A stretch of 53,403 nt of DNA from positions 1 to 53,403 of the forward strand of contig JAUNHQ010000014.1 of the NCBI GenBank assembly GCA_030535425.1. Reading direction: 5' to 3'. This document shows, piece after piece, positions 1-53,403 of the stretch (the stretch's first letter is position 1; every line of letters begins with the position of its first letter). The notes below the pieces were generated by a model. The model did not search any database, was not told the DNA's origin, and saw only the letters and a list, made by a program, of their open reading frames with translations. The stretch comes from Pseudomonadota bacterium. GTDB lineage: Bacteria; Pseudomonadota; Gammaproteobacteria; Burkholderiales; Burkholderiaceae_C. The translations under genes and the position numbers were made by a program.

Positions 1-952
<952 letters not shown>

Positions 953-986
953 AAAAACAAACCGTGATGAAAAAAGAAGAAAACAC

Positions 987-1493
987 TCAGATCAACTGCC
1001 GGTACAGCGCCAAGTCAGCCGGGCTGAAGCAGCAAAAAATCACCTCGTCCAAAGCGCCCACGCCAGGGTGCTGGCGCACTGCCGCCACGGCCACTTGCGC
1101 AGCTTGGCCCTGCGGGTAGCCGTAAATGCCGGTGCTGATGCAGGGAAAGGCCAGGGTTTTGATGCCGTGCTGCACGGCCAAATCCAGGCTGTGGGTATAG
1201 CAGGCGCGCAGCCAATCTGCCTCGCCCTGCGCGCCGCCGCGCCAAACAGGCCCCACGGTGTGAATGACGTGGCGGCACGGCAAGCGGTAAGCCCGGGTGA
1301 TCTTGGCCTGCCCCGTCTTGCAGCCGCCCAGCAGCCGGCATTCGGCCACCAGCTCAGGCCCGGCGGCGCGGTGAATGGCCCCGTCCACCCCACCCCCGCC
1401 CAGCAGGGACGAATTGGCGGCGTTGACGATGGCGTCCACGGCCAGGGTGGTGATGTCGGCCTGCAGGGCGCGAAGCTGAGGCATCTGCGGCAT
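987..1493 (-). CDS. Macro-domain protein, probable ADP-ribose / O-acetyl-ADP-ribose hydrolase
   Basis: 169 residues, essentially one macro domain. [18 protein letters not shown] near residues 25-42 is the conserved ADP-ribose binding/catalytic loop of the YmdB/MacroD type, and [12 protein letters not shown] near residue 120 is the phosphate loop. Family members remove acetyl from O-acetyl-ADP-ribose or ADP-ribose from proteins. The ATG at 1493 was preferred to longer in-frame starts because GGGAG lies about 8 nt upstream and the domain begins straight after it. It lies 14 nt downstream of the cold-shock/Excalibur gene and 34 nt upstream of typA, so it is probably cotranscribed with translation genes. 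Substrate not determined from sequence. Confidence 0.9.
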
Positions 1494-1507
1494 GGGGTTG
1501 CTCCCGC

Positions 1508-2113
1508 TCAATTGAACAAGCTCCGTCCCGAGGTGCACCACTGCTGCTCGCAGGGAATGCCATCGCCATTGCCGTCCATCTGTGTGCCTGGGCAGTTGTT
1601 GATGAAAAACGTGGCTTCCTCACAAGAAGTCATCTGCGAGCAATGTGTTCGCCCATCACATCTAAAGCGTGAGGTATCTGCCGAAGGTGCAGACAACGGC
1701 ACGGGAGCAGTGCTCGGCTGCCTTGCCAGATCACGCCGCTTCTTATAGTCATCCAACTGTGTATAGGCAATGGCACACAAGACCACCAGCACTGCAGCAG
1801 AACCCAGACGACTCAAAAATCGTGACAACGATGAGGTTCTGGCGTGCGAAGACGATGTGCGCCAACGATGATGGACAGTGGAAGTGGAGGATGAGCGCTG
1901 ACGCCGATCAAGACACTGCAAACGGTGTGCTTTCTTCTTGCCTGACGCATCCAATGTGACTTCGAAGGACACGCGCTCGCCGATGCGAGGGCGCTGGCCA
2001 TCTTTAGGAAATTCTGAGATGTGAACGAATATCTCCGCACCGCCAGCACTGGGCTTGATAAAGCCAAAGCCGCGGTCATCGTTCCACTTTGCCAGCACGC
2101 CATCAAACTGCAT
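1508..2113 (-). CDS. Cold-shock domain, membrane segment and Excalibur domain protein
   Basis: 201 residues from the ATG at 2113, preceded by GGAGAAG 8 nt upstream; this start overlaps the end of truB by 11 nt. Residues 1-70 form a cold-shock OB fold with RNP1 (DRGFGFIKP) and RNP2 (EIFVHIS). A basic Ser/Arg-rich linker follows, then one hydrophobic helix ([15 protein letters not shown]) at about 100-115. The C-terminus (about 152-198) is a cysteine-rich Excalibur domain ending in [10 protein letters not shown], a calcium-loop-like motif. The predicted topology is a cytoplasmic nucleic-acid binding end and a periplasmic Excalibur end. The architecture is recurrent in betaproteobacteria; its function is unknown. 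Confidence 0.87.
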
Positions 2114-3164
2114 GTGACATCTTCTCCTGCGCAGTCTGTTGCAGCCCCTGCCCAATCTCCACCGGCGTCAGCAGCCGGTCTGCAATCAGCTCCCCCGCCT
2201 TGACGTGCGCCGTGCCCAGCAGGGCGCGGGGCTGGTCGGCAAACACGGCCACGTGTTCGGCATCGGGCCAGGGGCCGCGGCGGCGCATGCCGCTCAAGAA
2301 ACGGCCCGCGTCTTCTGTGCCCAGGGTGATGCGGGTGTGGGCGGGCAGCAGGCTTTCGATGGGCAGCAGGCAGGCCAGGCGCTGGGCTTCGTCCATTTGC
2401 TCCAGCGCATCGAGCGTGATGCACTGGCTTTGCTCAAATGGCCCGGTGGCGGTGCGGCGCAGGGCGGTGAGGTGGCCGCCGCAGCCCAGGGCCTGGCCAA
2501 TGTCCTCGCCCAGGGTGCGGATGTAGGTGCCTTTGCTGCAAGTGACTTCAATTTTGATAGCTGTCGCCACGCTCCCATCAAGCGCAAACGCCTGATTTAA
2601 TGCCAGATTTAATGCATAGATGTGCACCTGCCGCGCCTCGCGCGCCACTTCCACCCCGGCGCGGGCGTATTCGTACAGCGCCTTGCCGTCTTTTTTGAGC
2701 GCGCTGTGCATGGGCGGCACCTGGGCGATGGGGCCCAGAAAGCGCTGGCGCACGGCTTGCAGCGTTTCGGGGGTGATGTCGGGCACGGGGCGCTGCGCCA
2801 GCACCTGCCCTTCGGCGTCGCCCGTGGTGGTGGTCACGCCCAGTTGCAGCGTGGCGGCATAGGCTTTGTCGGCGTCCAGGTGCCCGGCGCTGAACTTGGT
2901 GGCCGCGCCAAAGCACAGGGGCAGCACGCCGGTGGCCAGGGGGTCCAGCGTGCCGGTGTGGCCGGCTTTTTCGGCGCGCAGCAGCCATTTGGCTTTTTGC
3001 AGCGCCTGGTTGCTGGACAGGCCCAGCGGTTTGTCGAGCAGCAACACCCCATGCACCGGGCGGCGCTGCACCCGAGGGCGCGTGCCCCCACGCTCCCCTG
3101 CTGCGCATGGTCCGCTGCCCCCCAAAGGGGCCTGCGCACCTTGGGATGGCCCGGCGGTGCTCAT
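2103..3164 (-). CDS. truB: tRNA pseudouridine(55) synthase TruB
   Basis: Converts U55 in the T-loop of tRNAs to pseudouridine. [17 protein letters not shown] contains the catalytic Asp; [15 protein letters not shown] is the second conserved motif and a PUA-like C-terminus follows. It is 353 residues, longer than the usual 300-315: there is a low-complexity N-terminal extension of about 35 residues and a short insertion near residues 185-205 ([20 protein letters not shown]). DNA of that insertion resembles the dispersed repeat of this genome and also contains a duplicated GATTTAATGC. The ATG directly abuts the rbfA stop (TAAATG). A start nearer [10 protein letters not shown] is also possible. 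Confidence 0.96.
2549..2600 (+). repeat. Dispersed hairpin repeat, copy inside truB
   Basis: Within truB the plus strand reads TTTTGATAGCTG, then CCATCAAGCGCAAACGCC and GATTT. This is the same order (ATAGC arm, then AAGCGCAAA core, then T-rich end) as the intergenic copies listed elsewhere. The frame is kept and it accounts for the extra TruB residues before [10 protein letters not shown]. Next to it GATTTAATGC occurs twice in tandem, 12 nt apart. Similarity is partial and was judged by eye. Confidence 0.55.
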
Positions 3165-3539
3165 TTACGCGTCGCTGTCCTTGGACTTCGAGGCCACCGC
3201 CTTGGCGATCAGGGCATTCATGTCGGCCGCACGTTCGGTGGTGCGGTCGAAGATGAAGTGCAGCGTGGGCACGGTGTGGATGTGCAGGCGCTTGAACAGG
3301 CCGTTGCGCAAATGGCCGGCGGCGTGGTTGAGCGCGTCTTGCGTTTCCTGCGCGTCGCCGGTGAGCAGGCTGAAATACACCTTGGCGTGGGCGTAGTCGG
3401 GCGAGACTTCCACCGCGTTGAGCGTGACCAGCCCCACGCGGGGGTCTTTCAGCTCGCGCGCGATCAGCTCCGACAAGTCGCGCTGGATCTGGTCGGCCAC
3501 GCGATAGCCGCGGTGGGGGACACTGGTTTTTTTGGGCAT
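3165..3539 (-). CDS. rbfA: 30S ribosome-binding factor RbfA
   Basis: Single KH-fold protein that binds the 30S subunit and assists 16S rRNA 5' maturation and cold adaptation. Full-length at 124 residues: [24 protein letters not shown] at the N-terminus, [15 protein letters not shown] in the middle and [24 protein letters not shown] at the end are typical. It lies between the DUF4124 gene and truB in the conserved infB-rbfA-truB order, with the stop directly abutting the truB ATG. Confidence 0.97.
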
Positions 3540-3588
3540 GGTGCTAGGAGCTGCGGTTCAGATGGGGGCGCTTGGCCCCGTGTGCTCT

Positions 3589-4083
3589 TCAGTTCGCAGG
3601 CAGTTTGAGTTTGGTTTTGTAATCGGTCACCCAAGTGTTCATGCAGGCTTGCACGCAGTCGCTGTCACGCTCGTTGAGTTGCTGCGCTTTCAAATTGCGC
3701 TGGCAGCGCAGCATGGCCGCGTGCGGCTGCTGGCCGTGCTGCCCCAGCTCGTCAAATATGGCGCTGCCAGCGGCCGCGCAGGCCGATGGCTGCTGCGGCT
3801 GCCGGGACTCGCCAGCGGCGTTTTCTGGCGACGGTGTGGCCGGGGCTTTGCTCTTGCTGGCTGCAGCGCTGGGCGCCTGTTTGAGCTGGGCCTGCTGGCT
3901 GCCCGATGCGCAGGGCTGCTGCTGAAAGCTGGTGCGTCCGTCAGCTTGTTTGCACTTGTACAAACCCTGCGCTTGCACTGGAGCAGACAGAAAACTGGCG
4001 ACCAACAGCAGCACGCCTGCGCAGCCTTGAGCCATCCATGCAGCCCGGCTTGCAGTCATGGAAAGTTTGGAGTCGGCAGTCAT
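3589..4083 (-). CDS. Exported DUF4124-type small cysteine-containing protein
   Basis: About 164 residues. After a signal peptide (AGVLLLVASFLSAPVQAQ) comes GLYKCKQADGRTSFQQQPC, the hallmark of the DUF4124 N-terminal region. A Ser/Ala/Pro linker follows, then a C-terminal segment with four cysteines (CAAAGS, LRCQRN, SDCVQAC) that could form periplasmic disulfides. The start is uncertain: ATGs at 4083, 4059 and 4035 all lack a good ribosome site, and the first gives a longer signal-peptide n-region. It sits between infB and rbfA on the same strand and so is probably an operon passenger. Function unknown. Confidence 0.8.
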   Translation of the reverse strand: MTADSKLSMTASRAAWMAQGCAGVLLLVASFLSAPVQAQGLYKCKQADGRTSFQQQPCASGSQQAQLKQAPSAAASKSKAPATPSPENAAGESRQPQQPSACAAAGSAIFDELGQHGQQPHAAMLRCQRNLKAQQLNERDSDCVQACMNTWVTDYKTKLKLPAN

Positions 4084-4170
4084 AAGACAAAAAAAGAAGC
4101 GGATGAAAAAAGCAGCCTGCCGCGCGTGCAGGCTGCCAGGGCTTTTCAAAAGTCCCAGGGAATTACCCGG

Positions 4171-7140
4171 TCAGGACAGCGTGCGGGCGATTTCCTTGAT
4201 CTCGAAGATTTCGAGCTGGTCGCCTTCCTTGATGTCGTTGTAGTTCTTGAGCTTGATACCGCACTCAAAGCCTTCTTTGACTTCTTTGACGTCGTCCTTG
4301 AGGCGCTTGAGCGATTCCAGCTCGCCGGTGTAGATGACCACGTTGTCGCGCAGCAGGCGGAAGTGGGCGTCGCGCCGCACCACGCCGCTGGTGACGTAAG
4401 AGCCAGCCACAGTGCCGATCTTGGAGGCCACGAACACGGTGCGGATTTCGGCCATGCCGATGACTTCTTCCTTCTGCTCGGGCGCCAGCATGCCGGACAT
4501 GGCGGCTTTGAGCTCATCCACGGCGTCGTAGATGATGTTGTAGTAGCGCACTTCGACGTCGTTGGCCTCGGCCAGCTTGCGCGCGCCAGCGTCGGCGCGG
4601 GTGTTGAAGCCGATGACGATGGCCTTGGAGGCGATGGCCAGGTTGATGTCGCTTTCGCTGATGCCACCCACGGCGGCATAGACGACCTGCACCTTGACTT
4701 CGTCCGTGCTGAGCTTGAGCAGCGAGGCAGACAGCGCCTCTTGCGAGCCTTGCACGTCGGCCTTGATGATGATGGGCAAGGTCTTGACCTCGCCAGCCGT
4801 CATGTCGGCAAACATGTTTTCCAGTTTAGCCGCCTGCTGCTTGGCCAGCTTGGTGTTGCGGAACTTGCCGGCGCGGTAGGTGGCGATTTCGCGGGCGCGG
4901 CGCTCATCAGCCAACACCATGAATTCGTCGCCAGCCTGCGGCACGTCGCCCAAGCCCTGGATTTCCACGGGAATGGACGGGCCTGCGGCTTTGACGGGGC
5001 GGCCGTTTTCGTCCAGCATGGCGCGCACGCGGCCCGAGGTCTGGCCCGCCAGCACCACGTCGCCCACTTTGAGCGTGCCGGACTGCACCAGCACGGTGGC
5101 CACGGGGCCGCGCCCTTTGTCCAGGCGCGCTTCAATGACCAGGCCCTTGGCGGCGGCGTCCACCGGGGCTTTGAGCTCCAGCACCTCGGCTTGCAGCAGC
5201 ACGTGCTCCAGCAGCTCGTCAACGCCCATGCCGGTTTTGCTGGACACGGGCACGAAAGGCGAGTCACCGCCGAATTCTTCGGGCACGACTTCTTCGCCCA
5301 CCAGCTCGCCCTTGACCTTGTCAATGTTGGCCTCGGGCTTGTCGGCCTTGGTGATGGCCACGACGATGGGCACCTGCGCGGCCTTGGCGTGCTTGATGGC
5401 TTCCTTGGTCTGGGGCATCACGCCGTCGTCGGCGGCCACCACCAAGATGACGATGTCGGTGGCCTGCGCGCCGCGTGCGCGCATGGCCGTGAAGGCCTCG
5501 TGGCCGGGCGTGTCCAGGAAAGACACCACGCCGCGCGGCGTTTGCACGTGGTAGGCACCAATGTGCTGGGTAATGCCGCCGGCTTCGCCCGCAGCCACCT
5601 TGGAGCGGCGGATGTAGTCCAGCAGCGAGGTCTTGCCGTGATCGACGTGGCCCATGACGGTGACCACGGGCGGGCGCGGCAGCGCCTCGGCAGACTGGGC
5701 CTGCACTTCCTCTTCGGTAAAGGCTTCGGGGTCGTCCAGCGCGGCCACCACGGCGGTGTGACCCATTTCCTCGACCACGATCATGGCCGTGTCCTGGTCC
5801 AGCGGCTGGTTGATGGTGACCATCTGGCCCATTTTCATCAGGGCTTTGATGACTTCGGACGCCTTGATGGCCATCTTGTGCGCCAGCTCGGCCACGGTGA
5901 TGGTTTCAGGCACGTGCACTTCCAGCACACGCTGCTCCACCGGCGCGGGGGCAGCGCGCTGCTCGTCGGCGCGGCCGCGTTCGCCACGGCGGCCTTTGGG
6001 GCCGCTGCGCCAGTTGTTGCGGCCCACGCCGCCGCTGGCATCGCCCCGGGTGGGAATGCCTTTTTTCTTGGCCGGGTCGCCCGCCCAGCTGGAGGAAAGC
6101 TTGGCGGATTTGATTTCCTTTTGTCCGCCCGATGCCGGGGGCTTGGCCGCGCCGCCCGCAGCGGCGGGCTTGTGCAGCGTGCCTTTCTTGGCTTCGTCGG
6201 CTTTCTTGTCTTCGGGCTTTTTGGCCACCAGCACCTTGCGCGGGGCGCTCATCATGGCGCGAATGGCTTCGGCCTCGGCCAGGGCCTTGCGGCGGCTGGC
6301 CTCTTGCTCGCGGGCGCGGGCGGCTTCGTCTTCGGCGCTGGCAGCAGCGGGCGGCTGCGCAGTCACGGCGGGTGTGGGCGCCGCTTCGGCAGCAGGTGCA
6401 GGCGCAGACACCGACGCAGATGGCGCCGGGGCAGATTCGGCGGCGGCAGATGCAGGTGCAGGTTCAGCGCCGGGCTGGGCGGCGGCAGCGGCGCGTTCGG
6501 CCGCCTGGCGCTGCTCTTGCTGTTCGCGCTGTCGGCGGCGGGCGGCGGCGTCTTCTTCCTGGCGGCGCAGCAGCTCGGCCTGGCGGCGGGCTTCTTGCTC
6601 GCGGCGAGCCTGCTCGGCGGGGCTGAGGATGGACGAAGCTGCCGAAGCGGGTGCGGGGGCAGAAACGGGCGCGGCCACAGGGGCGGCAGGCGCTGGCTCG
6701 GGCACAGCGGCCACCACGGGGGCAGGTGCGGCAGGCTCAGGCACGGCCACGGGGGCCGGGGCCGCCACGGGCTCAGGCGCCGGTGCCGGCGCGGGGGGCG
6801 GCGGCACGGGTGCGGGCGCTTCGGCCGTCACGGGCTCATCCTCGCGCTTGATGAAGGTGCGCTTTTTGCGCACTTCCACCTGAATGGTGCGTGCCTTTCC
6901 GGTGGCATCGGCCTGCTTGATCTCGCTGGTCGAACGCTTGGTCAGCGTGATCTTCTTGCGCGCGGACGTGGCGGTGCCGTGGCTGGTCTGCAGATAGGCC
7001 AGCAGTTTTTGCTTGTCACCTTCGGTCAGCGGGTCAGAGGCAGACTTCTGGCCCACGCCAGCGGCCTGCAGCTGCTCAAGCAGGGTGCTGGTGGAACGTT
7101 TGAGCTCGTTTGCAAATTCGGCAACGGTAATGGTCGTCAT
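4171..7140 (-). CDS. infB: Translation initiation factor IF-2
   Basis: Positions initiator tRNA on the 30S subunit and promotes subunit joining with GTP hydrolysis. It has 989 residues. An IF2_N domain is at 1-55; a long Ala/Pro/Glu-rich linker runs to about 380; a second IF2_N-type segment ([23 protein letters not shown]) is near 410. The G domain is from about 495 with [20 protein letters not shown] and ITKADKP, followed by domains II, III and C2. The linker contains many AP and APAPAPE tracts and an [19 protein letters not shown]-type charged helix, which explains the very long antisense open frame over this gene. It lies 24 nt downstream of nusA. Confidence 0.98.
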
Positions 7141-7164
7141 ATTCGGTGCTTGCCTCCATGATCC

Positions 7165-8649
7165 TTACTCTTGATCCACGAACCAGTGCTCGCGCGCCTT
7201 CAGGATCAGGGCGCGGGCGTCCTCTTCGGACTGCCCGGTGATATCGGTCAATTCATCAACGGCCAGGTCGGCCAGGTCGTCGCGGCTTTTCACGCCGGCC
7301 TCGGCCAGCTTGGCGATCAGCTCGGGGGTCAGACCCTCCAGGTCGCGCAGGTCTTGCGACACGGCGTCCACGCGCTCTTCAAGGGCGATTTCCAGCGTGA
7401 GCAAGGCGTCCTTGGCGCGCGCGCGCAGCTCGTTCACGGTGTCTTCGTCAAAGCTTTCGATGTCCAGCATTTCCTGGATGGGCACGTAGGCCACTTCTTC
7501 CAGGCTGGTAAAGCCTTCGGCAATCAGGATGTCGGCAATTTCCTCGTCCACGTCCAGCTTTTCCATGAACAGCTGGCGCAGCGCGCCGGTTTCCTCGGCC
7601 TGCTTCTGGGCCGATTCCTCGGCGTCCATGATGTTGATCTTCCAGCCCGTGAGCTCGGAGGCCAGGCGCACGTTCTGCCCGCCCCGGCCAATGGCGATGG
7701 CCAGGTTTTCCTCGTCCACCACCACGTCCATGGCGTGCTTTTCTTCATCCACCACGATGGAAGAAACGTTGGCCGGCGCCAGGGCACCAATCACGAACTG
7801 GGCCGGGTCATCGGACCACAGCACGATGTCCACGCGCTCGCCCGCCAACTCGTTGGTCACGGCGTTCACGCGGGTGCCGCGCACACCCACGCAGGTGCCA
7901 ATGGGGTCGATGCGCTTGTCGTGGCTGAGCACGGCGATCTTGGCGCGGCTGCCGGGGTCGCGTGCGCAACTCTTGATTTCCAGCAGCCCCTGCTCGATCT
8001 CAGGCACTTCCTGACGAAACAGCTCGATCATGAACTCAGGCGCCGCGCGCGACAGCAGGATGGGCGCGCCGCGCAGGGTGAGATCCACCTCCATGATCAT
8101 GGCGCGCACGCGGTCGCCGTTGCGCAGGTTTTCCTTGGGAATCATTTCGCCGCGGCGCAGGCGACCTTCCACACGGCCGCTTTCCACGATGATGTCGCCC
8201 TTGTCCATGCGCTTGACGGTGCCGGTGAAGATTTTCTCGCCCCGGCTCATGAAGTCGTTGAGCAGCATTTCGCGCTCGGCGTCGCGGATTTTCTGCAAGA
8301 TGACCTGCTTGGCCGCCATGGCGCCGATGCGACCGATAGGCACGGACTCCACCGGCTCTTCGATGTACTCGTCCACTTCGATGTCGGGAATCTGCTCGCG
8401 CGCCTCGAACAGCAGGATCTCCTGGTCGGGCAGCTGCAGGCCGGCCTCATCGGGCACCACGTGCCAGCGGCGGAAGGTTTCGTACTCGCCCGTGTCACGG
8501 TTGATGACCACGCGCATGTCCACCTCGCCCTCGTACAGCTTCTTGGCAGCCTGGGCCAGCGCCGCCTCGACGGCGCCAAACACCACGTCACGCTCGACGT
8601 TTTTCTCGCGCGAAATGGCCTCAACCAGCATCAACAGTTCGCGATTCAT
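7165..8649 (-). CDS. nusA: Transcription termination/antitermination factor NusA
   Basis: RNA polymerase-binding factor affecting pausing, termination and antitermination. 494 residues from the ATG at 8649 ([18 protein letters not shown], the conserved N-terminus; an upstream in-frame TTG was rejected). The N-terminal RNAP-binding domain is at 1-125, S1 at about 135-200, two KH domains at about 225-345 ([40 protein letters not shown]) and acidic helix-hairpin-helix repeats at 365-490. It follows rimP and precedes infB. In E. coli NusA lowers expression of its own operon, which fits the terminator in the rimP leader here. Confidence 0.98.
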
Positions 8650-8730
8650 GATTCTTATCCGCTCCAATTGCTCATTGCCTCAAGGCAGCGTCAGGCATCT
8701 GGCCTTTCGAGGACGCTGCCCCACACACAT

Positions 8731-9348
8731 TCATCCACCCTGGACCTTGCGGCCCTTGAAGTCCACCACCGGCGCCAACCGGGCTGACGCCAGCTCATCC
8801 AGCTCGAAGTGCATCACTTGCGCGGGCGGCAGCGGGCGCTTGGCGCTGACGCGCTGCCCCGGCTTGGGCGGCGCTGGCTCGTCACGCCAGACGATTTGCC
8901 AGCCCTGCCCGTCCTCGGCCCGGTGCAGCACGCCCCGGAACTTCTTGCGGTTGGCACTGACCTGCCCGGCGGCAGCGGCGCCAATGGGCGCCTTGAGCAC
9001 CAGATCCACCAGCTCGCCCTCAAAGCGCTCGAAATCCAGCGCATGGCGCAGCAGGCGATCAATGCCGGGCGAAGACACTTCCAGGCGGTTGTAATCCACC
9101 CCTTCGACTTCCAGCGTGTACTGCAATTGCCGCGTAACGCGCTCGCAGTCCTCCACCGTCACACGCCGCTCGTGCGGCTCGCCCGGCGCCCAGGGAAAGT
9201 CAATGGTCACGCGCAGCAGCCCGCCTGCGGAGCGCTCCAGCTCCACCAGGTCAAAGCCCAGTCCACGCACGGTGTCTTCGATCGTCTGCTGCAATGCCAC
9301 GTTGGGGTGTTGATCCTCAAAATGCACTGCCAGCTGCATTTCGCACAT
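8731..9348 (-). CDS. rimP: Ribosome maturation factor RimP
   Basis: Needed for maturation of the 30S subunit. About 205 residues. Conserved segments are DTVRGLGFDLVELERSAGGLLRV (written in parts: GLGFDLVELE and GGLLRVTIDFPW), VTRQLQYTLE, YNRLEVSSPGIDRLL and FEGELVDLVLK. Two ATGs, 9348 and 9339, are possible, and neither has a Shine-Dalgarno sequence. Both sit in a predicted hairpin (9330-9357) immediately after an intrinsic terminator, so initiation may be controlled. This is the first gene of the nusA-infB operon. The tail (residues about 130-200) contains a basic insertion common in betaproteobacteria. Confidence 0.95.
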   Translation of the reverse strand: MCEMQLAVHFEDQHPNVALQQTIEDTVRGLGFDLVELERSAGGLLRVTIDFPWAPGEPHERRVTVEDCERVTRQLQYTLEVEGVDYNRLEVSSPGIDRLLRHALDFERFEGELVDLVLKAPIGAAAAGQVSANRKKFRGVLHRAEDGQGWQIVWRDEPAPPKPGQRVSAKRPLPPAQVMHFELDELASARLAPVVDFKGRKVQGG

Positions 9349-9357
9349 GCAAGCTGG
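9330..9357 (-). promoter_or_regulatory. Hairpin enclosing both candidate rimP start codons
   Basis: On the minus strand CCAGCT pairs with AGCTGG and GCAT with ATGC around a 7-nt loop (GTGCGAA), with one bulged base. Both possible rimP AUGs lie in the stem or at its edge. The position next to the terminator hairpin suggests coupled control of transcription and translation, but no alternative pairing has been computed. Confidence 0.45.
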
Positions 9358-9362
9358 CGCGC

Positions 9363-9392
9363 AAAAAAAATGGGCGGTTGCAAGGCCGCCCA
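9363..9392 (-). terminator. Intrinsic terminator in the rimP leader (attenuator candidate)
   Basis: Read on the minus strand, TGGGCGG pairs perfectly with CCGCCCA over an 8-nt loop, followed at once by a run of eight T. It lies between the promoter at 9414-9443 and the rimP start, so transcripts must read through it to express the operon. No upstream minus-strand gene end is nearby for it to serve; the neighbouring gene chrA is divergent. Confidence 0.85.
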
Positions 9393-9413
9393 CTTGGTCG
9401 TCAATCAGCGCGC

Positions 9414-9443
9414 ATTTTAGCATGACCGTCCCTCGCAGGACAA
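9414..9443 (-). promoter_or_regulatory. Sigma70-type promoter of the rimP-nusA-infB operon
   Basis: Minus strand: -35 TTGTCC (9438-9443), 18-nt spacer and -10 TAAAAT (9414-9419) with an extended TGC in front. The predicted start is near 9407, giving a leader of about 60-70 nt containing the terminator hairpin. Placed from consensus similarity only. Confidence 0.7.
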
Positions 9444-9487
9444 GCCTGGCATCGTGTCTGTCACGGCTTTGGCTATGCTGACAACCC

Positions 9488-10726
9488 ATGCCCGCCCCAC
9501 GCCACGCCAGCTCCCACGCGCCCGCACCCGAAGGCTTTTGGGGCGTGCTGATGATCTTTCTTCACTTGGGGCTGACCGCCTTTGGCGGGCCAGTGGCACA
9601 CCTGGGCCACTTCCGCCAGGCGTTTGTGGTTCGCCGGCAGTGGCTGAGCGAGGCAGCCTATGCCGATCTGGTGGCGCTGTGCCAGTTTTTGCCCGGCCCG
9701 GCCAGCAGCCAGGTAGGCATGGCGCTGGGACTTCAACGCGCAGGCTATGCCGGCGCCGCCGCAGCTTGGATCGGCTTCACCTTGCCTTCCGCACTGGTGC
9801 TTGTGCTGCTGGCACTGGGCATGACACGTCTGGATACCAGCCATCCGGCCATGCAAGGCATCTGGCATGGACTGGCCGTGGCCGCGACAGCCGTGGTGGC
9901 ACAAGCTGTCTGGGGCATGGCGCGAACCCTCACGCCCGATACGCCGCGCCGCGCCATAGCCCTGCTGACCGCTGGCGCCGCCTTGTGCTGGCCTGGTCCG
10001 TGGGTACAGATCGTGCTAATCACGCTGGCGGGGGCCGTGGGCGCAGCAGGCTTGTCCAGCAAAAGCTTGCCTTCCGCAGCACCCGAGTCGCAAACCCCTC
10101 AGCCGCATGCACTGGGTCTGGCCAGCTTCTGGCTGCTGCTGTTTGCCGCCTTGCTGCTCGGCCTTCCACTGCTGGCCAGCGTCTTAGCCCCGGATGGCGC
10201 CGTGGCGTTGGTGGATGTCTTCTATCGCGCGGGGGCATTGGTGTTTGGCGGCGGGCATGTGGTGCTGCCGCTGTTGCAGGCCGAAGTTGTGCCGACAGGC
10301 TGGGTGAGTCAGGAGCAGTTTCTGGCCGGCTATGGCGCGGCGCAGGCAATGCCAGGGCCGCTGTTCAGCTTTGCTGCGTTCCTGGGTGCGGCGCGCGTGC
10401 CCTCACCCACTGGCTGGGTAGGCGGCGGACTTGCACTGCTGGCCATCTTTGCCCCTGCCTTCTTGCTGGTGGCCGGGGTATTGCCCTACTGGGCGCGCCT
10501 GCGCCAGCACCGCCGCGCACGGCACATACTGGCCGCTGTGAACGCGGCCGTGGTAGGTCTGCTGCTGGCCGCACTCGTTGACCCGATAGGCACCCATGGA
10601 TTACGCAGCGTGCCAGACGCTCTGCTGGCCGCCACCGCTTTGCTGGCCCTGACCAGGCTGACGCTGCCGCCCTGGGCGGTGGTGCTGGCCTGCGGGGCAG
10701 CAGGCGCTGCCATGGCACTTGCATAA
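9488..10726 (+). CDS. chrA: Chromate transporter ChrA-type (two-domain)
   Basis: CHR-family membrane carrier with two homologous halves; characterised members export chromate. Half one shows LTAFGGPVAHLGHFRQ and CQFLPGPASSQVG (residues about 28-75). Half two shows GALVFGGGHVVLPLL and AQAMPGPLFSFAAFLG (about 245-305). It has 412 residues and 10-12 hydrophobic segments, the usual long-form size. It is a single gene without chrB or chrR, and so may be a housekeeping paralogue of unknown substrate. The ATG at 9488 has no clear ribosome site, and a TATGCT element ends only 8 nt upstream. It is divergent from rimP. Confidence 0.9.
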   Translation: MPAPRHASSHAPAPEGFWGVLMIFLHLGLTAFGGPVAHLGHFRQAFVVRRQWLSEAAYADLVALCQFLPGPASSQVGMALGLQRAGYAGAAAAWIGFTLPSALVLVLLALGMTRLDTSHPAMQGIWHGLAVAATAVVAQAVWGMARTLTPDTPRRAIALLTAGAALCWPGPWVQIVLITLAGAVGAAGLSSKSLPSAAPESQTPQPHALGLASFWLLLFAALLLGLPLLASVLAPDGAVALVDVFYRAGALVFGGGHVVLPLLQAEVVPTGWVSQEQFLAGYGAAQAMPGPLFSFAAFLGAARVPSPTGWVGGGLALLAIFAPAFLLVAGVLPYWARLRQHRRARHILAAVNAAVVGLLLAALVDPIGTHGLRSVPDALLAATALLALTRLTLPPWAVVLACGAAGAAMALA

Positions 10727-10783
10727 AACGGCTCGCCAATGCACACAGGGCATCCACCTTATCGACTCTCGCACCGTCAGAAT

Positions 10784-10833
10784 ACTATTTATTTCATAGC
10801 TTCACCCGCGCATCAACAAAGCGCGAAAAGCCT
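10784..10833 (+). repeat. Dispersed hairpin repeat, forward copy
   Basis: CTAT, 7-nt loop, ATAGC, then GCGCATCAACAAAGCGC and GAAAAGCC. The spacing of the CTAT/ATAG arms matches other copies, but the left outermost base is changed. It lies between chrA and the UbiH-type gene. Confidence 0.6.
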
Positions 10834-10879
10834 GTGCAAGCCATAATTCGCACCGACCTGCCGCCAGACTGGCTGCACC

Positions 10880-10885
10880 TACAAT
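10880..10885 (+). promoter_or_regulatory. -10-like element TACAAT just upstream of the UbiH-type gene
   Basis: TACAAT ends 11 nt before the ATG at 10897, so a transcript starting 6-7 nt downstream would carry almost no leader. No convincing -35 is visible, and no Shine-Dalgarno precedes the ATG. Confidence 0.4.
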
Positions 10886-10896
10886 GTTTTTTCACC

Positions 10897-12027
10897 ATGG
10901 CTGTCAAACACGACATCTGCATTCGCGGCGCTGGCATCGTGGGCCGCACGCTGGCGCTGCTGCTGGCGCGTGAGCGCCTGCGCGTAGCGCTGGTGGCGCC
11001 TCCTGCCAGCGCCGTACCTGCCCCTTCCGATGTGCGGGCCTATGCCCTCAGCCCTGCCTCGCGTCAGTTGCTCGAAAGTCTGCGCTGCTGGCCCGAGCCG
11101 CACCAGGCCACCGCCGTGCTGGCCATGCAGGTGCATGGAGATGCGCAAGGCGTCACGCATTTCAGCGCACAGACGCAAGACGTGCCTGCGCTGAACTGGA
11201 TTGTGGACGTGCCCGCGCTCGAACAACGCCTGGCCGATGCCTGCCAGTACCAAGGCAGCATCGACACCGTGCCCGCACCCGTGCCCGCCTGGCTGACCGT
11301 GGTATGCGAAGGTCGTGCCAGCCGCACACGGGCCGAACTGGGCGTGGACTTTCACGCCGTGCGTTACCCGCAAGATGCCATCGCCACACGCCTGACCTGC
11401 GAGCGCCCGCACGGGCAAACCGCGCGTCAGTGGTTCATGGCCGAAGGTGACATCCTGGCATTGCTGCCACTGGGCGGCGACCAGGGACGCGAAGTGGCCG
11501 TGGTCTGGTCGGTCGGCACCGACCGACTCGCGCCGCTGATGGAGCTGCCAGACACCGACTTTGCCGCGCGCCTGCACACGATCAGCGGCGGCGTCCTGGG
11601 CGCCCTGCACGTCAGCGCGCCTCGTGCCAGCTGGCCACTGCTGCTGGCGCATGCTGCGCGCTGGACTGGCCCCATGCCAGGCCGCCCGGGTGAAAGCTTT
11701 GCTCTGGCGGGCGACGCGGCCCATGCCATGCACCCCCTGGCCGGCCAGGGGCTGAACGTGGGACTGGGTGACGTGGCCGAGTTGGCCCGCGTGCTGGCTG
11801 CGCGCGAATACTGGCGCACCCCGGCCGATCTGAAGCTGCTGCGCCGCTACGAGCGCGCACGCCAAGGCGCGTGGCTGCGCATGCGCCTGGCCACCGACGG
11901 GCTGCAACAGCTTTTTGGCCGCCGCGAAGCCGCTGCCGTGGCCCTGCGCAACTGGGGCATGCGTGCTTTCGACGTCAGTGGCCCGTTCAAAAACCACATC
12001 GCCCGCCTGGCCATGGAAAGCGGCTGA
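10897..12027 (+). CDS. UbiH/UbiF-family FAD-dependent monooxygenase
   Basis: Probable ubiquinone-biosynthesis aromatic hydroxylase. 376 residues from the ATG at 10897. The FAD-binding Rossmann motif is at residues 11-16 (GAGIVG). The second family signature, GDAAHAMHPLAGQGLNVGLGD, lies near 271-291. NADPH/substrate-side sequences are less conserved. UbiH, UbiF, UbiI and UbiM cannot be told apart here, so no symbol is given. dsbC follows after 59 nt on the same strand. An upstream GTG/ATG extension was rejected because the Rossmann fold starts at once from 10897. Confidence 0.88.
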   Translation: MAVKHDICIRGAGIVGRTLALLLARERLRVALVAPPASAVPAPSDVRAYALSPASRQLLESLRCWPEPHQATAVLAMQVHGDAQGVTHFSAQTQDVPALNWIVDVPALEQRLADACQYQGSIDTVPAPVPAWLTVVCEGRASRTRAELGVDFHAVRYPQDAIATRLTCERPHGQTARQWFMAEGDILALLPLGGDQGREVAVVWSVGTDRLAPLMELPDTDFAARLHTISGGVLGALHVSAPRASWPLLLAHAARWTGPMPGRPGESFALAGDAAHAMHPLAGQGLNVGLGDVAELARVLAAREYWRTPADLKLLRRYERARQGAWLRMRLATDGLQQLFGRREAAAVALRNWGMRAFDVSGPFKNHIARLAMESG

Positions 12028-12086
12028 GCGTCATCCGCCCCATTGCCGCCGTTGCTTGACATTTTTTGCACCTCCTTTAACGCCCT

Positions 12087-12800
12087 ATGACACTGCACCC
12101 TGCCCTTCGCGCCAGCCTGGCCGTCTTTGCCCTGGCCCTGCCGCTGGCCGCTGCCGCCCAGGAGGCGGCCATCCGCAAAAACCTGGCCGAGCGCGTGCCC
12201 GGCCTCAGCCAAATCGACGAGGTACGCCCAACACCCATGAGCGGCCTGTACGAAGTGCGCGTGGGCACGGACATCATCTACACCGACGCCGAGGGCAACT
12301 TCCTGCTGCAAGGCAGCCTGCTGGACACGCGCGCGCGCAAGAACCTGACGGAAGAACGCATTGAAAAGCTCACCGCCATCCAGTTTGGCGAGTTGAACCT
12401 CAAACACGCCTTCCGCACCGTGCGTGGCAACGGCAAGCGCAAGCTGGCCGTGTTCGAGGATCCCAACTGTGGCTACTGCAAGCGCTTCGAGAAAGACTTG
12501 CAGCAGATCGACAACGTAACCGTTTACTACTTCCTGATCCCCATCCTGGGTGAAGACTCGGCGGAAAAATCCCGCCAGATCTGGTGCGCTAAGGATCGCA
12601 ACAAGGCCTGGCTCGACTGGATGCTGCGCGATGTCACCCCCAAAGGCAGCCCCAGTTGCAACACCGACGCACTGACCGCCAACATGGACTTTGCGCGCAA
12701 ATACCGCATCACCGGCACCCCCACCGTGGTCTTTGCCGACGGCACGCGCGTGCCGGGCGCCATCAACGCGCAGCAGATCGAACAGTTCCTCTCGCGCTAG
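12087..12800 (+). CDS. dsbC: Periplasmic thiol:disulfide isomerase DsbC
   Basis: Homodimeric protein that shuffles wrong disulfides in the periplasm and is kept reduced by DsbD. 237 residues: signal peptide at 1-24 (ending LAAAAQ), N-terminal dimerisation domain (VRPTPMSGLYEVRVGTDIIY) and a thioredoxin fold with active site C128-G-Y-C131 in FEDPNCGYCKRF. The cis-proline region reads ITGTPTVVF. A second Cys pair (WCAKD and SCNTD) matches the structural disulfide of the family. It follows the UbiH-type gene; a DUF3429 gene starts 37 nt downstream. Confidence 0.95.
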   Translation: MTLHPALRASLAVFALALPLAAAAQEAAIRKNLAERVPGLSQIDEVRPTPMSGLYEVRVGTDIIYTDAEGNFLLQGSLLDTRARKNLTEERIEKLTAIQFGELNLKHAFRTVRGNGKRKLAVFEDPNCGYCKRFEKDLQQIDNVTVYYFLIPILGEDSAEKSRQIWCAKDRNKAWLDWMLRDVTPKGSPSCNTDALTANMDFARKYRITGTPTVVFADGTRVPGAINAQQIEQFLSR

Positions 12801-12837
12801 CCTCCAAACGCCACAGCGCCTGCTGCTGGTCACGCCC

Positions 12838-13335
12838 ATGCGCCGCCCGCTCCCGCCAGACAACACCGCCCAGGCTCTGCTGGCCTCGACCAGCACACCG
12901 CGCTGGCGGCTCATCTACGTGCTGATCTACCTGGCCCTGGGGCTGTTTGCTCTGCTCGCACTGCTCACATGGACACCTCACCCCGGCATGCAGGCGCTGG
13001 TTTTGCAGGCGCTCACCGGCTACGCCGCCCTGCTGGTTAGCTTCACCGGAGGACTGCACTGGGGCGTGGGCCTGCGCTATCTGGCCACCACCTCGCGCGT
13101 GCCCGCCTTTCACTTCGTCTGGGGGCCACTGCCTGCGCTCCTGGCCTGGGGTGCCATGCTGCTGCCTGCACACTTGGGCCTGCTGCTCATGGCCGCCGTG
13201 TACGCCCTGGCTCATTTGGTGGATGTGCGCGTCTGGCCCGGCAGCGGCCTGGCCCCTTGGGTGCCGCTGCGCCAGCAGTTCACCGTGGGCGCCATGGCCT
13301 GCTGCGTGCTGGGCGCGGTGGCCACCCCCTGGTAA
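12838..13335 (+). CDS. DUF3429 integral membrane protein
   Basis: 165 residues from the ATG at 12838. About five hydrophobic helices are predicted. VSFTGGLHWGVGLR near residue 65 matches the conserved signature of DUF3429 proteins, and the C-terminal WVPLRQQFTVGAMACCVLG is also typical. Function unknown. The longer frame begins inside dsbC and was trimmed. It lies 17 nt upstream of the M61 peptidase gene and is probably cotranscribed with dsbC. Confidence 0.82.
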   Translation: MRRPLPPDNTAQALLASTSTPRWRLIYVLIYLALGLFALLALLTWTPHPGMQALVLQALTGYAALLVSFTGGLHWGVGLRYLATTSRVPAFHFVWGPLPALLAWGAMLLPAHLGLLLMAAVYALAHLVDVRVWPGSGLAPWVPLRQQFTVGAMACCVLGAVATPW

Positions 13336-13352
13336 AGCACCGGCCCTCACCC

Positions 13353-15200
13353 ATGCCTGCCAAGCCTTTGCCCATGCCTTCTGCTGCTTCCTCTTCCCGC
13401 CGTGTCAGCAGCCCGCCGCTGCACTACACCGTCAGCGTCGCCAGCCTGGGCGGCCACCGCTGGGCCGTGCAACTGCGCATCGCCCGCCCGGCGGCTTGCC
13501 AGCGCGTGTCCTTGCCTGTGTGGATACCGGGCAGTTACCTCGTGCGTGAATTCGCCCGCCACCTCAACGGCCTGAACGCCCGCCAGGGCCGCACGGCCCG
13601 CGCCTTGCAGCAAGTGGACAAATGCACCTGGGACATCCACTGTGACCCCGCGCAGCCCCTGGTGCTGCACTACGAGGTCTATGCCTTCGACGCTTCCGTG
13701 CGCACCGCCTGGCTGGATGCGCAGCGCGGCTTTTTCAACGGCACCAGCCTGCTGCTGCGCGTGCATGGGCAGGAAGACAGCCGCCACACCCTCAGCCTGC
13801 CCCCGCCCAGCCACGCTCCCGACTGGCAGTTGGCTACCGCCATGACCGCCGTGCGCACCGATGAACGCGGCTTTGGCCTGTACACCGCCAGCAGCTATGA
13901 GGAACTGGTGGATCACCCCGTGGAAATGGGTGCCTTCTGGAGCGGCAGCTTCACCGCCTGCGGCGTGCCTCACCGCTTCGTGGTGGCGGGTGCGCCACCT
14001 TCTTTTGATGGCGAACGCCTGCTGCGCGATACGCAGCGCATCTGCGAAGCCGCCATCCGCTTCTGGCACGGCGCCGAACCGCCTCCGCACCGCCACTACG
14101 TGTTCATGCTCAACGCCGTGCACGACGGCTATGGCGGGCTGGAGCACCGCGCCAGCACCGCCCTCATCTGCACCCGCACCGACCTGCCCCGCCTGGGCGC
14201 CCCTGCGGATGCCGCCAGCGTGGGCGAGGGCTATCTCACTCTGCTGGGCCTCATCAGCCACGAATACTTCCACACATGGAACGTCAAGCGCCTCAAGCCT
14301 GCCGAATTCGCCTCTATCGACTGGCAGCGCGAAAACCACACCCGCCTGCTGTGGTTCTTCGAAGGCTTCACCAGCTATTACGACGACCTGCTGCTGCGCC
14401 GCGCCGGCCTGATCGACGACAACACCTATCTGAAACTGCTGTGCAAAAGCATCAACCAGGTGCAGCAGGCTCCGGGGCGCCATGCCCAGTCGGTGGCGCA
14501 GGCCAGCTTTGACGCCTGGGTGCGTTACTACCGCCCTGACGAAAACACGCCCAACAGCACCATCAGCTACTACAGCAAAGGCGCGCTGGTCGCCCTGTGC
14601 CTGGACCTGAGCCTGCGCCAGCAAGGCGCAGGCTCACTGGACGACACCATGCGCACGCTATGGCAGCGCTGCCAGGGCGGCCCCCTTACCGAAGAAGACA
14701 TCGCCCAGGCCTTGCACACGCAGGCGGGCCGATCCTTTGCACGCGAGTTGGCCGACTGGGTGCACGGCACCAGCGAGTTACCCCTTGAGCGCCTGCTCAC
14801 CGCCCAGGGCGTGCGCGTGCGCCACGAGCCCTCGCAACTGGCCCAGACCCTTGGCCTGCGCGTCAACGACAGCGGCGGCGCCATCGTCCTCAAAACCGTG
14901 CTGGCCGGCAGCCCGGCCGAGCAAGCCGGCATGGCCGCGGGCGATGAATGGCTGGGTCTGGAAGTGCCCCCGCCGCGCCGCCGAGGCCCGCAACGCACCG
15001 CCAGCGAGTCCAGCGCCTGGCGCCTGAGCAAGCTGGACGATGTGCCGCTGTACGCAGGCAACGCACGCGCCGTCACGGCCCTCATCGCGCGCGACAAGCG
15101 CCTGCTTCGCCTGCCGCTTGCCCTGCCCGCCACCAGCGCCACCACCTGGCAGCTGCAAGCCGCCGAGCCTGCACAGGCTGGCCCATGGCCGGGGCGCTGA
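13353..15200 (+). CDS. M61 family metallopeptidase with PDZ domain
   Basis: Glycyl-aminopeptidase-like zinc peptidase, 615 residues. The N-terminal beta domain covers about 15-190. The catalytic domain has HEYFH at 303-307 in LISHEYFHTWNVKRLKP and the third zinc ligand region FFEGFTSYYDDL with E337. The YYSKGALVALCLDL helix follows, and a PDZ-like domain is at about 490-590 (GGAIVLKTVLAGSPAEQAG). No signal peptide is obvious at the chosen start, and an ATG at 13374 is possible. The end overlaps the start of the DUF3108 gene by 16 nt, suggesting translational coupling. Confidence 0.92.
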   Translation: MPAKPLPMPSAASSSRRVSSPPLHYTVSVASLGGHRWAVQLRIARPAACQRVSLPVWIPGSYLVREFARHLNGLNARQGRTARALQQVDKCTWDIHCDPAQPLVLHYEVYAFDASVRTAWLDAQRGFFNGTSLLLRVHGQEDSRHTLSLPPPSHAPDWQLATAMTAVRTDERGFGLYTASSYEELVDHPVEMGAFWSGSFTACGVPHRFVVAGAPPSFDGERLLRDTQRICEAAIRFWHGAEPPPHRHYVFMLNAVHDGYGGLEHRASTALICTRTDLPRLGAPADAASVGEGYLTLLGLISHEYFHTWNVKRLKPAEFASIDWQRENHTRLLWFFEGFTSYYDDLLLRRAGLIDDNTYLKLLCKSINQVQQAPGRHAQSVAQASFDAWVRYYRPDENTPNSTISYYSKGALVALCLDLSLRQQGAGSLDDTMRTLWQRCQGGPLTEEDIAQALHTQAGRSFARELADWVHGTSELPLERLLTAQGVRVRHEPSQLAQTLGLRVNDSGGAIVLKTVLAGSPAEQAGMAAGDEWLGLEVPPPRRRGPQRTASESSAWRLSKLDDVPLYAGNARAVTALIARDKRLLRLPLALPATSATTWQLQAAEPAQAGPWPGR

Positions 15201-16546
15201 CCCCCGCCCGCCCCGGCGGGCGGGCCCTGGCCGTCGCCCTGGGCCTGGCCCTGCTGGCCCATGCCCTGGCCCTTGGCCTGCTGGGCCGCCTGCTGCGCCC
15301 GCCCAGCCTGCTCAGCGACGTGGCCACCCCCTTCTACACCCGCACCCTCATGCCCGAGGCGCCCGCCCCCCTCGCCGCCCTGGCCACCTCCGCCGTCACC
15401 ACGGCCCCGGCCCGCCCCACCGCCGTGCTGCGCCCCGCCGACGCCCTGGACACGCCCCAGCCCACCCCGCCCAGCCCGCCTGCCAGCACCCCTGAGGCAG
15501 TCCCTGAACCTGCGCCTGAACCCAGCCCGCCCCGCCCAGCAGACGCGCCAGACACAGCAGACAGCCCCGCCACGCCACCCGCACCCAGCCCTCCTGCCCC
15601 ATCCGGCCCTGACGACACCATGCCCGTGTCCGCACCCGAGCCATCACCTGAGCTGGCACTGGAGCCCGCGCCCGAGCCTGCCACGCCCACTTCTGCCACT
15701 GCCCTGCCCGAACCCGCCCAGACCAGCGCCGATACCGCACATCCCCCTGCGCCTGACACCCCAGCCTCCCTGCCCAGCCCGCCTGCCTCCACCGCCTCGG
15801 CCACCTCGGTCGCCGCAGCAGAAGCCCTCCCTGCCGACGACACCCCCGCCGAAGCCGCCCAGGCACCCGCCAGCGCCGCCGCTTCTGCGGCCAGCCCCGC
15901 CTTCCTTGCCACCTGGCCCACCGACACCCGCCTGCGCTACCGCCTGGGCGGCTACTACCGGGGCGAGCTGCACGGCGATGCCCAGGTACTCTGGCAGCGC
16001 CAGGGCACGCGCTACCAGGCCACGGTGCAGCTGGACGTAGGCATCCTGCTCAGCTCGCGCTTTACCAGCCAGGGCGACATCACCCCCCAGGGCCTGCGTC
16101 CCGAGGTCTATGAAGAACAAATACGCCAGCGCCGCCGCGGCGTGCGCATGAGCGAAGACGTGCGCCTGAACAACGGCCAGCGCCTGCCCCGCCCCGCCGC
16201 CGAACTGCAAGACGCCGCCAGCCAGTTCGTCGAGCTGGCCCACCGCTTTGCCACCGGCCGCGCGCCCCTGACACCCGGCAGCCGCATCGACTTCTGGCTC
16301 GCCCGCCCCAACGGCGTGGACGAGTGGACTTACGACGTCATCGGTGAGGAAACACTGCACCTGCCCCGGCTCGGCCCGGTGCAGGCCTTTCACCTCAAGC
16401 CCCGCCCCCTGTCCAAGCCCAGCGGCAGCATCAGCGCCGAAATCTGGTTTGCCCCCAGCCTGCAATACCTGCCCGTGCGCATCCGCCTCACCCAAGGTGC
16501 CGACACCCACATGGATCTGCTGGTCGAAACCGTCGAGCAGCAATAA
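15185..16546 (+). CDS. DUF3108 protein with long Pro/Ala-rich linker and N-terminal anchor
   Basis: 453 residues. One N-terminal hydrophobic helix (ALAVALGLALLAHALALGLLG) is followed by some 200 residues of Pro/Ala/Ser/Glu-rich low complexity (about 60-245) and a folded C-terminal domain (FLATWPTDTRLRYRLGGYYRG onward) of the DUF3108 type, including LDVGILLSSRFTSQGDI and AEIWFAPSLQYLPVRIRL. The layout resembles TonB-like periplasm-spanning proteins: an anchor, an extended spacer and an outer domain. Function unknown. It overlaps the M61 gene by 16 nt. The stop is 1 nt from a dispersed repeat copy. Confidence 0.85.
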   Translation: MAGALTPARPGGRALAVALGLALLAHALALGLLGRLLRPPSLLSDVATPFYTRTLMPEAPAPLAALATSAVTTAPARPTAVLRPADALDTPQPTPPSPPASTPEAVPEPAPEPSPPRPADAPDTADSPATPPAPSPPAPSGPDDTMPVSAPEPSPELALEPAPEPATPTSATALPEPAQTSADTAHPPAPDTPASLPSPPASTASATSVAAAEALPADDTPAEAAQAPASAAASAASPAFLATWPTDTRLRYRLGGYYRGELHGDAQVLWQRQGTRYQATVQLDVGILLSSRFTSQGDITPQGLRPEVYEEQIRQRRRGVRMSEDVRLNNGQRLPRPAAELQDAASQFVELAHRFATGRAPLTPGSRIDFWLARPNGVDEWTYDVIGEETLHLPRLGPVQAFHLKPRPLSKPSGSISAEIWFAPSLQYLPVRIRLTQGADTHMDLLVETVEQQ

Positions 16547-16547
16547 T

Positions 16548-16606
16548 GCTATTCTTTAGATAGCTAAAAACCCTTATTGAAAGCGCGCAAATGGCCTTTT
16601 TTATGC
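16548..16606 (+). repeat. Dispersed hairpin repeat, forward copy
   Basis: GCTAT, 7-nt loop TCTTTAG, ATAGC; then CCCTTATTG and AAGCGCGCAAATGGCC followed by TTTTTT. It starts one base after the DUF3108 stop and lies between convergent genes (DUF3108 and the hemoglobin gene). The T-run would suit termination of the plus-strand transcript. Confidence 0.85.
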
Positions 16607-16623
16607 ATAAGACCAGAGCCGCC

Positions 16624-17019
16624 TCACCCCGGACGGTTGCGCATCCAGTCGGCGGTCTGGAAAAAGCTCTGATTCAGCCGCTCGCGCAGCGCCGCATCCA
16701 CCCCTGTTTCGCGCATCGCCTGGTCCATGCAGGCCAGCCACTCATCACGCTCACGCACGCCAATCGCAAACGGCAAATGCCGCGCACGCAAACGCGGATG
16801 ACCAAAACGCTCTACATAGTGGTTTGGCCCGCCCAGCCAGCCGCACAAGAACCAAAACAGCTTGCGCCGCGCCTGCTCCAGTGAAGAGCCATGCGTGGCC
16901 CGCACTGCCGCGTAAGCCGGCTCCAGCTCCATCAGGTCGTAAAAACGCTCCACCAGCGCCTGCACACCAGGCTCGCCCCCGATCCACTCAAACGGCGTCA
17001 CCGGTGCCTGCCCGCTCAT
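16624..17019 (-). CDS. Group II truncated hemoglobin
   Basis: 131 residues, the full trHbII length. FEWIGGEPGVQALVERFYDLM is the A/B helix signature; WLGGPNHYVERFGHPRLRARH covers the EF loop with the proximal His region, and HLPFAIG follows. W and H residues typical of group II haem pockets are present (FLCGWLGG). Likely roles are oxygen or NO/ROS chemistry. The ATG at 17019 is preceded by GGGGAG at about 8 nt. Longer in-frame starts would add a non-homologous segment and were rejected. Confidence 0.92.
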   Translation of the reverse strand: MSGQAPVTPFEWIGGEPGVQALVERFYDLMELEPAYAAVRATHGSSLEQARRKLFWFLCGWLGGPNHYVERFGHPRLRARHLPFAIGVRERDEWLACMDQAMRETGVDAALRERLNQSFFQTADWMRNRPG

Positions 17020-17075
17020 GCACGAGCTCCCCACGCGTTGGGCCAAGCCGCCCGAACCGGCAAAAACAGAGTATC

Positions 17076-17133
17076 CAAAAAAGCCATTTGCGCTTGATAA
17101 ATAAAGGTTTTTAGCTATGTTTAATATAGCTAA
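17076..17133 (-). repeat. Dispersed hairpin repeat, reverse copy
   Basis: On the plus strand: AAAAAAGCCATTTGCGCTTG, then AAAGG and TTAGCTAT, 7-nt loop GTTTAAT, ATAGCTAA. An 8-bp perfect arm pair. It lies between DUF3185 and the hemoglobin gene on the minus strand, in the intergenic region upstream of the latter. Confidence 0.85.
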
Positions 17134-17146
17134 ATCACCTACCTCA

Positions 17147-17368
17147 TCAGGGCTTCCTGCTCCCCAGCACCAGCAGCAGCACCCCCACCGCAATCGCCCC
17201 GCCGCTGGCCCACAGAGGAATGTTCACGTTTTTCCTCTCCTCCACTTTCAACTCCAGCGGACCGATCTTGGCTGCCGTCGTGTCCTTGGTAAAGCTGAAG
17301 CCGCCCGTGAACACCCCGGCCAAGCCCGCCAGAACAAACACGATGCCGATGATGCCAATGGGTTTCAT
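17147..17368 (-). CDS. Small DUF3185-type membrane protein
   Basis: 73 residues with two hydrophobic helices: IIGIVFVLAGLAGVFTGGF at the N-terminus and GGAIAVGVLLLVLG at the C-terminus. The middle segment KIGPLELKVEERKNVNIPLWAS is the DUF3185 hallmark. Function unknown; related proteins are inner-membrane peptides of many Proteobacteria. It is transcribed towards the hemoglobin gene with a repeat copy between them. Confidence 0.82.
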   Translation of the reverse strand: MKPIGIIGIVFVLAGLAGVFTGGFSFTKDTTAAKIGPLELKVEERKNVNIPLWASGGAIAVGVLLLVLGSRKP

Positions 17369-17430
17369 GCCACACCTTCCCCGTCAAAAAGTCAAAAGAA
17401 ACAGAGCGGGGCATGATAGCCTTGGCCGCC

Positions 17431-17871
17431 ATGTTTGCCCCCAGCCAAGCCGACGTTCGCCGCTTTTTCTGCCAAGCCTGGGCCAAGCACCAGGCAGGCC
17501 AGCCCATGCAAGCCATCGAAACGCTGGCCGCCGGCTGGGTAGCCGAGCACCCTGAATGGCACGCCGATCTGGCCGACGCCGAAGCCGCCATCACACGCGA
17601 CTTTGGCCAAGGTGCCACCGGCGCCAACCCCTTCTTGCTCCTGTCCATGCACCTGTCCATCAGCGAACAGTGCAGCATCGACCAGCCGCGCGGCATCCGC
17701 CAGGCGGTCGAGCTTCTGGCCCGCCGCCGGGGCGACTTGCACGCCGCGCACCACGACGTCATGGAATGCCTGGGCCAGATGCTGGCCGACGCCCAGGCCA
17801 GCGGCCGCCCGCCCGATGGCGCCGCCTACCTGGCCTGCGTGCAGCGCCGCGCCACGAGCGACACCCTTTAG
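17431..17871 (+). CDS. DUF1841 family protein
   Basis: 146 residues, soluble. The family signatures are clear: MFAPSQADVRRFFCQAWAKH at the N-terminus, NPFLLLSMHLSISEQCSID in the middle and HHDVMECLGQMLADAQ near the end. Function unknown, widespread in Beta- and Gammaproteobacteria. The ATG at 17431 matches the family start; an earlier in-frame ATG at 17413 adds MIALAA without support. It is divergent from DUF3185 and followed by bfr after 122 nt that hold a separate promoter. Confidence 0.88.
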   Translation: MFAPSQADVRRFFCQAWAKHQAGQPMQAIETLAAGWVAEHPEWHADLADAEAAITRDFGQGATGANPFLLLSMHLSISEQCSIDQPRGIRQAVELLARRRGDLHAAHHDVMECLGQMLADAQASGRPPDGAAYLACVQRRATSDTL

Positions 17872-17902
17872 GAAAATACCGCCAGGTGCGCTGGCAACAA
17901 TC

Positions 17903-17956
17903 ATTCGCATTACGAAAGTCCCCAGTTTTGGCGAATGCAAAGGCATTTTCTAGAAT
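17903..17956 (+). promoter_or_regulatory. Promoter of bfr with nearby inverted repeat
   Basis: -35 TTGGCG (17928-17933), 17-nt spacer, -10 TAGAAT (17951-17956). ATTCGC at about 17904-17909 and GCGAAT at 17931-17936 are an inverted pair, the second arm overlapping the -35; this could be a regulator site. It is not a clear match to a Fur box. Confidence 0.6.
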
Positions 17957-17993
17957 GCGCACACTTTCACAGCCCCCTTTAGGAGAAAAGCCC

Positions 17994-18470
17994 ATGCAAG
18001 GCGACCCACAAGCCATCGGCTTTCTGCAAGCCCAGCTCAAAAATGAATTGACAGCCATCAACCAGTATTTTCTGCACTACCGCATGCTGAAAAACTGGGG
18101 GCTGGACAAGCTCGCCAAGAAAGAATACGAGGAATCCATTGGCGAGATGAAACACGCCGACAAGCTGATGGACCGCCTGTTCATGCTGGACGCCCTGCCC
18201 AACCTGCAAGACCTGGGCAAGCTGCTGATTGGCGAGACGGTGCCTGAAATCCTGGCCTGCGACCTGAAAATGGAGCAAGGCGCACAAGCCACGCTCAAAG
18301 ACGGCATCGAGCACTGTGAAAAAGTACGCGACTACGTTTCACGCGACTTGCTCCAGCACATTCTGGACGACACTGAAGAGCACATTGATTTTTTAGAAAC
18401 CCAGATCGCCCTCGTCGACAAAGTGGGCCTGCAAAACTATCTGCAAAGCCAGATGGGCGACGCAGACTGA
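17994..18470 (+). CDS. bfr: Bacterioferritin
   Basis: Haem-containing 24-mer iron-storage protein with a diiron ferroxidase centre. 158 residues, full length. Ferroxidase ligands are visible: E18 in KNELTAINQYFLH, E51 and H54 in EMKHADKLMDRLF, E94 in IEHCEKVRDYVSRD and E127/H130 in DDTEEHIDFLE. The haem-ligating Met is in DKLMDRL (Met52 region). AGGAG lies 9 nt upstream of the ATG. No bacterioferritin-associated ferredoxin gene is adjacent. A strong terminator follows. Confidence 0.95.
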   Translation: MQGDPQAIGFLQAQLKNELTAINQYFLHYRMLKNWGLDKLAKKEYEESIGEMKHADKLMDRLFMLDALPNLQDLGKLLIGETVPEILACDLKMEQGAQATLKDGIEHCEKVRDYVSRDLLQHILDDTEEHIDFLETQIALVDKVGLQNYLQSQMGDAD

Positions 18471-18530
18471 CAAGCCACGCCCTTTTCGCCTCTTCGCCAG
18501 AGCCTTTCGCTGCGAATGCTCCGGCCCGGA

Positions 18531-18565
18531 AAAAAAGGGCGCCTGGGTTATCCAGGCGCCCTTTT
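18531..18565. terminator. Bidirectional intrinsic terminator between bfr and the NnrU gene
   Basis: GGGCGCCTGG (18537-18546) and CCAGGCGCCC (18552-18561) form a perfect 10-bp stem with a 5-nt loop. TTTT follows on the plus strand and six A precede it, giving a U-run on the minus strand, so it can end both convergent transcripts. Confidence 0.9.
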
Positions 18566-18642
18566 CTGTTTGCGCTTGTCGCGCGTGATGTGCGCGGCCT
18601 TCGGCTACCCAGCCTCCGTGGGCGCTGGCCCCATCCAGCCCA

Positions 18643-19230
18643 TCACAGCGTGCGCCCCAGCGGGGCCATGCCGATCCAGGCCGCATGGGCCCAGAAAGCG
18701 AACAGCGCCCATGCAGCCACGCCCGCTGCGGCACTGATAAGTGTGCCTGCCAGCGTGCCCGCCGGGTAGGTGCTGGCATGCACGCGGTCGCGCTGGTATG
18801 CCACGGCCAAGTCCAGCACGGCCCATAGCAGGAAAGCACCAAACAGCACCGCATCGGCCAGCTTGGCCGTGGCCAGCAAATGGCCCAGCGCCCACAGCAC
18901 CACCGCCAGCAGCATGGGGTGATGCAAGCGCGCTTTGAAATGGTTGCGCGGCACATAGGCTGCGGCCAGCAGCACAAAAGCCAGCAGCGTCAACAGCGCG
19001 TTCATGTGCTTGAGCGCCACCGGCGGCGACCACAGCCACACCGGCTGCTGCCGCGCCAGCCCATAGCCATGAACGATCAGCGCAAACCCCGCCAGCGCCA
19101 GCAGCGAATACACGAGCTTGTACGGCTTTTCCCCCCAGCGCGACAGCGCGCGCGTGCGCCAGCCTTCAGCAAAAATACGCACCGAATGGGTGCCCAGAAA
19201 CAGCGCGAGGCCGAAAATCATCAGGGTCAT
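18643..19230 (-). CDS. NnrU family membrane protein
   Basis: 195 residues with about six hydrophobic helices. MIFGLALFLGTHSVRIFAEG and HHPMLLAVVLWALGHLLATAKLADAVLFGAF (the HPxLxxxxxWALxHLxxNG-like region) match NnrU/MAPEG-like methyltransferase-fold membrane proteins. NnrU is linked to nitric-oxide reduction in denitrifiers, but many homologues, including probably this one, stand alone with no nor or nir genes nearby. Convergent with bfr across a shared terminator. Confidence 0.85.
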   Translation of the reverse strand: MTLMIFGLALFLGTHSVRIFAEGWRTRALSRWGEKPYKLVYSLLALAGFALIVHGYGLARQQPVWLWSPPVALKHMNALLTLLAFVLLAAAYVPRNHFKARLHHPMLLAVVLWALGHLLATAKLADAVLFGAFLLWAVLDLAVAYQRDRVHASTYPAGTLAGTLISAAAGVAAWALFAFWAHAAWIGMAPLGRTL

Positions 19231-19338
19231 GGCGTGGGATTCTTCGTGGGGAGGTTCTGATGCGAAGCCGCTCTACCAATCGTACCGCCCATACCGCCCG
19301 CCCCGCAGGCGCCCCATCAGCGCGAAATCGGCGCGAAA

Positions 19339-19518
19339 TCAGCGAGAAGTGCGCCCTACCCCCGCGTCCACGGTGCCATACACCGTCACGCCAGACGCGC
19401 CGCTGCCCGTGTGCGCACCCCCCGCCGAAGGCGGCGTGGCGCTGCAAGCGCCCAGCGCAAACACCACCAGTGCCAGCGCCCCAGCGCGGGCCAGCCAGGA
19501 TTGAAAAAACCTTTGCAT
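19339..19518 (-). CDS. Small predicted lipoprotein (59 aa)
   Basis: ATG at 19518 with GGGAG 9 nt upstream. The N-terminus MQRFFQSWLARAGAL is followed by the hydrophobic ALVVFALGAC; ALGAC fits a lipobox with the lipidated Cys at 25. The mature part is Gly/Ser/Thr-rich and ends TVYGTVDAGVGRTSR. No known domain. It is below common ORF length cut-offs but has a start, ribosome site, lipobox and stop in order. It lies between the NnrU gene and the MFS carrier on the same strand. Confidence 0.7.
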   Translation of the reverse strand: MQRFFQSWLARAGALALVVFALGACSATPPSAGGAHTGSGASGVTVYGTVDAGVGRTSR

Positions 19519-19634
19519 GGAAAAAGGCTCCCGTTGCCAAAAAGGCAGGCAGTATGCGTCGCCTCAGCCCAGGGCATGCATGCAAACGTAAACAGGCCAG
19601 CCAGGTGTGCACCAACACTCCGCCGCATCCGGCC

Positions 19635-20882
19635 TCAGCCCGCGCACGGCAGGCGCCAAAAGGCCAGCGCCCCGGCCAGCAGCATGGCGCTCATGGTCAG
19701 CAGCGCAGCGGCAAAGGGCTCGATCTGCCAGCGCGGCGCCAGGCTGGCGGCCAGGCCGCTGGCCCACTGCATCAGCGCAATGCCCAAAAACATGGCCATG
19801 GTGAACAGCGACAGCGCCCGCCCGCGCATGTGGGCCGGGTAGGCATCGCGCACGTAGCCGTATTGCAGCACGCCATAGCCCGACAGCAGGCCGTAGACCA
19901 CGGCCAGCAGCACGTCCACCCAGGCCAGATACGCCAGCCCCATCACCACCAGCAGCAGCGCCGCCGCCAGCGCAAAGCCCAGCAGCCAGCGCACGCGCCG
20001 CGTGCCGCCGGGGTCCAGCCGGCCAAACAGCGCCGGGCTGACCATGCTGCCCAGCGTCATGGCCAGGGCCACATGGCCGCCTTGCACCAGGCTGAAGCCG
20101 TGGCGCTCGATCAGCAGCGGCCCCAGCCACAGCCCGCGCAGGGTAATGAAGCTCGCATACGCCACCGCCGCGTAGGCCACCAGCCCCAGCGTGTGCGGTA
20201 GCGTGAACAAGCCCAGCAACTCGCGCGCGGCTTGCAGCGGCGCCGGGCGTGGCACAGCGTCGGCGGCGGCGGGCGCGGGCTCGCGCACCAGCAGCGCCAT
20301 GGCGCACCAGGCCGCCAGGGCCAGCGCGCACAGCACGCCAAAGCCCCAGCGCCAGGACGACAGCTCGATCAGCCAGGCCAGGGGCGAAGCGGTCATCAGC
20401 ACGCCCACGCCGCTCAGGCTCATCACCAGCCCCGACACGGCCGTGAAGCGGTGCGCCGGAAAGTGCCGCCCGATGAACACCGTGCACACCAGAAAAGCCG
20501 GCGCGCAGCCCGTGCCCATCAGCGCCTGCCCCAGCAGCAGCACCGGGTAACTGGGCGCCAGCGCCGACAGCAGCGCCCCCAGCACCGCCATGGGAAACGC
20601 CGCCAGGATGGTGCGGCGCACACCAAACACGTCGATGCACACGCCCATGAGCAGCTGCATGAGCCCGAAGCTGAAATGAAAAGTGGCTGCCCACAGCCCC
20701 AGCTGCTGCGGCGACAAGGCCAATGCCTGCGCCAGCGGCGGGCCCATGATGGCGGCAATGGTGCGAAACGCCTGGCTGAGCGTGAAGCCGCAAGCCAGCG
20801 CCAGCAGCATGACCCAGGCCAGCCGCGCGGGCAAGGCGCTATCGGCAAAAGCAGCAGAAGAGGCAGAGGTGGCAGCGGTCAC
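19635..20882 (-). CDS. MFS transporter
   Basis: Major facilitator protein with about 12 hydrophobic helices, 415 residues. DVFGVRRTILAAFP after helix 2 fits the MFS loop 2-3 motif, and GLLSGYGVLQYGYVRDAYPAHMRGRALS is the corresponding C-half region. Substrate unknown. The start is unsure: GTG at 20882 gives MTAATSASSAA, while the next ATG (20810) would begin inside helix 1. Weak ribosome-site evidence for either. SlyD lies upstream on the same strand. Confidence 0.87.
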   Translation of the reverse strand: MTAATSASSAAFADSALPARLAWVMLLALACGFTLSQAFRTIAAIMGPPLAQALALSPQQLGLWAATFHFSFGLMQLLMGVCIDVFGVRRTILAAFPMAVLGALLSALAPSYPVLLLGQALMGTGCAPAFLVCTVFIGRHFPAHRFTAVSGLVMSLSGVGVLMTASPLAWLIELSSWRWGFGVLCALALAAWCAMALLVREPAPAAADAVPRPAPLQAARELLGLFTLPHTLGLVAYAAVAYASFITLRGLWLGPLLIERHGFSLVQGGHVALAMTLGSMVSPALFGRLDPGGTRRVRWLLGFALAAALLLVVMGLAYLAWVDVLLAVVYGLLSGYGVLQYGYVRDAYPAHMRGRALSLFTMAMFLGIALMQWASGLAASLAPRWQIEPFAAALLTMSAMLLAGALAFWRLPCAG

Positions 20883-20996
20883 ACAAAAGGCAAGGGCAAG
20901 AAGACGTGGTTACAGCCCGGGCGCCAGGCGCGTTTGGCGGCGTTTAAAACAACGCTCAGCGCCGCTTTAAGCGCCCCCTCCCAGGGCTTCGGCGCA

Positions 20997-21470
20997 TCAG
21001 TGCTGGTGCCCATGCACGCCATGCACGTGGCCGTGGGCGATTTCCTCGGCCGTGGCCGGGCGCACGGCCTTGACGGTGGCGGCAAAGCGGATGGCGCGGC
21101 CTGCCAGGGGTGCGTTGCCATCCAGATGCACCACGGACCCTTTGATCTTGACCGCGCGGCACAGCACCGGCGCGCTCGATGGGCCCGGGCCTTGCAGCTG
21201 GCCGCCCACTTTCACGCCGGGGGGAAAGTCGGCCTTGGCCATGGTGGTGACCAGCGCCGCGTCGTGCTCGCCAAAGGCGTCGGCGGGCTCCAGCGCCACG
21301 TTCACCGCATGGCCCACGCCCTGGCCTTCCAGCGCGGCCTCGACCTTGAGAAACAGGTTCTGGTGCCCGCCATGCAGGTAGGCGGTGGTGCCGCTGTCCA
21401 GCAGCTGGCCGGTGCGGGCGTCAAGGATTTTGTAGACCAGGGTGACGGCGGTGTTGGCGGTGATGTGCAT
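20997..21470 (-). CDS. slyD: FKBP-type peptidyl-prolyl isomerase, SlyD-like
   Basis: 157 residues. FKBP domain with an inserted flap: VTLVYKILDARTGQLLDS, then HGGHQNLFLKVEAALEG, VALEPADAFGEHD and the insert-in-flap region to about 125, followed by VVHLDGNAPLAGRAIRF, the SlyD signature (DxNHPLAGxxLxF; His is replaced by Ala here). The short C-terminus HGHVHGVHGHQH is histidine-rich and could bind nickel or other metals, as in SlyD. A paralogue with fewer metal ligands is possible. Confidence 0.9.
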   Translation of the reverse strand: MHITANTAVTLVYKILDARTGQLLDSGTTAYLHGGHQNLFLKVEAALEGQGVGHAVNVALEPADAFGEHDAALVTTMAKADFPPGVKVGGQLQGPGPSSAPVLCRAVKIKGSVVHLDGNAPLAGRAIRFAATVKAVRPATAEEIAHGHVHGVHGHQH

Positions 21471-21509
21471 CGAAAAGGCTTTCCAGGAAAAAACAAAAGT
21501 GAACAGACC

Positions 21510-22508
21510 CTAGCTGGCATCGGGCAGCAGGCCGCGCGCGCGCAGCAGCGGCAGCGCCTCGGCCGTGGCCGCGCGGCCTGCGTCAATGGCTTCGCTGGCG
21601 TGGTGAAAGTCCAGCAGGCCCAGGTGCGCCAGGCGCGGGGCAATCAGGGCCTCGGGCGGCTCGCCCGCCATGCGGCTGCGGGTGATGCGCACCTGCATCA
21701 CGTTGATGCTGCTGGCCAGCACGTGCAGCACCGAAGGCAGCGGCGGAGCGGGGGCCGGTGCGGCTTGGGCGGCATCTGCGGCGGTATTTGCAGCGGTATC
21801 TGTGGCGGCATCTTCGGCCGCGCCCGGCGGCGCACCGGCTGGCCGCAGCGTGCCCCATGCACCTAGTTGCGCCTTCAGTCCGCTGACCCAGTCGGTGCGC
21901 GGCGCTGGCGGGGTGGGGGCTGCGCGCAAATGGCGGCCCATGAGGTCGCTGTTCAAGTCCACGGCAATCACGGCATCGGCCCCCAGCGCGCGTGCCAGTG
22001 ACACGGGCACGGGGTTGACCAGCCCGCCATCGGCCAGCAGCCGCTGGCTGTGGCCGCTGCCTTGCCACACCGGCGCAAACAGCCCCGGCAGCGCGCAAGA
22101 GGCGCGCACCACCTCGGCCACCGAGCCTTCGCGCAGCCACACCTCATCGCCCGTGTGCAAGTCCGTGGCCACGGCGGCAAAGGCCAGGGGCAGCTGCTCA
22201 AGCGGGCGGTCGTCAACGTGCGTGCGCATGAAGTCCACCAGCTTCTCGCCCTTGAGCATGCCGCCGCTCAAGCCAAAGTCCATGAAGGCCCACACGGCGC
22301 GCGCGCTCAGCGAGCGCACCCATTGCTCAAACCGGTCCAGCTCGCCCGCCGCATAGGCCGCGCCCACCAGCGCGCCAATGGACGTGCCCGCCACCACCTG
22401 CGGCTGCACCCCGGCGTCCAGCAGCGCGCGCAGCACGCCAATGTGCGCCCAGCCGCGCGCCGAGCCGCTGCCCAGCGCCAAACCGATGCGGGGAACACGT
22501 GTTTTCAT
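21510..22508 (-). CDS. Patatin-like phospholipase (RssA/NTE type)
   Basis: Serine esterase, 332 residues. Oxyanion loop GLALGSGSARGWAH at the N-terminus, nucleophile elbow GTSIG near residue 45 and catalytic Asp in ADGGLVNPVPV near 175 complete the Ser-Asp dyad. An Ala/Asp-repeat stretch (about 245-275) is low complexity. Substrate unknown; homologues act on lipids. The ATG at 22508 was chosen since GLALGSGSARG follows at once. Confidence 0.9.
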   Translation of the reverse strand: MKTRVPRIGLALGSGSARGWAHIGVLRALLDAGVQPQVVAGTSIGALVGAAYAAGELDRFEQWVRSLSARAVWAFMDFGLSGGMLKGEKLVDFMRTHVDDRPLEQLPLAFAAVATDLHTGDEVWLREGSVAEVVRASCALPGLFAPVWQGSGHSQRLLADGGLVNPVPVSLARALGADAVIAVDLNSDLMGRHLRAAPTPPAPRTDWVSGLKAQLGAWGTLRPAGAPPGAAEDAATDTAANTAADAAQAAPAPAPPLPSVLHVLASSINVMQVRITRSRMAGEPPEALIAPRLAHLGLLDFHHASEAIDAGRAATAEALPLLRARGLLPDAS

Positions 22509-22702
22509 GCGGATGCCGGCCAGAACGGGATCAGACGCACGCCGCAGGCCCATGCACGGCTGGCGGCATCGGCACGATCGGTCAGAAACAGGGCAGGCAT
22601 GGCTGTCGGCGGCAAAGGCCCGTATGTTATGGCCTTCTCACAGGGGCTGATGCTGGCTGGCCTGGCCGCCAGCCCGTGGCAAGCCCCCTTCAAGGGCATG
22701 AA

Positions 22703-22761
22703 CCAAAATGGCCATTTGCGCGCCATTGACAAGGGTTCTTAGCTATACAAAACATAGCTAA
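22703..22761 (-). repeat. Dispersed hairpin repeat, reverse copy
   Basis: AAAATGGCCATTTGCGCGCC, then CAAGGGTTC and TTAGCTAT, 7-nt loop ACAAAAC, ATAGCTAA. 8-bp perfect arms. Lies between the patatin start and the end of the DUF1624 gene, 6 nt from that gene's stop. Confidence 0.85.
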
Positions 22762-22767
22762 CCATTT

Positions 22768-23556
22768 TCAACGGCTCAGCCACCCCCACGCCATCAGCGC
22801 CCCAATCATCACCGGCTGGTGCAGCATGTAGTAAAGCAGCGAATGCCGTCCCAGCACCGCCAGTGCACGGCCCGGCGCGCCCAGTGTGCCTGCCAGCGCC
22901 TGCGGCGCGCGTGCAGCCAGCCACTGCGCCGCGCCCACGCCCAGCCACATCACGCCCAGCCAGGGCAGCAGGGGCACATAGTCTTCGGTTGGCGGCTTGT
23001 GCGTGACCACGCCCAGCCCGTTCAGCCAACGCCCGTTCAGCGCATCGGCCAGGGCGCTGCCGCGCGCGCCTTGCAGCCAGGCGCTGCCCAGCGGCCCGGC
23101 GGCGATCAGCAGCGCGCCCAGCCCCCAGGGCCGCGCCCCGCGCAGCCAGCCGCGCAGCAGCGCCACGCGGGTGATGAGCAGCATGACCGCCATGCCGTGC
23201 AACACGCCAAAGCTGATCCAGCTTTGGGGAAACATCCACCACGAACCCAGCGACACCAGCAGCGCACAGGCGGCGATCTGACCCCAGCGCCGCCAAAAGC
23301 GCGGCCAGCCCTGCCCCTGGGCCACGGCCAGCGCCTGCCCCGCACCCGCGCACAGCAGAAACAGGCTGACGATGGCGGTGCGCTGCCAGGTCCACAGCGG
23401 GTCGGCGTAGAAGTTCTGCCGGATGTGGCCAAAGTGGTTCAGGTCAAAGCAGAAGTGATAAACCGTCATCCACACCATCGCCAGCCCGCGCAGGGCGTCC
23501 AGGCGGTCGTGGCGCACGGGGCCAGGGGGGCGGGCAGCAAAGTTTGGGCTTGGCAC
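22768..23556 (-). CDS. DUF1624 / heparan-alpha-glucosaminide acetyltransferase-like membrane protein
   Basis: About 262 residues, multi-pass. RHDRLDALRGLAMVWMTVYHFCFDLNHFG is the hallmark of the DUF1624 acyltransferase-like family, and the C-terminus has GRHSLLYYMLHQPVMIG, which matches the same family. A GTG at 23556 (VPSPNFAARPPG) gives a plausible start, as no ATG precedes the first helix; the frame stays open far upstream but overlaps rlhA there. Divergent from rlhA with 75 bp between. Substrate unknown. Confidence 0.78.
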   Translation of the reverse strand: MPSPNFAARPPGPVRHDRLDALRGLAMVWMTVYHFCFDLNHFGHIRQNFYADPLWTWQRTAIVSLFLLCAGAGQALAVAQGQGWPRFWRRWGQIAACALLVSLGSWWMFPQSWISFGVLHGMAVMLLITRVALLRGWLRGARPWGLGALLIAAGPLGSAWLQGARGSALADALNGRWLNGLGVVTHKPPTEDYVPLLPWLGVMWLGVGAAQWLAARAPQALAGTLGAPGRALAVLGRHSLLYYMLHQPVMIGALMAWGWLSR

Positions 23557-23618
23557 GGCGCCGATGGTAGCGGCGCGGCCCAGGCACAGCAGGCCGCAAA
23601 CGGGCCATGCCCCCACCC

Positions 23619-23624
23619 GATAAT
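23619..23624 (+). promoter_or_regulatory. -10-like GATAAT immediately upstream of rlhA
   Basis: GATAAT ends 7 nt before the ATG at 23632. If it is used, the transcript would begin at or beside the start codon (leaderless). No good -35 or Shine-Dalgarno is visible. Confidence 0.45.
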
Positions 23625-23631
23625 CCGCCCC

Positions 23632-25626
23632 ATGCCCCTGCCCCACCATCTGGAACTGCTCAGCCCCGCGCGCGATGCGGCCATTGGCATCGAAGCCATC
23701 AACCACGGCGCCGATGCCGTGTACATCGGCGGCCCCGGCTTTGGCGCGCGCGCCGGCGCGGGCAATGCCGTGGCCGACATCGAGCGCCTGTGCCGCCACG
23801 CGCACCGCTACAACGCGCGCATCTTCATCACCCTCAACACCATCTTGCGCGACGACGAGCTGGAAGACGCCCGCCGCATGGCCTGGCAGGTGTACGAGGC
23901 CGGGGCCGACGCCCTCATCGTGCAGGACATGGGCCTGCTCATGCTGGACTTGCCCCCCATCCAGCTGCACGCCAGCACGCAGTGCGACATCCGCACGCCT
24001 GAAAAAGCCCGCTTTCTGCAAGACGCGGGCTTCAGCCAGATCGTGCTGGCGCGCGAGCTGGACTTGCCGCAAATCGCCGCCGTGCGCGACGCGCTGGACC
24101 CGGCGCGGCCCTGCGCCATCGAGTTTTTCATTCACGGCGCGCTGTGCGTGGCCTACAGCGGCCAGTGCTACATCAGCCACGCCCACACCGGCCGCAGCGC
24201 CAACCGGGGCGATTGCAGCCAGGCCTGCCGCCTGCCCTATCAGGTGCTGGACGCGCAAGGCCGCTTTGTGGCGCACGACGCGCACGTGCTCAGCATGAAG
24301 GACAACAACCAGTCCCTCAACCTCGGCCCCCTGATCGACGCCGGTGTGCGCAGCTTCAAGATCGAAGGCCGCTACAAGGACATGGGCTACGTCAAGAACA
24401 TCACCGCCCACTACCGCCGCCTGCTCGATGAACAACTGGCGCAGCGCCCCGCGCTGGCCCGCGCCTCATCGGGCAGCTGCACCTACAGCTTCACGCCCGA
24501 TCCGCTGCAAAACTTCAACCGCGAATTCACCGACTACTTCGTCAACGGCCGCCAGCCCGACATTGGCGCGTTCGACACACCCAAAAACCCCGGCCAGCCC
24601 ATCGGCTTCGTCACCCGCACCGGGGCCGACCATTTCGATCTGCAACTGGACGAGCCCACCCTCACCCTGGCCAACGGCGACGGCCTGTGCTACTGGGACG
24701 CGCAAAAAGAACTCGTCGGCGCCCAGACCAACCGTGTAGAAAGCCTGGGCGGCGGCGCCTGGCGCATCCACCCCAAAGACCCCATGGCCCGCCTGCACGA
24801 CTTGCGCAAAGGCACCGTCATCCACCGCAACCGCAGCATGGACTGGGTGCGCACGCTGGAGAAAAAATCCGCCGACCGCCGCATCGGCCTGTGGTTGGCC
24901 CTGACCGAAACGCCTGACGGCCTGTGCCTGAGCGCCACCGACGAAGACGGCCACAGCGCCAGCGCCCACACCGCCCAGCCCCACCAGCCGCCGCAAGACC
25001 CCGCCCAGGCCAGCGCCAAGCTGCGCGAAGCCCTGGCCCAGCTGGGCGAAACCGAATTCACCCCGCTGGACATCCACCTGGACCTGCCCCGCCCCTGGTT
25101 CGTGCCCGCCAGCGTGACCAAGCAACTGCGGCGCGATGCCATCGCGGCCCTGCAAGCCGCCCGCGCGGCCGCCTGGCAGCGCCTGCCCCGCGCCAGCGCC
25201 GTACAGCCGCCCACACCCTACCCCGACGACAGTCTGAGCTACCTGGCCAACGTCTTCAACCACGCCGCGCGCGACTTTTACGCCCGCCACGGCGTGAAGG
25301 TGATAGCCGCCGCCTACGAAAGCCAGCAGGAAGAAGGCGAAGTCAGCCTGATGATCACCAAGCACTGCGTGCGCTACAGCCTGAGCCTGTGCCCCAAGCA
25401 GGCCAAGGGTGTCATCGGCGTCAAGGGCACCATCCGCGCCGAGCCGCTGCAACTGATCAACGGCAAAGAAAAACTCACCCTGCGCTTTGACTGCAAGCCC
25501 TGCGAAATGCACGTGGTCGGCAAAATCAAGCGCAGCGTGCTGCAACACGGCGCGCGCGAGGCCACCGAACACGCCCTGCGCTTTTACCGCCAGCAGCCCG
25601 TCGTGCCCCAGCCTTTTCCCGAATAA
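23632..25626 (+). CDS. rlhA: 23S rRNA C2501 5-hydroxylase RlhA (U32 peptidase family, YdcP)
   Basis: 664 residues, the size of E. coli RlhA. U32 N-terminal barrel: LELLSPARDAAIGIEAINHGADAVYIG, then IQLHASTQCDIRTPEKARFLQ, EFFIHGALCVAYSGQCYIS and NRGDCSQACRLPY, which carry the conserved cysteines likely to bind a cofactor such as Fe-S. The C-terminal part has ITKHCVRYSLSLCPKQAKG and FDCKPCEMHVVGKIK. The length and second Cys cluster distinguish RlhA from the shorter TrhP/YegQ. Stop codon TAA is shared with the direct repeat of the following mobile-looking element. Confidence 0.9.
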   Translation: MPLPHHLELLSPARDAAIGIEAINHGADAVYIGGPGFGARAGAGNAVADIERLCRHAHRYNARIFITLNTILRDDELEDARRMAWQVYEAGADALIVQDMGLLMLDLPPIQLHASTQCDIRTPEKARFLQDAGFSQIVLARELDLPQIAAVRDALDPARPCAIEFFIHGALCVAYSGQCYISHAHTGRSANRGDCSQACRLPYQVLDAQGRFVAHDAHVLSMKDNNQSLNLGPLIDAGVRSFKIEGRYKDMGYVKNITAHYRRLLDEQLAQRPALARASSGSCTYSFTPDPLQNFNREFTDYFVNGRQPDIGAFDTPKNPGQPIGFVTRTGADHFDLQLDEPTLTLANGDGLCYWDAQKELVGAQTNRVESLGGGAWRIHPKDPMARLHDLRKGTVIHRNRSMDWVRTLEKKSADRRIGLWLALTETPDGLCLSATDEDGHSASAHTAQPHQPPQDPAQASAKLREALAQLGETEFTPLDIHLDLPRPWFVPASVTKQLRRDAIAALQAARAAAWQRLPRASAVQPPTPYPDDSLSYLANVFNHAARDFYARHGVKVIAAAYESQQEEGEVSLMITKHCVRYSLSLCPKQAKGVIGVKGTIRAEPLQLINGKEKLTLRFDCKPCEMHVVGKIKRSVLQHGAREATEHALRFYRQQPVVPQPFPE

Positions 25627-26180
25627 ACTTTTTTGATTAGCCCCCTATCGCAAGCGCCCCCGGTTTTCTCTTCTTCTCGCGTTGGGAGCCCAGTTGGGGC
25701 GGGCATTTCAGGCCGAGCTAAGCGACGGCCCGACTCGCCAACTCCCCTCTGGCCGTGCCGAGAAGCGCAGGGCTTGGGGCGGGCAGGTGCAGCGCAGCAT
25801 GCACCTGCCACGTGATCTGATTCGCTGCGGCTGTTTGAGCGTAGCGGCCAAGCCGCGCAGCGAGTTCCGCAGCGCCGCCCCGAGCGCGAGCATCGCAGGT
25901 TGCCCGAAGCGAAGGGACACGGCCAGCGGGGTCGCCTTTTGTGTTCGCATCACTTTGCTTCGCAAAATGAGCGAACCCCGCTTCGCGACCTTTGCCTACG
26001 TTCTTTTGGCGACGCAAAAGAAAGCAGGTGCGCTGCCGGGCGCACATCCCGGCCTCCGCGCGCAGACAAGCACCGCCTTGGCCACAGCACACCAGGCAAG
26101 CACCCACCCCACCCCCAGCGGGAGAAGGAGGAAAGCAGACATGCAAGCTGCGATAGGGGACTAATCAAGTAAACTTTTTT
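25624..26180. mobile_element. MITE-like non-autonomous element (about 530 bp) with TIR and target duplication
   Basis: This 645-bp gap between rlhA and uspA holds no convincing gene. Ends: 18-bp terminal inverted repeats at 25635-25652 and 26149-26166 matching 17/18. Flanks: identical 11-bp direct repeats TAAACTTTTTT at 25624-25634 and 26170-26180. The interior is rich in hairpins: a 10-bp stem at 25782-25791/25800-25809, GTTCGC/GCGAAC at 25943-25948/25971-25976 enclosing TTTGC/GCAAA, and an 8-bp stem at 26001-26008/26015-26022. No transposase is present. Similar stretches recur in other Burkholderiales genomes as far as I recall; this was not searched. Confidence 0.75.
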
Positions 26181-26184
26181 TGAA

Positions 26185-26240
26185 TAAAAAAGGCCGTTTG
26201 CGCTTGTCCAGCACGTGCAAGCAGCTACCCAATCCATAGC
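26185..26240 (-). repeat. Dispersed hairpin repeat, reverse copy
   Basis: AAAAAAGGCCGTTTGCGCTTG, then GTGCAAGC and GCTAC / ATAGC with one mismatch across a 7-nt loop. Lies between the mobile-looking element and uspA, 32 nt before the uspA ATG. The 11-bp direct repeat of the element adjoins it. Confidence 0.75.
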
Positions 26241-26271
26241 AACCCAGCCCGCAACCCCAGCGCTTCACACC

Positions 26272-26724
26272 ATGAAAATCCTTCTTCCCGTCGATGGCAG
26301 CGCCCTGTCCCTGCACGAAACCCGCTTTGCCCTGCAACTGCTGCACGCGGGCCTGCAAGCCAGCTTCGTGCTCGTCAACGTGCAAGAGCCGGCCAGCTTC
26401 TACGAAATCGTCACCGCGCAAACCCCCGCCATCATCGAAGGCGCGGCGCAAGAAGCCGGGGCCGACATGATCGCCCCTTCAGCCCAGCTGCTGCGCGCTG
26501 CCAGCGTGCCCTTTGACACCGCCGTGGTCCAGGGCGACCCCGTGCAAGCCATTCTGGAGCTGATCGCCCAGCACCGCTGCGACATGGTCGTCATGGGCAC
26601 CCGCGCACTTGGCCCCATCCGCCGCCTGATCGAAGGCGGCTCCACCGCCCAGCGGCTGGTTGAACACTCCCCCGTGCCCGTGCTGCTGGTCACCCCGCCC
26701 GACGAGATCAAGCAAGAGCCCTGA
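26272..26724 (+). CDS. Universal stress protein UspA family
   Basis: 150 residues, one Usp domain. MKILLPVDGSALSLHETRFAL is the typical first strand-helix. The C-terminal ATP-binding pattern G-2x-G-9x-G-S/T is present in VVMGTRALGPIRRLIEGGS, followed by EHSPVPVLLV. Predicted to bind nucleotide in the cytosol. A GTG-started MBL-fold gene begins 30 nt downstream on the same strand, so the two are likely one operon. Confidence 0.93.
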   Translation: MKILLPVDGSALSLHETRFALQLLHAGLQASFVLVNVQEPASFYEIVTAQTPAIIEGAAQEAGADMIAPSAQLLRAASVPFDTAVVQGDPVQAILELIAQHRCDMVVMGTRALGPIRRLIEGGSTAQRLVEHSPVPVLLVTPPDEIKQEP

Positions 26725-26754
26725 GCTGCCACTGCCCCGCCGCCCCCGCACCCC

Positions 26755-27723
26755 GTGCCCGCCACCGTCACCCACACCCAGGGCCTGCCACCCGGCATGC
26801 AGGTGCTTGAGCGCGGATGGCTTTCTTCCACCAACCTGCTGTGCCTGGGCGACGCGCCCGCCCTCATCGACACCGGCCACCTCAAACACGCCAGCCAAAC
26901 CCTGGCGCTGGTGCGCAACGCCCTGCACCGCGCCCCCGGCACTGCCACCCTGGCCGACGTGGCCCACACCCACCTGCACAGCGACCACTGCGGCGGCACC
27001 GCCGCGCTGCAAACCGCCTGGCCGCAGGCCCGCACCTGGGTGCCCGCGCCCTCGCTGCCGCATGTGCAAAGCTGGGACGAAACCCAGCTCAGCTTTGCCC
27101 GCACCGCCCAGCGCTGCGCGCGCTTTAGCGCCAGCCACGCCCTGCGCCACGGCCACACCGTAGCCCTGGGCGACTTTGACTGGCAGGTACACGCCGCCCC
27201 CGGCCACGACGCCCTGGCCGTGCTGCTGTTTGAGCCGCGCCACGGCGTGCTGGTGGCCGGCGATGCGCTGTGGGAACACAGCGTGGGCGTGATCTTTCCG
27301 CACATTGACGGCGGCGGCAATGACAGCTTTGCGCATTTCACCGACACCCTGGCGCTGATCGAGCGGCTGGACCCGGCCATTCTCGTGCCCGGCCACGGCG
27401 CGCCGTTTTGGCGTGCCGAAGGTGCCATCGCCGCGGCCCTGCAACGCGCCCGTCAGCGCATGGCCCATTTTCAGGCCCACCCCGCCGCCCACGCGCTGTA
27501 CGCGGCCAAGGTGCTGGTGAAATACCAGATGCTCGACGCCGAACGCATGACCCACGCCAGCTTCAGCCAATGGCTGCACAGCGTGCCCCACCTGCACACC
27601 CTGCACCGGCAGCACCGCCCCGACCTGCCCTGGGCCGCCTGGCTGAACGAAGTGCTGCTGGCCCCCATGTTCAGCAAAGGCGTTTTGCAGCGCGACGCCA
27701 CGCACGTGCGGGATGGAGATTAG
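26755..27723 (+). CDS. MBL-fold metallo-hydrolase
   Basis: 322 residues, GTG start at 26755. The metal-binding HxHxDH motif is THLHSDHCGG near residue 75. Further ligands are likely in APGHD, AGDALWE and VPGHGAP, matching H196/D/H263-type positions of the glyoxalase II-like fold. The C-terminal part (about 225-320) is helical with no known domain. Substrate unknown. No signal peptide. Cotranscribed with uspA; convergent with the LuxR regulator, with a repeat copy between. Confidence 0.85.
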   Translation: MPATVTHTQGLPPGMQVLERGWLSSTNLLCLGDAPALIDTGHLKHASQTLALVRNALHRAPGTATLADVAHTHLHSDHCGGTAALQTAWPQARTWVPAPSLPHVQSWDETQLSFARTAQRCARFSASHALRHGHTVALGDFDWQVHAAPGHDALAVLLFEPRHGVLVAGDALWEHSVGVIFPHIDGGGNDSFAHFTDTLALIERLDPAILVPGHGAPFWRAEGAIAAALQRARQRMAHFQAHPAAHALYAAKVLVKYQMLDAERMTHASFSQWLHSVPHLHTLHRQHRPDLPWAAWLNEVLLAPMFSKGVLQRDATHVRDGD

Positions 27724-27763
27724 GGGCTGCCCACCCGGTTACCCCACCCGGCTGCCCCACTCA

Positions 27764-27820
27764 TTAGCTACCAAAAAAGTAGCTAACTTTGGCGTGGATA
27801 GAGCGCAAACGGTCTTTTTT
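27764..27820 (+). repeat. Dispersed hairpin repeat, forward copy with compensatory change
   Basis: TTAGCTAC, 7-nt loop CAAAAAA, GTAGCTAA, then GAGCGCAAACGGTC and TTTTTT. The last base of the arm is C paired with G, where other copies have T paired with A: a double change that keeps the stem. Lies between convergent genes. Confidence 0.85.
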
Positions 27821-27850
27821 ACCCATAGGCCATTTCCATGCCCAGACGTT

Positions 27851-28480
27851 TCAGCGGCCCAGCAGGCCATGCGTGCGGGCAAAGTGCAGCGCCTGCGTAC
27901 GGCTTTTCACGCCCAGGCGGCGAAACAGCCGCCACAAATGCACTTTCACCGTGTGTTCGCTGATGGCCAGGCGCTCGGCAATGTCGCGGTTGGCCAGCCC
28001 CTCATCCAGCATGACAATGAGCTGCTTTTGCCGCTTGGACAGCTTGCCGTCGGACGGCAAGGCAGCAGCGGCATCGCCATAGCCATCGCCCTCCATCTCA
28101 TCGGCACCATCGGGTTGCAGCATGGAGCGCAAGGTCGCCGCGATTTCGGCGGCCCCTACGGATTTTTCAATGTACACATCGGCACCCGCCTGGCTGCACA
28201 GGTCTTCGGCCTCGGCAGCGGGAGAGGCCGAAATCACCGCCAGCGGCACCTCGGGGTACAAGGCCTTGAGCTGCTCTACGCCCGATGTGCCCACCGTGTC
28301 AGGCAGCTTCAAGTCCAGGCAGATCAGCTCAGGCGTGCCGCGCGTAGCCACTATTTTTTCAATGCCCGTCAGCCGGCTCATCTCTACCACTTCTGCACCT
28401 GGACGCACGCGACGCAGCAGCATGGCCAATGCATCGCGCATCAGGGGATGGTCATCAATGATGTACAGCGACACGGTCAT
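27851..28480 (-). CDS. LuxR-type (NarL/FixJ) response regulator, orphan
   Basis: 209 residues. Receiver domain 1-125 with acidic pocket D9-D10, phospho-acceptor D56 in ICLDLKLPD and Lys near 106 in YIEKSVG. HTH_LuxR at about 145-205 (LSKRQKQLIVMLDEGLANRDIAERLAISEHTVKVHLWRLFRRLGVKSRTQA region). The ATG at 28480 is preceded by AGGAGG at close spacing. No histidine kinase gene adjoins. A perfect 17-bp palindrome lies 102 bp upstream. Convergent with the uspA-MBL pair. Confidence 0.93.
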   Translation of the reverse strand: MTVSLYIIDDHPLMRDALAMLLRRVRPGAEVVEMSRLTGIEKIVATRGTPELICLDLKLPDTVGTSGVEQLKALYPEVPLAVISASPAAEAEDLCSQAGADVYIEKSVGAAEIAATLRSMLQPDGADEMEGDGYGDAAAALPSDGKLSKRQKQLIVMLDEGLANRDIAERLAISEHTVKVHLWRLFRRLGVKSRTQALHFARTHGLLGR

Positions 28481-28581
28481 TTCCTCCTGTTTTTCTATGG
28501 TCTTTGCGCCCGGCTATTTGCCTTGATGCGCAACAAATTGATAACCGTTGTTATATCGCGCCAGGGCAGAACTCAGGCCTT

Positions 28582-28598
28582 TCAGGGTGACACCCTGA
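28582..28598. promoter_or_regulatory. Perfect 17-bp palindrome upstream of the LuxR-type regulator
   Basis: TCAGGGTG-A-CACCCTGA, between the trpS stop (28614) and the regulator start (28480). No T-run follows on the minus strand, so a terminator is less likely than a protein-binding site. It may be autoregulatory; the DNA-binding specificity of the regulator is not known. Confidence 0.5.
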
Positions 28599-28613
28599 TC
28601 GCAGCAGGGGCTT

Positions 28614-29936
28614 TCAATCGCTCTGCGCGGCCTGCCACTGCGCCAGCGCAGCGGCCGCGGCTTCGGGCTGGCTGGCAGCGGGGTCAAGGTGCCCGGCCAG
28701 CGCGGGCAGGGCGGCAGCGCCTTCGGCTTGCAGGCGCTTGACGGCCTGGCCCGCGTCGCGGCCGCTGGCAAAACCCAGGCTTTGCAGCAGCACCTGGCCG
28801 CTGGCGTCGGTGAGCTTGAAGTAGAACTGGCCGTCGGCTTCGCGGTATTGCTTGAACACCGGCAGCGCGGTTTTGGCCGCCGGGGCGCTGCGGGTGGGGA
28901 AGGCGCCGGCGCTGAGCGCGCGCAGGCCCACGGCGTCGCGCAACTGGCGCATCAGCGGCGTGGCCCGCGCACGGGCCTTGGCGGCGCCGGCCTGCAAGAT
29001 GGCTTCCACCTCTTGCGGGTGGGCCATCAGGTGCTCGTAGCGCGCGCGCATGGGGGCGATTTCCTGCTCGATCCGCGCCAGCAGCTGCTGCTTGGCATCG
29101 CCCCAGGCAATGCCCTGGGCAAAGGCCTGGGCGAAGCGGGCGGTTTCTTCGGCGGTGGCAAAGGCGCGGTAGATGGCAAAAAGGGCTGAGCCTTCGGTGT
29201 CCTTGGGCTCGCCGGGCGCGCGCGAGTCGGTGACGATGCCCATGACGAGCTTGCGCAGCTGCTCGGGCGGCGTGAACAAGGGGATGGTGTTGTCGTAGCT
29301 CTTGCTCATCTTGCGCCCGTCCAGGCCGGGCAGCAGGGCCACGTGCTCGTCCACCTGGGCCTCGGGCAGGGTCAGCAGGGGCTGGCCGGCGCCGTAGAGG
29401 TGGTTGAAGCTGGCGGCAATGTCGCGCGCCATTTCGATGTGCTGCACCTGGTCGCGCCCCACGGGCACGCGGTGGGCGCCGAACATGAGGATGTCGGCCG
29501 CCATGAGCACGGGGTACATGAACAGCCCGGCGCTCACGCCGTCATCGGCCTCCGCCCCGGCGGCGGCGTTCTTGTCGAGCATGGCCTTGTAGGCATGGGC
29601 GCGGTTGAGCACGCCCTTGCCGGTGACGCAGGTCAGCAGCCAGCACAGTTCGGGGATTTCGGGGATGTCGGACTGGCGGTAGAAGGTCACGTGCTGCGGG
29701 TCAAGCCCGGCGGCCAGCCAGCAGGCGGCAATCTCCAGCGTGCTGCGTTGCACGCGGGCGGGGTCGTCGCACTTGATGAGCGCGTGGTAGTTGGCCAGGA
29801 AAAAATAGCTTTCGGTGCCCGCCTGGCGGCTGGCCTGCACGGCGGGGCGGATGGCGCCGACGTAGTTGCCCAAATGGGGCGTGCCGGTGGTGGTGATGCC
29901 GGTGAGAACGCGGGTGGGGGCGGCCATGGTGGTCAT
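28614..29936 (-). CDS. trpS: Tryptophanyl-tRNA synthetase with C-terminal YegP-like domain
   Basis: Class I synthetase charging tRNA-Trp. 440 residues against about 335 in E. coli. HIGH-type TGTPHLGNYVGAI is at residues 16-30; KMSKS is in GLDGRKMSKSYDNT near 207. The catalytic and anticodon domain ends near 335. The extra tail (about 350-405, ALPVFKQYREADGQFYFKLTDASGQVLLQSLGFAS onward, Gly-Gln-Phe-Tyr-Phe type pattern) resembles the DUF1508/YegP fold. Extended TrpS forms are known in betaproteobacteria as far as I recall. A second ATG at 29927 is possible. Followed by the site-2 protease gene upstream. Confidence 0.94.
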   Translation of the reverse strand: MTTMAAPTRVLTGITTTGTPHLGNYVGAIRPAVQASRQAGTESYFFLANYHALIKCDDPARVQRSTLEIAACWLAAGLDPQHVTFYRQSDIPEIPELCWLLTCVTGKGVLNRAHAYKAMLDKNAAAGAEADDGVSAGLFMYPVLMAADILMFGAHRVPVGRDQVQHIEMARDIAASFNHLYGAGQPLLTLPEAQVDEHVALLPGLDGRKMSKSYDNTIPLFTPPEQLRKLVMGIVTDSRAPGEPKDTEGSALFAIYRAFATAEETARFAQAFAQGIAWGDAKQQLLARIEQEIAPMRARYEHLMAHPQEVEAILQAGAAKARARATPLMRQLRDAVGLRALSAGAFPTRSAPAAKTALPVFKQYREADGQFYFKLTDASGQVLLQSLGFASGRDAGQAVKRLQAEGAAALPALAGHLDPAASQPEAAAAALAQWQAAQSD

Positions 29937-29961
29937 GCAGTATTCAAAACAGCGTGCGCCA

Positions 29962-30630
29962 TCAGCGCAGCAACAGGGAAAACGGTGTCAGCAGCAGTTG
30001 CAGCACCTGGTAAGTCAGGGCCATGACCGGCTGCATCCACAAAACGGAAAGCACGCCAGCCACGATCAGGCCCATGACGATGAAAAACCCCCACGGCTCC
30101 ACGCGCGCCAGCGCCATGGCCGCCTTGGGCGGCAGCAGGCCGGTCAGGATGCGCCCGCCATCCAGCGGCGGCAGCGGAAACATGTTCAGCGCGAACATGA
30201 CCACGTTCACCAGCACGCCCGCACGGCACATGCCCAGGAAAAACGGCTCGCGCACGCCTGCGGCACTCAGCACCAGCAGCAGCAGCGCCCAGATCAGGGC
30301 CATGACGAAGTTGCTGCCCGGCCCGGCCAGGGCCACCCAGATCATGTCGCGCCTGGGATTGCGCAGGCGGCCAAAGTTGACGGGCACGGGTTTGGCATAG
30401 CCAAACAAAAAGGCGCCGCTGGTGACGATGTACAGCAGCAAGGGCATGGCGATGGTGCCCAGCGGGTCGATGTGCTTGATGGGGTTGAGCGTCACCCGCC
30501 CCAGCATGGCGGCGGTGCTGTCGCCAAAGTAGCGTGCCGCATAGCCATGGGCAGCCTCATGCACGGTGATGGCGAAAAGCACGGGAATCGCGTAAACCGC
30601 GATGGTCTGAATGATGTTGGCAATGTCCAC
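29962..30630 (-). CDS. Site-2 protease family (M50) membrane zinc protease
   Basis: 222 residues, GTG start at 30630 (the frame opens earlier without support). Zinc-binding HEAAH is at residues 24-28 in the first helix (LFAITVHEAAHGYAARYFGD), and NMFPLPPLDGGRI carries the Asp of the NxxPxxPLDGG signature. About five hydrophobic segments. No PDZ or CBS domain, so it belongs to the compact group without RseP-type regulation. Its substrate is unknown. It lies 25 nt upstream of trpS on the same strand, so the two may be cotranscribed. Confidence 0.87.
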   Translation of the reverse strand: MDIANIIQTIAVYAIPVLFAITVHEAAHGYAARYFGDSTAAMLGRVTLNPIKHIDPLGTIAMPLLLYIVTSGAFLFGYAKPVPVNFGRLRNPRRDMIWVALAGPGSNFVMALIWALLLLVLSAAGVREPFFLGMCRAGVLVNVVMFALNMFPLPPLDGGRILTGLLPPKAAMALARVEPWGFFIVMGLIVAGVLSVLWMQPVMALTYQVLQLLLTPFSLLLR

Positions 30631-30825
30631 GGGATGGATTGTCTCAGAGCGCAAGCGCGTGCCCCGCATGGCCTGCGCCAGACATTGGCCCAGGGCGTGT
30701 TCACACCAACCGCGTCTTTCGCGCCCGGGCCGCGCTGCCCATGCCCGCAATGCCGCCCCTTGTATCGCAGGGACGTTTTCATGGCGTCATCCGCCATGCG
30801 CAGGCGGGCACTGAGGGCTGCAAGG

Positions 30826-30854
30826 CAAGAGGCATGGGGGCTTCATGCCTCTTG
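30826..30854 (-). terminator. Hairpin downstream of glutaryl-CoA dehydrogenase gene
   Basis: CAAGAGGCATG and CATGCCTCTTG form a perfect 11-bp stem with a 7-nt loop, 17 nt after the gcdH stop. No T-run follows, so it may be a weak terminator or 3' stabiliser. Confidence 0.45.
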
Positions 30855-30871
30855 GGGGCAGCCAAGCGTTT

Positions 30872-32059
30872 TCAGTTGGCAAAGGCCGCAATGCCCGTGA
30901 TGGCGCGGCCCAGGATGAGCGCGTGCACGTCGTGCGTGCCCTCGTAGGTGTTCACCACCTCCAGGTTCACCAGGTGGCGGGCCACGCCGTATTCGTCGCT
31001 GATGCCGTTGCCGCCCATCATGTCGCGCGCGGCGCGGGCAATCTCCAGCGCCTTGCCGCAGCTGTTGCGCTTCAAGATGCTGGTCAGCTCCACGGGGGCC
31101 GTGCCTTCGTCCTTCATGCGGCCCAGGCGCAGGCAGCCTTGCAGCCCTAAGCTGATGTCGGTCAGCATGTCGGCCAGCTTCTTTTGAATGAGCTGGTTGG
31201 CCGCCAGCGGGCGGCCAAACTGCTGGCGGTCCAGCACGTACTGGCGCGCGCGCAGGTAGCAGTCTTCGGCCGCGCCCAAGGCGCCCCAGGCAATGCCGTA
31301 ACGCGCGCTGTTCAGGCAGGTAAAGGGGCCTTTCAAGCCGCGCACGTCAGGAAAGGCGTTTTCCTCGGGCACGAACACCTCGTCCATCACGATCTCGCCC
31401 GTGATGGATGCGCGCAGGCCCACCTTGCCGTGGATGGCGGGGGCGGTGAGGCCCTTCATGCCTTTTTCCAGCACAAAGCCGCGTATCTGCCCGCCGTCGA
31501 CCTTGGCCCAGACCACGAACACGTCGGCAATGGGCGCGTTGGTGATCCACATCTTGCTGCCCGACAGCAGCCAGCCGCCATCGGCTTTGCGCGCGCGCGT
31601 GACCATGCTGCCGGGGTCGGAGCCGTGGTTGGGCTCGGTCAGGCCAAAGCAGCCAATCCACTCGCCGCTGGCCAGCTTGGGCAGGTATTTGCGCTTTTGC
31701 GCTTCGGTGCCGAATTCGTAGATAGGCACCATCACCAGCGAGCTTTGCACGCTCATCATGCTGCGGTAGCCCGAGTCCACGCGCTCCACTTCGCGCGCCA
31801 CCAGGCCGTAGCACACGTAGTTCAGGCCCGCGCCGCCGTACTGTTCAGGAATGCTTGGGCCCAGCAGGCCCAGCTCGCCCATTTCGCGAAAGATGGCCAC
31901 GTCCGTCGTCTCGTTGCGAAAGGCCATTTGCACGCGCGGCAGCAGCTTTTCCTGGCAATACGCGTGGGCGGCCTGCTGCACCTGGCGCTCATCGTCGGTG
32001 AGCTGGGCGTTGAGCAAAAAAGGGTCTTGCCAGTCGAATGCGGCTTTGGGGTGGGCCAT
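30872..32059 (-). CDS. gcdH: Glutaryl-CoA dehydrogenase (acyl-CoA dehydrogenase family)
   Basis: FAD enzyme converting glutaryl-CoA to crotonyl-CoA in lysine/tryptophan breakdown. 395 residues from the ATG at 32059 (GGAGA 7 nt upstream). [19 protein letters not shown] is the flavin-binding loop; [16 protein letters not shown] follows. [28 protein letters not shown] includes the Arg of the glutarate pocket, and the catalytic Glu is in [20 protein letters not shown] near residue 373. The gcdH group differs from other dehydrogenases by this C-terminal sequence. It is divergent from a LysR regulator. Confidence 0.93.
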
Positions 32060-32144
32060 GCGTGTCTCCGGGAAAAATGGGTAAGAAGAAAGGAATGTGT
32101 CAGAAAGCGCCGGCATTGTGCCGCGCCCATGCATAGCTGTCTAA

Positions 32145-32167
32145 TATCAATCACCAATGCATTGATA
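32145..32167. promoter_or_regulatory. LysR-type operator candidate between gcdH and its LysR regulator
   Basis: TATCAAT, 9-nt spacer, ATTGATA: perfect 7-bp inverted repeat of the T-N11-A class used by LysR proteins. It lies 14 bp upstream of the regulator ATG and 85 bp upstream of gcdH, which fits autoregulation and control of gcdH. Confidence 0.7.
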
Positions 32168-32181
32168 GGCAACGAGTATTC

Positions 32182-33126
32182 ATGGAGCTTCGACACCTGC
32201 GCTACTTTTTGGCCCTGGCCGATGCGCTGCACTTTGGCCGCGCAGCCCAGCGCCTGGGCCTGAGCCAGCCGCCGCTCACGGTGGCCATCCAGCAGCTGGA
32301 AGCCGACGTGGGCGCCCCCCTGTTCACGCGCAACAGCCGCGGCGTGCAACTGACGGCTGCAGGCCAGGCGCTGGTGCCCCAGGCCCGCGCCACGCTGGAG
32401 CAGGCCGAGCAGGCGCTGCACACCGCACGTGATGCCGCCAGCGGCCAGCTGGGCCGCCTGCGCGTGGGCTTTGCCGGCACGGTGCTCTACCACGGCCTGC
32501 CTGCCATGCTGCGCCACTTGCAGGCCGAGCAGCCGCGCCTGGCCCTGGCCTTGCGCGAACTCAGCTCCAGCGAACAGGTGCTGGAGCTGCTGCACGGCCG
32601 GCTGGACGCGGGCTTTGCCCACGTGGCCCAGGTGCCCGAAGGGCTGGCCGAGGTGCCCGTGGCCAGCCAGGCTTTCGTGGCCTGCGTGCCTGCCGGACAC
32701 GCGCTGGCACGCCGCCGCACGCTGCCGCTGCACGCCCTGGCTGGCGCGCCGCTGGCCCTGGTCTCGCGCGAGGTTTCGCCCGACTACCACGCGCGCATCG
32801 TGGCGGCCTGCCAGGCGGCGGGCTTTGCGCCGCAGCCGCTGCATGAGCTGCGGCACTGGCTCAGCGTGGTGTCGCTGGTGGCGCAGGGCCTGGCCGTGGC
32901 CCTGGTGCCCGCCGCCTTGCGGCAGGCGCAGCTGGCGGGCGCAGCCTTCGTGCCGGTCAAAGACCCGCAGGGCCTGCTGCCCCGCTACGAAACCCGGTGC
33001 CTGTGGAACCCCGCGCGCGCCCAGCCCGCGCTGGCGCTGTTTCTGCAAGCCGTGCAGGCGCAGGCCAAGGCCGGTAGCATGGCTGCCTTCACCCCAAGGA
33101 GAGCTTCCCATGAACCCCCGCCATGA
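32182..33126 (+). CDS. LysR-family regulator, divergent from gcdH
   Basis: 314 residues. N-terminal winged helix-turn-helix 1-60 (MELRHLRYFLALADALHFGRAAQRLGLSQPPLTVAIQQLEA type), then two-lobed effector domain about 90-300 (GRLRVGFAGTVLYHGLPAML). Probably senses glutaryl-CoA pathway intermediates or another aromatic/dicarboxylic compound, inferred from divergent gcdH and the shared operator only. The last 17 nt overlap msrA, which starts within it after AAGGAGAG. Confidence 0.9.
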   Translation: MELRHLRYFLALADALHFGRAAQRLGLSQPPLTVAIQQLEADVGAPLFTRNSRGVQLTAAGQALVPQARATLEQAEQALHTARDAASGQLGRLRVGFAGTVLYHGLPAMLRHLQAEQPRLALALRELSSSEQVLELLHGRLDAGFAHVAQVPEGLAEVPVASQAFVACVPAGHALARRRTLPLHALAGAPLALVSREVSPDYHARIVAACQAAGFAPQPLHELRHWLSVVSLVAQGLAVALVPAALRQAQLAGAAFVPVKDPQGLLPRYETRCLWNPARAQPALALFLQAVQAQAKAGSMAAFTPRRASHEPPP

Positions 33127-33649
33127 AACCATTGCCCTGGGCAGCGGCTGCTTTTGGTGCACCGAAGCGGTGTTCAAGCAAGTGCGCGGCGTGCTGGACG
33201 TGGAAAGCGGCTACAGCAACGGCCAGGCCACGCGGCCCACGTATGAGCAGGTGTGCACCGGCGCCACCGGCTGCGCCGAAGTGGTCAAGCTGGTGTACGA
33301 CCCGGCGGTCATCGGCACGCGGCAGCTGCTGGAAATCTTCTTTCTCGTGCACGACCCCACGCAGCACAACCGCCAGGGGCACGACGTGGGCACGCAGTAC
33401 CGCAGCGGCATTTACTACACCGGCTTGGCGCAAAAAGACGTGGCTGAGGACCTGATCCGCGAGATGAGCCAAGACCCGCTGCTGGGCGCGCCCATCGTCA
33501 CCGAAGTGGCGCCGCTGGCGCATTACTTTGCGGCCGAGGAATACCACCAGGACTTTTTCGAGAAAAACCCCACCCAGGGCTACTGCTTGGCCGTGGCCGC
33601 GCCCAAGGTGGCCAAGTTCCGCCAGACTTTTGCCCAGTGGGCGCGCTGA
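33110..33649 (+). CDS. msrA: Peptide methionine sulfoxide reductase MsrA
   Basis: Reduces (S)-methionine sulfoxide in proteins. 179 residues. Active-site Cys14 is in SGCFWCTEAVF; the family motif GCFWxxE is complete. Further landmarks are GYSNGQATRPTYEQVCTG, LVHDPTQHNRQGHDVGTQYRS and AAEEYHQDFFEKNP. AAGGAGAG lies 7 nt before the ATG, inside the lysR end: the genes overlap by 17 nt, suggesting translational coupling. No msrB nearby. Confidence 0.96.
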   Translation: MNPRHETIALGSGCFWCTEAVFKQVRGVLDVESGYSNGQATRPTYEQVCTGATGCAEVVKLVYDPAVIGTRQLLEIFFLVHDPTQHNRQGHDVGTQYRSGIYYTGLAQKDVAEDLIREMSQDPLLGAPIVTEVAPLAHYFAAEEYHQDFFEKNPTQGYCLAVAAPKVAKFRQTFAQWAR

Positions 33650-34001
33650 TGGGCTGTCCCGCAGGCCAGGGCATACCATCAAACGGCTGGCTTTCAAACC
33701 GATGGCTTTCGCGCCAGGACAAAGCGCCAAGCGCAGCGACACTTAGGCGGTATCACGAAAATGGGCCACGCGGCCCTGCTGCACCGACGGAACCGCAAGC
33801 TGCTGCGGCCACAGCCATCAAAACTATATTTTTGATAGCTTAAAACCATTACCAGAAGCGCGCAAATGGCATTTTTTATTCATCTCCTTTGCCCTGCCTG
33901 ACGTGCCTCACGTGGCCGGCCTGGCGCGGCCACACCTTAGTGCCCCAGGTGCGCCGCGCGACAATACGCGCCCTCTGTCTTTGCACGCCTTTGCCGCCGC
34001 C
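33650..34001. other. Intergenic region between msrA and the CbiM-like gene
   Basis: 352 bp. It contains a dispersed repeat copy (33822-33878) and a -10-like ACAATA at 33961-33966 upstream of the CbiM-like gene. No coding frame with support. Confidence 0.5.
33822..33878 (+). repeat. Dispersed hairpin repeat, forward copy
   Basis: CTAT, 7-nt loop ATTTTTG, ATAG, then ACCATTACC and AAGCGCGCAAATGGCATTTTTT. Lies between msrA and the CbiM-like gene, both plus strand. Confidence 0.85.
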
Positions 34002-34673
34002 ATGCCTTCCTGGAACCTCATTGCCGTGATGGCCGCGCTGGCGCTGGCACTGGCGCTTCGGCCCTGGCGGCTGTTGGGCCACGCGGGGCTGCACACGCCG
34101 CTGCTGGCGGCGCTGGTCATCACACCCTGGCTGTGGGCGCTGCCCTGGCTGCATCGCATGCCCTTGCAGTTGCAGCTCTCGGGCGCCTGCCTGATGACGC
34201 TGACGCTGGGCTGGCCGCTGGCAGTGCCCGTGCTGTGCGTGGTGGCCCTGCTGTGCGGGCTGATCGCACCCATTGGCTTTGCGCAGCAGGTGGACATGGC
34301 GCTGTGGCTGGGCATTGTGCCGGCCACGCTGTCGCTGCTGCTGGGCATGGCGCTGCGCCGCTGGGCGTACAAGCATGTGTTCGTTTACATCCTGGGCCGC
34401 GCCTTTCTGGGCACGGCACTGTGCATGTTTGCCGCCGGGGCGCTGGCGCAGTGGTCGGGCCAGGCGCTGAGCGCGACAGTCGAGCCAGGCCTGGCCCTGG
34501 TGGCGCGCTGGCTGATGGCCTGGGGCGATGCGTTTTTGACGGGCATGCTGGCGGCGATTTTTGTGGCGTTCAAGCCGCAGTGGCTGGCCACGTGGTCGGA
34601 CAGGCTGTACCTGGCCCCGCCTGCAGGGGGCGTGCCGCCGCCGCGTGATCCATTCAAAAACAATAGCGAATAA
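34002..34673 (+). CDS. CbiM-like energy-coupling factor permease component
   Basis: 223 residues with about six hydrophobic helices. Hydrophobic pattern and HRMPLQLQLSGACLMTLTLGWPLA resemble the CbiM family (PF01891), S components for cobalt/nickel ECF transporters. The N-terminal metal-binding Met-His of classical CbiM is not obvious, and no ATPase (CbiO) or CbiQ gene adjoins; a lone member is typical in Betaproteobacteria, in my recollection. Its substrate is unknown. ATG at 34002 chosen over an upstream start. The last residues and stop (about from 34650) lie in a repeat copy. Confidence 0.65.
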   Translation: MPSWNLIAVMAALALALALRPWRLLGHAGLHTPLLAALVITPWLWALPWLHRMPLQLQLSGACLMTLTLGWPLAVPVLCVVALLCGLIAPIGFAQQVDMALWLGIVPATLSLLLGMALRRWAYKHVFVYILGRAFLGTALCMFAAGALAQWSGQALSATVEPGLALVARWLMAWGDAFLTGMLAAIFVAFKPQWLATWSDRLYLAPPAGGVPPPRDPFKNNSE

Positions 34674-34705
34674 CCCTTACCACAAGCGCGCAAACTGGCT
34701 TTTTG
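34656..34705 (+). repeat. Dispersed hairpin repeat, forward copy supplying a stop codon
   Basis: AAAACAATAGCG, then CCCTTACC and AAGCGCGCAAACTGGCTTTTT. The left hairpin arm is eroded. The C-terminus KNNSE and stop of the CbiM-like gene (stop 34671-34673) are encoded by it. Confidence 0.75.
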
Positions 34706-34740
34706 GCCATCTCTTCTTTTTGATTCATCGCCCTGCCCTT

Positions 34741-35436
34741 ATGGAACCTGTGCCCTCACCGTCCCGCCCACGCTTTCACCCCTTGCGCCCGCTGCTGACG
34801 GGCATGCTGGCGCTGCTGCCGCTGGCGGCAACCTTGTTTTTGCTGGTGTGGGTGACGCAGCTGGCCGCCAGCTGGCTGGGGCCATCCAGCACCTTTGGCG
34901 GCATGCTCACGCACATCGGCTTTGGGGTGGGCTCGGGCGCGACGCTGCGCTACCTGGTGGGGCTGCTGGTGCTGCTGGCGCTGGTTTATGGCTTTGGCCT
35001 GCTGGTGGAGGCGGGCCTGCAACGCGGCGTGGATCGCATGATCCAGGCGCTGATGCAGCGCATTCCCGTGGTGCGCACGGTGTACGACGTGGCGCAGCGG
35101 CTGGTGGGGCTGCTCAGTGCGCCGAAGGACGAGCGCACCAAATCGATGAAGCCGGTGTGGCTGTATTTCGGCGGCCCCCCTGCCGAGGGCGAGGCGGCCA
35201 GCACCACGGTGGTGCTGGGTCTGCTGACCACGCGCGAGCCGGTGCTGCTGGGCGGCCAGCCTTTTCACGGCGTGCTGGTGCCTACGGCGCCCGTGCCGGT
35301 GGGCGGCGGGCTGCTGTTCGTGCCCGCGCACTGGGCCGTGCCCGCCGACGTGGGCATGGAGGGCGTGACCAGCATCTACGTGTCCATGGGCGTGACGGCC
35401 AGCCAGTACCTGCCGCCTGATGCTCCCAGGCGGTAA
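34741..35436 (+). CDS. DUF502 family membrane protein
   Basis: 231 residues. Two hydrophobic helices near the N-terminus (LLTGMLALLPLAATLFLLVWV and TLRYLVGLLVLLALVYGFG), then MQRIPVVRTVYDVAQRLV and a soluble C-terminal domain with VWLYFGGPP, VLGLLTTREPV and PVPVGGGLLFVP, all conserved in DUF502. Function unknown; ubiquitous in Proteobacteria and Bacillota. It follows the CbiM-like gene after 67 nt with a repeat copy between them. Confidence 0.87.
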   Translation: MEPVPSPSRPRFHPLRPLLTGMLALLPLAATLFLLVWVTQLAASWLGPSSTFGGMLTHIGFGVGSGATLRYLVGLLVLLALVYGFGLLVEAGLQRGVDRMIQALMQRIPVVRTVYDVAQRLVGLLSAPKDERTKSMKPVWLYFGGPPAEGEAASTTVVLGLLTTREPVLLGGQPFHGVLVPTAPVPVGGGLLFVPAHWAVPADVGMEGVTSIYVSMGVTASQYLPPDAPRR

Positions 35437-35491
35437 ACGCTGATGGCGCCTGTCAGGCGCGGGCCGGCTGGCGGCGGCGCACACAGGCCGC

Positions 35492-37183
35492 TCAGTCCAC
35501 CCCTTCGGCCTCTTGCAGCTTGCGCCACATGACCTTGCCGCTGCCGCTTTTGGGCAGGCTGTCGACAAACTGCACCGTGCGCGGAATCTTGTACACGGCC
35601 ATGTTCTGGCGGCACCAGTCGATGATGTCCTGCTCGCTGACCTGCCCCTGGTGGCTGGGGCGCACCACCACCACGGCCTTGACGGATTCGCCCCGGTAGG
35701 CGTCTTTGGTGGCGATGATGCAGGCTTCCTGAATGGCCGGGTGGCGGTACATGAGCGCCTCGACCTCGGCAGGCCAGACCTTGAAGCCGCTGGCGTTGAT
35801 CATGCGCTTTAAGCGGTCGGTGAGGAAGAAGTAGCCGTCTTCGTCCATGTGGCCCAAGTCGCCCGAGCGGAAAAAGCGCTTGCCGTCGAGCTCGAAAAAG
35901 GCGGCTTCGGTGGCGTCGGGGCGCTTCCAGTAGCCTGAGAAAATCTGCGGGCCGCTCATGACGATTTCGCCCTGCTCGCCCACGGGCATTTCCGCCAGCG
36001 TGTCGGGATCCACCACGCGCGCATCCACGCTTATGAAGGGAACGCCCAGGCATTGCTGCTTGGGGCGGTCGGGCGGGTTGTAGTGCGAGGGGGCGGCGGT
36101 TTCGGTCAGGCCGTAGCCTTCGGCGTAGTGCAGGCCATAGGCATCCAGCAGGCGCTGGGCCACGGCCTGCGGCATGGCAGCGCCGCCGCCGGTGATGCTT
36201 TTGAGGCTGCTCAAGTCGTAGCTGGCAAAGTGCGGGCTGGCCAGCAAGTCGATGATCATGGTGGGGATGTTGGTGAAATTCGTCACCCGCCAGCGCGAGA
36301 TGAGCCGCCCGGCAAGGTCACGCTCCCAGCGCGGCATCACGATCATGGTGGAGCCGGTGTAGATGGCGCTGTGCATCACGCCCACCATGCCGGTGATGTG
36401 GAACATGGGCACCACAGTCAGGGCCACGGTTTCTGCCGTGGTGGTGCCCCACATGCTGCACGCCACGGCGTTGTGCATGACAGAGGCGTGCGTGTGCATG
36501 CAGCCTTTGGGCAAGCCCGTGGTGCCGCTGGTGTAGGGCAGCACGCTCAAATCCTGCGGGCCGGCGGTGCAGGGCGCCAGCGGGCCGGCAAAGGCCAGCG
36601 CATCGGCCCAGTCATGCACTTGCCCGCCGGTCAGCGCGGGCAACGGGTAGCGGGCAAGCAGCCAGTCGCGCCAGGCCTCGGGCGGGGCGTCGTTGCCCGT
36701 GACCTGGGCGTCAAAGGCGTCGGTGTACTGCGTCACGATCAGGTGGCGCAGGCGCTGGCCTTCGGGCAGGGCGTTGCTGGCGGTGGCCATTTCGGCGGCC
36801 AGCTCGCCCGTGGTGATAGCCACGGCGGCTTCGGCGTCGGTGATGTAGTGCTTCAGCTCCTCGGCCCGGTTCATGGGGTTGATGGGCACCACCACCGCAT
36901 CAGCGCGCAAGATGGCAAAGTGCGCCAGCACCAGCTGCGGGCAGTTTTGCATGTCCAGCAGCACGCGGTCGCCCTTTTGCACGCCCAGCGATTGCAGGTA
37001 GGCGGCCAGGCGCTCGGCCTGGGTCTTGAGCTGCGCGTAGCTCAGCACCTGGCCAAAGAAGACCAGCGCGGGCTTGTCGGGATAGCGCGCGGCGCTGACC
37101 TCCAGGTTGAACCACAGCGAGGTGGCCGGCGGGGTAATGGCGCGGGGCAGGCGGGCAGGCCAGAACTTCTCGTGCAAAGGCAT
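35492..37183 (-). CDS. Medium/long-chain acyl-CoA ligase (AMP-forming)
   Basis: 563 residues from the ATG at 37183 (GGAGA at about 9 nt; an upstream TTG rejected). ANL adenylating enzyme: P-loop A3 TSGTTGLPKGC, GYGLTETAAPSHYNPP (A5), FRSGDLGHMDEDGYFFLTDR (A7/A8) and the final catalytic Lys in PKSGSGKVMWRK. Fatty acyl substrate is inferred from similarity to FadD-like ligases; the exact acid is not clear. Divergent from sstT, which has its own 170-bp upstream region. Confidence 0.9.
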   Translation of the reverse strand: MPLHEKFWPARLPRAITPPATSLWFNLEVSAARYPDKPALVFFGQVLSYAQLKTQAERLAAYLQSLGVQKGDRVLLDMQNCPQLVLAHFAILRADAVVVPINPMNRAEELKHYITDAEAAVAITTGELAAEMATASNALPEGQRLRHLIVTQYTDAFDAQVTGNDAPPEAWRDWLLARYPLPALTGGQVHDWADALAFAGPLAPCTAGPQDLSVLPYTSGTTGLPKGCMHTHASVMHNAVACSMWGTTTAETVALTVVPMFHITGMVGVMHSAIYTGSTMIVMPRWERDLAGRLISRWRVTNFTNIPTMIIDLLASPHFASYDLSSLKSITGGGAAMPQAVAQRLLDAYGLHYAEGYGLTETAAPSHYNPPDRPKQQCLGVPFISVDARVVDPDTLAEMPVGEQGEIVMSGPQIFSGYWKRPDATEAAFFELDGKRFFRSGDLGHMDEDGYFFLTDRLKRMINASGFKVWPAEVEALMYRHPAIQEACIIATKDAYRGESVKAVVVVRPSHQGQVSEQDIIDWCRQNMAVYKIPRTVQFVDSLPKSGSGKVMWRKLQEAEGVD

Positions 37184-37353
37184 GGGCAAAGTCTCCTATC
37201 AAGAGCGTTTGGCCTGCGATGCTGCGGTGCCAGCCAGCGTGCCGTCAATCACACGGGTGACGGGTCGGATCAGGGCACACTCTTGGCCTACGCTTACGCC
37301 TGCCCGCCTCTCGCCTGCCCGCCTCTTTTGGCCCTTGTTTTCTCACACATCCC

Positions 37354-38556
37354 ATGCAGACTGCCGCTACCCCGCGTTTTGGCCTGGTGCCGCAAATCGC
37401 CACTGCCCTTGTCATTGGTGCGCTGATCGGCGCCTACATACCCGGCCTGGGCAACAGCTTGGCCCTGTTGGGCACCTTGTTCGTTGGTGCGCTCAAGGCC
37501 GTGGCGCCCGTGCTGGTGTTCGTGCTGGTGCTGGCGGCCATCAGCCGTTTCAAGGCAGCCTCAGGCCATCACATTCGCCCGGTGGTGGTGATGTACCTGG
37601 TGGGCACCTTCATTGCCGCGCTCACGGCGGTTGCTGCCAGTTTTCTGTTTCCCACCACCTTGGCGCTGGATGTGCCCGCCGCCGGGCAAACCGCCCCGGC
37701 TGGCTTGCGCGCCGTGCTGGGCAATCTGCTGATGAACCTGGTGGACAACCCGGTCAACGCCCTGACGCAAGGCAACTACATCGGCATCCTGGCCTGGGCC
37801 ATTGCCCTAGGCATCGCCCTGCGCCACGCCAGCAGCGCCACCCTGGGCCTCATTGATGACGCGGCCCGTGCCATCACCCAGGTGGTGCAGTGGGTCATCC
37901 GCACCGCGCCGCTGGGCATCTTGGGCCTGGTCGCTGGCAGCGTGGCCGAAACCGGCTTTGGCACTCTGGCCGGTTACGCCCACCTGCTGACCGTGCTGGT
38001 GGGGGCCATGCTGTTCATCGCCCTGGTGGTCAACCCGGCCATCGTGGCGCTGAAAATCCGCCGCAACCCCTATCCGCTGGTGTTCACCTGCCTGCGCGAA
38101 TCGGGCATTCCCGCGTTTTTCACCCGCAGCTCGGCCGCCAACATTCCCGTCAACCTGAACCTGGCACGCAAGCTGGGCCTGCACGAAGACATCTACACCG
38201 TCACCATTCCGCTGGGCGCCACCATCAACATGGCGGGCGCTGCCATCACCATCAACGTCATGGCCCTGGCCGCTGCCCACACCCTGGGCATTTCCGTGGA
38301 CTTTGGCACCGCCTTGCTGCTCAGCCTGGTGGCAACCCTGGGCGCCTGCGGCGCCTCTGGCGTGGCGGGCGGCTCGCTGCTGCTCATTCCGCTGGCGACC
38401 AGCTTGCTCAACATCCCGGCCGAGGTGGCCATGAAGGTCATCACCATCGGTTTCACCATCGGCGTGGTGCAGGACTCGGTGGAAACCGCGCTCAACTCTT
38501 CCACCGACATCCTGTTCACCGCCGCCGCAGACCCGGTGAATGCGCCGCAGACATAA
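37354..38556 (+). CDS. sstT: Serine/threonine:sodium symporter SstT
   Basis: DAACS-family carrier, 400 residues. Two hairpin regions and about eight transmembrane segments: [22 protein letters not shown] (the serine-rich HP1-like signature), [30 protein letters not shown] and [23 protein letters not shown]. These match SstT more closely than GltP/DctA. Start at ATG 37354. A 20-bp palindrome follows the stop. Confidence 0.92.
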
Positions 38557-38562
38557 GGCCAT

Positions 38563-38582
38563 GCGCTCTGCCGGCAGAGCGC
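38563..38582. terminator. 20-bp perfect palindrome after sstT
   Basis: GCGCTCTGCC next to GGCAGAGCGC, 7 nt after the sstT stop. No T-run, so termination is possible but not shown. Confidence 0.4.
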
Positions 38583-38627
38583 GCAGCACAAAACGCCGTC
38601 CCTGCTTGTTCTGCCTGAGCGCCTGCC

Positions 38628-39722
38628 ATGCCCAGCATTGACCTGCCCTCACAAGCCCCGCTGTTTGCAGACCCCGCGCCCTGTGCGCCCATTGCCGACG
38701 CGTCGGCTCCACGGTCGCCCCGGCGCAGCGCGGCCGCACGCATACAGCCCGCCCCCGGCAGCCCTGGCCTGCAAGCCCTGGCCGCGCGTCTGCCGCCCCT
38801 GCTGCACATGGGCACCTCCTCCTGGCACTTTCCCGGCTGGGACGGGCTGGTATGGGATGGCGACTACGCCGAAAGCCGCCTGTCCAAAGAAGGGCTGACC
38901 GCCTACGCCCAGCACCCGCTGCTGCGCACGGTCAGTCTTGATCGCGCCTTCTACCAGCCACTTACCGCCAGCCAGTACGCCCGCTACGCCGCGCAGGTGC
39001 CACCGCACTTTCGCTTCACCGTCAAAGGCCCCAGCCTGGTGTGCGACGCCCTGGTGCGCACGCAGGATGGGCGCGGCATGGCCCCCAACCCTGCCTTTTT
39101 GAGCACCGAACTGGCCGTGCGCGAATTCATCCAGCCTGCCCTGGACGGCCTGGGCAAGCGCACCGGCGCACTGGTGTTCCAGCTCAGCCCCTTGCCGCGC
39201 GCGCTGCTGGCCGACGTGCCCGCGCTGATCGAGCGTATCGCCCACCTGCTGGCTGCCCTGCCGCCGCTGGCCGCTGCCGCGCCCGATGCCGTGGTGGCGC
39301 TGGAAGTGCGCGACGCCGCCTTGGTCTCGCCTACACATGCCCCGCTGTTGGCCCAGGCTCTGCGTGCCGCGCGCCAGGCCAGCGGCAACCCCGTCACCTA
39401 TTGCCTGGGGCTGCACGCCAAGATGCCGCCCATCGAAGCGCAACTGCCCCTGCTGCGCGCCCTGTGGCCCGGCCCGATGGTGTGCCGCTGGAACCTGCAC
39501 CGCCGCCACGGCGCCCATGGCTACGCAGCCGCCAAGGCGCTCTACGCCCCCTTCAACCGCCTGCAAGACCCCGACCCGGCCACCCGCGCCCATCTGGCCC
39601 GCGTCATCGCGGGCACTTGCGGCGCAGGGCACCCGGCCTACGTGACCATCAACAACAAGGCCGAAGGCTCGGCACCGCTGTCCGTGCTGGCGCTGGCCCA
39701 GGCCATCGCCGGCGATGCCTGA
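38628..39722 (+). CDS. DUF72 family protein
   Basis: 364 residues. TIM-barrel-like DUF72: LLHMGTSSWHFPGWDGLVWDGDY, then TVSLDRAFYQPLTASQYARYA, FRFTVKGP and LVFQLSPLPRA. The C-terminal NNKAEGSAPLSV is also typical. The N-terminal 60 residues are low-complexity. Function unknown. A ggt gene lies downstream on the same strand, starting about 100 nt later with its own signal peptide. Confidence 0.85.
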   Translation: MPSIDLPSQAPLFADPAPCAPIADASAPRSPRRSAAARIQPAPGSPGLQALAARLPPLLHMGTSSWHFPGWDGLVWDGDYAESRLSKEGLTAYAQHPLLRTVSLDRAFYQPLTASQYARYAAQVPPHFRFTVKGPSLVCDALVRTQDGRGMAPNPAFLSTELAVREFIQPALDGLGKRTGALVFQLSPLPRALLADVPALIERIAHLLAALPPLAAAAPDAVVALEVRDAALVSPTHAPLLAQALRAARQASGNPVTYCLGLHAKMPPIEAQLPLLRALWPGPMVCRWNLHRRHGAHGYAAAKALYAPFNRLQDPDPATRAHLARVIAGTCGAGHPAYVTINNKAEGSAPLSVLALAQAIAGDA

Positions 39723-39825
39723 GAGACTGCCCCCTCAAGAGCGCGGCGCAAGGACTGTGAAGGCTAGGCGCCAAGGCCTCTGGCATAACATGCGCTCTTT
39801 TTTCACAACCCCCGCAGGAGCCGCC

Positions 39826-41667
39826 ATGCCCGCCCCCCGTTTCTTCCCCCTGGCCGCCTTGAGCAGCCTGGCCGCCGCCGCCTTGCTGGCTGGCTGCGCC
39901 AGCGGCAGCCGTTTTGACTACACCCCCACGGCCCTGCCCACGCAGCCCGAAAACGCCTCGGGCTGGACCGACAAGCCCGGCTGGGCCACGCAAAAGTTTG
40001 CCGTGGCCGCCGCCAACCCCCTGGCCACCGACGCGGGCTACCAGGTGCTCAAGGCCGGCGGCAGCGCCGTGGACGCGGCCATTGCCGTGCAAATGGTGCT
40101 CACCCTGGTCGAGCCGCAATCCAGCGGCATTGGCGGCGGCGCCTTCTTGCTGCACAGCGACGGGCGCGCCGTGCAAGCCTGGGACGGGCGCGAAACCGCC
40201 CCGGCAGCCGCCGATGAAAAACTCTTTTTGCAAGCTGATGGCAAGCCCATGCCCTTCATGGACGCCGTGGTCGGCGGCCGCTCGGTCGGCGTGCCTGGCG
40301 CCGTGCGCATGCTCCAGGCTGCGCACCAGACGCACGGCAAACTGCCCTGGGCCGATCTGTTCAAGCCCGCCATCCACCTGGCCGAACAAGGCTTTGCCGT
40401 CAGCCCGCGCCTGCACACCCTGCTCAAGACCGAGCAGCACCTCAAGCAAGACCCGGCCGCTGCCGCCTATTTCTACGCCCCCGACGGCCAGCCCTGGCCC
40501 GTGGGCCACGTGCTGAAAAACCCCGAGCTGGCCCAGGTGCTCAAGGACATCGCCGCGCGCGGCCCCGACGCCTTGCACCAAGGCCCCGTGGCCCAGGCCA
40601 TCGTGGACAAAGTCACCCAGCACCCCCGCAACCCCGGCCGCATGACGCTGGCTGACTTGGCCGGCTACCAGCCCAAGCAGCGCGAAGCCCTGTGCCACGA
40701 CCTCAACCTGGCCCAGCCCGCGCGCAGCTACGTCGTCTGCGGCTTTCCCCCGCCCTCATCAGGCGCCATAGCCGTGGGGCAAATCCTGGGCATCCTGGCC
40801 CATACCCCGGCCGCTGCCCAGCCCCTGGGCGAAGGCGGTCTGCCCAGCGCCGACTGGCTGCACTACTACAACGAAGCCTCGCGCCTGGCCTTTGCCGACC
40901 GCGCCCTGTACGTGGCCGACCCCGACTTCGTGCAGCCGCCCGCCGGCCAATGGCTCAGCCTGCTGGCGCCCGACTACCTGCGCCAGCGCGCCGCCCTCAT
41001 CGGCCCGCAAAGCATGAAGCAGGCCGAGCCCGGCCGCCCCGGCGGCGTGCAAACCAGCCTGGCGCCCATGCCCGCGCAGCCCGAATACGGCACCAGCCAC
41101 ATCAGCATCGTCGATGCGCACGGCAACGCCCTGGCCATGACCACCACCATCGAATCGGCCTTTGGCGCGCGCCAGTTCGTCAAAGGCTTTTTGCTCAACA
41201 ACGAGCTGACCGACTTCAGCCTAGCCCCCGCCGACGCCCAAGGCAAGCCCATCGCCAACCGCGTGCAGCCCGGCAAGCGCCCGCGCTCGTCCATGGCGCC
41301 CACCCTGGTGTTCCAGAAAAACCCCGACGGCACGCGCGGCCCCCTGCTCATGAGCGCGGGCAGCCCCGGCGGCGCGCTCATCATCCACTACACCGCCAAA
41401 ACGCTGCACGGCGTGCTTGGCTGGGGCCTCACGCCCCAGCAGGCCATCAACCTGCCCAACTTCGGCACCACCGGCGGCCCCAGCGTGCTGGAAGAAAAGA
41501 AATTCCCCCCCGCCACCGTCGAGGCCCTGCGCGCACGCGGCGCCGAAGTGCGTGAAATGCCCATGCCCAGCGGCCTGCAAGCCATCGCCCGCGGCCAGGC
41601 CCACGGCCAGCCCCTGTGGCTGGGCGGCGCCGACCCGCGCCGCGAAGGCGTGGTCATGGGCGACTGA
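39826..41667 (+). CDS. ggt: Gamma-glutamyltransferase, lipoprotein-type
   Basis: Cleaves the gamma-glutamyl bond of glutathione in the periplasm. 613 residues. The ATG at 39826 has CAGGAG 7 nt before it; an earlier ATG at 39790 adds MRSFFTTPAGA. Lipobox-like LLAGC near 24. The autoprocessing Thr is in EYGTSHISIVDAHGNALAM; the following residue is Ser instead of the more common Thr. SAGSPGG is the GSxGG oxyanion region. Overall length and blocks match class GGT precursors. Confidence 0.93.
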   Translation: MPAPRFFPLAALSSLAAAALLAGCASGSRFDYTPTALPTQPENASGWTDKPGWATQKFAVAAANPLATDAGYQVLKAGGSAVDAAIAVQMVLTLVEPQSSGIGGGAFLLHSDGRAVQAWDGRETAPAAADEKLFLQADGKPMPFMDAVVGGRSVGVPGAVRMLQAAHQTHGKLPWADLFKPAIHLAEQGFAVSPRLHTLLKTEQHLKQDPAAAAYFYAPDGQPWPVGHVLKNPELAQVLKDIAARGPDALHQGPVAQAIVDKVTQHPRNPGRMTLADLAGYQPKQREALCHDLNLAQPARSYVVCGFPPPSSGAIAVGQILGILAHTPAAAQPLGEGGLPSADWLHYYNEASRLAFADRALYVADPDFVQPPAGQWLSLLAPDYLRQRAALIGPQSMKQAEPGRPGGVQTSLAPMPAQPEYGTSHISIVDAHGNALAMTTTIESAFGARQFVKGFLLNNELTDFSLAPADAQGKPIANRVQPGKRPRSSMAPTLVFQKNPDGTRGPLLMSAGSPGGALIIHYTAKTLHGVLGWGLTPQQAINLPNFGTTGGPSVLEEKKFPPATVEALRARGAEVREMPMPSGLQAIARGQAHGQPLWLGGADPRREGVVMGD

Positions 41668-41697
41668 ACAAGCCCCAAACCAAAGCGAAAGCGGCAC

Positions 41698-42321
41698 ATG
41701 GCCCAGTACTTCAGCGTCCACCCCGACAACCCACAGCCGCGCCTGCTCAAGCAGGCCGCCGAGCTGCTGCACAAAGGCGGCGTGCTGGCCGTGCCCACCG
41801 ACTCCAGCTACGCCCTGGTGTGCCACCTGGACGACAAGGCCGCCGCCGACGCGCTGCGGCGCATCCGCCAGGTGGACGACAAGCACCACCTCACCCTGCT
41901 GTGCCGCGACCTGCGCGAGCTCTCCAGCTACGCGCGGGTCGACAACGTGCAGTTCCGCTTGCTCAAAAGCGCCACCCCCGGCCCCTTCACCTTCATTTTG
42001 GAAGCCAGCAAGGAAGTGCCGCGCCGCGTCAGCCACCCCCAGCGCAAGACCATCGGCCTGCGCGTGCCTGAGCACAAAACCCTGCGCGAGCTGCTGGCGC
42101 TGCATGACGCGCCGCTGCTGGCCACCACACTCATCCTGCCCGGCCAGGACGAACCGCTGGCCGACCCCGAAGTCATCCGCGAGCAGCTGCAACACCCGCT
42201 GGCCGCCGTCATCGACGCCGGCCCCTGCCCCCAGCAGCCCACCACCGTGGTAGACCTCAGCAGCGGCACCCCCGCCGTGCTGCGCCAGGGCCGGGGCGAT
42301 CCCCGCCTGCTGGGCCTGTAG
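41698..42321 (+). CDS. YciO/Sua5-family threonylcarbamoyl-AMP synthase-like protein
   Basis: 207 residues. LLHKGGVLAVPTDSSYALVCHL, RIRQVDDKHHLTLLCRDL and PGPFTFILEASKEVPRRV fit YrdC-fold proteins, and the C-terminal TTVVDLSSGTPAVLRQGRGDP matches. Closer to YciO than TsaC: the lysine/serine triad of TsaC is partly altered. May make threonylcarbamoyl-AMP for t6A or have another nucleotide role. Separated from ggt by 30 nt on the same strand. Confidence 0.88.
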   Translation: MAQYFSVHPDNPQPRLLKQAAELLHKGGVLAVPTDSSYALVCHLDDKAAADALRRIRQVDDKHHLTLLCRDLRELSSYARVDNVQFRLLKSATPGPFTFILEASKEVPRRVSHPQRKTIGLRVPEHKTLRELLALHDAPLLATTLILPGQDEPLADPEVIREQLQHPLAAVIDAGPCPQQPTTVVDLSSGTPAVLRQGRGDPRLLGL

Positions 42322-42636
42322 CAGGATCGTCTCGAAACAACCCCAAAAAACATAGCAACCAACCCTTATAAATCCAGCGGAAAAACCCTTTCCGCACACA
42401 CCACCTTGACCAAATTTTCGCAGCGCATATCCACTGCCCGACATGAGCCGCTCACCCCCAACGCATCATGCAACGAGTGAGCAAACGCCCTGCGTCCAGC
42501 GGTCCGGGCACGCGACATGCAATGCATCAGCCAGCCTTTGCAGAAACGAGCGGCTGTGCGGCTTGCCCTCCTCTTCAAGCTGCGGCCCCCTGCCTGTGGC
42601 CATCCCCCCGCTCTGCCGCCACTGGCTGTGACTTGA
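42322..42636. other. Intergenic region upstream of the AraC regulator
   Basis: 315 bp, no gene seen. Contains an eroded dispersed-repeat copy (42345-42383) and a 7-bp hairpin GCGGAAA/TTTCCGC at 42377-42395 that overlaps its end. Confidence 0.5.
42345..42395 (+). repeat. Dispersed hairpin repeat, eroded forward copy
   Basis: CATAGCAACCAACCCTTATAAATCC is like other copies up to CCCTTAT, but AAGCGC is not intact. In its place GCGGAAA-AACCC-TTTCCGC forms a 7-bp hairpin with a 5-nt loop. Weak member. Confidence 0.5.
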
Positions 42637-43518
42637 ATGGACATCACCTCCCCGCCTGCCACCTTCATCGAGCGCCTTGCCGCCCTGGCCCAGCGCACGC
42701 GCCTGGGCACCGCCTGTTTTCATGCGCGCCATGCGCACGGCATCAAGTCCTTGCAGGTGGAACAGCCCTCGCTGGCCGTGGTGCTGCGCGGCAGCAAGCA
42801 GGTGCGCGCGGCGCAGTGCCAGGCGCTGCTGGCCCCCGGCGACATGCTGGTGCTGGCCCCCGGCGCACGGCTGGACGTGGCCCACCGCCCCGGCCCCGGC
42901 GGCGCGGGTTATCTGGCGCTGGGCCTGCCCTTGTGCGCGCAGGTGCTCAGCGCCGCGCGCAGCCTGTGGCCGCAGCCGCTGCAACCCGGCGCTGCCGTGG
43001 CCTGCCTGCCGGGGCATGTGCTGCAAGCCGATTTGCACGCGCTGGCCCAGGCCATGCACAGCGGCGACGAGCTGCAAGCGCGCATGGCCGTGCTGGCGCT
43101 GCTGATGCAGGCCGCGCGCCACGGCACGGCCAGCGTGCTGCTGCCGCCCGCACCCAGCCTGGCCGCGCAGCTGCGCCAGCTGGTGGCCCAAGCGCCCGCG
43201 CGGGCCTGGCAATCCATGGACTTTGAGCAGGCCCTGGGCATCAGCGGCGCCACGCTGCGCCGCCGCCTGGCGCAAGAAGGCACTGGCCTGCGCGAAGAGA
43301 TGGCCCAGGCCCGGCTGGCCTGCGCGCTGGACTTGCTCTACACCACGCGCCTGCCCGTCAAAACCGTGGCCGCGCGCGTGGGCTACCGCTCGGCCGAAAG
43401 CTTTTCGCGCCGCTTTCGCCAGCGCTACGGGCTGGAGCCATCGGCCATTGGCAATGGAACGGACAGCAATGCGACGGAGGGCCATGCGCCAGACAGCCCC
43501 GCGCGGATGAACGCCTGA
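42637..43518 (+). CDS. AraC-family transcriptional regulator
   Basis: 293 residues. N-terminal cupin-like domain with QPSLAVVLRGSKQV and LLAPGDMLVLAPG (AraC_N type). C-terminal double helix-turn-helix about 190-275: FEQALGISGATLRRRLAQEG, then PVKTVAARVGYRSAESFSRRFRQRYG. The inducer is unknown. It precedes an exported MBL-fold gene by 108 nt on the same strand, which could be a target. Confidence 0.88.
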   Translation: MDITSPPATFIERLAALAQRTRLGTACFHARHAHGIKSLQVEQPSLAVVLRGSKQVRAAQCQALLAPGDMLVLAPGARLDVAHRPGPGGAGYLALGLPLCAQVLSAARSLWPQPLQPGAAVACLPGHVLQADLHALAQAMHSGDELQARMAVLALLMQAARHGTASVLLPPAPSLAAQLRQLVAQAPARAWQSMDFEQALGISGATLRRRLAQEGTGLREEMAQARLACALDLLYTTRLPVKTVAARVGYRSAESFSRRFRQRYGLEPSAIGNGTDSNATEGHAPDSPARMNA

Positions 43519-43626
43519 AAGCCTGAGCGTCCCAAAACCTGAGCGTTTGACGCAGCAGACTGAGCGCCCGGCGCGGGCCAGGGCGCGTACCGTGCGAGGC
43601 TTGTTTCACTGTATTCGGGCTTTGCC

Positions 43627-44733
43627 ATGCCGCTTCAAACGGTCTCTTTCTTCTTTAGCCTGCCTGCGCGCCGCATGGCTGTGGTTGCCGCTGCCAGCCT
43701 GTGCGTGCTCAGCGGGCCTGCGCTGGCGCAAGGCGATGCCGCTGCGCCCACCGCGTCCACCGCGCCAGGCGCTGCATCTTCTGCTGCCCCACCTGCTGCC
43801 TCATCTGTCGTCTCAACGGCATCGGCGCAGGCGGCCGATTTCACCCAGGTGCCCGGCGTGTACCGCCAGCGCGTGGGCGACATGCAGGTCACGGCCTTGT
43901 TTGACGGCGTGGTCTTTTTGCCCGCCAGCGACATCAAGGGCCTGCCCCCGCAGCAGGCCGCGCGCTGGCTGGCCCGCGCCCACGTGCCGCAAACCGAACA
44001 GGGCTTGCAAACCGCCGTCAACGCCTACCTGGTGCGCGCGGGGGGCGAGCTGCTGCTGGTGGACACCGGCGCGGCCACCTGCTTTGGCCCCACGCTGGGC
44101 CAGGTGCCCGACCAGCTGCGCGCCGCCGGTGTGTCGCCCGATGCGGTGCGCCACGTGCTGCTGACCCATGCGCACCCCGACCACATCTGCGGCCTGCTGG
44201 ATGCGGGCGGCCAGCCCATCTACCGCAACGCCCGCGTGTGGCTCTCACAAGCCGATGCCGACTTTTGGCTGAGCGATGCCGCCCATGCCCGCGCCCCGCA
44301 AGCCTTGCGCGAGTTGATGGACATGGCCCGCCGCGCCGTGGCGCCGTACCAGGCCAGCGGGCGGTTTCACACCTTCACCCCTGGCCAGCCCGGCCTGCCC
44401 GCCGGGGCGCAGGCGCTGGCCACGCCGGGCCACACCGTGGGCCATGTGTCCTGGCTGCTGGGCGCGCCCGGCCAGCCGCAGCTGCTGGTGGCGGGCGACG
44501 TGGTGCATTTCCACGCCGTGCAGTTTCGCCAGCCCAACGTCAGTTACGCCTTTGACACCGACGCGCGACAGGCCAATGCATCGCGCCAGCGCCTGCTGGC
44601 CCAGGCCGCGCGCCAGGGCTGGCTGGTGGCCGGGGCGCACCTGCCGTTTCCGGGCCTGGGCCGCGTGAACGCGCAAGGCAAGGGCTGGCAATGGGTGCCG
44701 GTGGAGTTTGACCCCACCACGCTCACGCCCTGA
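43627..44733 (+). CDS. Exported MBL-fold metallo-hydrolase
   Basis: 368 residues. Signal peptide about 1-35 (MAVVAAASLCVLSGPALAQ), then an Ala/Ser-rich linker to 70. MBL signature VLLTHAHPDHICG near 185, ATPGHTVGH and VAGDVVHFHAVQF further on supply the other metal ligands. The fold resembles periplasmic quinolone/lactonase-like MBL proteins (FLIP-like). Substrate unknown. Preceded by the AraC gene. Confidence 0.88.
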   Translation: MPLQTVSFFFSLPARRMAVVAAASLCVLSGPALAQGDAAAPTASTAPGAASSAAPPAASSVVSTASAQAADFTQVPGVYRQRVGDMQVTALFDGVVFLPASDIKGLPPQQAARWLARAHVPQTEQGLQTAVNAYLVRAGGELLLVDTGAATCFGPTLGQVPDQLRAAGVSPDAVRHVLLTHAHPDHICGLLDAGGQPIYRNARVWLSQADADFWLSDAAHARAPQALRELMDMARRAVAPYQASGRFHTFTPGQPGLPAGAQALATPGHTVGHVSWLLGAPGQPQLLVAGDVVHFHAVQFRQPNVSYAFDTDARQANASRQRLLAQAARQGWLVAGAHLPFPGLGRVNAQGKGWQWVPVEFDPTTLTP

Positions 44734-44832
44734 AAGCGCCCGCGCAGCGGCCTTGCTCCGTTTTGCATGCAGGAGGCGCAAGACATAGCCCGCTCAGCCA
44801 GAGCCAGCCAACACGCAAGCCTTGACCGCGCG

Positions 44833-44872
44833 AAAAAAGCGCCTGCCTGGCATGACGCTCAGGCAGGCGCTT
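44833..44872 (-). terminator. Intrinsic terminator-like hairpin, T-run on minus strand
   Basis: AAGCGCCTGCCTG (44837-44849) pairs perfectly with CAGGCAGGCGCTT (44860-44872), 13 bp, 10-nt loop. Six A at 44833-44838 make a U-run for minus-strand RNA, but no minus-strand gene lies upstream of it. On the plus strand only TTT follows. Confidence 0.65.
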
Positions 44873-44971
44873 TGGCCATGCCCAGGGTCATACAGTCCGC
44901 GCCGCCCTGGGGCTGGCTGAAAAGCCACGGTGGCCTTGCTGGCGCGCAGCCTTGGTCATCCCTTTCAAGCC

Positions 44972-45027
44972 AAAAAGGCCATTTGCGCTTGTCTATCAAG
45001 CGCAAGCAGCTATGCTTTTTAAAGCGC
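44972..45027 (-). repeat. Dispersed hairpin repeat, reverse copy with a full second hairpin
   Basis: AAAAAGGCC, then TTGCGCTTG-TCTAT-CAAGCGCAA, a perfect 9-bp hairpin, then GCAGCTATGCTTTT. The copy that best shows the second palindrome of the family; the AGCTAT arm is present but its partner is not. Confidence 0.85.
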
Positions 45028-45253
45028 CATGCTTATGCCATGCAATGGAGGTCACACGCGCCTGGGCATGGCCTGCTCCAGCGTGTGCCATACCATCGCT
45101 TGCACATGCCCTTGCGCAGCCTGACAGATGCACGAACGCCGGCTGTTGCCGACCCCGCTGGACAAGCCCGCCAGATCGGCGGCAAAAACGGGTTGACGGC
45201 ATTTTCGACAAGTCCCAAGCAAAAACCCAGCCAGCCGAATAGACCCAGGACAA

Positions 45254-45907
45254 ATGGAATATTTAAAAAACCTCAGAGGCATTCTCAACCCCATCGACCG
45301 GATATCCGAAATACTGTTTGGCCTGCTCATGGCCATGACCATTTTGGGCACGATTTCCATTGCCCATGCCGGGCAGCAAGACGTGCGTTTGGCCCTGATT
45401 TCGGTATTAGGCTGCAACCTGGCCTGGGGCATGGTGGACGGCGTGATGTACCTGGTGCGCACGCTCGCGGGCCGGGCGCGCAACGTCCATCTGGCGCAAT
45501 GCGTGCAGCGTGCCGATGCGGCCACCGGCCGGCAATGGCTGCGCGAGGCCCTGCCCGAGGAAGTGGCGGCGCTGACGGCCCAAGACGAGCTCGAAGCCAT
45601 GCGCCAGCGCCTGCTGGCCCTGCCCGCCAGCCGGGTCAACATGCTGCGCGCAGACGATTATCTGGCCGCCATAAATATATTTTTGCTGGTCACGCTCACC
45701 ACCATTCCCCTGGCGCTGCCTTTTGTGTTTATTTCAGACATTCAAACGGCCATGCGCGTTTACCGCCTGATTTCCTTGTGCATGCTGTTTGCCTGCGGCA
45801 TGGCGTTTGCCCGTTATGCCGGGCATGCCAAGCCTGCGCGCATCGGTATGGCCATGGCGGTGCTGGGGTCCGTGCTCACCCTCATCATCATTGCCCTGGG
45901 GGGCTAA
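45254..45907 (+). CDS. VIT1/CCC1-like integral membrane protein
   Basis: 217 residues. Hydrophobic segments in pairs: ISEILFGLLMAMTILGTISIA near 18-38, ALISVLGCNLAWGMVDGVMYLV near 48-70 and a C-terminal set (INIFLLVTLTTIPLALPFVF; GMAMAVLGSVLTLIIIAL). Resembles a bacterial VIT family seen in many Proteobacteria; iron/manganese transport is inferred from fold similarity only. AGGA at 8 nt before the ATG. dinB starts 13 nt downstream, so the two are probably cotranscribed. Confidence 0.65.
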   Translation: MEYLKNLRGILNPIDRISEILFGLLMAMTILGTISIAHAGQQDVRLALISVLGCNLAWGMVDGVMYLVRTLAGRARNVHLAQCVQRADAATGRQWLREALPEEVAALTAQDELEAMRQRLLALPASRVNMLRADDYLAAINIFLLVTLTTIPLALPFVFISDIQTAMRVYRLISLCMLFACGMAFARYAGHAKPARIGMAMAVLGSVLTLIIIALGG

Positions 45908-45920
45908 GCTCGCCCACCCC

Positions 45921-47150
45921 ATGCCCCCTGCCCTGCCCCGTCGCATTGCCCATTTGGACATGGACGCGTTTTATGCGTCCGTGGAGTGGCTGCGCTACCC
46001 GCAGCTCAAGGGGCTGCCGGTGGTCATTGGCGGCGGCAGGCGGCGCGTTGATGAGCTGATTGCCCGGCTCAATGCCGAGCGGCCCGAGCGCCGCTGGACG
46101 CAGGCCGACTTGGCCGACATTCCCGTGGATTTTTTCCCGCGCCTGAAGGACTACACGGGCCGCGGCGTCATCACCACCGCCAGCTACGCTGCGCGCGCGT
46201 TTGGCGTGGGCTCGGCCATGGGGCTGATGAAGGCCGCGCGCCTGTGTCCGCAGGCCATTTTGCTGCCGGCGGACTTTGACGAATACCGCCGCTGCTCGCG
46301 CGCGTTCAAGGCCGTGATCCGCGACATTGCGCCGGTGATGGAAGACCGGGGCATTGACGAGGTGTACATCGACTTCACCCACGTGCCCGGCGGGCAGTGC
46401 GAAGGCGGGCGCGTGCTGGCCAGGCTGCTGCAAAAAAGCATCTTCCAGGCCACGGGGCTGACCTGCTCCATCGGCGTGGCGCCCAACAAGCTGCTGGCCA
46501 AGATGGCCAGCGAGTTCGACAAGCCCAATGGCATCAGCATCGTGCACGAGGCCGATGTGCAAACGCGCATCTGGCCCCTGCCCTGCCGCAAGGTCGGCGG
46601 CATTGGCCCCAAGGCCGAGGCCAAGTTGCACGCGCTGGGCATTCACACCCTGGGCGAGCTGGCCGCGCGCGAGCGCGATGAGCTGATGGCCCGCTTTGGC
46701 AAAAGCTACGGCGCCTGGCTGCACGAGGCGGCCTGGGGCCGCGACGAGCGGCCTGTGGTGACGCAAAGCGAGCCGGTCAGCATGAGCCGCGAAACCACCT
46801 TCGAGCGCGACTTGCACGCCGTGCGCGACCGCGCCGAGCTGAGCGCCATCTTCACCCGCCTGTGCGAGCAGGTGGCCGCCGATTTGCAGCGCAAGGGCTA
46901 TGCGGGCAAGACGATTGGGGTGAAGCTGCGCTATGGCGACTTCAAGACCGCCACGCGCGACACCACGGTGGCCGATTACACGCAGGATGCGCGGCGCATC
47001 CGCCAGGTGGCGGGGCAGGGTCTAAAGCGCGTGGACTTGTCGCGCCCGCTGCGCCTGCTGGGCGTGCGCGTGGGCTCGCTCATCAAGCAGGCCGACGTGC
47101 CCGCACCCGCTGCACCTGCGGCGCCTGAGCTGCCCTTGTTTCAGGATTGA
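45921..47150 (+). CDS. dinB: DNA polymerase IV (Y family)
   Basis: Error-prone translesion polymerase. 409 residues. RIAHLDMDAFYASVEWLRYPQL has the first catalytic Asp; MEDRGIDEVYIDFT the later pair. There is an insertion of about 35 residues between VVIGGGRRR and TGRGVITTASYAARAFGV, relative to E. coli DinB. The C-terminus ELPLFQD resembles a beta-clamp binding motif. The start at 45921 was chosen since IAHLDMDAFYASVE follows directly. Not seen to carry an SOS box. Confidence 0.93.
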   Translation: MPPALPRRIAHLDMDAFYASVEWLRYPQLKGLPVVIGGGRRRVDELIARLNAERPERRWTQADLADIPVDFFPRLKDYTGRGVITTASYAARAFGVGSAMGLMKAARLCPQAILLPADFDEYRRCSRAFKAVIRDIAPVMEDRGIDEVYIDFTHVPGGQCEGGRVLARLLQKSIFQATGLTCSIGVAPNKLLAKMASEFDKPNGISIVHEADVQTRIWPLPCRKVGGIGPKAEAKLHALGIHTLGELAARERDELMARFGKSYGAWLHEAAWGRDERPVVTQSEPVSMSRETTFERDLHAVRDRAELSAIFTRLCEQVAADLQRKGYAGKTIGVKLRYGDFKTATRDTTVADYTQDARRIRQVAGQGLKRVDLSRPLRLLGVRVGSLIKQADVPAPAAPAAPELPLFQD

Positions 47151-47160
47151 AGGCCCTGAT

Positions 47161-47216
47161 TGAAAAAGGCCATTTGCGCTTGATTGGCAAGGGTTTATAG
47201 CTATCTTACAGATAGC
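47161..47216 (-). repeat. Dispersed hairpin repeat, reverse copy
   Basis: AAAAAGGCCATTTGCGCTTG, then CAAGGGTTTATA and GCTAT, 7-nt loop CTTACAG, ATAGC; the loop ends C and G extend the stem. Lies between convergent dinB and the TlpA-like gene. Confidence 0.85.
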
Positions 47217-47263
47217 AAGCAGACGTTCCTCTTTTTGCCTGCTCGCAGACAGCGCTTGCCCAC

Positions 47264-47884
47264 TCACCAGCTGGCCCACCACAGCCGCAGGCGCATGCCC
47301 AGCTCGGTGGTGTAGCCCACGCTCACGGCGGCCATGCGCCCATCGGGCCGCAGCACCACCAGCGCGGGCACGGCGCCCAGGCCGTATTGGCGCGCCAATG
47401 CGCCCTGCGGGTCGATCACCGTGGCCCAGTCCAGCCCACGCTGCGCCAGCACACTGCGCACCGCCTCGGCGTTGCCCGAGCGCATGGCCACCGTGAGCAC
47501 CGGCCAGTCGCTTCCTACGCGGGTGATGTTGTGCTGCTCCAGCCGGCACACACCACACCATTCGGCCCAAAAATGCAGCGCCACGGGCCGCCCGGCATGG
47601 GCAGCGCGCCACTGCGCCAGGCTGAGCTGAGCCTGCGGCTGGGCGCTGACGGCCTGCGCCTGAAAATCCGGCGCCATGCCGCTGGGCACGTGGCGCGTCT
47701 GCCAAACGTGCACGCCCAGCAGCACACCCGCCACGGCAAGCAGATGCAGCCCCCAGCTGCGCAGCCGCGCGCGCCAGCGCCGGGCCGTGGCAGCAGGCGC
47801 GGCACGGGCTGGCGCTGGGTTTGGGTCTGCGCTTGGGACTGGGCTTGGGTCTGGGCTTGAAGCGGCTGCGCGGCGATCGGTCAT
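47264..47884 (-). CDS. TlpA-like membrane-anchored thioredoxin (protein disulfide oxidoreductase)
   Basis: 206 residues. Cytoplasmic Pro/Ala-rich head, one transmembrane helix at about 45-60 (HLLAVAGVLLGVHVW) and a periplasmic thioredoxin fold. Active site CxxC in FWAEWCGVCRLEQHN, cis-Pro region GAVPALVVLRPDG. Resembles ScsD/TlpA proteins that oxidise or reduce periplasmic disulfides; no operon partners such as ScsB. Divergent from bluB with 83 bp between. Confidence 0.85.
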   Translation of the reverse strand: MTDRRAAASSPDPSPVPSADPNPAPARAAPAATARRWRARLRSWGLHLLAVAGVLLGVHVWQTRHVPSGMAPDFQAQAVSAQPQAQLSLAQWRAAHAGRPVALHFWAEWCGVCRLEQHNITRVGSDWPVLTVAMRSGNAEAVRSVLAQRGLDWATVIDPQGALARQYGLGAVPALVVLRPDGRMAAVSVGYTTELGMRLRLWWASW

Positions 47885-47967
47885 GGGGCTGAACCATACT
47901 CCGGCTTTTTGCGGCGCCAGGCCACTGCACTGACCTGGCCCGCTTAGCTTGTGCCTGCCTGCTGCCC

Positions 47968-48642
47968 ATGCCCGACACCCCCGCCCTGCTGCCTGCCGAG
48001 CCCTTCACCGAGGCCGAACGCGCCGCCGTGTACCGCGCCATTCACGAGCGGCGCGACATGCGCCACTTCACCGGCGGCACGGTGGATGAAGCCGTGCTCG
48101 CCCGCCTGCTGCAAGCCGCACACCACGCGCCCAGCGTGGGCTTCATGCAGCCGTGGCGCTTCATCCGCATCCGGCAGACCGAGCGGCGGCGTGCCATTCA
48201 CGCGCTGGTGGAGCAAGAGCGCGTGAGCACCGCGCAAGCCCTGGGCCAGCGGCAAGACGAATTCATGCGCCTGAAGGTGGAAGGCGTGCTCGACTGTGCC
48301 GAGCTTTTGGCCGTGGTACTGCCGCCCGGACGGCAGGCGCACGTGTTTGGCCGCCGCACCATGCCCGAGATGGACCTGGCCTCTGCCGCCTGCGCCATTC
48401 AAAACCTGTGGCTGGCCGCCCGCGCCGAAGGGCTGGGCATGGGCTGGGTGTCGCTGTTCGACCCCGATGCCCTGGGCACGCTGCTGGCGCTGCCGCCCGG
48501 CAGCCGCCCCGTGGCCCTGCTGTGCCTGGGGCCGGTGGCCGGCTACTACGCGCAGCCCATGCTGGCCGAAACCGGCTGGGCCAGCCGCCTGCCGCTGCAC
48601 ACCCTGTGCATGGACGAGAACTGGCAAGACAGCGCGCCATGA
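47968..48642 (+). CDS. bluB: 5,6-dimethylbenzimidazole synthase BluB
   Basis: Oxygen-dependent nitroreductase-fold enzyme that turns FMNH2 into the lower ligand of cobalamin. 224 residues. ERRDMRHFTGG contains the key Asp after the first Arg pair; LLQAAHHAPSVGFMQPWRFIRI is the BluB FMN-binding signature, and GLGMGWVSLFDPDAL the C-terminal block. No other cobalamin biosynthesis genes nor a cobalamin riboswitch lie nearby. Convergent with serB, with a repeat copy between. Confidence 0.93.
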   Translation: MPDTPALLPAEPFTEAERAAVYRAIHERRDMRHFTGGTVDEAVLARLLQAAHHAPSVGFMQPWRFIRIRQTERRRAIHALVEQERVSTAQALGQRQDEFMRLKVEGVLDCAELLAVVLPPGRQAHVFGRRTMPEMDLASAACAIQNLWLAARAEGLGMGWVSLFDPDALGTLLALPPGSRPVALLCLGPVAGYYAQPMLAETGWASRLPLHTLCMDENWQDSAP

Positions 48643-48662
48643 CATCCAGCGTGAGAACTCAT

Positions 48663-48718
48663 GAAAAAGGCCATTTGCGCTTTTAAATAAAGGTTTTTAA
48701 GCTATACAAAAAATAGCT
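48663..48718 (-). repeat. Dispersed hairpin repeat, reverse copy reaching the serB stop
   Basis: AAAAAGGCCATTTGCGC, then AAATAAAGG and AGCTAT, 7-nt loop ACAAAAA, ATAGCT. The last base of the arm belongs to the serB stop codon. Convergent bluB and serB. Confidence 0.85.
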
Positions 48719-49467
48719 CACTGCCCCAGCACGTCCAGCAGCCTGTCCAGCCCGCCCTCATCGATCACCACGCTGGCGCGGGCACGCACAACGGGCTTGG
48801 CACGGTAAGCCACCGACAGGCCTGCCGCGCCCATCATCTCCAGGTCGTTGGCGCCATCGCCCACGGCAATGGCCTGCGCAGGGGCAATGCCCAGCAGGCT
48901 GCACACCTCGCACAGCGTCTGCCGCTTCATCGCCCCATCCACGATGTCGCCCCACACCTGCGCGGTGATGCGGCCCGTCAACCGGCCCTGCGCCACCTCC
49001 AGCTGGTTGGCGCGGGTGAAATCCAGCCCCAGGCGCGGGCGCAGGCGCTCGGTAAACCAGGTAAAGCCGCCCGACACCAGCAGCACCTTCAAACCCGCCG
49101 CCTTGGCCGCCAGCACCAGCTCAGCCGCGCCTGGGTGCAGGCGCAGGCGGTCGCGGTACACCGCCTCCAGCTGCGCCAGGCCCACCCCCTGCAGCAGCGC
49201 CACGCGGCGCCGCAGGCTGTCTTTGAAGTCAGTGATCTCGCCACGCATCGCCGCCTCGGTGATGGCCGCCACCTCAGCGCCACGGCCCGCGGTAGCAGCA
49301 ATCTCGTCCACGCACTCGATATTGATGAGGGTGGAGTCCATGTCAAAGGCGATCAGCCTGAAATCCGCCAGCGCAGGCAACGGGCGCGGGCAGCGCACAG
49401 CCAGGCCAGGGGCCATGGGGTAAAGGTCGGGAAAAAGCGGATCGGGCATGGTGCTTGCTTGGCTCAT
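48718..49467 (-). CDS. serB: Phosphoserine phosphatase SerB
   Basis: Last step of serine synthesis. 249 residues from the ATG at 49467; an ATG at 49449 is also possible. HAD motifs: FDMDSTLINIECVDE (nucleophile Asp), LLVSGGFTWFTERL (Ser motif) and VGDGANDLEMMGAAGLSVAYRAKP (motif III/IV). No ACT domain at the N-terminus, unlike long SerB forms. The last base overlaps the arm of a repeat. Divergent from the binding-protein gene. Confidence 0.94.
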   Translation of the reverse strand: MSQASTMPDPLFPDLYPMAPGLAVRCPRPLPALADFRLIAFDMDSTLINIECVDEIAATAGRGAEVAAITEAAMRGEITDFKDSLRRRVALLQGVGLAQLEAVYRDRLRLHPGAAELVLAAKAAGLKVLLVSGGFTWFTERLRPRLGLDFTRANQLEVAQGRLTGRITAQVWGDIVDGAMKRQTLCEVCSLLGIAPAQAIAVGDGANDLEMMGAAGLSVAYRAKPVVRARASVVIDEGGLDRLLDVLGQ

Positions 49468-49665
49468 GTTGGCAACGGTAGCCGAGTGTACGGACACCGG
49501 CGCCACCGGCCCGTCAGTCCGCCAGCCCCCAAGGCCGGCACTGGTAAAAACCCTTCATGCGCGCGGCAATCGGCCTGCTACATTCGCACGCACTTGCCTG
49601 CCGCACCTGTGCATTCGCGTGGGCTGGCCGGTTCATCAACTTTTGCCTCAAGGAGTATCGGATTC

Positions 49666-50787
49666 ATGAAAAACATGCGTGCATTCACCAAAGTGGCCGT
49701 GGCTGTGGCCCTGACGCTGGGCGCAGCGCAGGCGGCGCTGGCGCAGGGTGTGGTCAAAATCGGCGTGGCCGGGCCCATGACCGGCTCGGTCGCCCAATAC
49801 GGCGACATGATCAAGACCGGTGTGGACGCAGCCGTGGCCGATATCAACAAGGCCGGCGGCGTGGCTGGCAGCAAGCTGGAAGCGGTGTACTACGACGACG
49901 CCTGCGACCCCAAGCAAGCCGTGGCCGTGGCCAACAAGATCGTCAATGACAAGGTCAAGTTCGTGATCGGCCACGTCTGCTCTGGCGCCACCCAGCCAGC
50001 CAGCGACGTGTACGAGGACGAAGGCATCCTGATGATCACCCCCTCGTCCACCGCCCCCGCCATCACCGAGCGCGGCCACAAGCTGATCTTCCGCACCATC
50101 GGGCTGGACAGCATGCAAGGCCCTGTGGCAGCCAAGTACATCATCGACAAGTACAAGGGCAAGACCGTGGCCGTGCTGCACGACAAGCAGCAGTACGGCG
50201 AAGGCATTGCCACCGCCGTGCGCAAAGACGTGCAGGCCGCGGGCTTGAAAGTGGCCGTATTCGAAGGCCTGAACGCTGGCGATAAAGACTTCAACGCCCT
50301 CATCACCAAGCTCAAGCGCGCCAACGTCGATTTCGTCTACTTCGGCGGCTACCACCCTGAAATGGGCCTGCTGCTGCGCCAGGCACGCCAGGCCGGCCTG
50401 AACGCCAAGTTCATGGGCCCCGAAGGCGTGGGCAACAAAGAAGTGAGCGCCATTGCGGGCGATGCCTCTGAAGGCATGCTGGTGACGCTGCCGCGCGCGT
50501 TCGAGAACGATCCCAAGAACAAGGCACTGGTGGACAGCATCAAGGCCGCCAAGAAAGACCCCAGCGGCACCTTCGTGATGCCGGGCTACGCCGCCGCCTC
50601 GGCCATTGCCCAGGGCATTGGCAAGGCCGGCTCGGCCGACACGGCCAAGGTGGCTGCCGCCTTGCGCGCAAACAGCTTCGACACGCCCATCGGCAACATC
50701 GGCTTTGACGCCAAGGGCGACCTGAAGAACTTTGACTTCGTCGTCTACGAGTGGCACAAGGACGGCAGCAAGAGCGAAGCCAAGTAA
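49666..50787 (+). CDS. Branched-chain amino-acid ABC transporter substrate-binding protein (LivK type)
   Basis: 373 residues. Signal peptide about 1-26 (VAVALTLGAAQAALAQG), type I periplasmic binding fold: VVKIGVAGPMTGSVAQYGDMIKTG, VYYDDACDPKQAVAVANK, FVIGHVCSGATQPASDVYED and ITPSSTAPAITERG are the LivJ/LivK blocks. Cys55 and Cys79 (YDDACD, GHVCSG) form the usual disulfide. AAGGAG 9 nt before the ATG. No permease or ATPase genes follow; it ends in a terminator, so it must use a transporter encoded elsewhere. Confidence 0.95.
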   Translation: MKNMRAFTKVAVAVALTLGAAQAALAQGVVKIGVAGPMTGSVAQYGDMIKTGVDAAVADINKAGGVAGSKLEAVYYDDACDPKQAVAVANKIVNDKVKFVIGHVCSGATQPASDVYEDEGILMITPSSTAPAITERGHKLIFRTIGLDSMQGPVAAKYIIDKYKGKTVAVLHDKQQYGEGIATAVRKDVQAAGLKVAVFEGLNAGDKDFNALITKLKRANVDFVYFGGYHPEMGLLLRQARQAGLNAKFMGPEGVGNKEVSAIAGDASEGMLVTLPRAFENDPKNKALVDSIKAAKKDPSGTFVMPGYAAASAIAQGIGKAGSADTAKVAAALRANSFDTPIGNIGFDAKGDLKNFDFVVYEWHKDGSKSEAK

Positions 50788-50838
50788 CCCGCCAACACAC
50801 CTCTTTTTTCTGGCAAACCTTCTGGCGCCCCGTGCGCC

Positions 50839-50877
50839 AAGCCCGGCCGCCCGTTGACTGGCGCCGGGCTTTTTTAT
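50839..50877 (+). terminator. Intrinsic terminator after the LivK-type gene
   Basis: AAGCCCGGC (50839-50847) pairs with GCCGGGCTT (50863-50871), 9 bp, 15-nt loop, followed by TTTTATT. Ends the single-gene transcript. Confidence 0.9.
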
Positions 50878-50945
50878 TAGCGGCTGCCCTGCCCGCCACC
50901 TGTGCGCGCCAGCCCGTGCGCTGCCACGGCGTCGCTCTCATCGCC

Positions 50946-51746
50946 ATGCTTGCCCCACAGAGTCCTCAGCACCTGCCACTGCCCGACATCGCCGCGTATC
51001 TGCACGCGCACTTGCATGACAACCCCAGCCCGGCCAGCGTGGCGGCGCACTTTGGCCTCAACCGCTTTGCCTTGAGCCGGCGCTTTCGCGCCGAAACCGG
51101 GCTTTGCCTGCGCGAATACATTGCCGCGCTGAAGATCGAGCAAGGCATTGCCCCCTTGCTCGACGGGCAGCCGGTGATTGCATCGCAGCTGGAAGCCGGG
51201 CACGCCAGCGCCGCCACCTTCAGCCACCGCTTTCAGGCGCACACCGGCATGTGCCCGCGCGACTACCAGCAGCACGCCGCCCAGCTTGCGCACACGCTGG
51301 CGGCAGCAATCGCCAAGCCCCAAGCGCGCCAATGGCTGCACCGCCCGTTTGCCGCCGAAGCACACCGCCAGCCGCACCCGCTGCACGTGCACATCAGCGG
51401 CGGCGAGGCGACACGGCTGGTGTTTGTCGGCCTCTACCCCGCCCCCATTCCGCGCGGCGCCCCGGCCTTGGGCGCCGCGCTGCTGGGCCAGCGCCACTGG
51501 TGCATCAACGCGGTGCCCGACGGCCGCTATTACCTTCTGGCCTGCGAAATCCGCGCCAGTACGCGGCTGATGGACTATTTCCGCCTCGACCACTGCCTGC
51601 GCGCCCGCCTGCTGGAGCCGCTTCAATTCCCCCTGCCCGCCGCGCGCCACATCACCTTGGCCCTGCGCCCGCACCAAGCCAGCGACCCACCCATCACCGT
51701 CAACCTGCCCAAACTGCTGTTTGATGCCTTGAGGCGCAATCCGTGA
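50946..51746 (+). CDS. AraC-like regulator with C-terminal effector domain
   Basis: 266 residues. Two helix-turn-helices at the N-terminus (about 20-110): PASVAAHFGLNRFALSRRFRAETG and VIASQLEAGHASAATFSHRFQAHTGMCPRDY. The rest (about 130-266) is a probable GyrI-like or other ligand-binding domain, not assigned. The HTH-first order is like SoxS/Rob-type proteins with an added C-terminal domain. A VOC gene lies 62 nt downstream. An upstream-extended frame overlaps the previous gene and was trimmed. Confidence 0.82.
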   Translation: MLAPQSPQHLPLPDIAAYLHAHLHDNPSPASVAAHFGLNRFALSRRFRAETGLCLREYIAALKIEQGIAPLLDGQPVIASQLEAGHASAATFSHRFQAHTGMCPRDYQQHAAQLAHTLAAAIAKPQARQWLHRPFAAEAHRQPHPLHVHISGGEATRLVFVGLYPAPIPRGAPALGAALLGQRHWCINAVPDGRYYLLACEIRASTRLMDYFRLDHCLRARLLEPLQFPLPAARHITLALRPHQASDPPITVNLPKLLFDALRRNP

Positions 51747-51808
51747 CAAGCGCCGTGCAGCGTTTTGCGGCAAGCTGGGCGCTCCATTTCCCACTCAGGA
51801 GAAACACC

Positions 51809-52249
51809 ATGACCACCTTCACCCCTTACCTCAACTTCAACGGCCACTGTGCCGAGGCGATGGCCTTTTACGCCCAGCTCTTGGGCGGGCAGGCGCAGAC
51901 CATGACCTTCGCGCAAATGCCGCCCACAGAAGGTGCGCCACCGCTGTCGGAGGCCGACAAGGCCAAAGTGATGCACAGCACCCTCATCGTCAACGGCCAG
52001 CCGCTGCTGTTTGCTTCTGACACCCTGCCCGCCTTTTGCGATGGCGAGGGTTTCAAGCCCGCGCAAGGCTTTCACATCTCCATCAATGTGGACAGCGCCG
52101 CCGAGGGCGAGCGCATCTTCAACGCGCTGGCTCAAGGCGGTCAGGTGCAAATGCCCTTTGCCGAAACTTTCTGGGCCAAGGGTTTTGGCATGGCGGTAGA
52201 CCGCTTCGGCACGCCGTGGATGGTGAATGCCGAAAACATGGCCGCTTGA
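51809..52249 (+). CDS. VOC family protein (PhnB/glyoxalase-like)
   Basis: 146 residues, beta-alpha-beta-beta-beta modules of the vicinal oxygen chelate fold. PYLNFNGHCAEAMAFYAQLLGG is the start of the PhnB-like group (3-demethylubiquinone-9 3-methyltransferase-like); the C-terminal FWAKGFGMAVDRFGTPWMVNA completes it. AGGAGA 8 nt before the ATG. Function unknown; may bind small organics or metal. A truncated second copy lies at the right window edge. Confidence 0.9.
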   Translation: MTTFTPYLNFNGHCAEAMAFYAQLLGGQAQTMTFAQMPPTEGAPPLSEADKAKVMHSTLIVNGQPLLFASDTLPAFCDGEGFKPAQGFHISINVDSAAEGERIFNALAQGGQVQMPFAETFWAKGFGMAVDRFGTPWMVNAENMAA

Positions 52250-52514
52250 AACATCACCGATGGAAGACATGGCCGAGTGGCAGCTGATGCCCTCTGCCTG
52301 GCTGCTACTGGACAGCAGCGCGCCCGACAAAGCCGGACTCTCGTACATCTGGCGCACAGCCCGCCTATTCGCCACTTGCCTGCCCGATGCTGGAACGATG
52401 CCATCGCCCTCGTGCTGGGCTTGGCACTATCTTTTTCATAGCCAAATTGCATCCACTGGTGCCGCTCATCGGCTAAACCTTTTCAGCCTGTTTTTCACCC
52501 CAAGGAGACAAGCC

Positions 52515-52649
52515 ATGAACCCTCCCGCTGCCGCCCACTGTATCGAGGCCCTCACGGCCAGCAAAGAAACCGACCGCCAGCACTCGACCGACATACCTCC
52601 GCTGTTCAAGCAGCACGGCGCGCTGCAGGTGGCGGGAGGCCGGCCATGA
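52515..52649 (+). pseudogene. Truncated DUF1428-like remnant (44 aa)
   Basis: ATG at 52515 with AAGGAG 7 nt upstream; stop overlaps the GST start (ATGATG). The product includes EALTASKETDRQHSTDIPPLFKQHGALQVAGG, written here in parts: TASKETDRQHS and LFKQHGALQVAGG. This resembles the N-terminus of DUF1428 proteins (about 120 residues). The rest is missing, replaced by the GST gene. The 265 bp in front (52250-52514) show nothing coding. Confidence 0.5.
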
Positions 52650-53293
52650 TGATCCTGAGCACCTTCGACTACGCGCCCGCTTTTGCCATCGGCTTTGTGC
52701 GTGACCTGCGTGTGCGCTGGGCGCTGGAGGAAGCCGGGCTACCTTACCAAGTGGCCAGCGTGCCGTTTTATGAGCGTCGGCATTTTGCCCATCAGCCCTT
52801 TGGACAAGTACCTTTCTTGCGCGATGGTGATTACGAACTGTTTGAGAGTGGCGCCATCCTGCTGCACCTGGGCAAAAAGAGCGAAGCCCTGCTGCCGGGC
52901 TCCCCGCAGGCCCGCGCACAGGCCATCAGCTGGCTGTTTGCTGCTCTCAATTCGGTTGAGCTCGACAGCGGTGCTTGGCTGGCCTGCCAGCTCAGCCAGG
53001 CAACCGACAAAGCTGCATGGCGAGATACCGTTACGGCTAAGCTCAACAAGCGCCTTGGCGTGCTGGAGCCCCTGTTGCAACAGCGCGAATGGTTGGCCGA
53101 GCATTTTTCCATCGCCGACATCGCCATGAGCGACGTGCTGCGCGTGGTGGACCACTTTGGCGACGCGCTGGCCGACTACTCCGCTTGCCGCAACTACGTG
53201 GCACGCGCCATCGCCCGTCCAGCGTTTGCCAAAGCCTTGCAAGACCAACGCGCGCACTTCGCGCAAGGGGCCAGTGCCCCGGCAGGAACGTAA
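52646..53293 (+). CDS. Glutathione S-transferase family protein
   Basis: 215 residues. N-terminal thioredoxin-like domain: FVRDLRVRWALEEAGLPYQVASVPF, then HQPFGQVPFLRDGDYELFESGAILLHL with the conserved Pro (QVP) and ES motif for glutathione. All-helical C-terminal domain from about 88, with the FSIADIAMSDVLR segment (N-capping box). Start overlaps the DUF1428 remnant stop, suggesting coupling. Substrate unknown. Confidence 0.92.
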   Translation: MMILSTFDYAPAFAIGFVRDLRVRWALEEAGLPYQVASVPFYERRHFAHQPFGQVPFLRDGDYELFESGAILLHLGKKSEALLPGSPQARAQAISWLFAALNSVELDSGAWLACQLSQATDKAAWRDTVTAKLNKRLGVLEPLLQQREWLAEHFSIADIAMSDVLRVVDHFGDALADYSACRNYVARAIARPAFAKALQDQRAHFAQGASAPAGT

Positions 53294-53295
53294 GC

Positions 53296-53403
53296 GTGCC
53301 GCCACTGCATTCCAACGAAGGCGGGCGCATCTTCAACGCGCTGGCCGCAGGCGGGCAGGTGCAAATGCCGTTTGCCGCAACCTTCTGGGCCCAGGGTTTT
53401 GGT
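53296..53403 (+). pseudogene. 5'-truncated second VOC gene copy, running off window
   Basis: From 53317 the frame reads EGGRIFNALAAGGQVQMPFA and then ATFWAQGFG, almost the same as residues near 99-127 of the VOC protein encoded at 51809-52249 (EGERIFNALAQGGQVQMPFA, ETFWAKGFG). The first two thirds of the gene are absent; the preceding 7 codons are unrelated. Probably a remnant of a duplication or recombination. The right end is cut by the window. Confidence 0.65.

What the first reader, a model, noticed from the sequence alone, without database searches (positions are those of the whole stretch)
10784..48718. Dispersed hairpin repeat family with conserved architecture, at least 12 intergenic copies in 38 kb
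Copies at 10784, 16548, 17076, 22703, 26185, 27764, 33822, 34656, 42345 (eroded), 44972, 47161 and 48663 share one layout: a short hairpin with GCTAT and ATAGC arms, then a CCTTA-like segment, then AAGCGCAAATGGCC and T5-6. It occurs in both orientations, preferring gene ends: several copies lie between convergent genes (16548, 27764, 47161, 48663). The forward orientation ends in a T-run like a terminator. I know of no named family that fits this exactly; it may be a Comamonadaceae-specific REP/MITE-like element with a terminator or mRNA-stability role.
Basis: partly seen in the sequence, partly recalled or inferred. Interest (0 to 1): 0.72.

Follow-up and report, generated by a model that had tools for sequence, protein, structure and literature searches.

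The report
Conserved DNA sites at gene ends
Hundreds of copies of one roughly 55-base DNA signal, mostly just after the ends of genes, are scattered through the chromosomes of one group of soil and water bacteria; comparison of two species suggests that evolution keeps the copies in place as a sequence read from the DNA itself, but what reads it is unknown.

Summary
It is a rigid ~56-bp unit of two tandem dyads, TTGCTAT-N7-ATAGCT and GCGCTTG-N5-CAAGCGC, plus GGCC/T5.

The hairpin, terminator and mRNA-stability reading is not supported. Base pairs do not covary within a genome; copies between one-directional genes point with or against transcription about equally (83:97); 1 of 12 window copies overlaps a terminator-like match.

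Between two related species, 49 of 55 (50 of 58 viewed the other way) copies with a syntenic counterpart are matched there. Motif positions differ 2.2% against 13-15% at spacer positions judged alike, inside genes too. So it is a DNA-level site held by selection or drive. Best guess: a chromosome-wide binding site for an unknown dimeric protein; a DNA-uptake signal is the main rival.

Fragments are in print as unnamed motif pairs in two Comamonadaceae (PMC5217627). Bonus: Pfam DUF1010, including an integron cassette ORF, partly translates this element.

The parts
2546..2592 (+). additional element copy, inside a predicted gene
   Evidence: profile HMM 23.0 bits, E=2.5e-5
10783..10834 (+). element copy, tandem gene pair, same direction
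   Evidence: 29.5 bits, E=2.4e-7
16547..16601 (+). element copy between convergent genes
   Evidence: 51.3 bits
17077..17131 (-). element copy, tandem, same direction
   Evidence: 40.1 bits
22705..22759 (-). element copy between divergent genes
   Evidence: 45.7 bits
26187..26242 (-). element copy, tandem, against the genes
   Evidence: 45.3 bits
27766..27819 (+). element copy between convergent genes
   Evidence: 23.7 bits, E=1.5e-5
33824..33876 (+). element copy, tandem, same direction
   Evidence: 45.2 bits
34658..34704 (+). element copy, left arm eroded; overlaps the one terminator-like match at an element
   Evidence: 26.3 bits; scan match 34696-34709
42350..42391 (+). eroded, doubtful copy
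   Evidence: 11.1 bits, E=0.13
44972..45025 (-). element copy with intact second dyad, tandem, against the genes
   Evidence: 45.4 bits
47163..47218 (-). element copy between convergent genes, behind a Y-family polymerase (dinB-like) gene
   Evidence: 52.1 bits; gene matches Pfam IMS
48664..48717 (-). element copy between convergent genes
   Evidence: 37.0 bits

Best explanation
The element is a double-stranded DNA recognition site, not an RNA hairpin: two adjacent inverted repeats about 23 bp apart (about two helical turns), each with the geometry of a dimer-binding site, followed by a conserved GGCC/T-tract. Several hundred to about a thousand copies per chromosome (extrapolated) are bound, I infer, by one lineage-specific dimeric protein. 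Sites are kept one by one at fixed places. They sit mainly behind stop codons and between convergent genes because a 56-bp site does least harm there and, possibly, because that is where transcription-driven supercoils meet; a nucleoid-structuring or topology role, like that proposed for REP/BIME sites, is my guess. SHOWN: family, rigid layout, no covariation within a genome, no clear orientation bias between genes, constraint in place in one species pair, dialects between genomes. INFERRED: that a protein reads it, that it is a dimer, and the role.
For: Rigid layout: 62 copies align over 61 columns with one gap. All 32 perfect first dyads in the 442-kb sample lie in elements, spacer 7. Sequence, not pairing, is kept: 63.9% of cells paired against 63.9% in shuffles, RNAalifold predicts no structure, and in a second dialect paired counts are close to or below independence, e.g. 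93 vs 95.7, 114 vs 112, 86 vs 88.6, 56 vs 66.3. Between genes strand-blind: 83 with, 97 against transcription in five genomes. Kept in place: 49 of 55 and 50 of 58 syntenic positions are matched in the other species. Motif columns differ in 11/495 and 12/535 cells against 66/500 and 81/536 at variable columns, both conditioned on the consensus letter (flanks 18%); 0 of 5000 permutations as low, done for the G288 view only. Copies inside genes behave alike (0/179 and 7/198). The second dyad differs on both arms between genomes, e.g. GCGCTTG/CAAGCGC, GCGCTTAT/ATAAGCGC (7 copies), GCGCA-CAT/ATG-n-GCGC (11 copies). Three G000 copies have a counterpart at the same place in the same relative orientation whose letters after GCGC are those of the other dialect.
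Against: No binding protein was identified or searched for. Conservation in place would also follow from an uptake-driven bias, and it was measured in one species pair. Inside genes copies are not strand-blind: 37 of 52 in G288 and G010 face against the gene (p=0.003); I put this down to the TAG in ATAGCT, untested. In G000 the left arm of dyad 2 is eroded in most copies (55% of its cells paired), so dyad 2 need not be a symmetric site there, and both-arm change between genomes is not universal. Four convergent copies viewed from G010 gave 6/52 in motif columns against 8/59 in variable ones. Even spacing was not shown (CV 0.83 vs 0.91, 17% of the null as low), nor any position bias along a Polaromonas scaffold (KS p=0.45). 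Three of six syntenic G000 positions lack a copy in the G010/G288 sample.
Confidence: 0.5

Rival explanations
1. A DNA-uptake or self-recognition signal, like the uptake signal sequences of Haemophilus: competent cells take up DNA bearing it more readily, so copies accumulate and are maintained genome-wide by molecular drive.
For: Abundance, both strands, conservation inside genes too, dialects between genomes, ComEC present in all 25 element-bearing genomes tested.
Against: ComEC is also in the 7 genomes tested that are poor in or free of the element (32 of 32 in all), so it does not discriminate. The long double-dyad form and the strong bias to gene ends are unlike the known signals (recalled).
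Confidence: 0.18
2. A REP/MITE-like mobile element that spread long ago and was then domesticated or is decaying.
For: REP-like distribution at gene 3' ends. Some inverted pairs in G003 at a ~52-bp offset, seen in the listing. Two of the unmatched syntenic positions differ by gaps of about 85 and 105 bp, though with unclean junctions.
Against: Median pairwise identity 0.59, maximum 0.86 among 80 copies, random flanks. In the 12 of 14 unmatched views whose alignment was printed I saw no clean element-sized insertion; the other two differ by about 600 and 1000 bp. Motif columns are constrained at each locus. G005 has 91 hits but no Y1_Tnp, and G012 has Y1_Tnp but one hit. Only a 15-bit hit lies near one of the host's two Y1_Tnp genes.
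Confidence: 0.15
3. A transcription terminator or 3' mRNA-stabilising hairpin, possibly working in both directions.
For: Lies behind stop codons and between convergent genes. T-run at 78-93% per column in G000.
Against: No covariation. As many copies face against as with transcription between genes. T-run kept at 67-90% in those facing against, 82-91% in those facing with. The reverse strand has no T-run in the consensus. Terminator scan overlaps 1 of 12 window copies. 11-32% of copies lie inside predicted genes in the five genomes (10 of 89 in G000 to 19 of 60 in G010).
Confidence: 0.08

Closest known systems
Unnamed motif pairs ATAGCT(N)22CAAAAG of Polaromonas naphthalenivorans CJ2 and GCTTAT(N)5AAGCG of Acidovorax ebreus TPSY (PMC5217627; passages, section 13 in full)
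   Same: Both are pieces of this element with the exact spacing: in the 389-kb G000 sample ATAGCT-N22-CAAA occurs 28 times, N21 and N23 0 times (the full printed CAAAAG form 2, 0, 0). GCTTAT-N5-AAGCG has 8 matches on both strands (5 sites) in 40 kb of G254 and 9 in 200 kb of G149, N4 and N6 0. Same gene-end bias in print (A. ebreus 44 convergent, 4 divergent, 59 co-oriented).
   Different: Printed as separate short motifs in single genomes with no function, in the passages I read not as one family; no test there of structure, conservation in place, dialects or range.
REP sequences / BIMEs with RAYT transposases (PMC3733652, PMC2817692: abstract starts and term searches only)
   Same: Hundreds of short palindromic extragenic copies, both orientations, at gene ends.
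   Different: No GTAG/CGTC tag in the consensus, no dependence on Y1_Tnp, mostly shared in place between two species; both papers give 0 occurrences of the Comamonadaceae genera I searched.
Uptake signal sequences (Haemophilus USS; recalled, and mentioned in PMC5217627)
   Same: Very many copies on both strands, in genes as well, species dialects.
   Different: Uptake untested; 56-bp double-dyad form.
BRE, Beta-proteobacterial repeat element (PMC3110155, section 14 read)
   Same: Repeat in Comamonadaceae and Bordetella, mostly intergenic.
   Different: ~90 bp, 69% G+C (Bordetella copies), tandem at some loci, at most 29 copies; our element is AT-rich in its first half, dispersed, hundreds of copies. 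Sequences not compared.

Membership tests
REP / RAYT | GTAG or CGTC tag at one end of a 20-40 bp palindrome | tested here: not met
   Consensus TTGCTAT...ATAGCT...GCGC...GGCCTTTTT has no such tag
REP / RAYT | Presence tied to a REP-associated Y1 transposase | tested here: not met
   G005 (one contig, 99% complete), 91 hits, 0 Y1_Tnp; G012 has Y1_Tnp, 1 hit
REP / RAYT | Copies flank the transposase gene | tested here: inconclusive
   One 15.2-bit hit 0.3 kb from one of two Y1_Tnp genes of G000; the other gene not examined
Intrinsic terminator | G+C-rich hairpin directly followed by a T-run | tested here: not met
   1 of 12 window copies overlaps a scan match
Intrinsic terminator | T-run oriented with the upstream gene | tested here: not met
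   83 with, 97 against (p)
Structured RNA element | Compensatory base changes | tested here: not met
   Within genomes; no Rfam match in the window at gathering score. Between genomes dyad 2 does change on both arms
MITE | Terminal inverted repeats | tested here: not met
   The two ends of the consensus differ
MITE | Insertion at new sites (empty versus occupied sites) | tested here: not met
   No clean element-sized insertion in the 12 printed of 14 unmatched views, out of 113 syntenic views
MITE | Target-site duplication | not tested
   -
Uptake signal sequence | Many copies on both strands, conserved also in genes | tested here: met
Uptake signal sequence | DNA bearing it is taken up preferentially | not testable with these tools
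   ComEC in 32 of 32 genomes does not discriminate
Motif pairs of PMC5217627 | Exact spacing of the printed motif pairs | tested here: met

The most novel reading that the evidence does not exclude
A chromosome-wide addressing system of one bacterial lineage: about 600-1000 double-dyad DNA sites per genome, read by an undiscovered dimeric protein, placed at gene ends, each held in place by selection, and changing as a set (dialects) as the reader protein changes. It would be a nucleoid-organising or DNA-recognition system with no described counterpart that I know of, and it leaves a footprint in a gene cassette of clinical class 1 integrons.
Probability: 0.33. Interest if true: 0.82.

Novelty: new variant of a known kind. 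Interest (0 to 1): 0.64.

Why it matters
In the sampled genome a quarter to two thirds of tandem and convergent gene ends carry one conserved DNA site (43 of 149 and 26 of 42), shared by dozens of genera (54 of 141 sampled); the reader protein could be fished out with a single biotinylated oligo. It also bears on a Pfam family: DUF1010 seems to model, in part, the translated element. DUF1010 ORFs, among them one between dfrA12 and aadA2 of a class 1 integron, whose element part is matched on 1747 plasmid records, would then carry a piece of this lineage's DNA and point to where that cassette came from.

Tried and rejected
Rejected on evidence: RNA hairpin, one-way terminator, Rfam families (on 801 bases with a lax threshold gave only a snoRNA match at E=2.9, so my recalled lead of a betaproteobacterial toxic RNA family is dropped), recent mobility, RAYT dependence, replication-strand bias (61+: 53- in three G288 stretches whose overall GC skew has one sign; Polaromonas bins gave 17+:29- in the first four and 51+:34- in the last six, a weak unexplained trend), position gradient and even spacing.

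Led nowhere or was flawed: the pattern had its spacer wrong by one base and its counts are not used (only positions of pairs in its listing are mentioned). One search stopped with an index error after printing its main rates; one search repeats it. In one search the re-trained profiles for G267 and G060 found only 2 copies each in 80 and 60 kb, where (290 and 324 perfect first dyads per genome) would lead one to expect about 6-7, so my profiles miss that dialect; G117 and G219 gave 2 and 3 copies in 28 and 60 kb, about what is expected. The pattern does not work for G164 and G251, where the reversed control (74, 56) exceeds the pattern (27, 28), and is weak for G052 (85 vs 47) and G234 (82 vs 19). 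The dinB comparison gave scattered, partly overlapping copies and no statistic. The exact-core scan of named genomes gave 5 stretches. Two viral scans gave 48 and 2 stretches, not analysed; a phage-record search gave 1 record, not followed. Rows dropped before the rates, as counted: 11 low-scoring, 8 by length, 14 with gaps, 1 with an indel against the model; 79 used (38 and 41). The two viewing directions are largely the same loci.

Literature: nine searches of the held library; four literal-sequence terms gave 0 papers. PMC2755013 (passages only): its palindromic repeats are CRISPR arrays.

Mended on re-checking the calls: the intragenic range, the number of insertion views, the scope of the permutation, the size of the last sample, the 'missed dialect' list, the opposite strand bias inside genes (not told before) and the integrase (now tested). 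One search was a submission in a wrong format.
Full report
OBSERVATION. A profile trained on the window and 389 kb of the same genome finds 11 of the 12 at E<0.01, puts 42345 at E=0.13, and adds 2546-2592. Genome-wide, the 19-base core with up to 3 mismatches has 325 matches against 1 for the reversed pattern in 3.31 Mb. In 442,403 bp there are 89 non-overlapping copies, one per 5 kb, or about 670 per genome by extrapolation.

ANATOMY. 62 copies (those of at least 33 bits) align over 61 columns with a single one-base gap. The unit is TTGCTAT-N7-ATAGCT, about five spacer bases, GCGCTTG-N5-CAAGCGC, then AAATGGCCTTTTT in this genome; in most G000 copies the left arm of the second dyad is changed (AAACCCTTG). 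Conservation starts and stops sharply and flanks are random (mean identity 0.27). Invariant or nearly so are the AGC of the first dyad and the GCGC of the second. Every perfect first dyad in the sample (32 of 32) lies in an element, and the spacer is 7.

NOT AN RNA HAIRPIN. The share of paired cells equals the shuffled mean (63.9%), the covariation score does not exceed shuffles, and RNAalifold predicts no pair. In a second dialect (183 copies of G288 and G010) the number of paired cells at each position is close to or below what independence gives. Between genes orientation to transcription is neutral when five genomes are pooled: 83 copies in one-directional gene pairs run with and 97 against the genes (p=0.33); G010 alone is 10:21 (p=0.07). 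Inside genes, however, 37 of 52 copies in G288 and G010 face against the gene (p=0.003); the forward strand holds a TAG in ATAGCT, which may explain this, untested. The T-run is kept at 67-90% per column in the against copies and 82-91% in the with copies of G000. This does not fit a one-way terminator or an RNA signal.

WHERE IT SITS. 26 of 42 convergent, 43 of 149 tandem and 6 of 55 divergent intergenic regions of at least 55 bp carry a copy in G000 (gene calls are mine, and approximate). In tandem pairs of four other genomes the median distance to the upstream stop is 9-35 bp in seven of eight genome-orientation groups and 80 bp in the against group of G003. Copies inside predicted genes: 10 of 89 (G000), 33 of 114 (G288), 19 of 60 (G010), 8 of 42 (G003), 10 of 36 (G149).

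WHO HAS IT. With a covariance model (R1), 15 of 18 same-genus relatives and 0 of 12 genomes from other families of the order match at E<=0.01 (at most 150 candidates scored per genome). In the family, 84 of 250 genomes, the own one included, match at E<=0.001 with at most 21 candidates scored per genome. The bare pattern GCTATN{6,8}ATAGC has 20 or more sites in about 70 of 250 family genomes (hand count), up to 324, mostly against 0-9 for the reversed control; exceptions are G164 and G251 (control above pattern) and G052, G234 and G255 (controls 47, 19, 14). Named carriers: Polaromonas glacialis R3-9 (150 hits, the cap) and a Polaromonas MAG (73), and a Diaphorobacter plasmid.

DIALECTS. Consensi differ between genomes on one skeleton: G254 (7 copies) ...ATAGCTncnAGCGCTTATnnaATAAGCGCTAGAGGCcAtTTT; G149 (36) ...ATAGCTGCTngCGCTTgctnnncAAGCGCTA; G246 (11) ...AGCTGCtCGCGCAcatTCcatGnGCGC; G288/G010 (183) ...ATAGCTgcnnGCGCttgtcnggCaAGCGCtggnGgCcnatt. 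G000 with its one-sided change is an exception.

HELD IN PLACE. G010 and G288 are the closest pair found among the dinB-type loci compared (94.6% over 3.3 kb). Of copies with a syntenic counterpart, 49 of 55 (from G010) and 50 of 58 (from G288) have a copy there; 10 and 60 further copies had no syntenic counterpart in the sample. Of the 14 unmatched views, 12 were printed: degraded motifs, replaced intergenic sequence, or indels, two of them gaps of about 85 and 105 bp with unclean junctions; I saw no clean element-sized insertion. In gap-free aligned pairs (38 and 41 copies), motif columns (family frequency at least 0.9) differ in 11 of 495 and 12 of 535 cells, against 66 of 500 and 81 of 536 at variable columns conditioned on the consensus letter in the same way (sums over contexts), and 18% in flanks. 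No permutation of 5000 was as low (G288 view). Copies inside genes give 0 of 179 and 7 of 198. Four convergent copies viewed from G010 gave 6 of 52, a higher rate on few data. Against the more distant host genome, 6 of 89 copies could be placed: 3 have a copy at the same place in the same relative orientation, with GCGCAAA in G000 where the other has GCGCTGG or GCGCCAG; 3 have none.

MECHANISM. A double-stranded DNA site is the reading that best fits strand neutrality between genes, rigid spacing, dyad form without covariation and constraint at each locus. What reads it is unknown. I favour a lineage-specific dimeric protein with an architectural or topological role, at 0.5 for the whole statement and about 0.8 for 'DNA-level site kept by selection or drive'. 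Drive by selective DNA uptake is not excluded; ComEC is in all 32 genomes tested, including 7 that are poor in or free of the element, so it says nothing either way.

PRIOR ART. PMC5217627 (passages and section 13) lists ATAGCT(N)22CAAAAG in P. naphthalenivorans (125 copies) and GCTTAT(N)5AAGCG in A. ebreus (114 copies) as potential novel motifs, with the same gene-end bias. Their spacings recur in our elements and not at one base more or less in the samples where they are frequent. I found no paper that joins them, names the family or tests it. BRE (PMC3110155, section 14) differs in length, composition and number.

SIDE FINDING. A copy from G254 matches 1747 plasmid records, mostly enterobacterial; 18 of the 20 listed rows carry 'DUF1010 domain-containing protein'. 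In the one examined it lies between dfrA12 and aadA2 of a class 1 integron (the cassette name gcuF is recalled). The ORF matches Pfam PF06231 at 3.3e-28, and the cassette sequence shows the family's core. PF06231 matches 13 of 18 genomes tested and none of 14 control genomes; it is absent from 4 element-poor ones but also from G039, which is element-rich. Of the 30 loci fetched, 27 overlap an element, some with stops in the frame; the 3 misses match only the later part of the profile and have an element within 115 bp. G149 and G101 carry clusters of such units at about 0.3-0.7 kb, and the G101 locus ends in the start of an integron integrase gene (TIGR02249, 1.6e-49, cut by the end of the locus). 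Repeated attC-like stretches were seen by eye only. So DUF1010 is at least partly a translation of this DNA element, and the clinical cassette probably came from a carrier's chromosome.

Noticed in passing
L217:2496-2545 (plasmid NZ_MZ513635.1); similar on 1747 plasmid records in all: A copy of the element lies, antisense, inside the DUF1010 ORF between dfrA12 and aadA2 of a class 1 integron; it points to a Comamonadaceae-type chromosome as the cassette's source. One record examined.
   Followed up: partly
PF06231 matches in L219-L248: Pfam DUF1010 overlaps the element in 27 of 30 fetched loci, some with stops in frame; the family is probably in part a translated repeat.
   Followed up: partly
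G149:C1:1577472-1590608 and L219 (G101): Clusters of element-bearing DUF1010 units; in L219 beside the start of an integron integrase gene, with attC-like stretches by eye: chromosomal integrons.
   Followed up: partly
L102:11786-11906 and about 35 places in G288: A second, unrelated ~120-bp palindromic dispersed repeat in a same-genus genome.
   Followed up: no
G164, G251, G052: 47-74 copies of CGATAN{6,8}TATCG, the reversed control pattern: possibly another dyad family.
   Followed up: no
G003:C1, e.g. 612438+/612490- and 1246387+/1246440-: Elements as head-to-head pairs at an offset of about 52 bp (listing), reminiscent of inverted REP pairs.
   Followed up: no
L064, L070, L078 (behind a dinB-like gene): In three relatives a variant element overlaps the stop codon and the last codons of the gene (by eye).
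   Followed up: partly
G288 and G010 genes: Copies inside genes face against the gene in 37 of 52 cases, unlike copies between genes.
   Followed up: no
L040, L041: The exact core occurs in contigs binned as Chitinophagales and Uhrbacteria, probably misplaced contigs.
   Followed up: no
viral contigs L167-L216: 48 and 2 viral stretches match element patterns; one contig (L175) has three.
   Followed up: no
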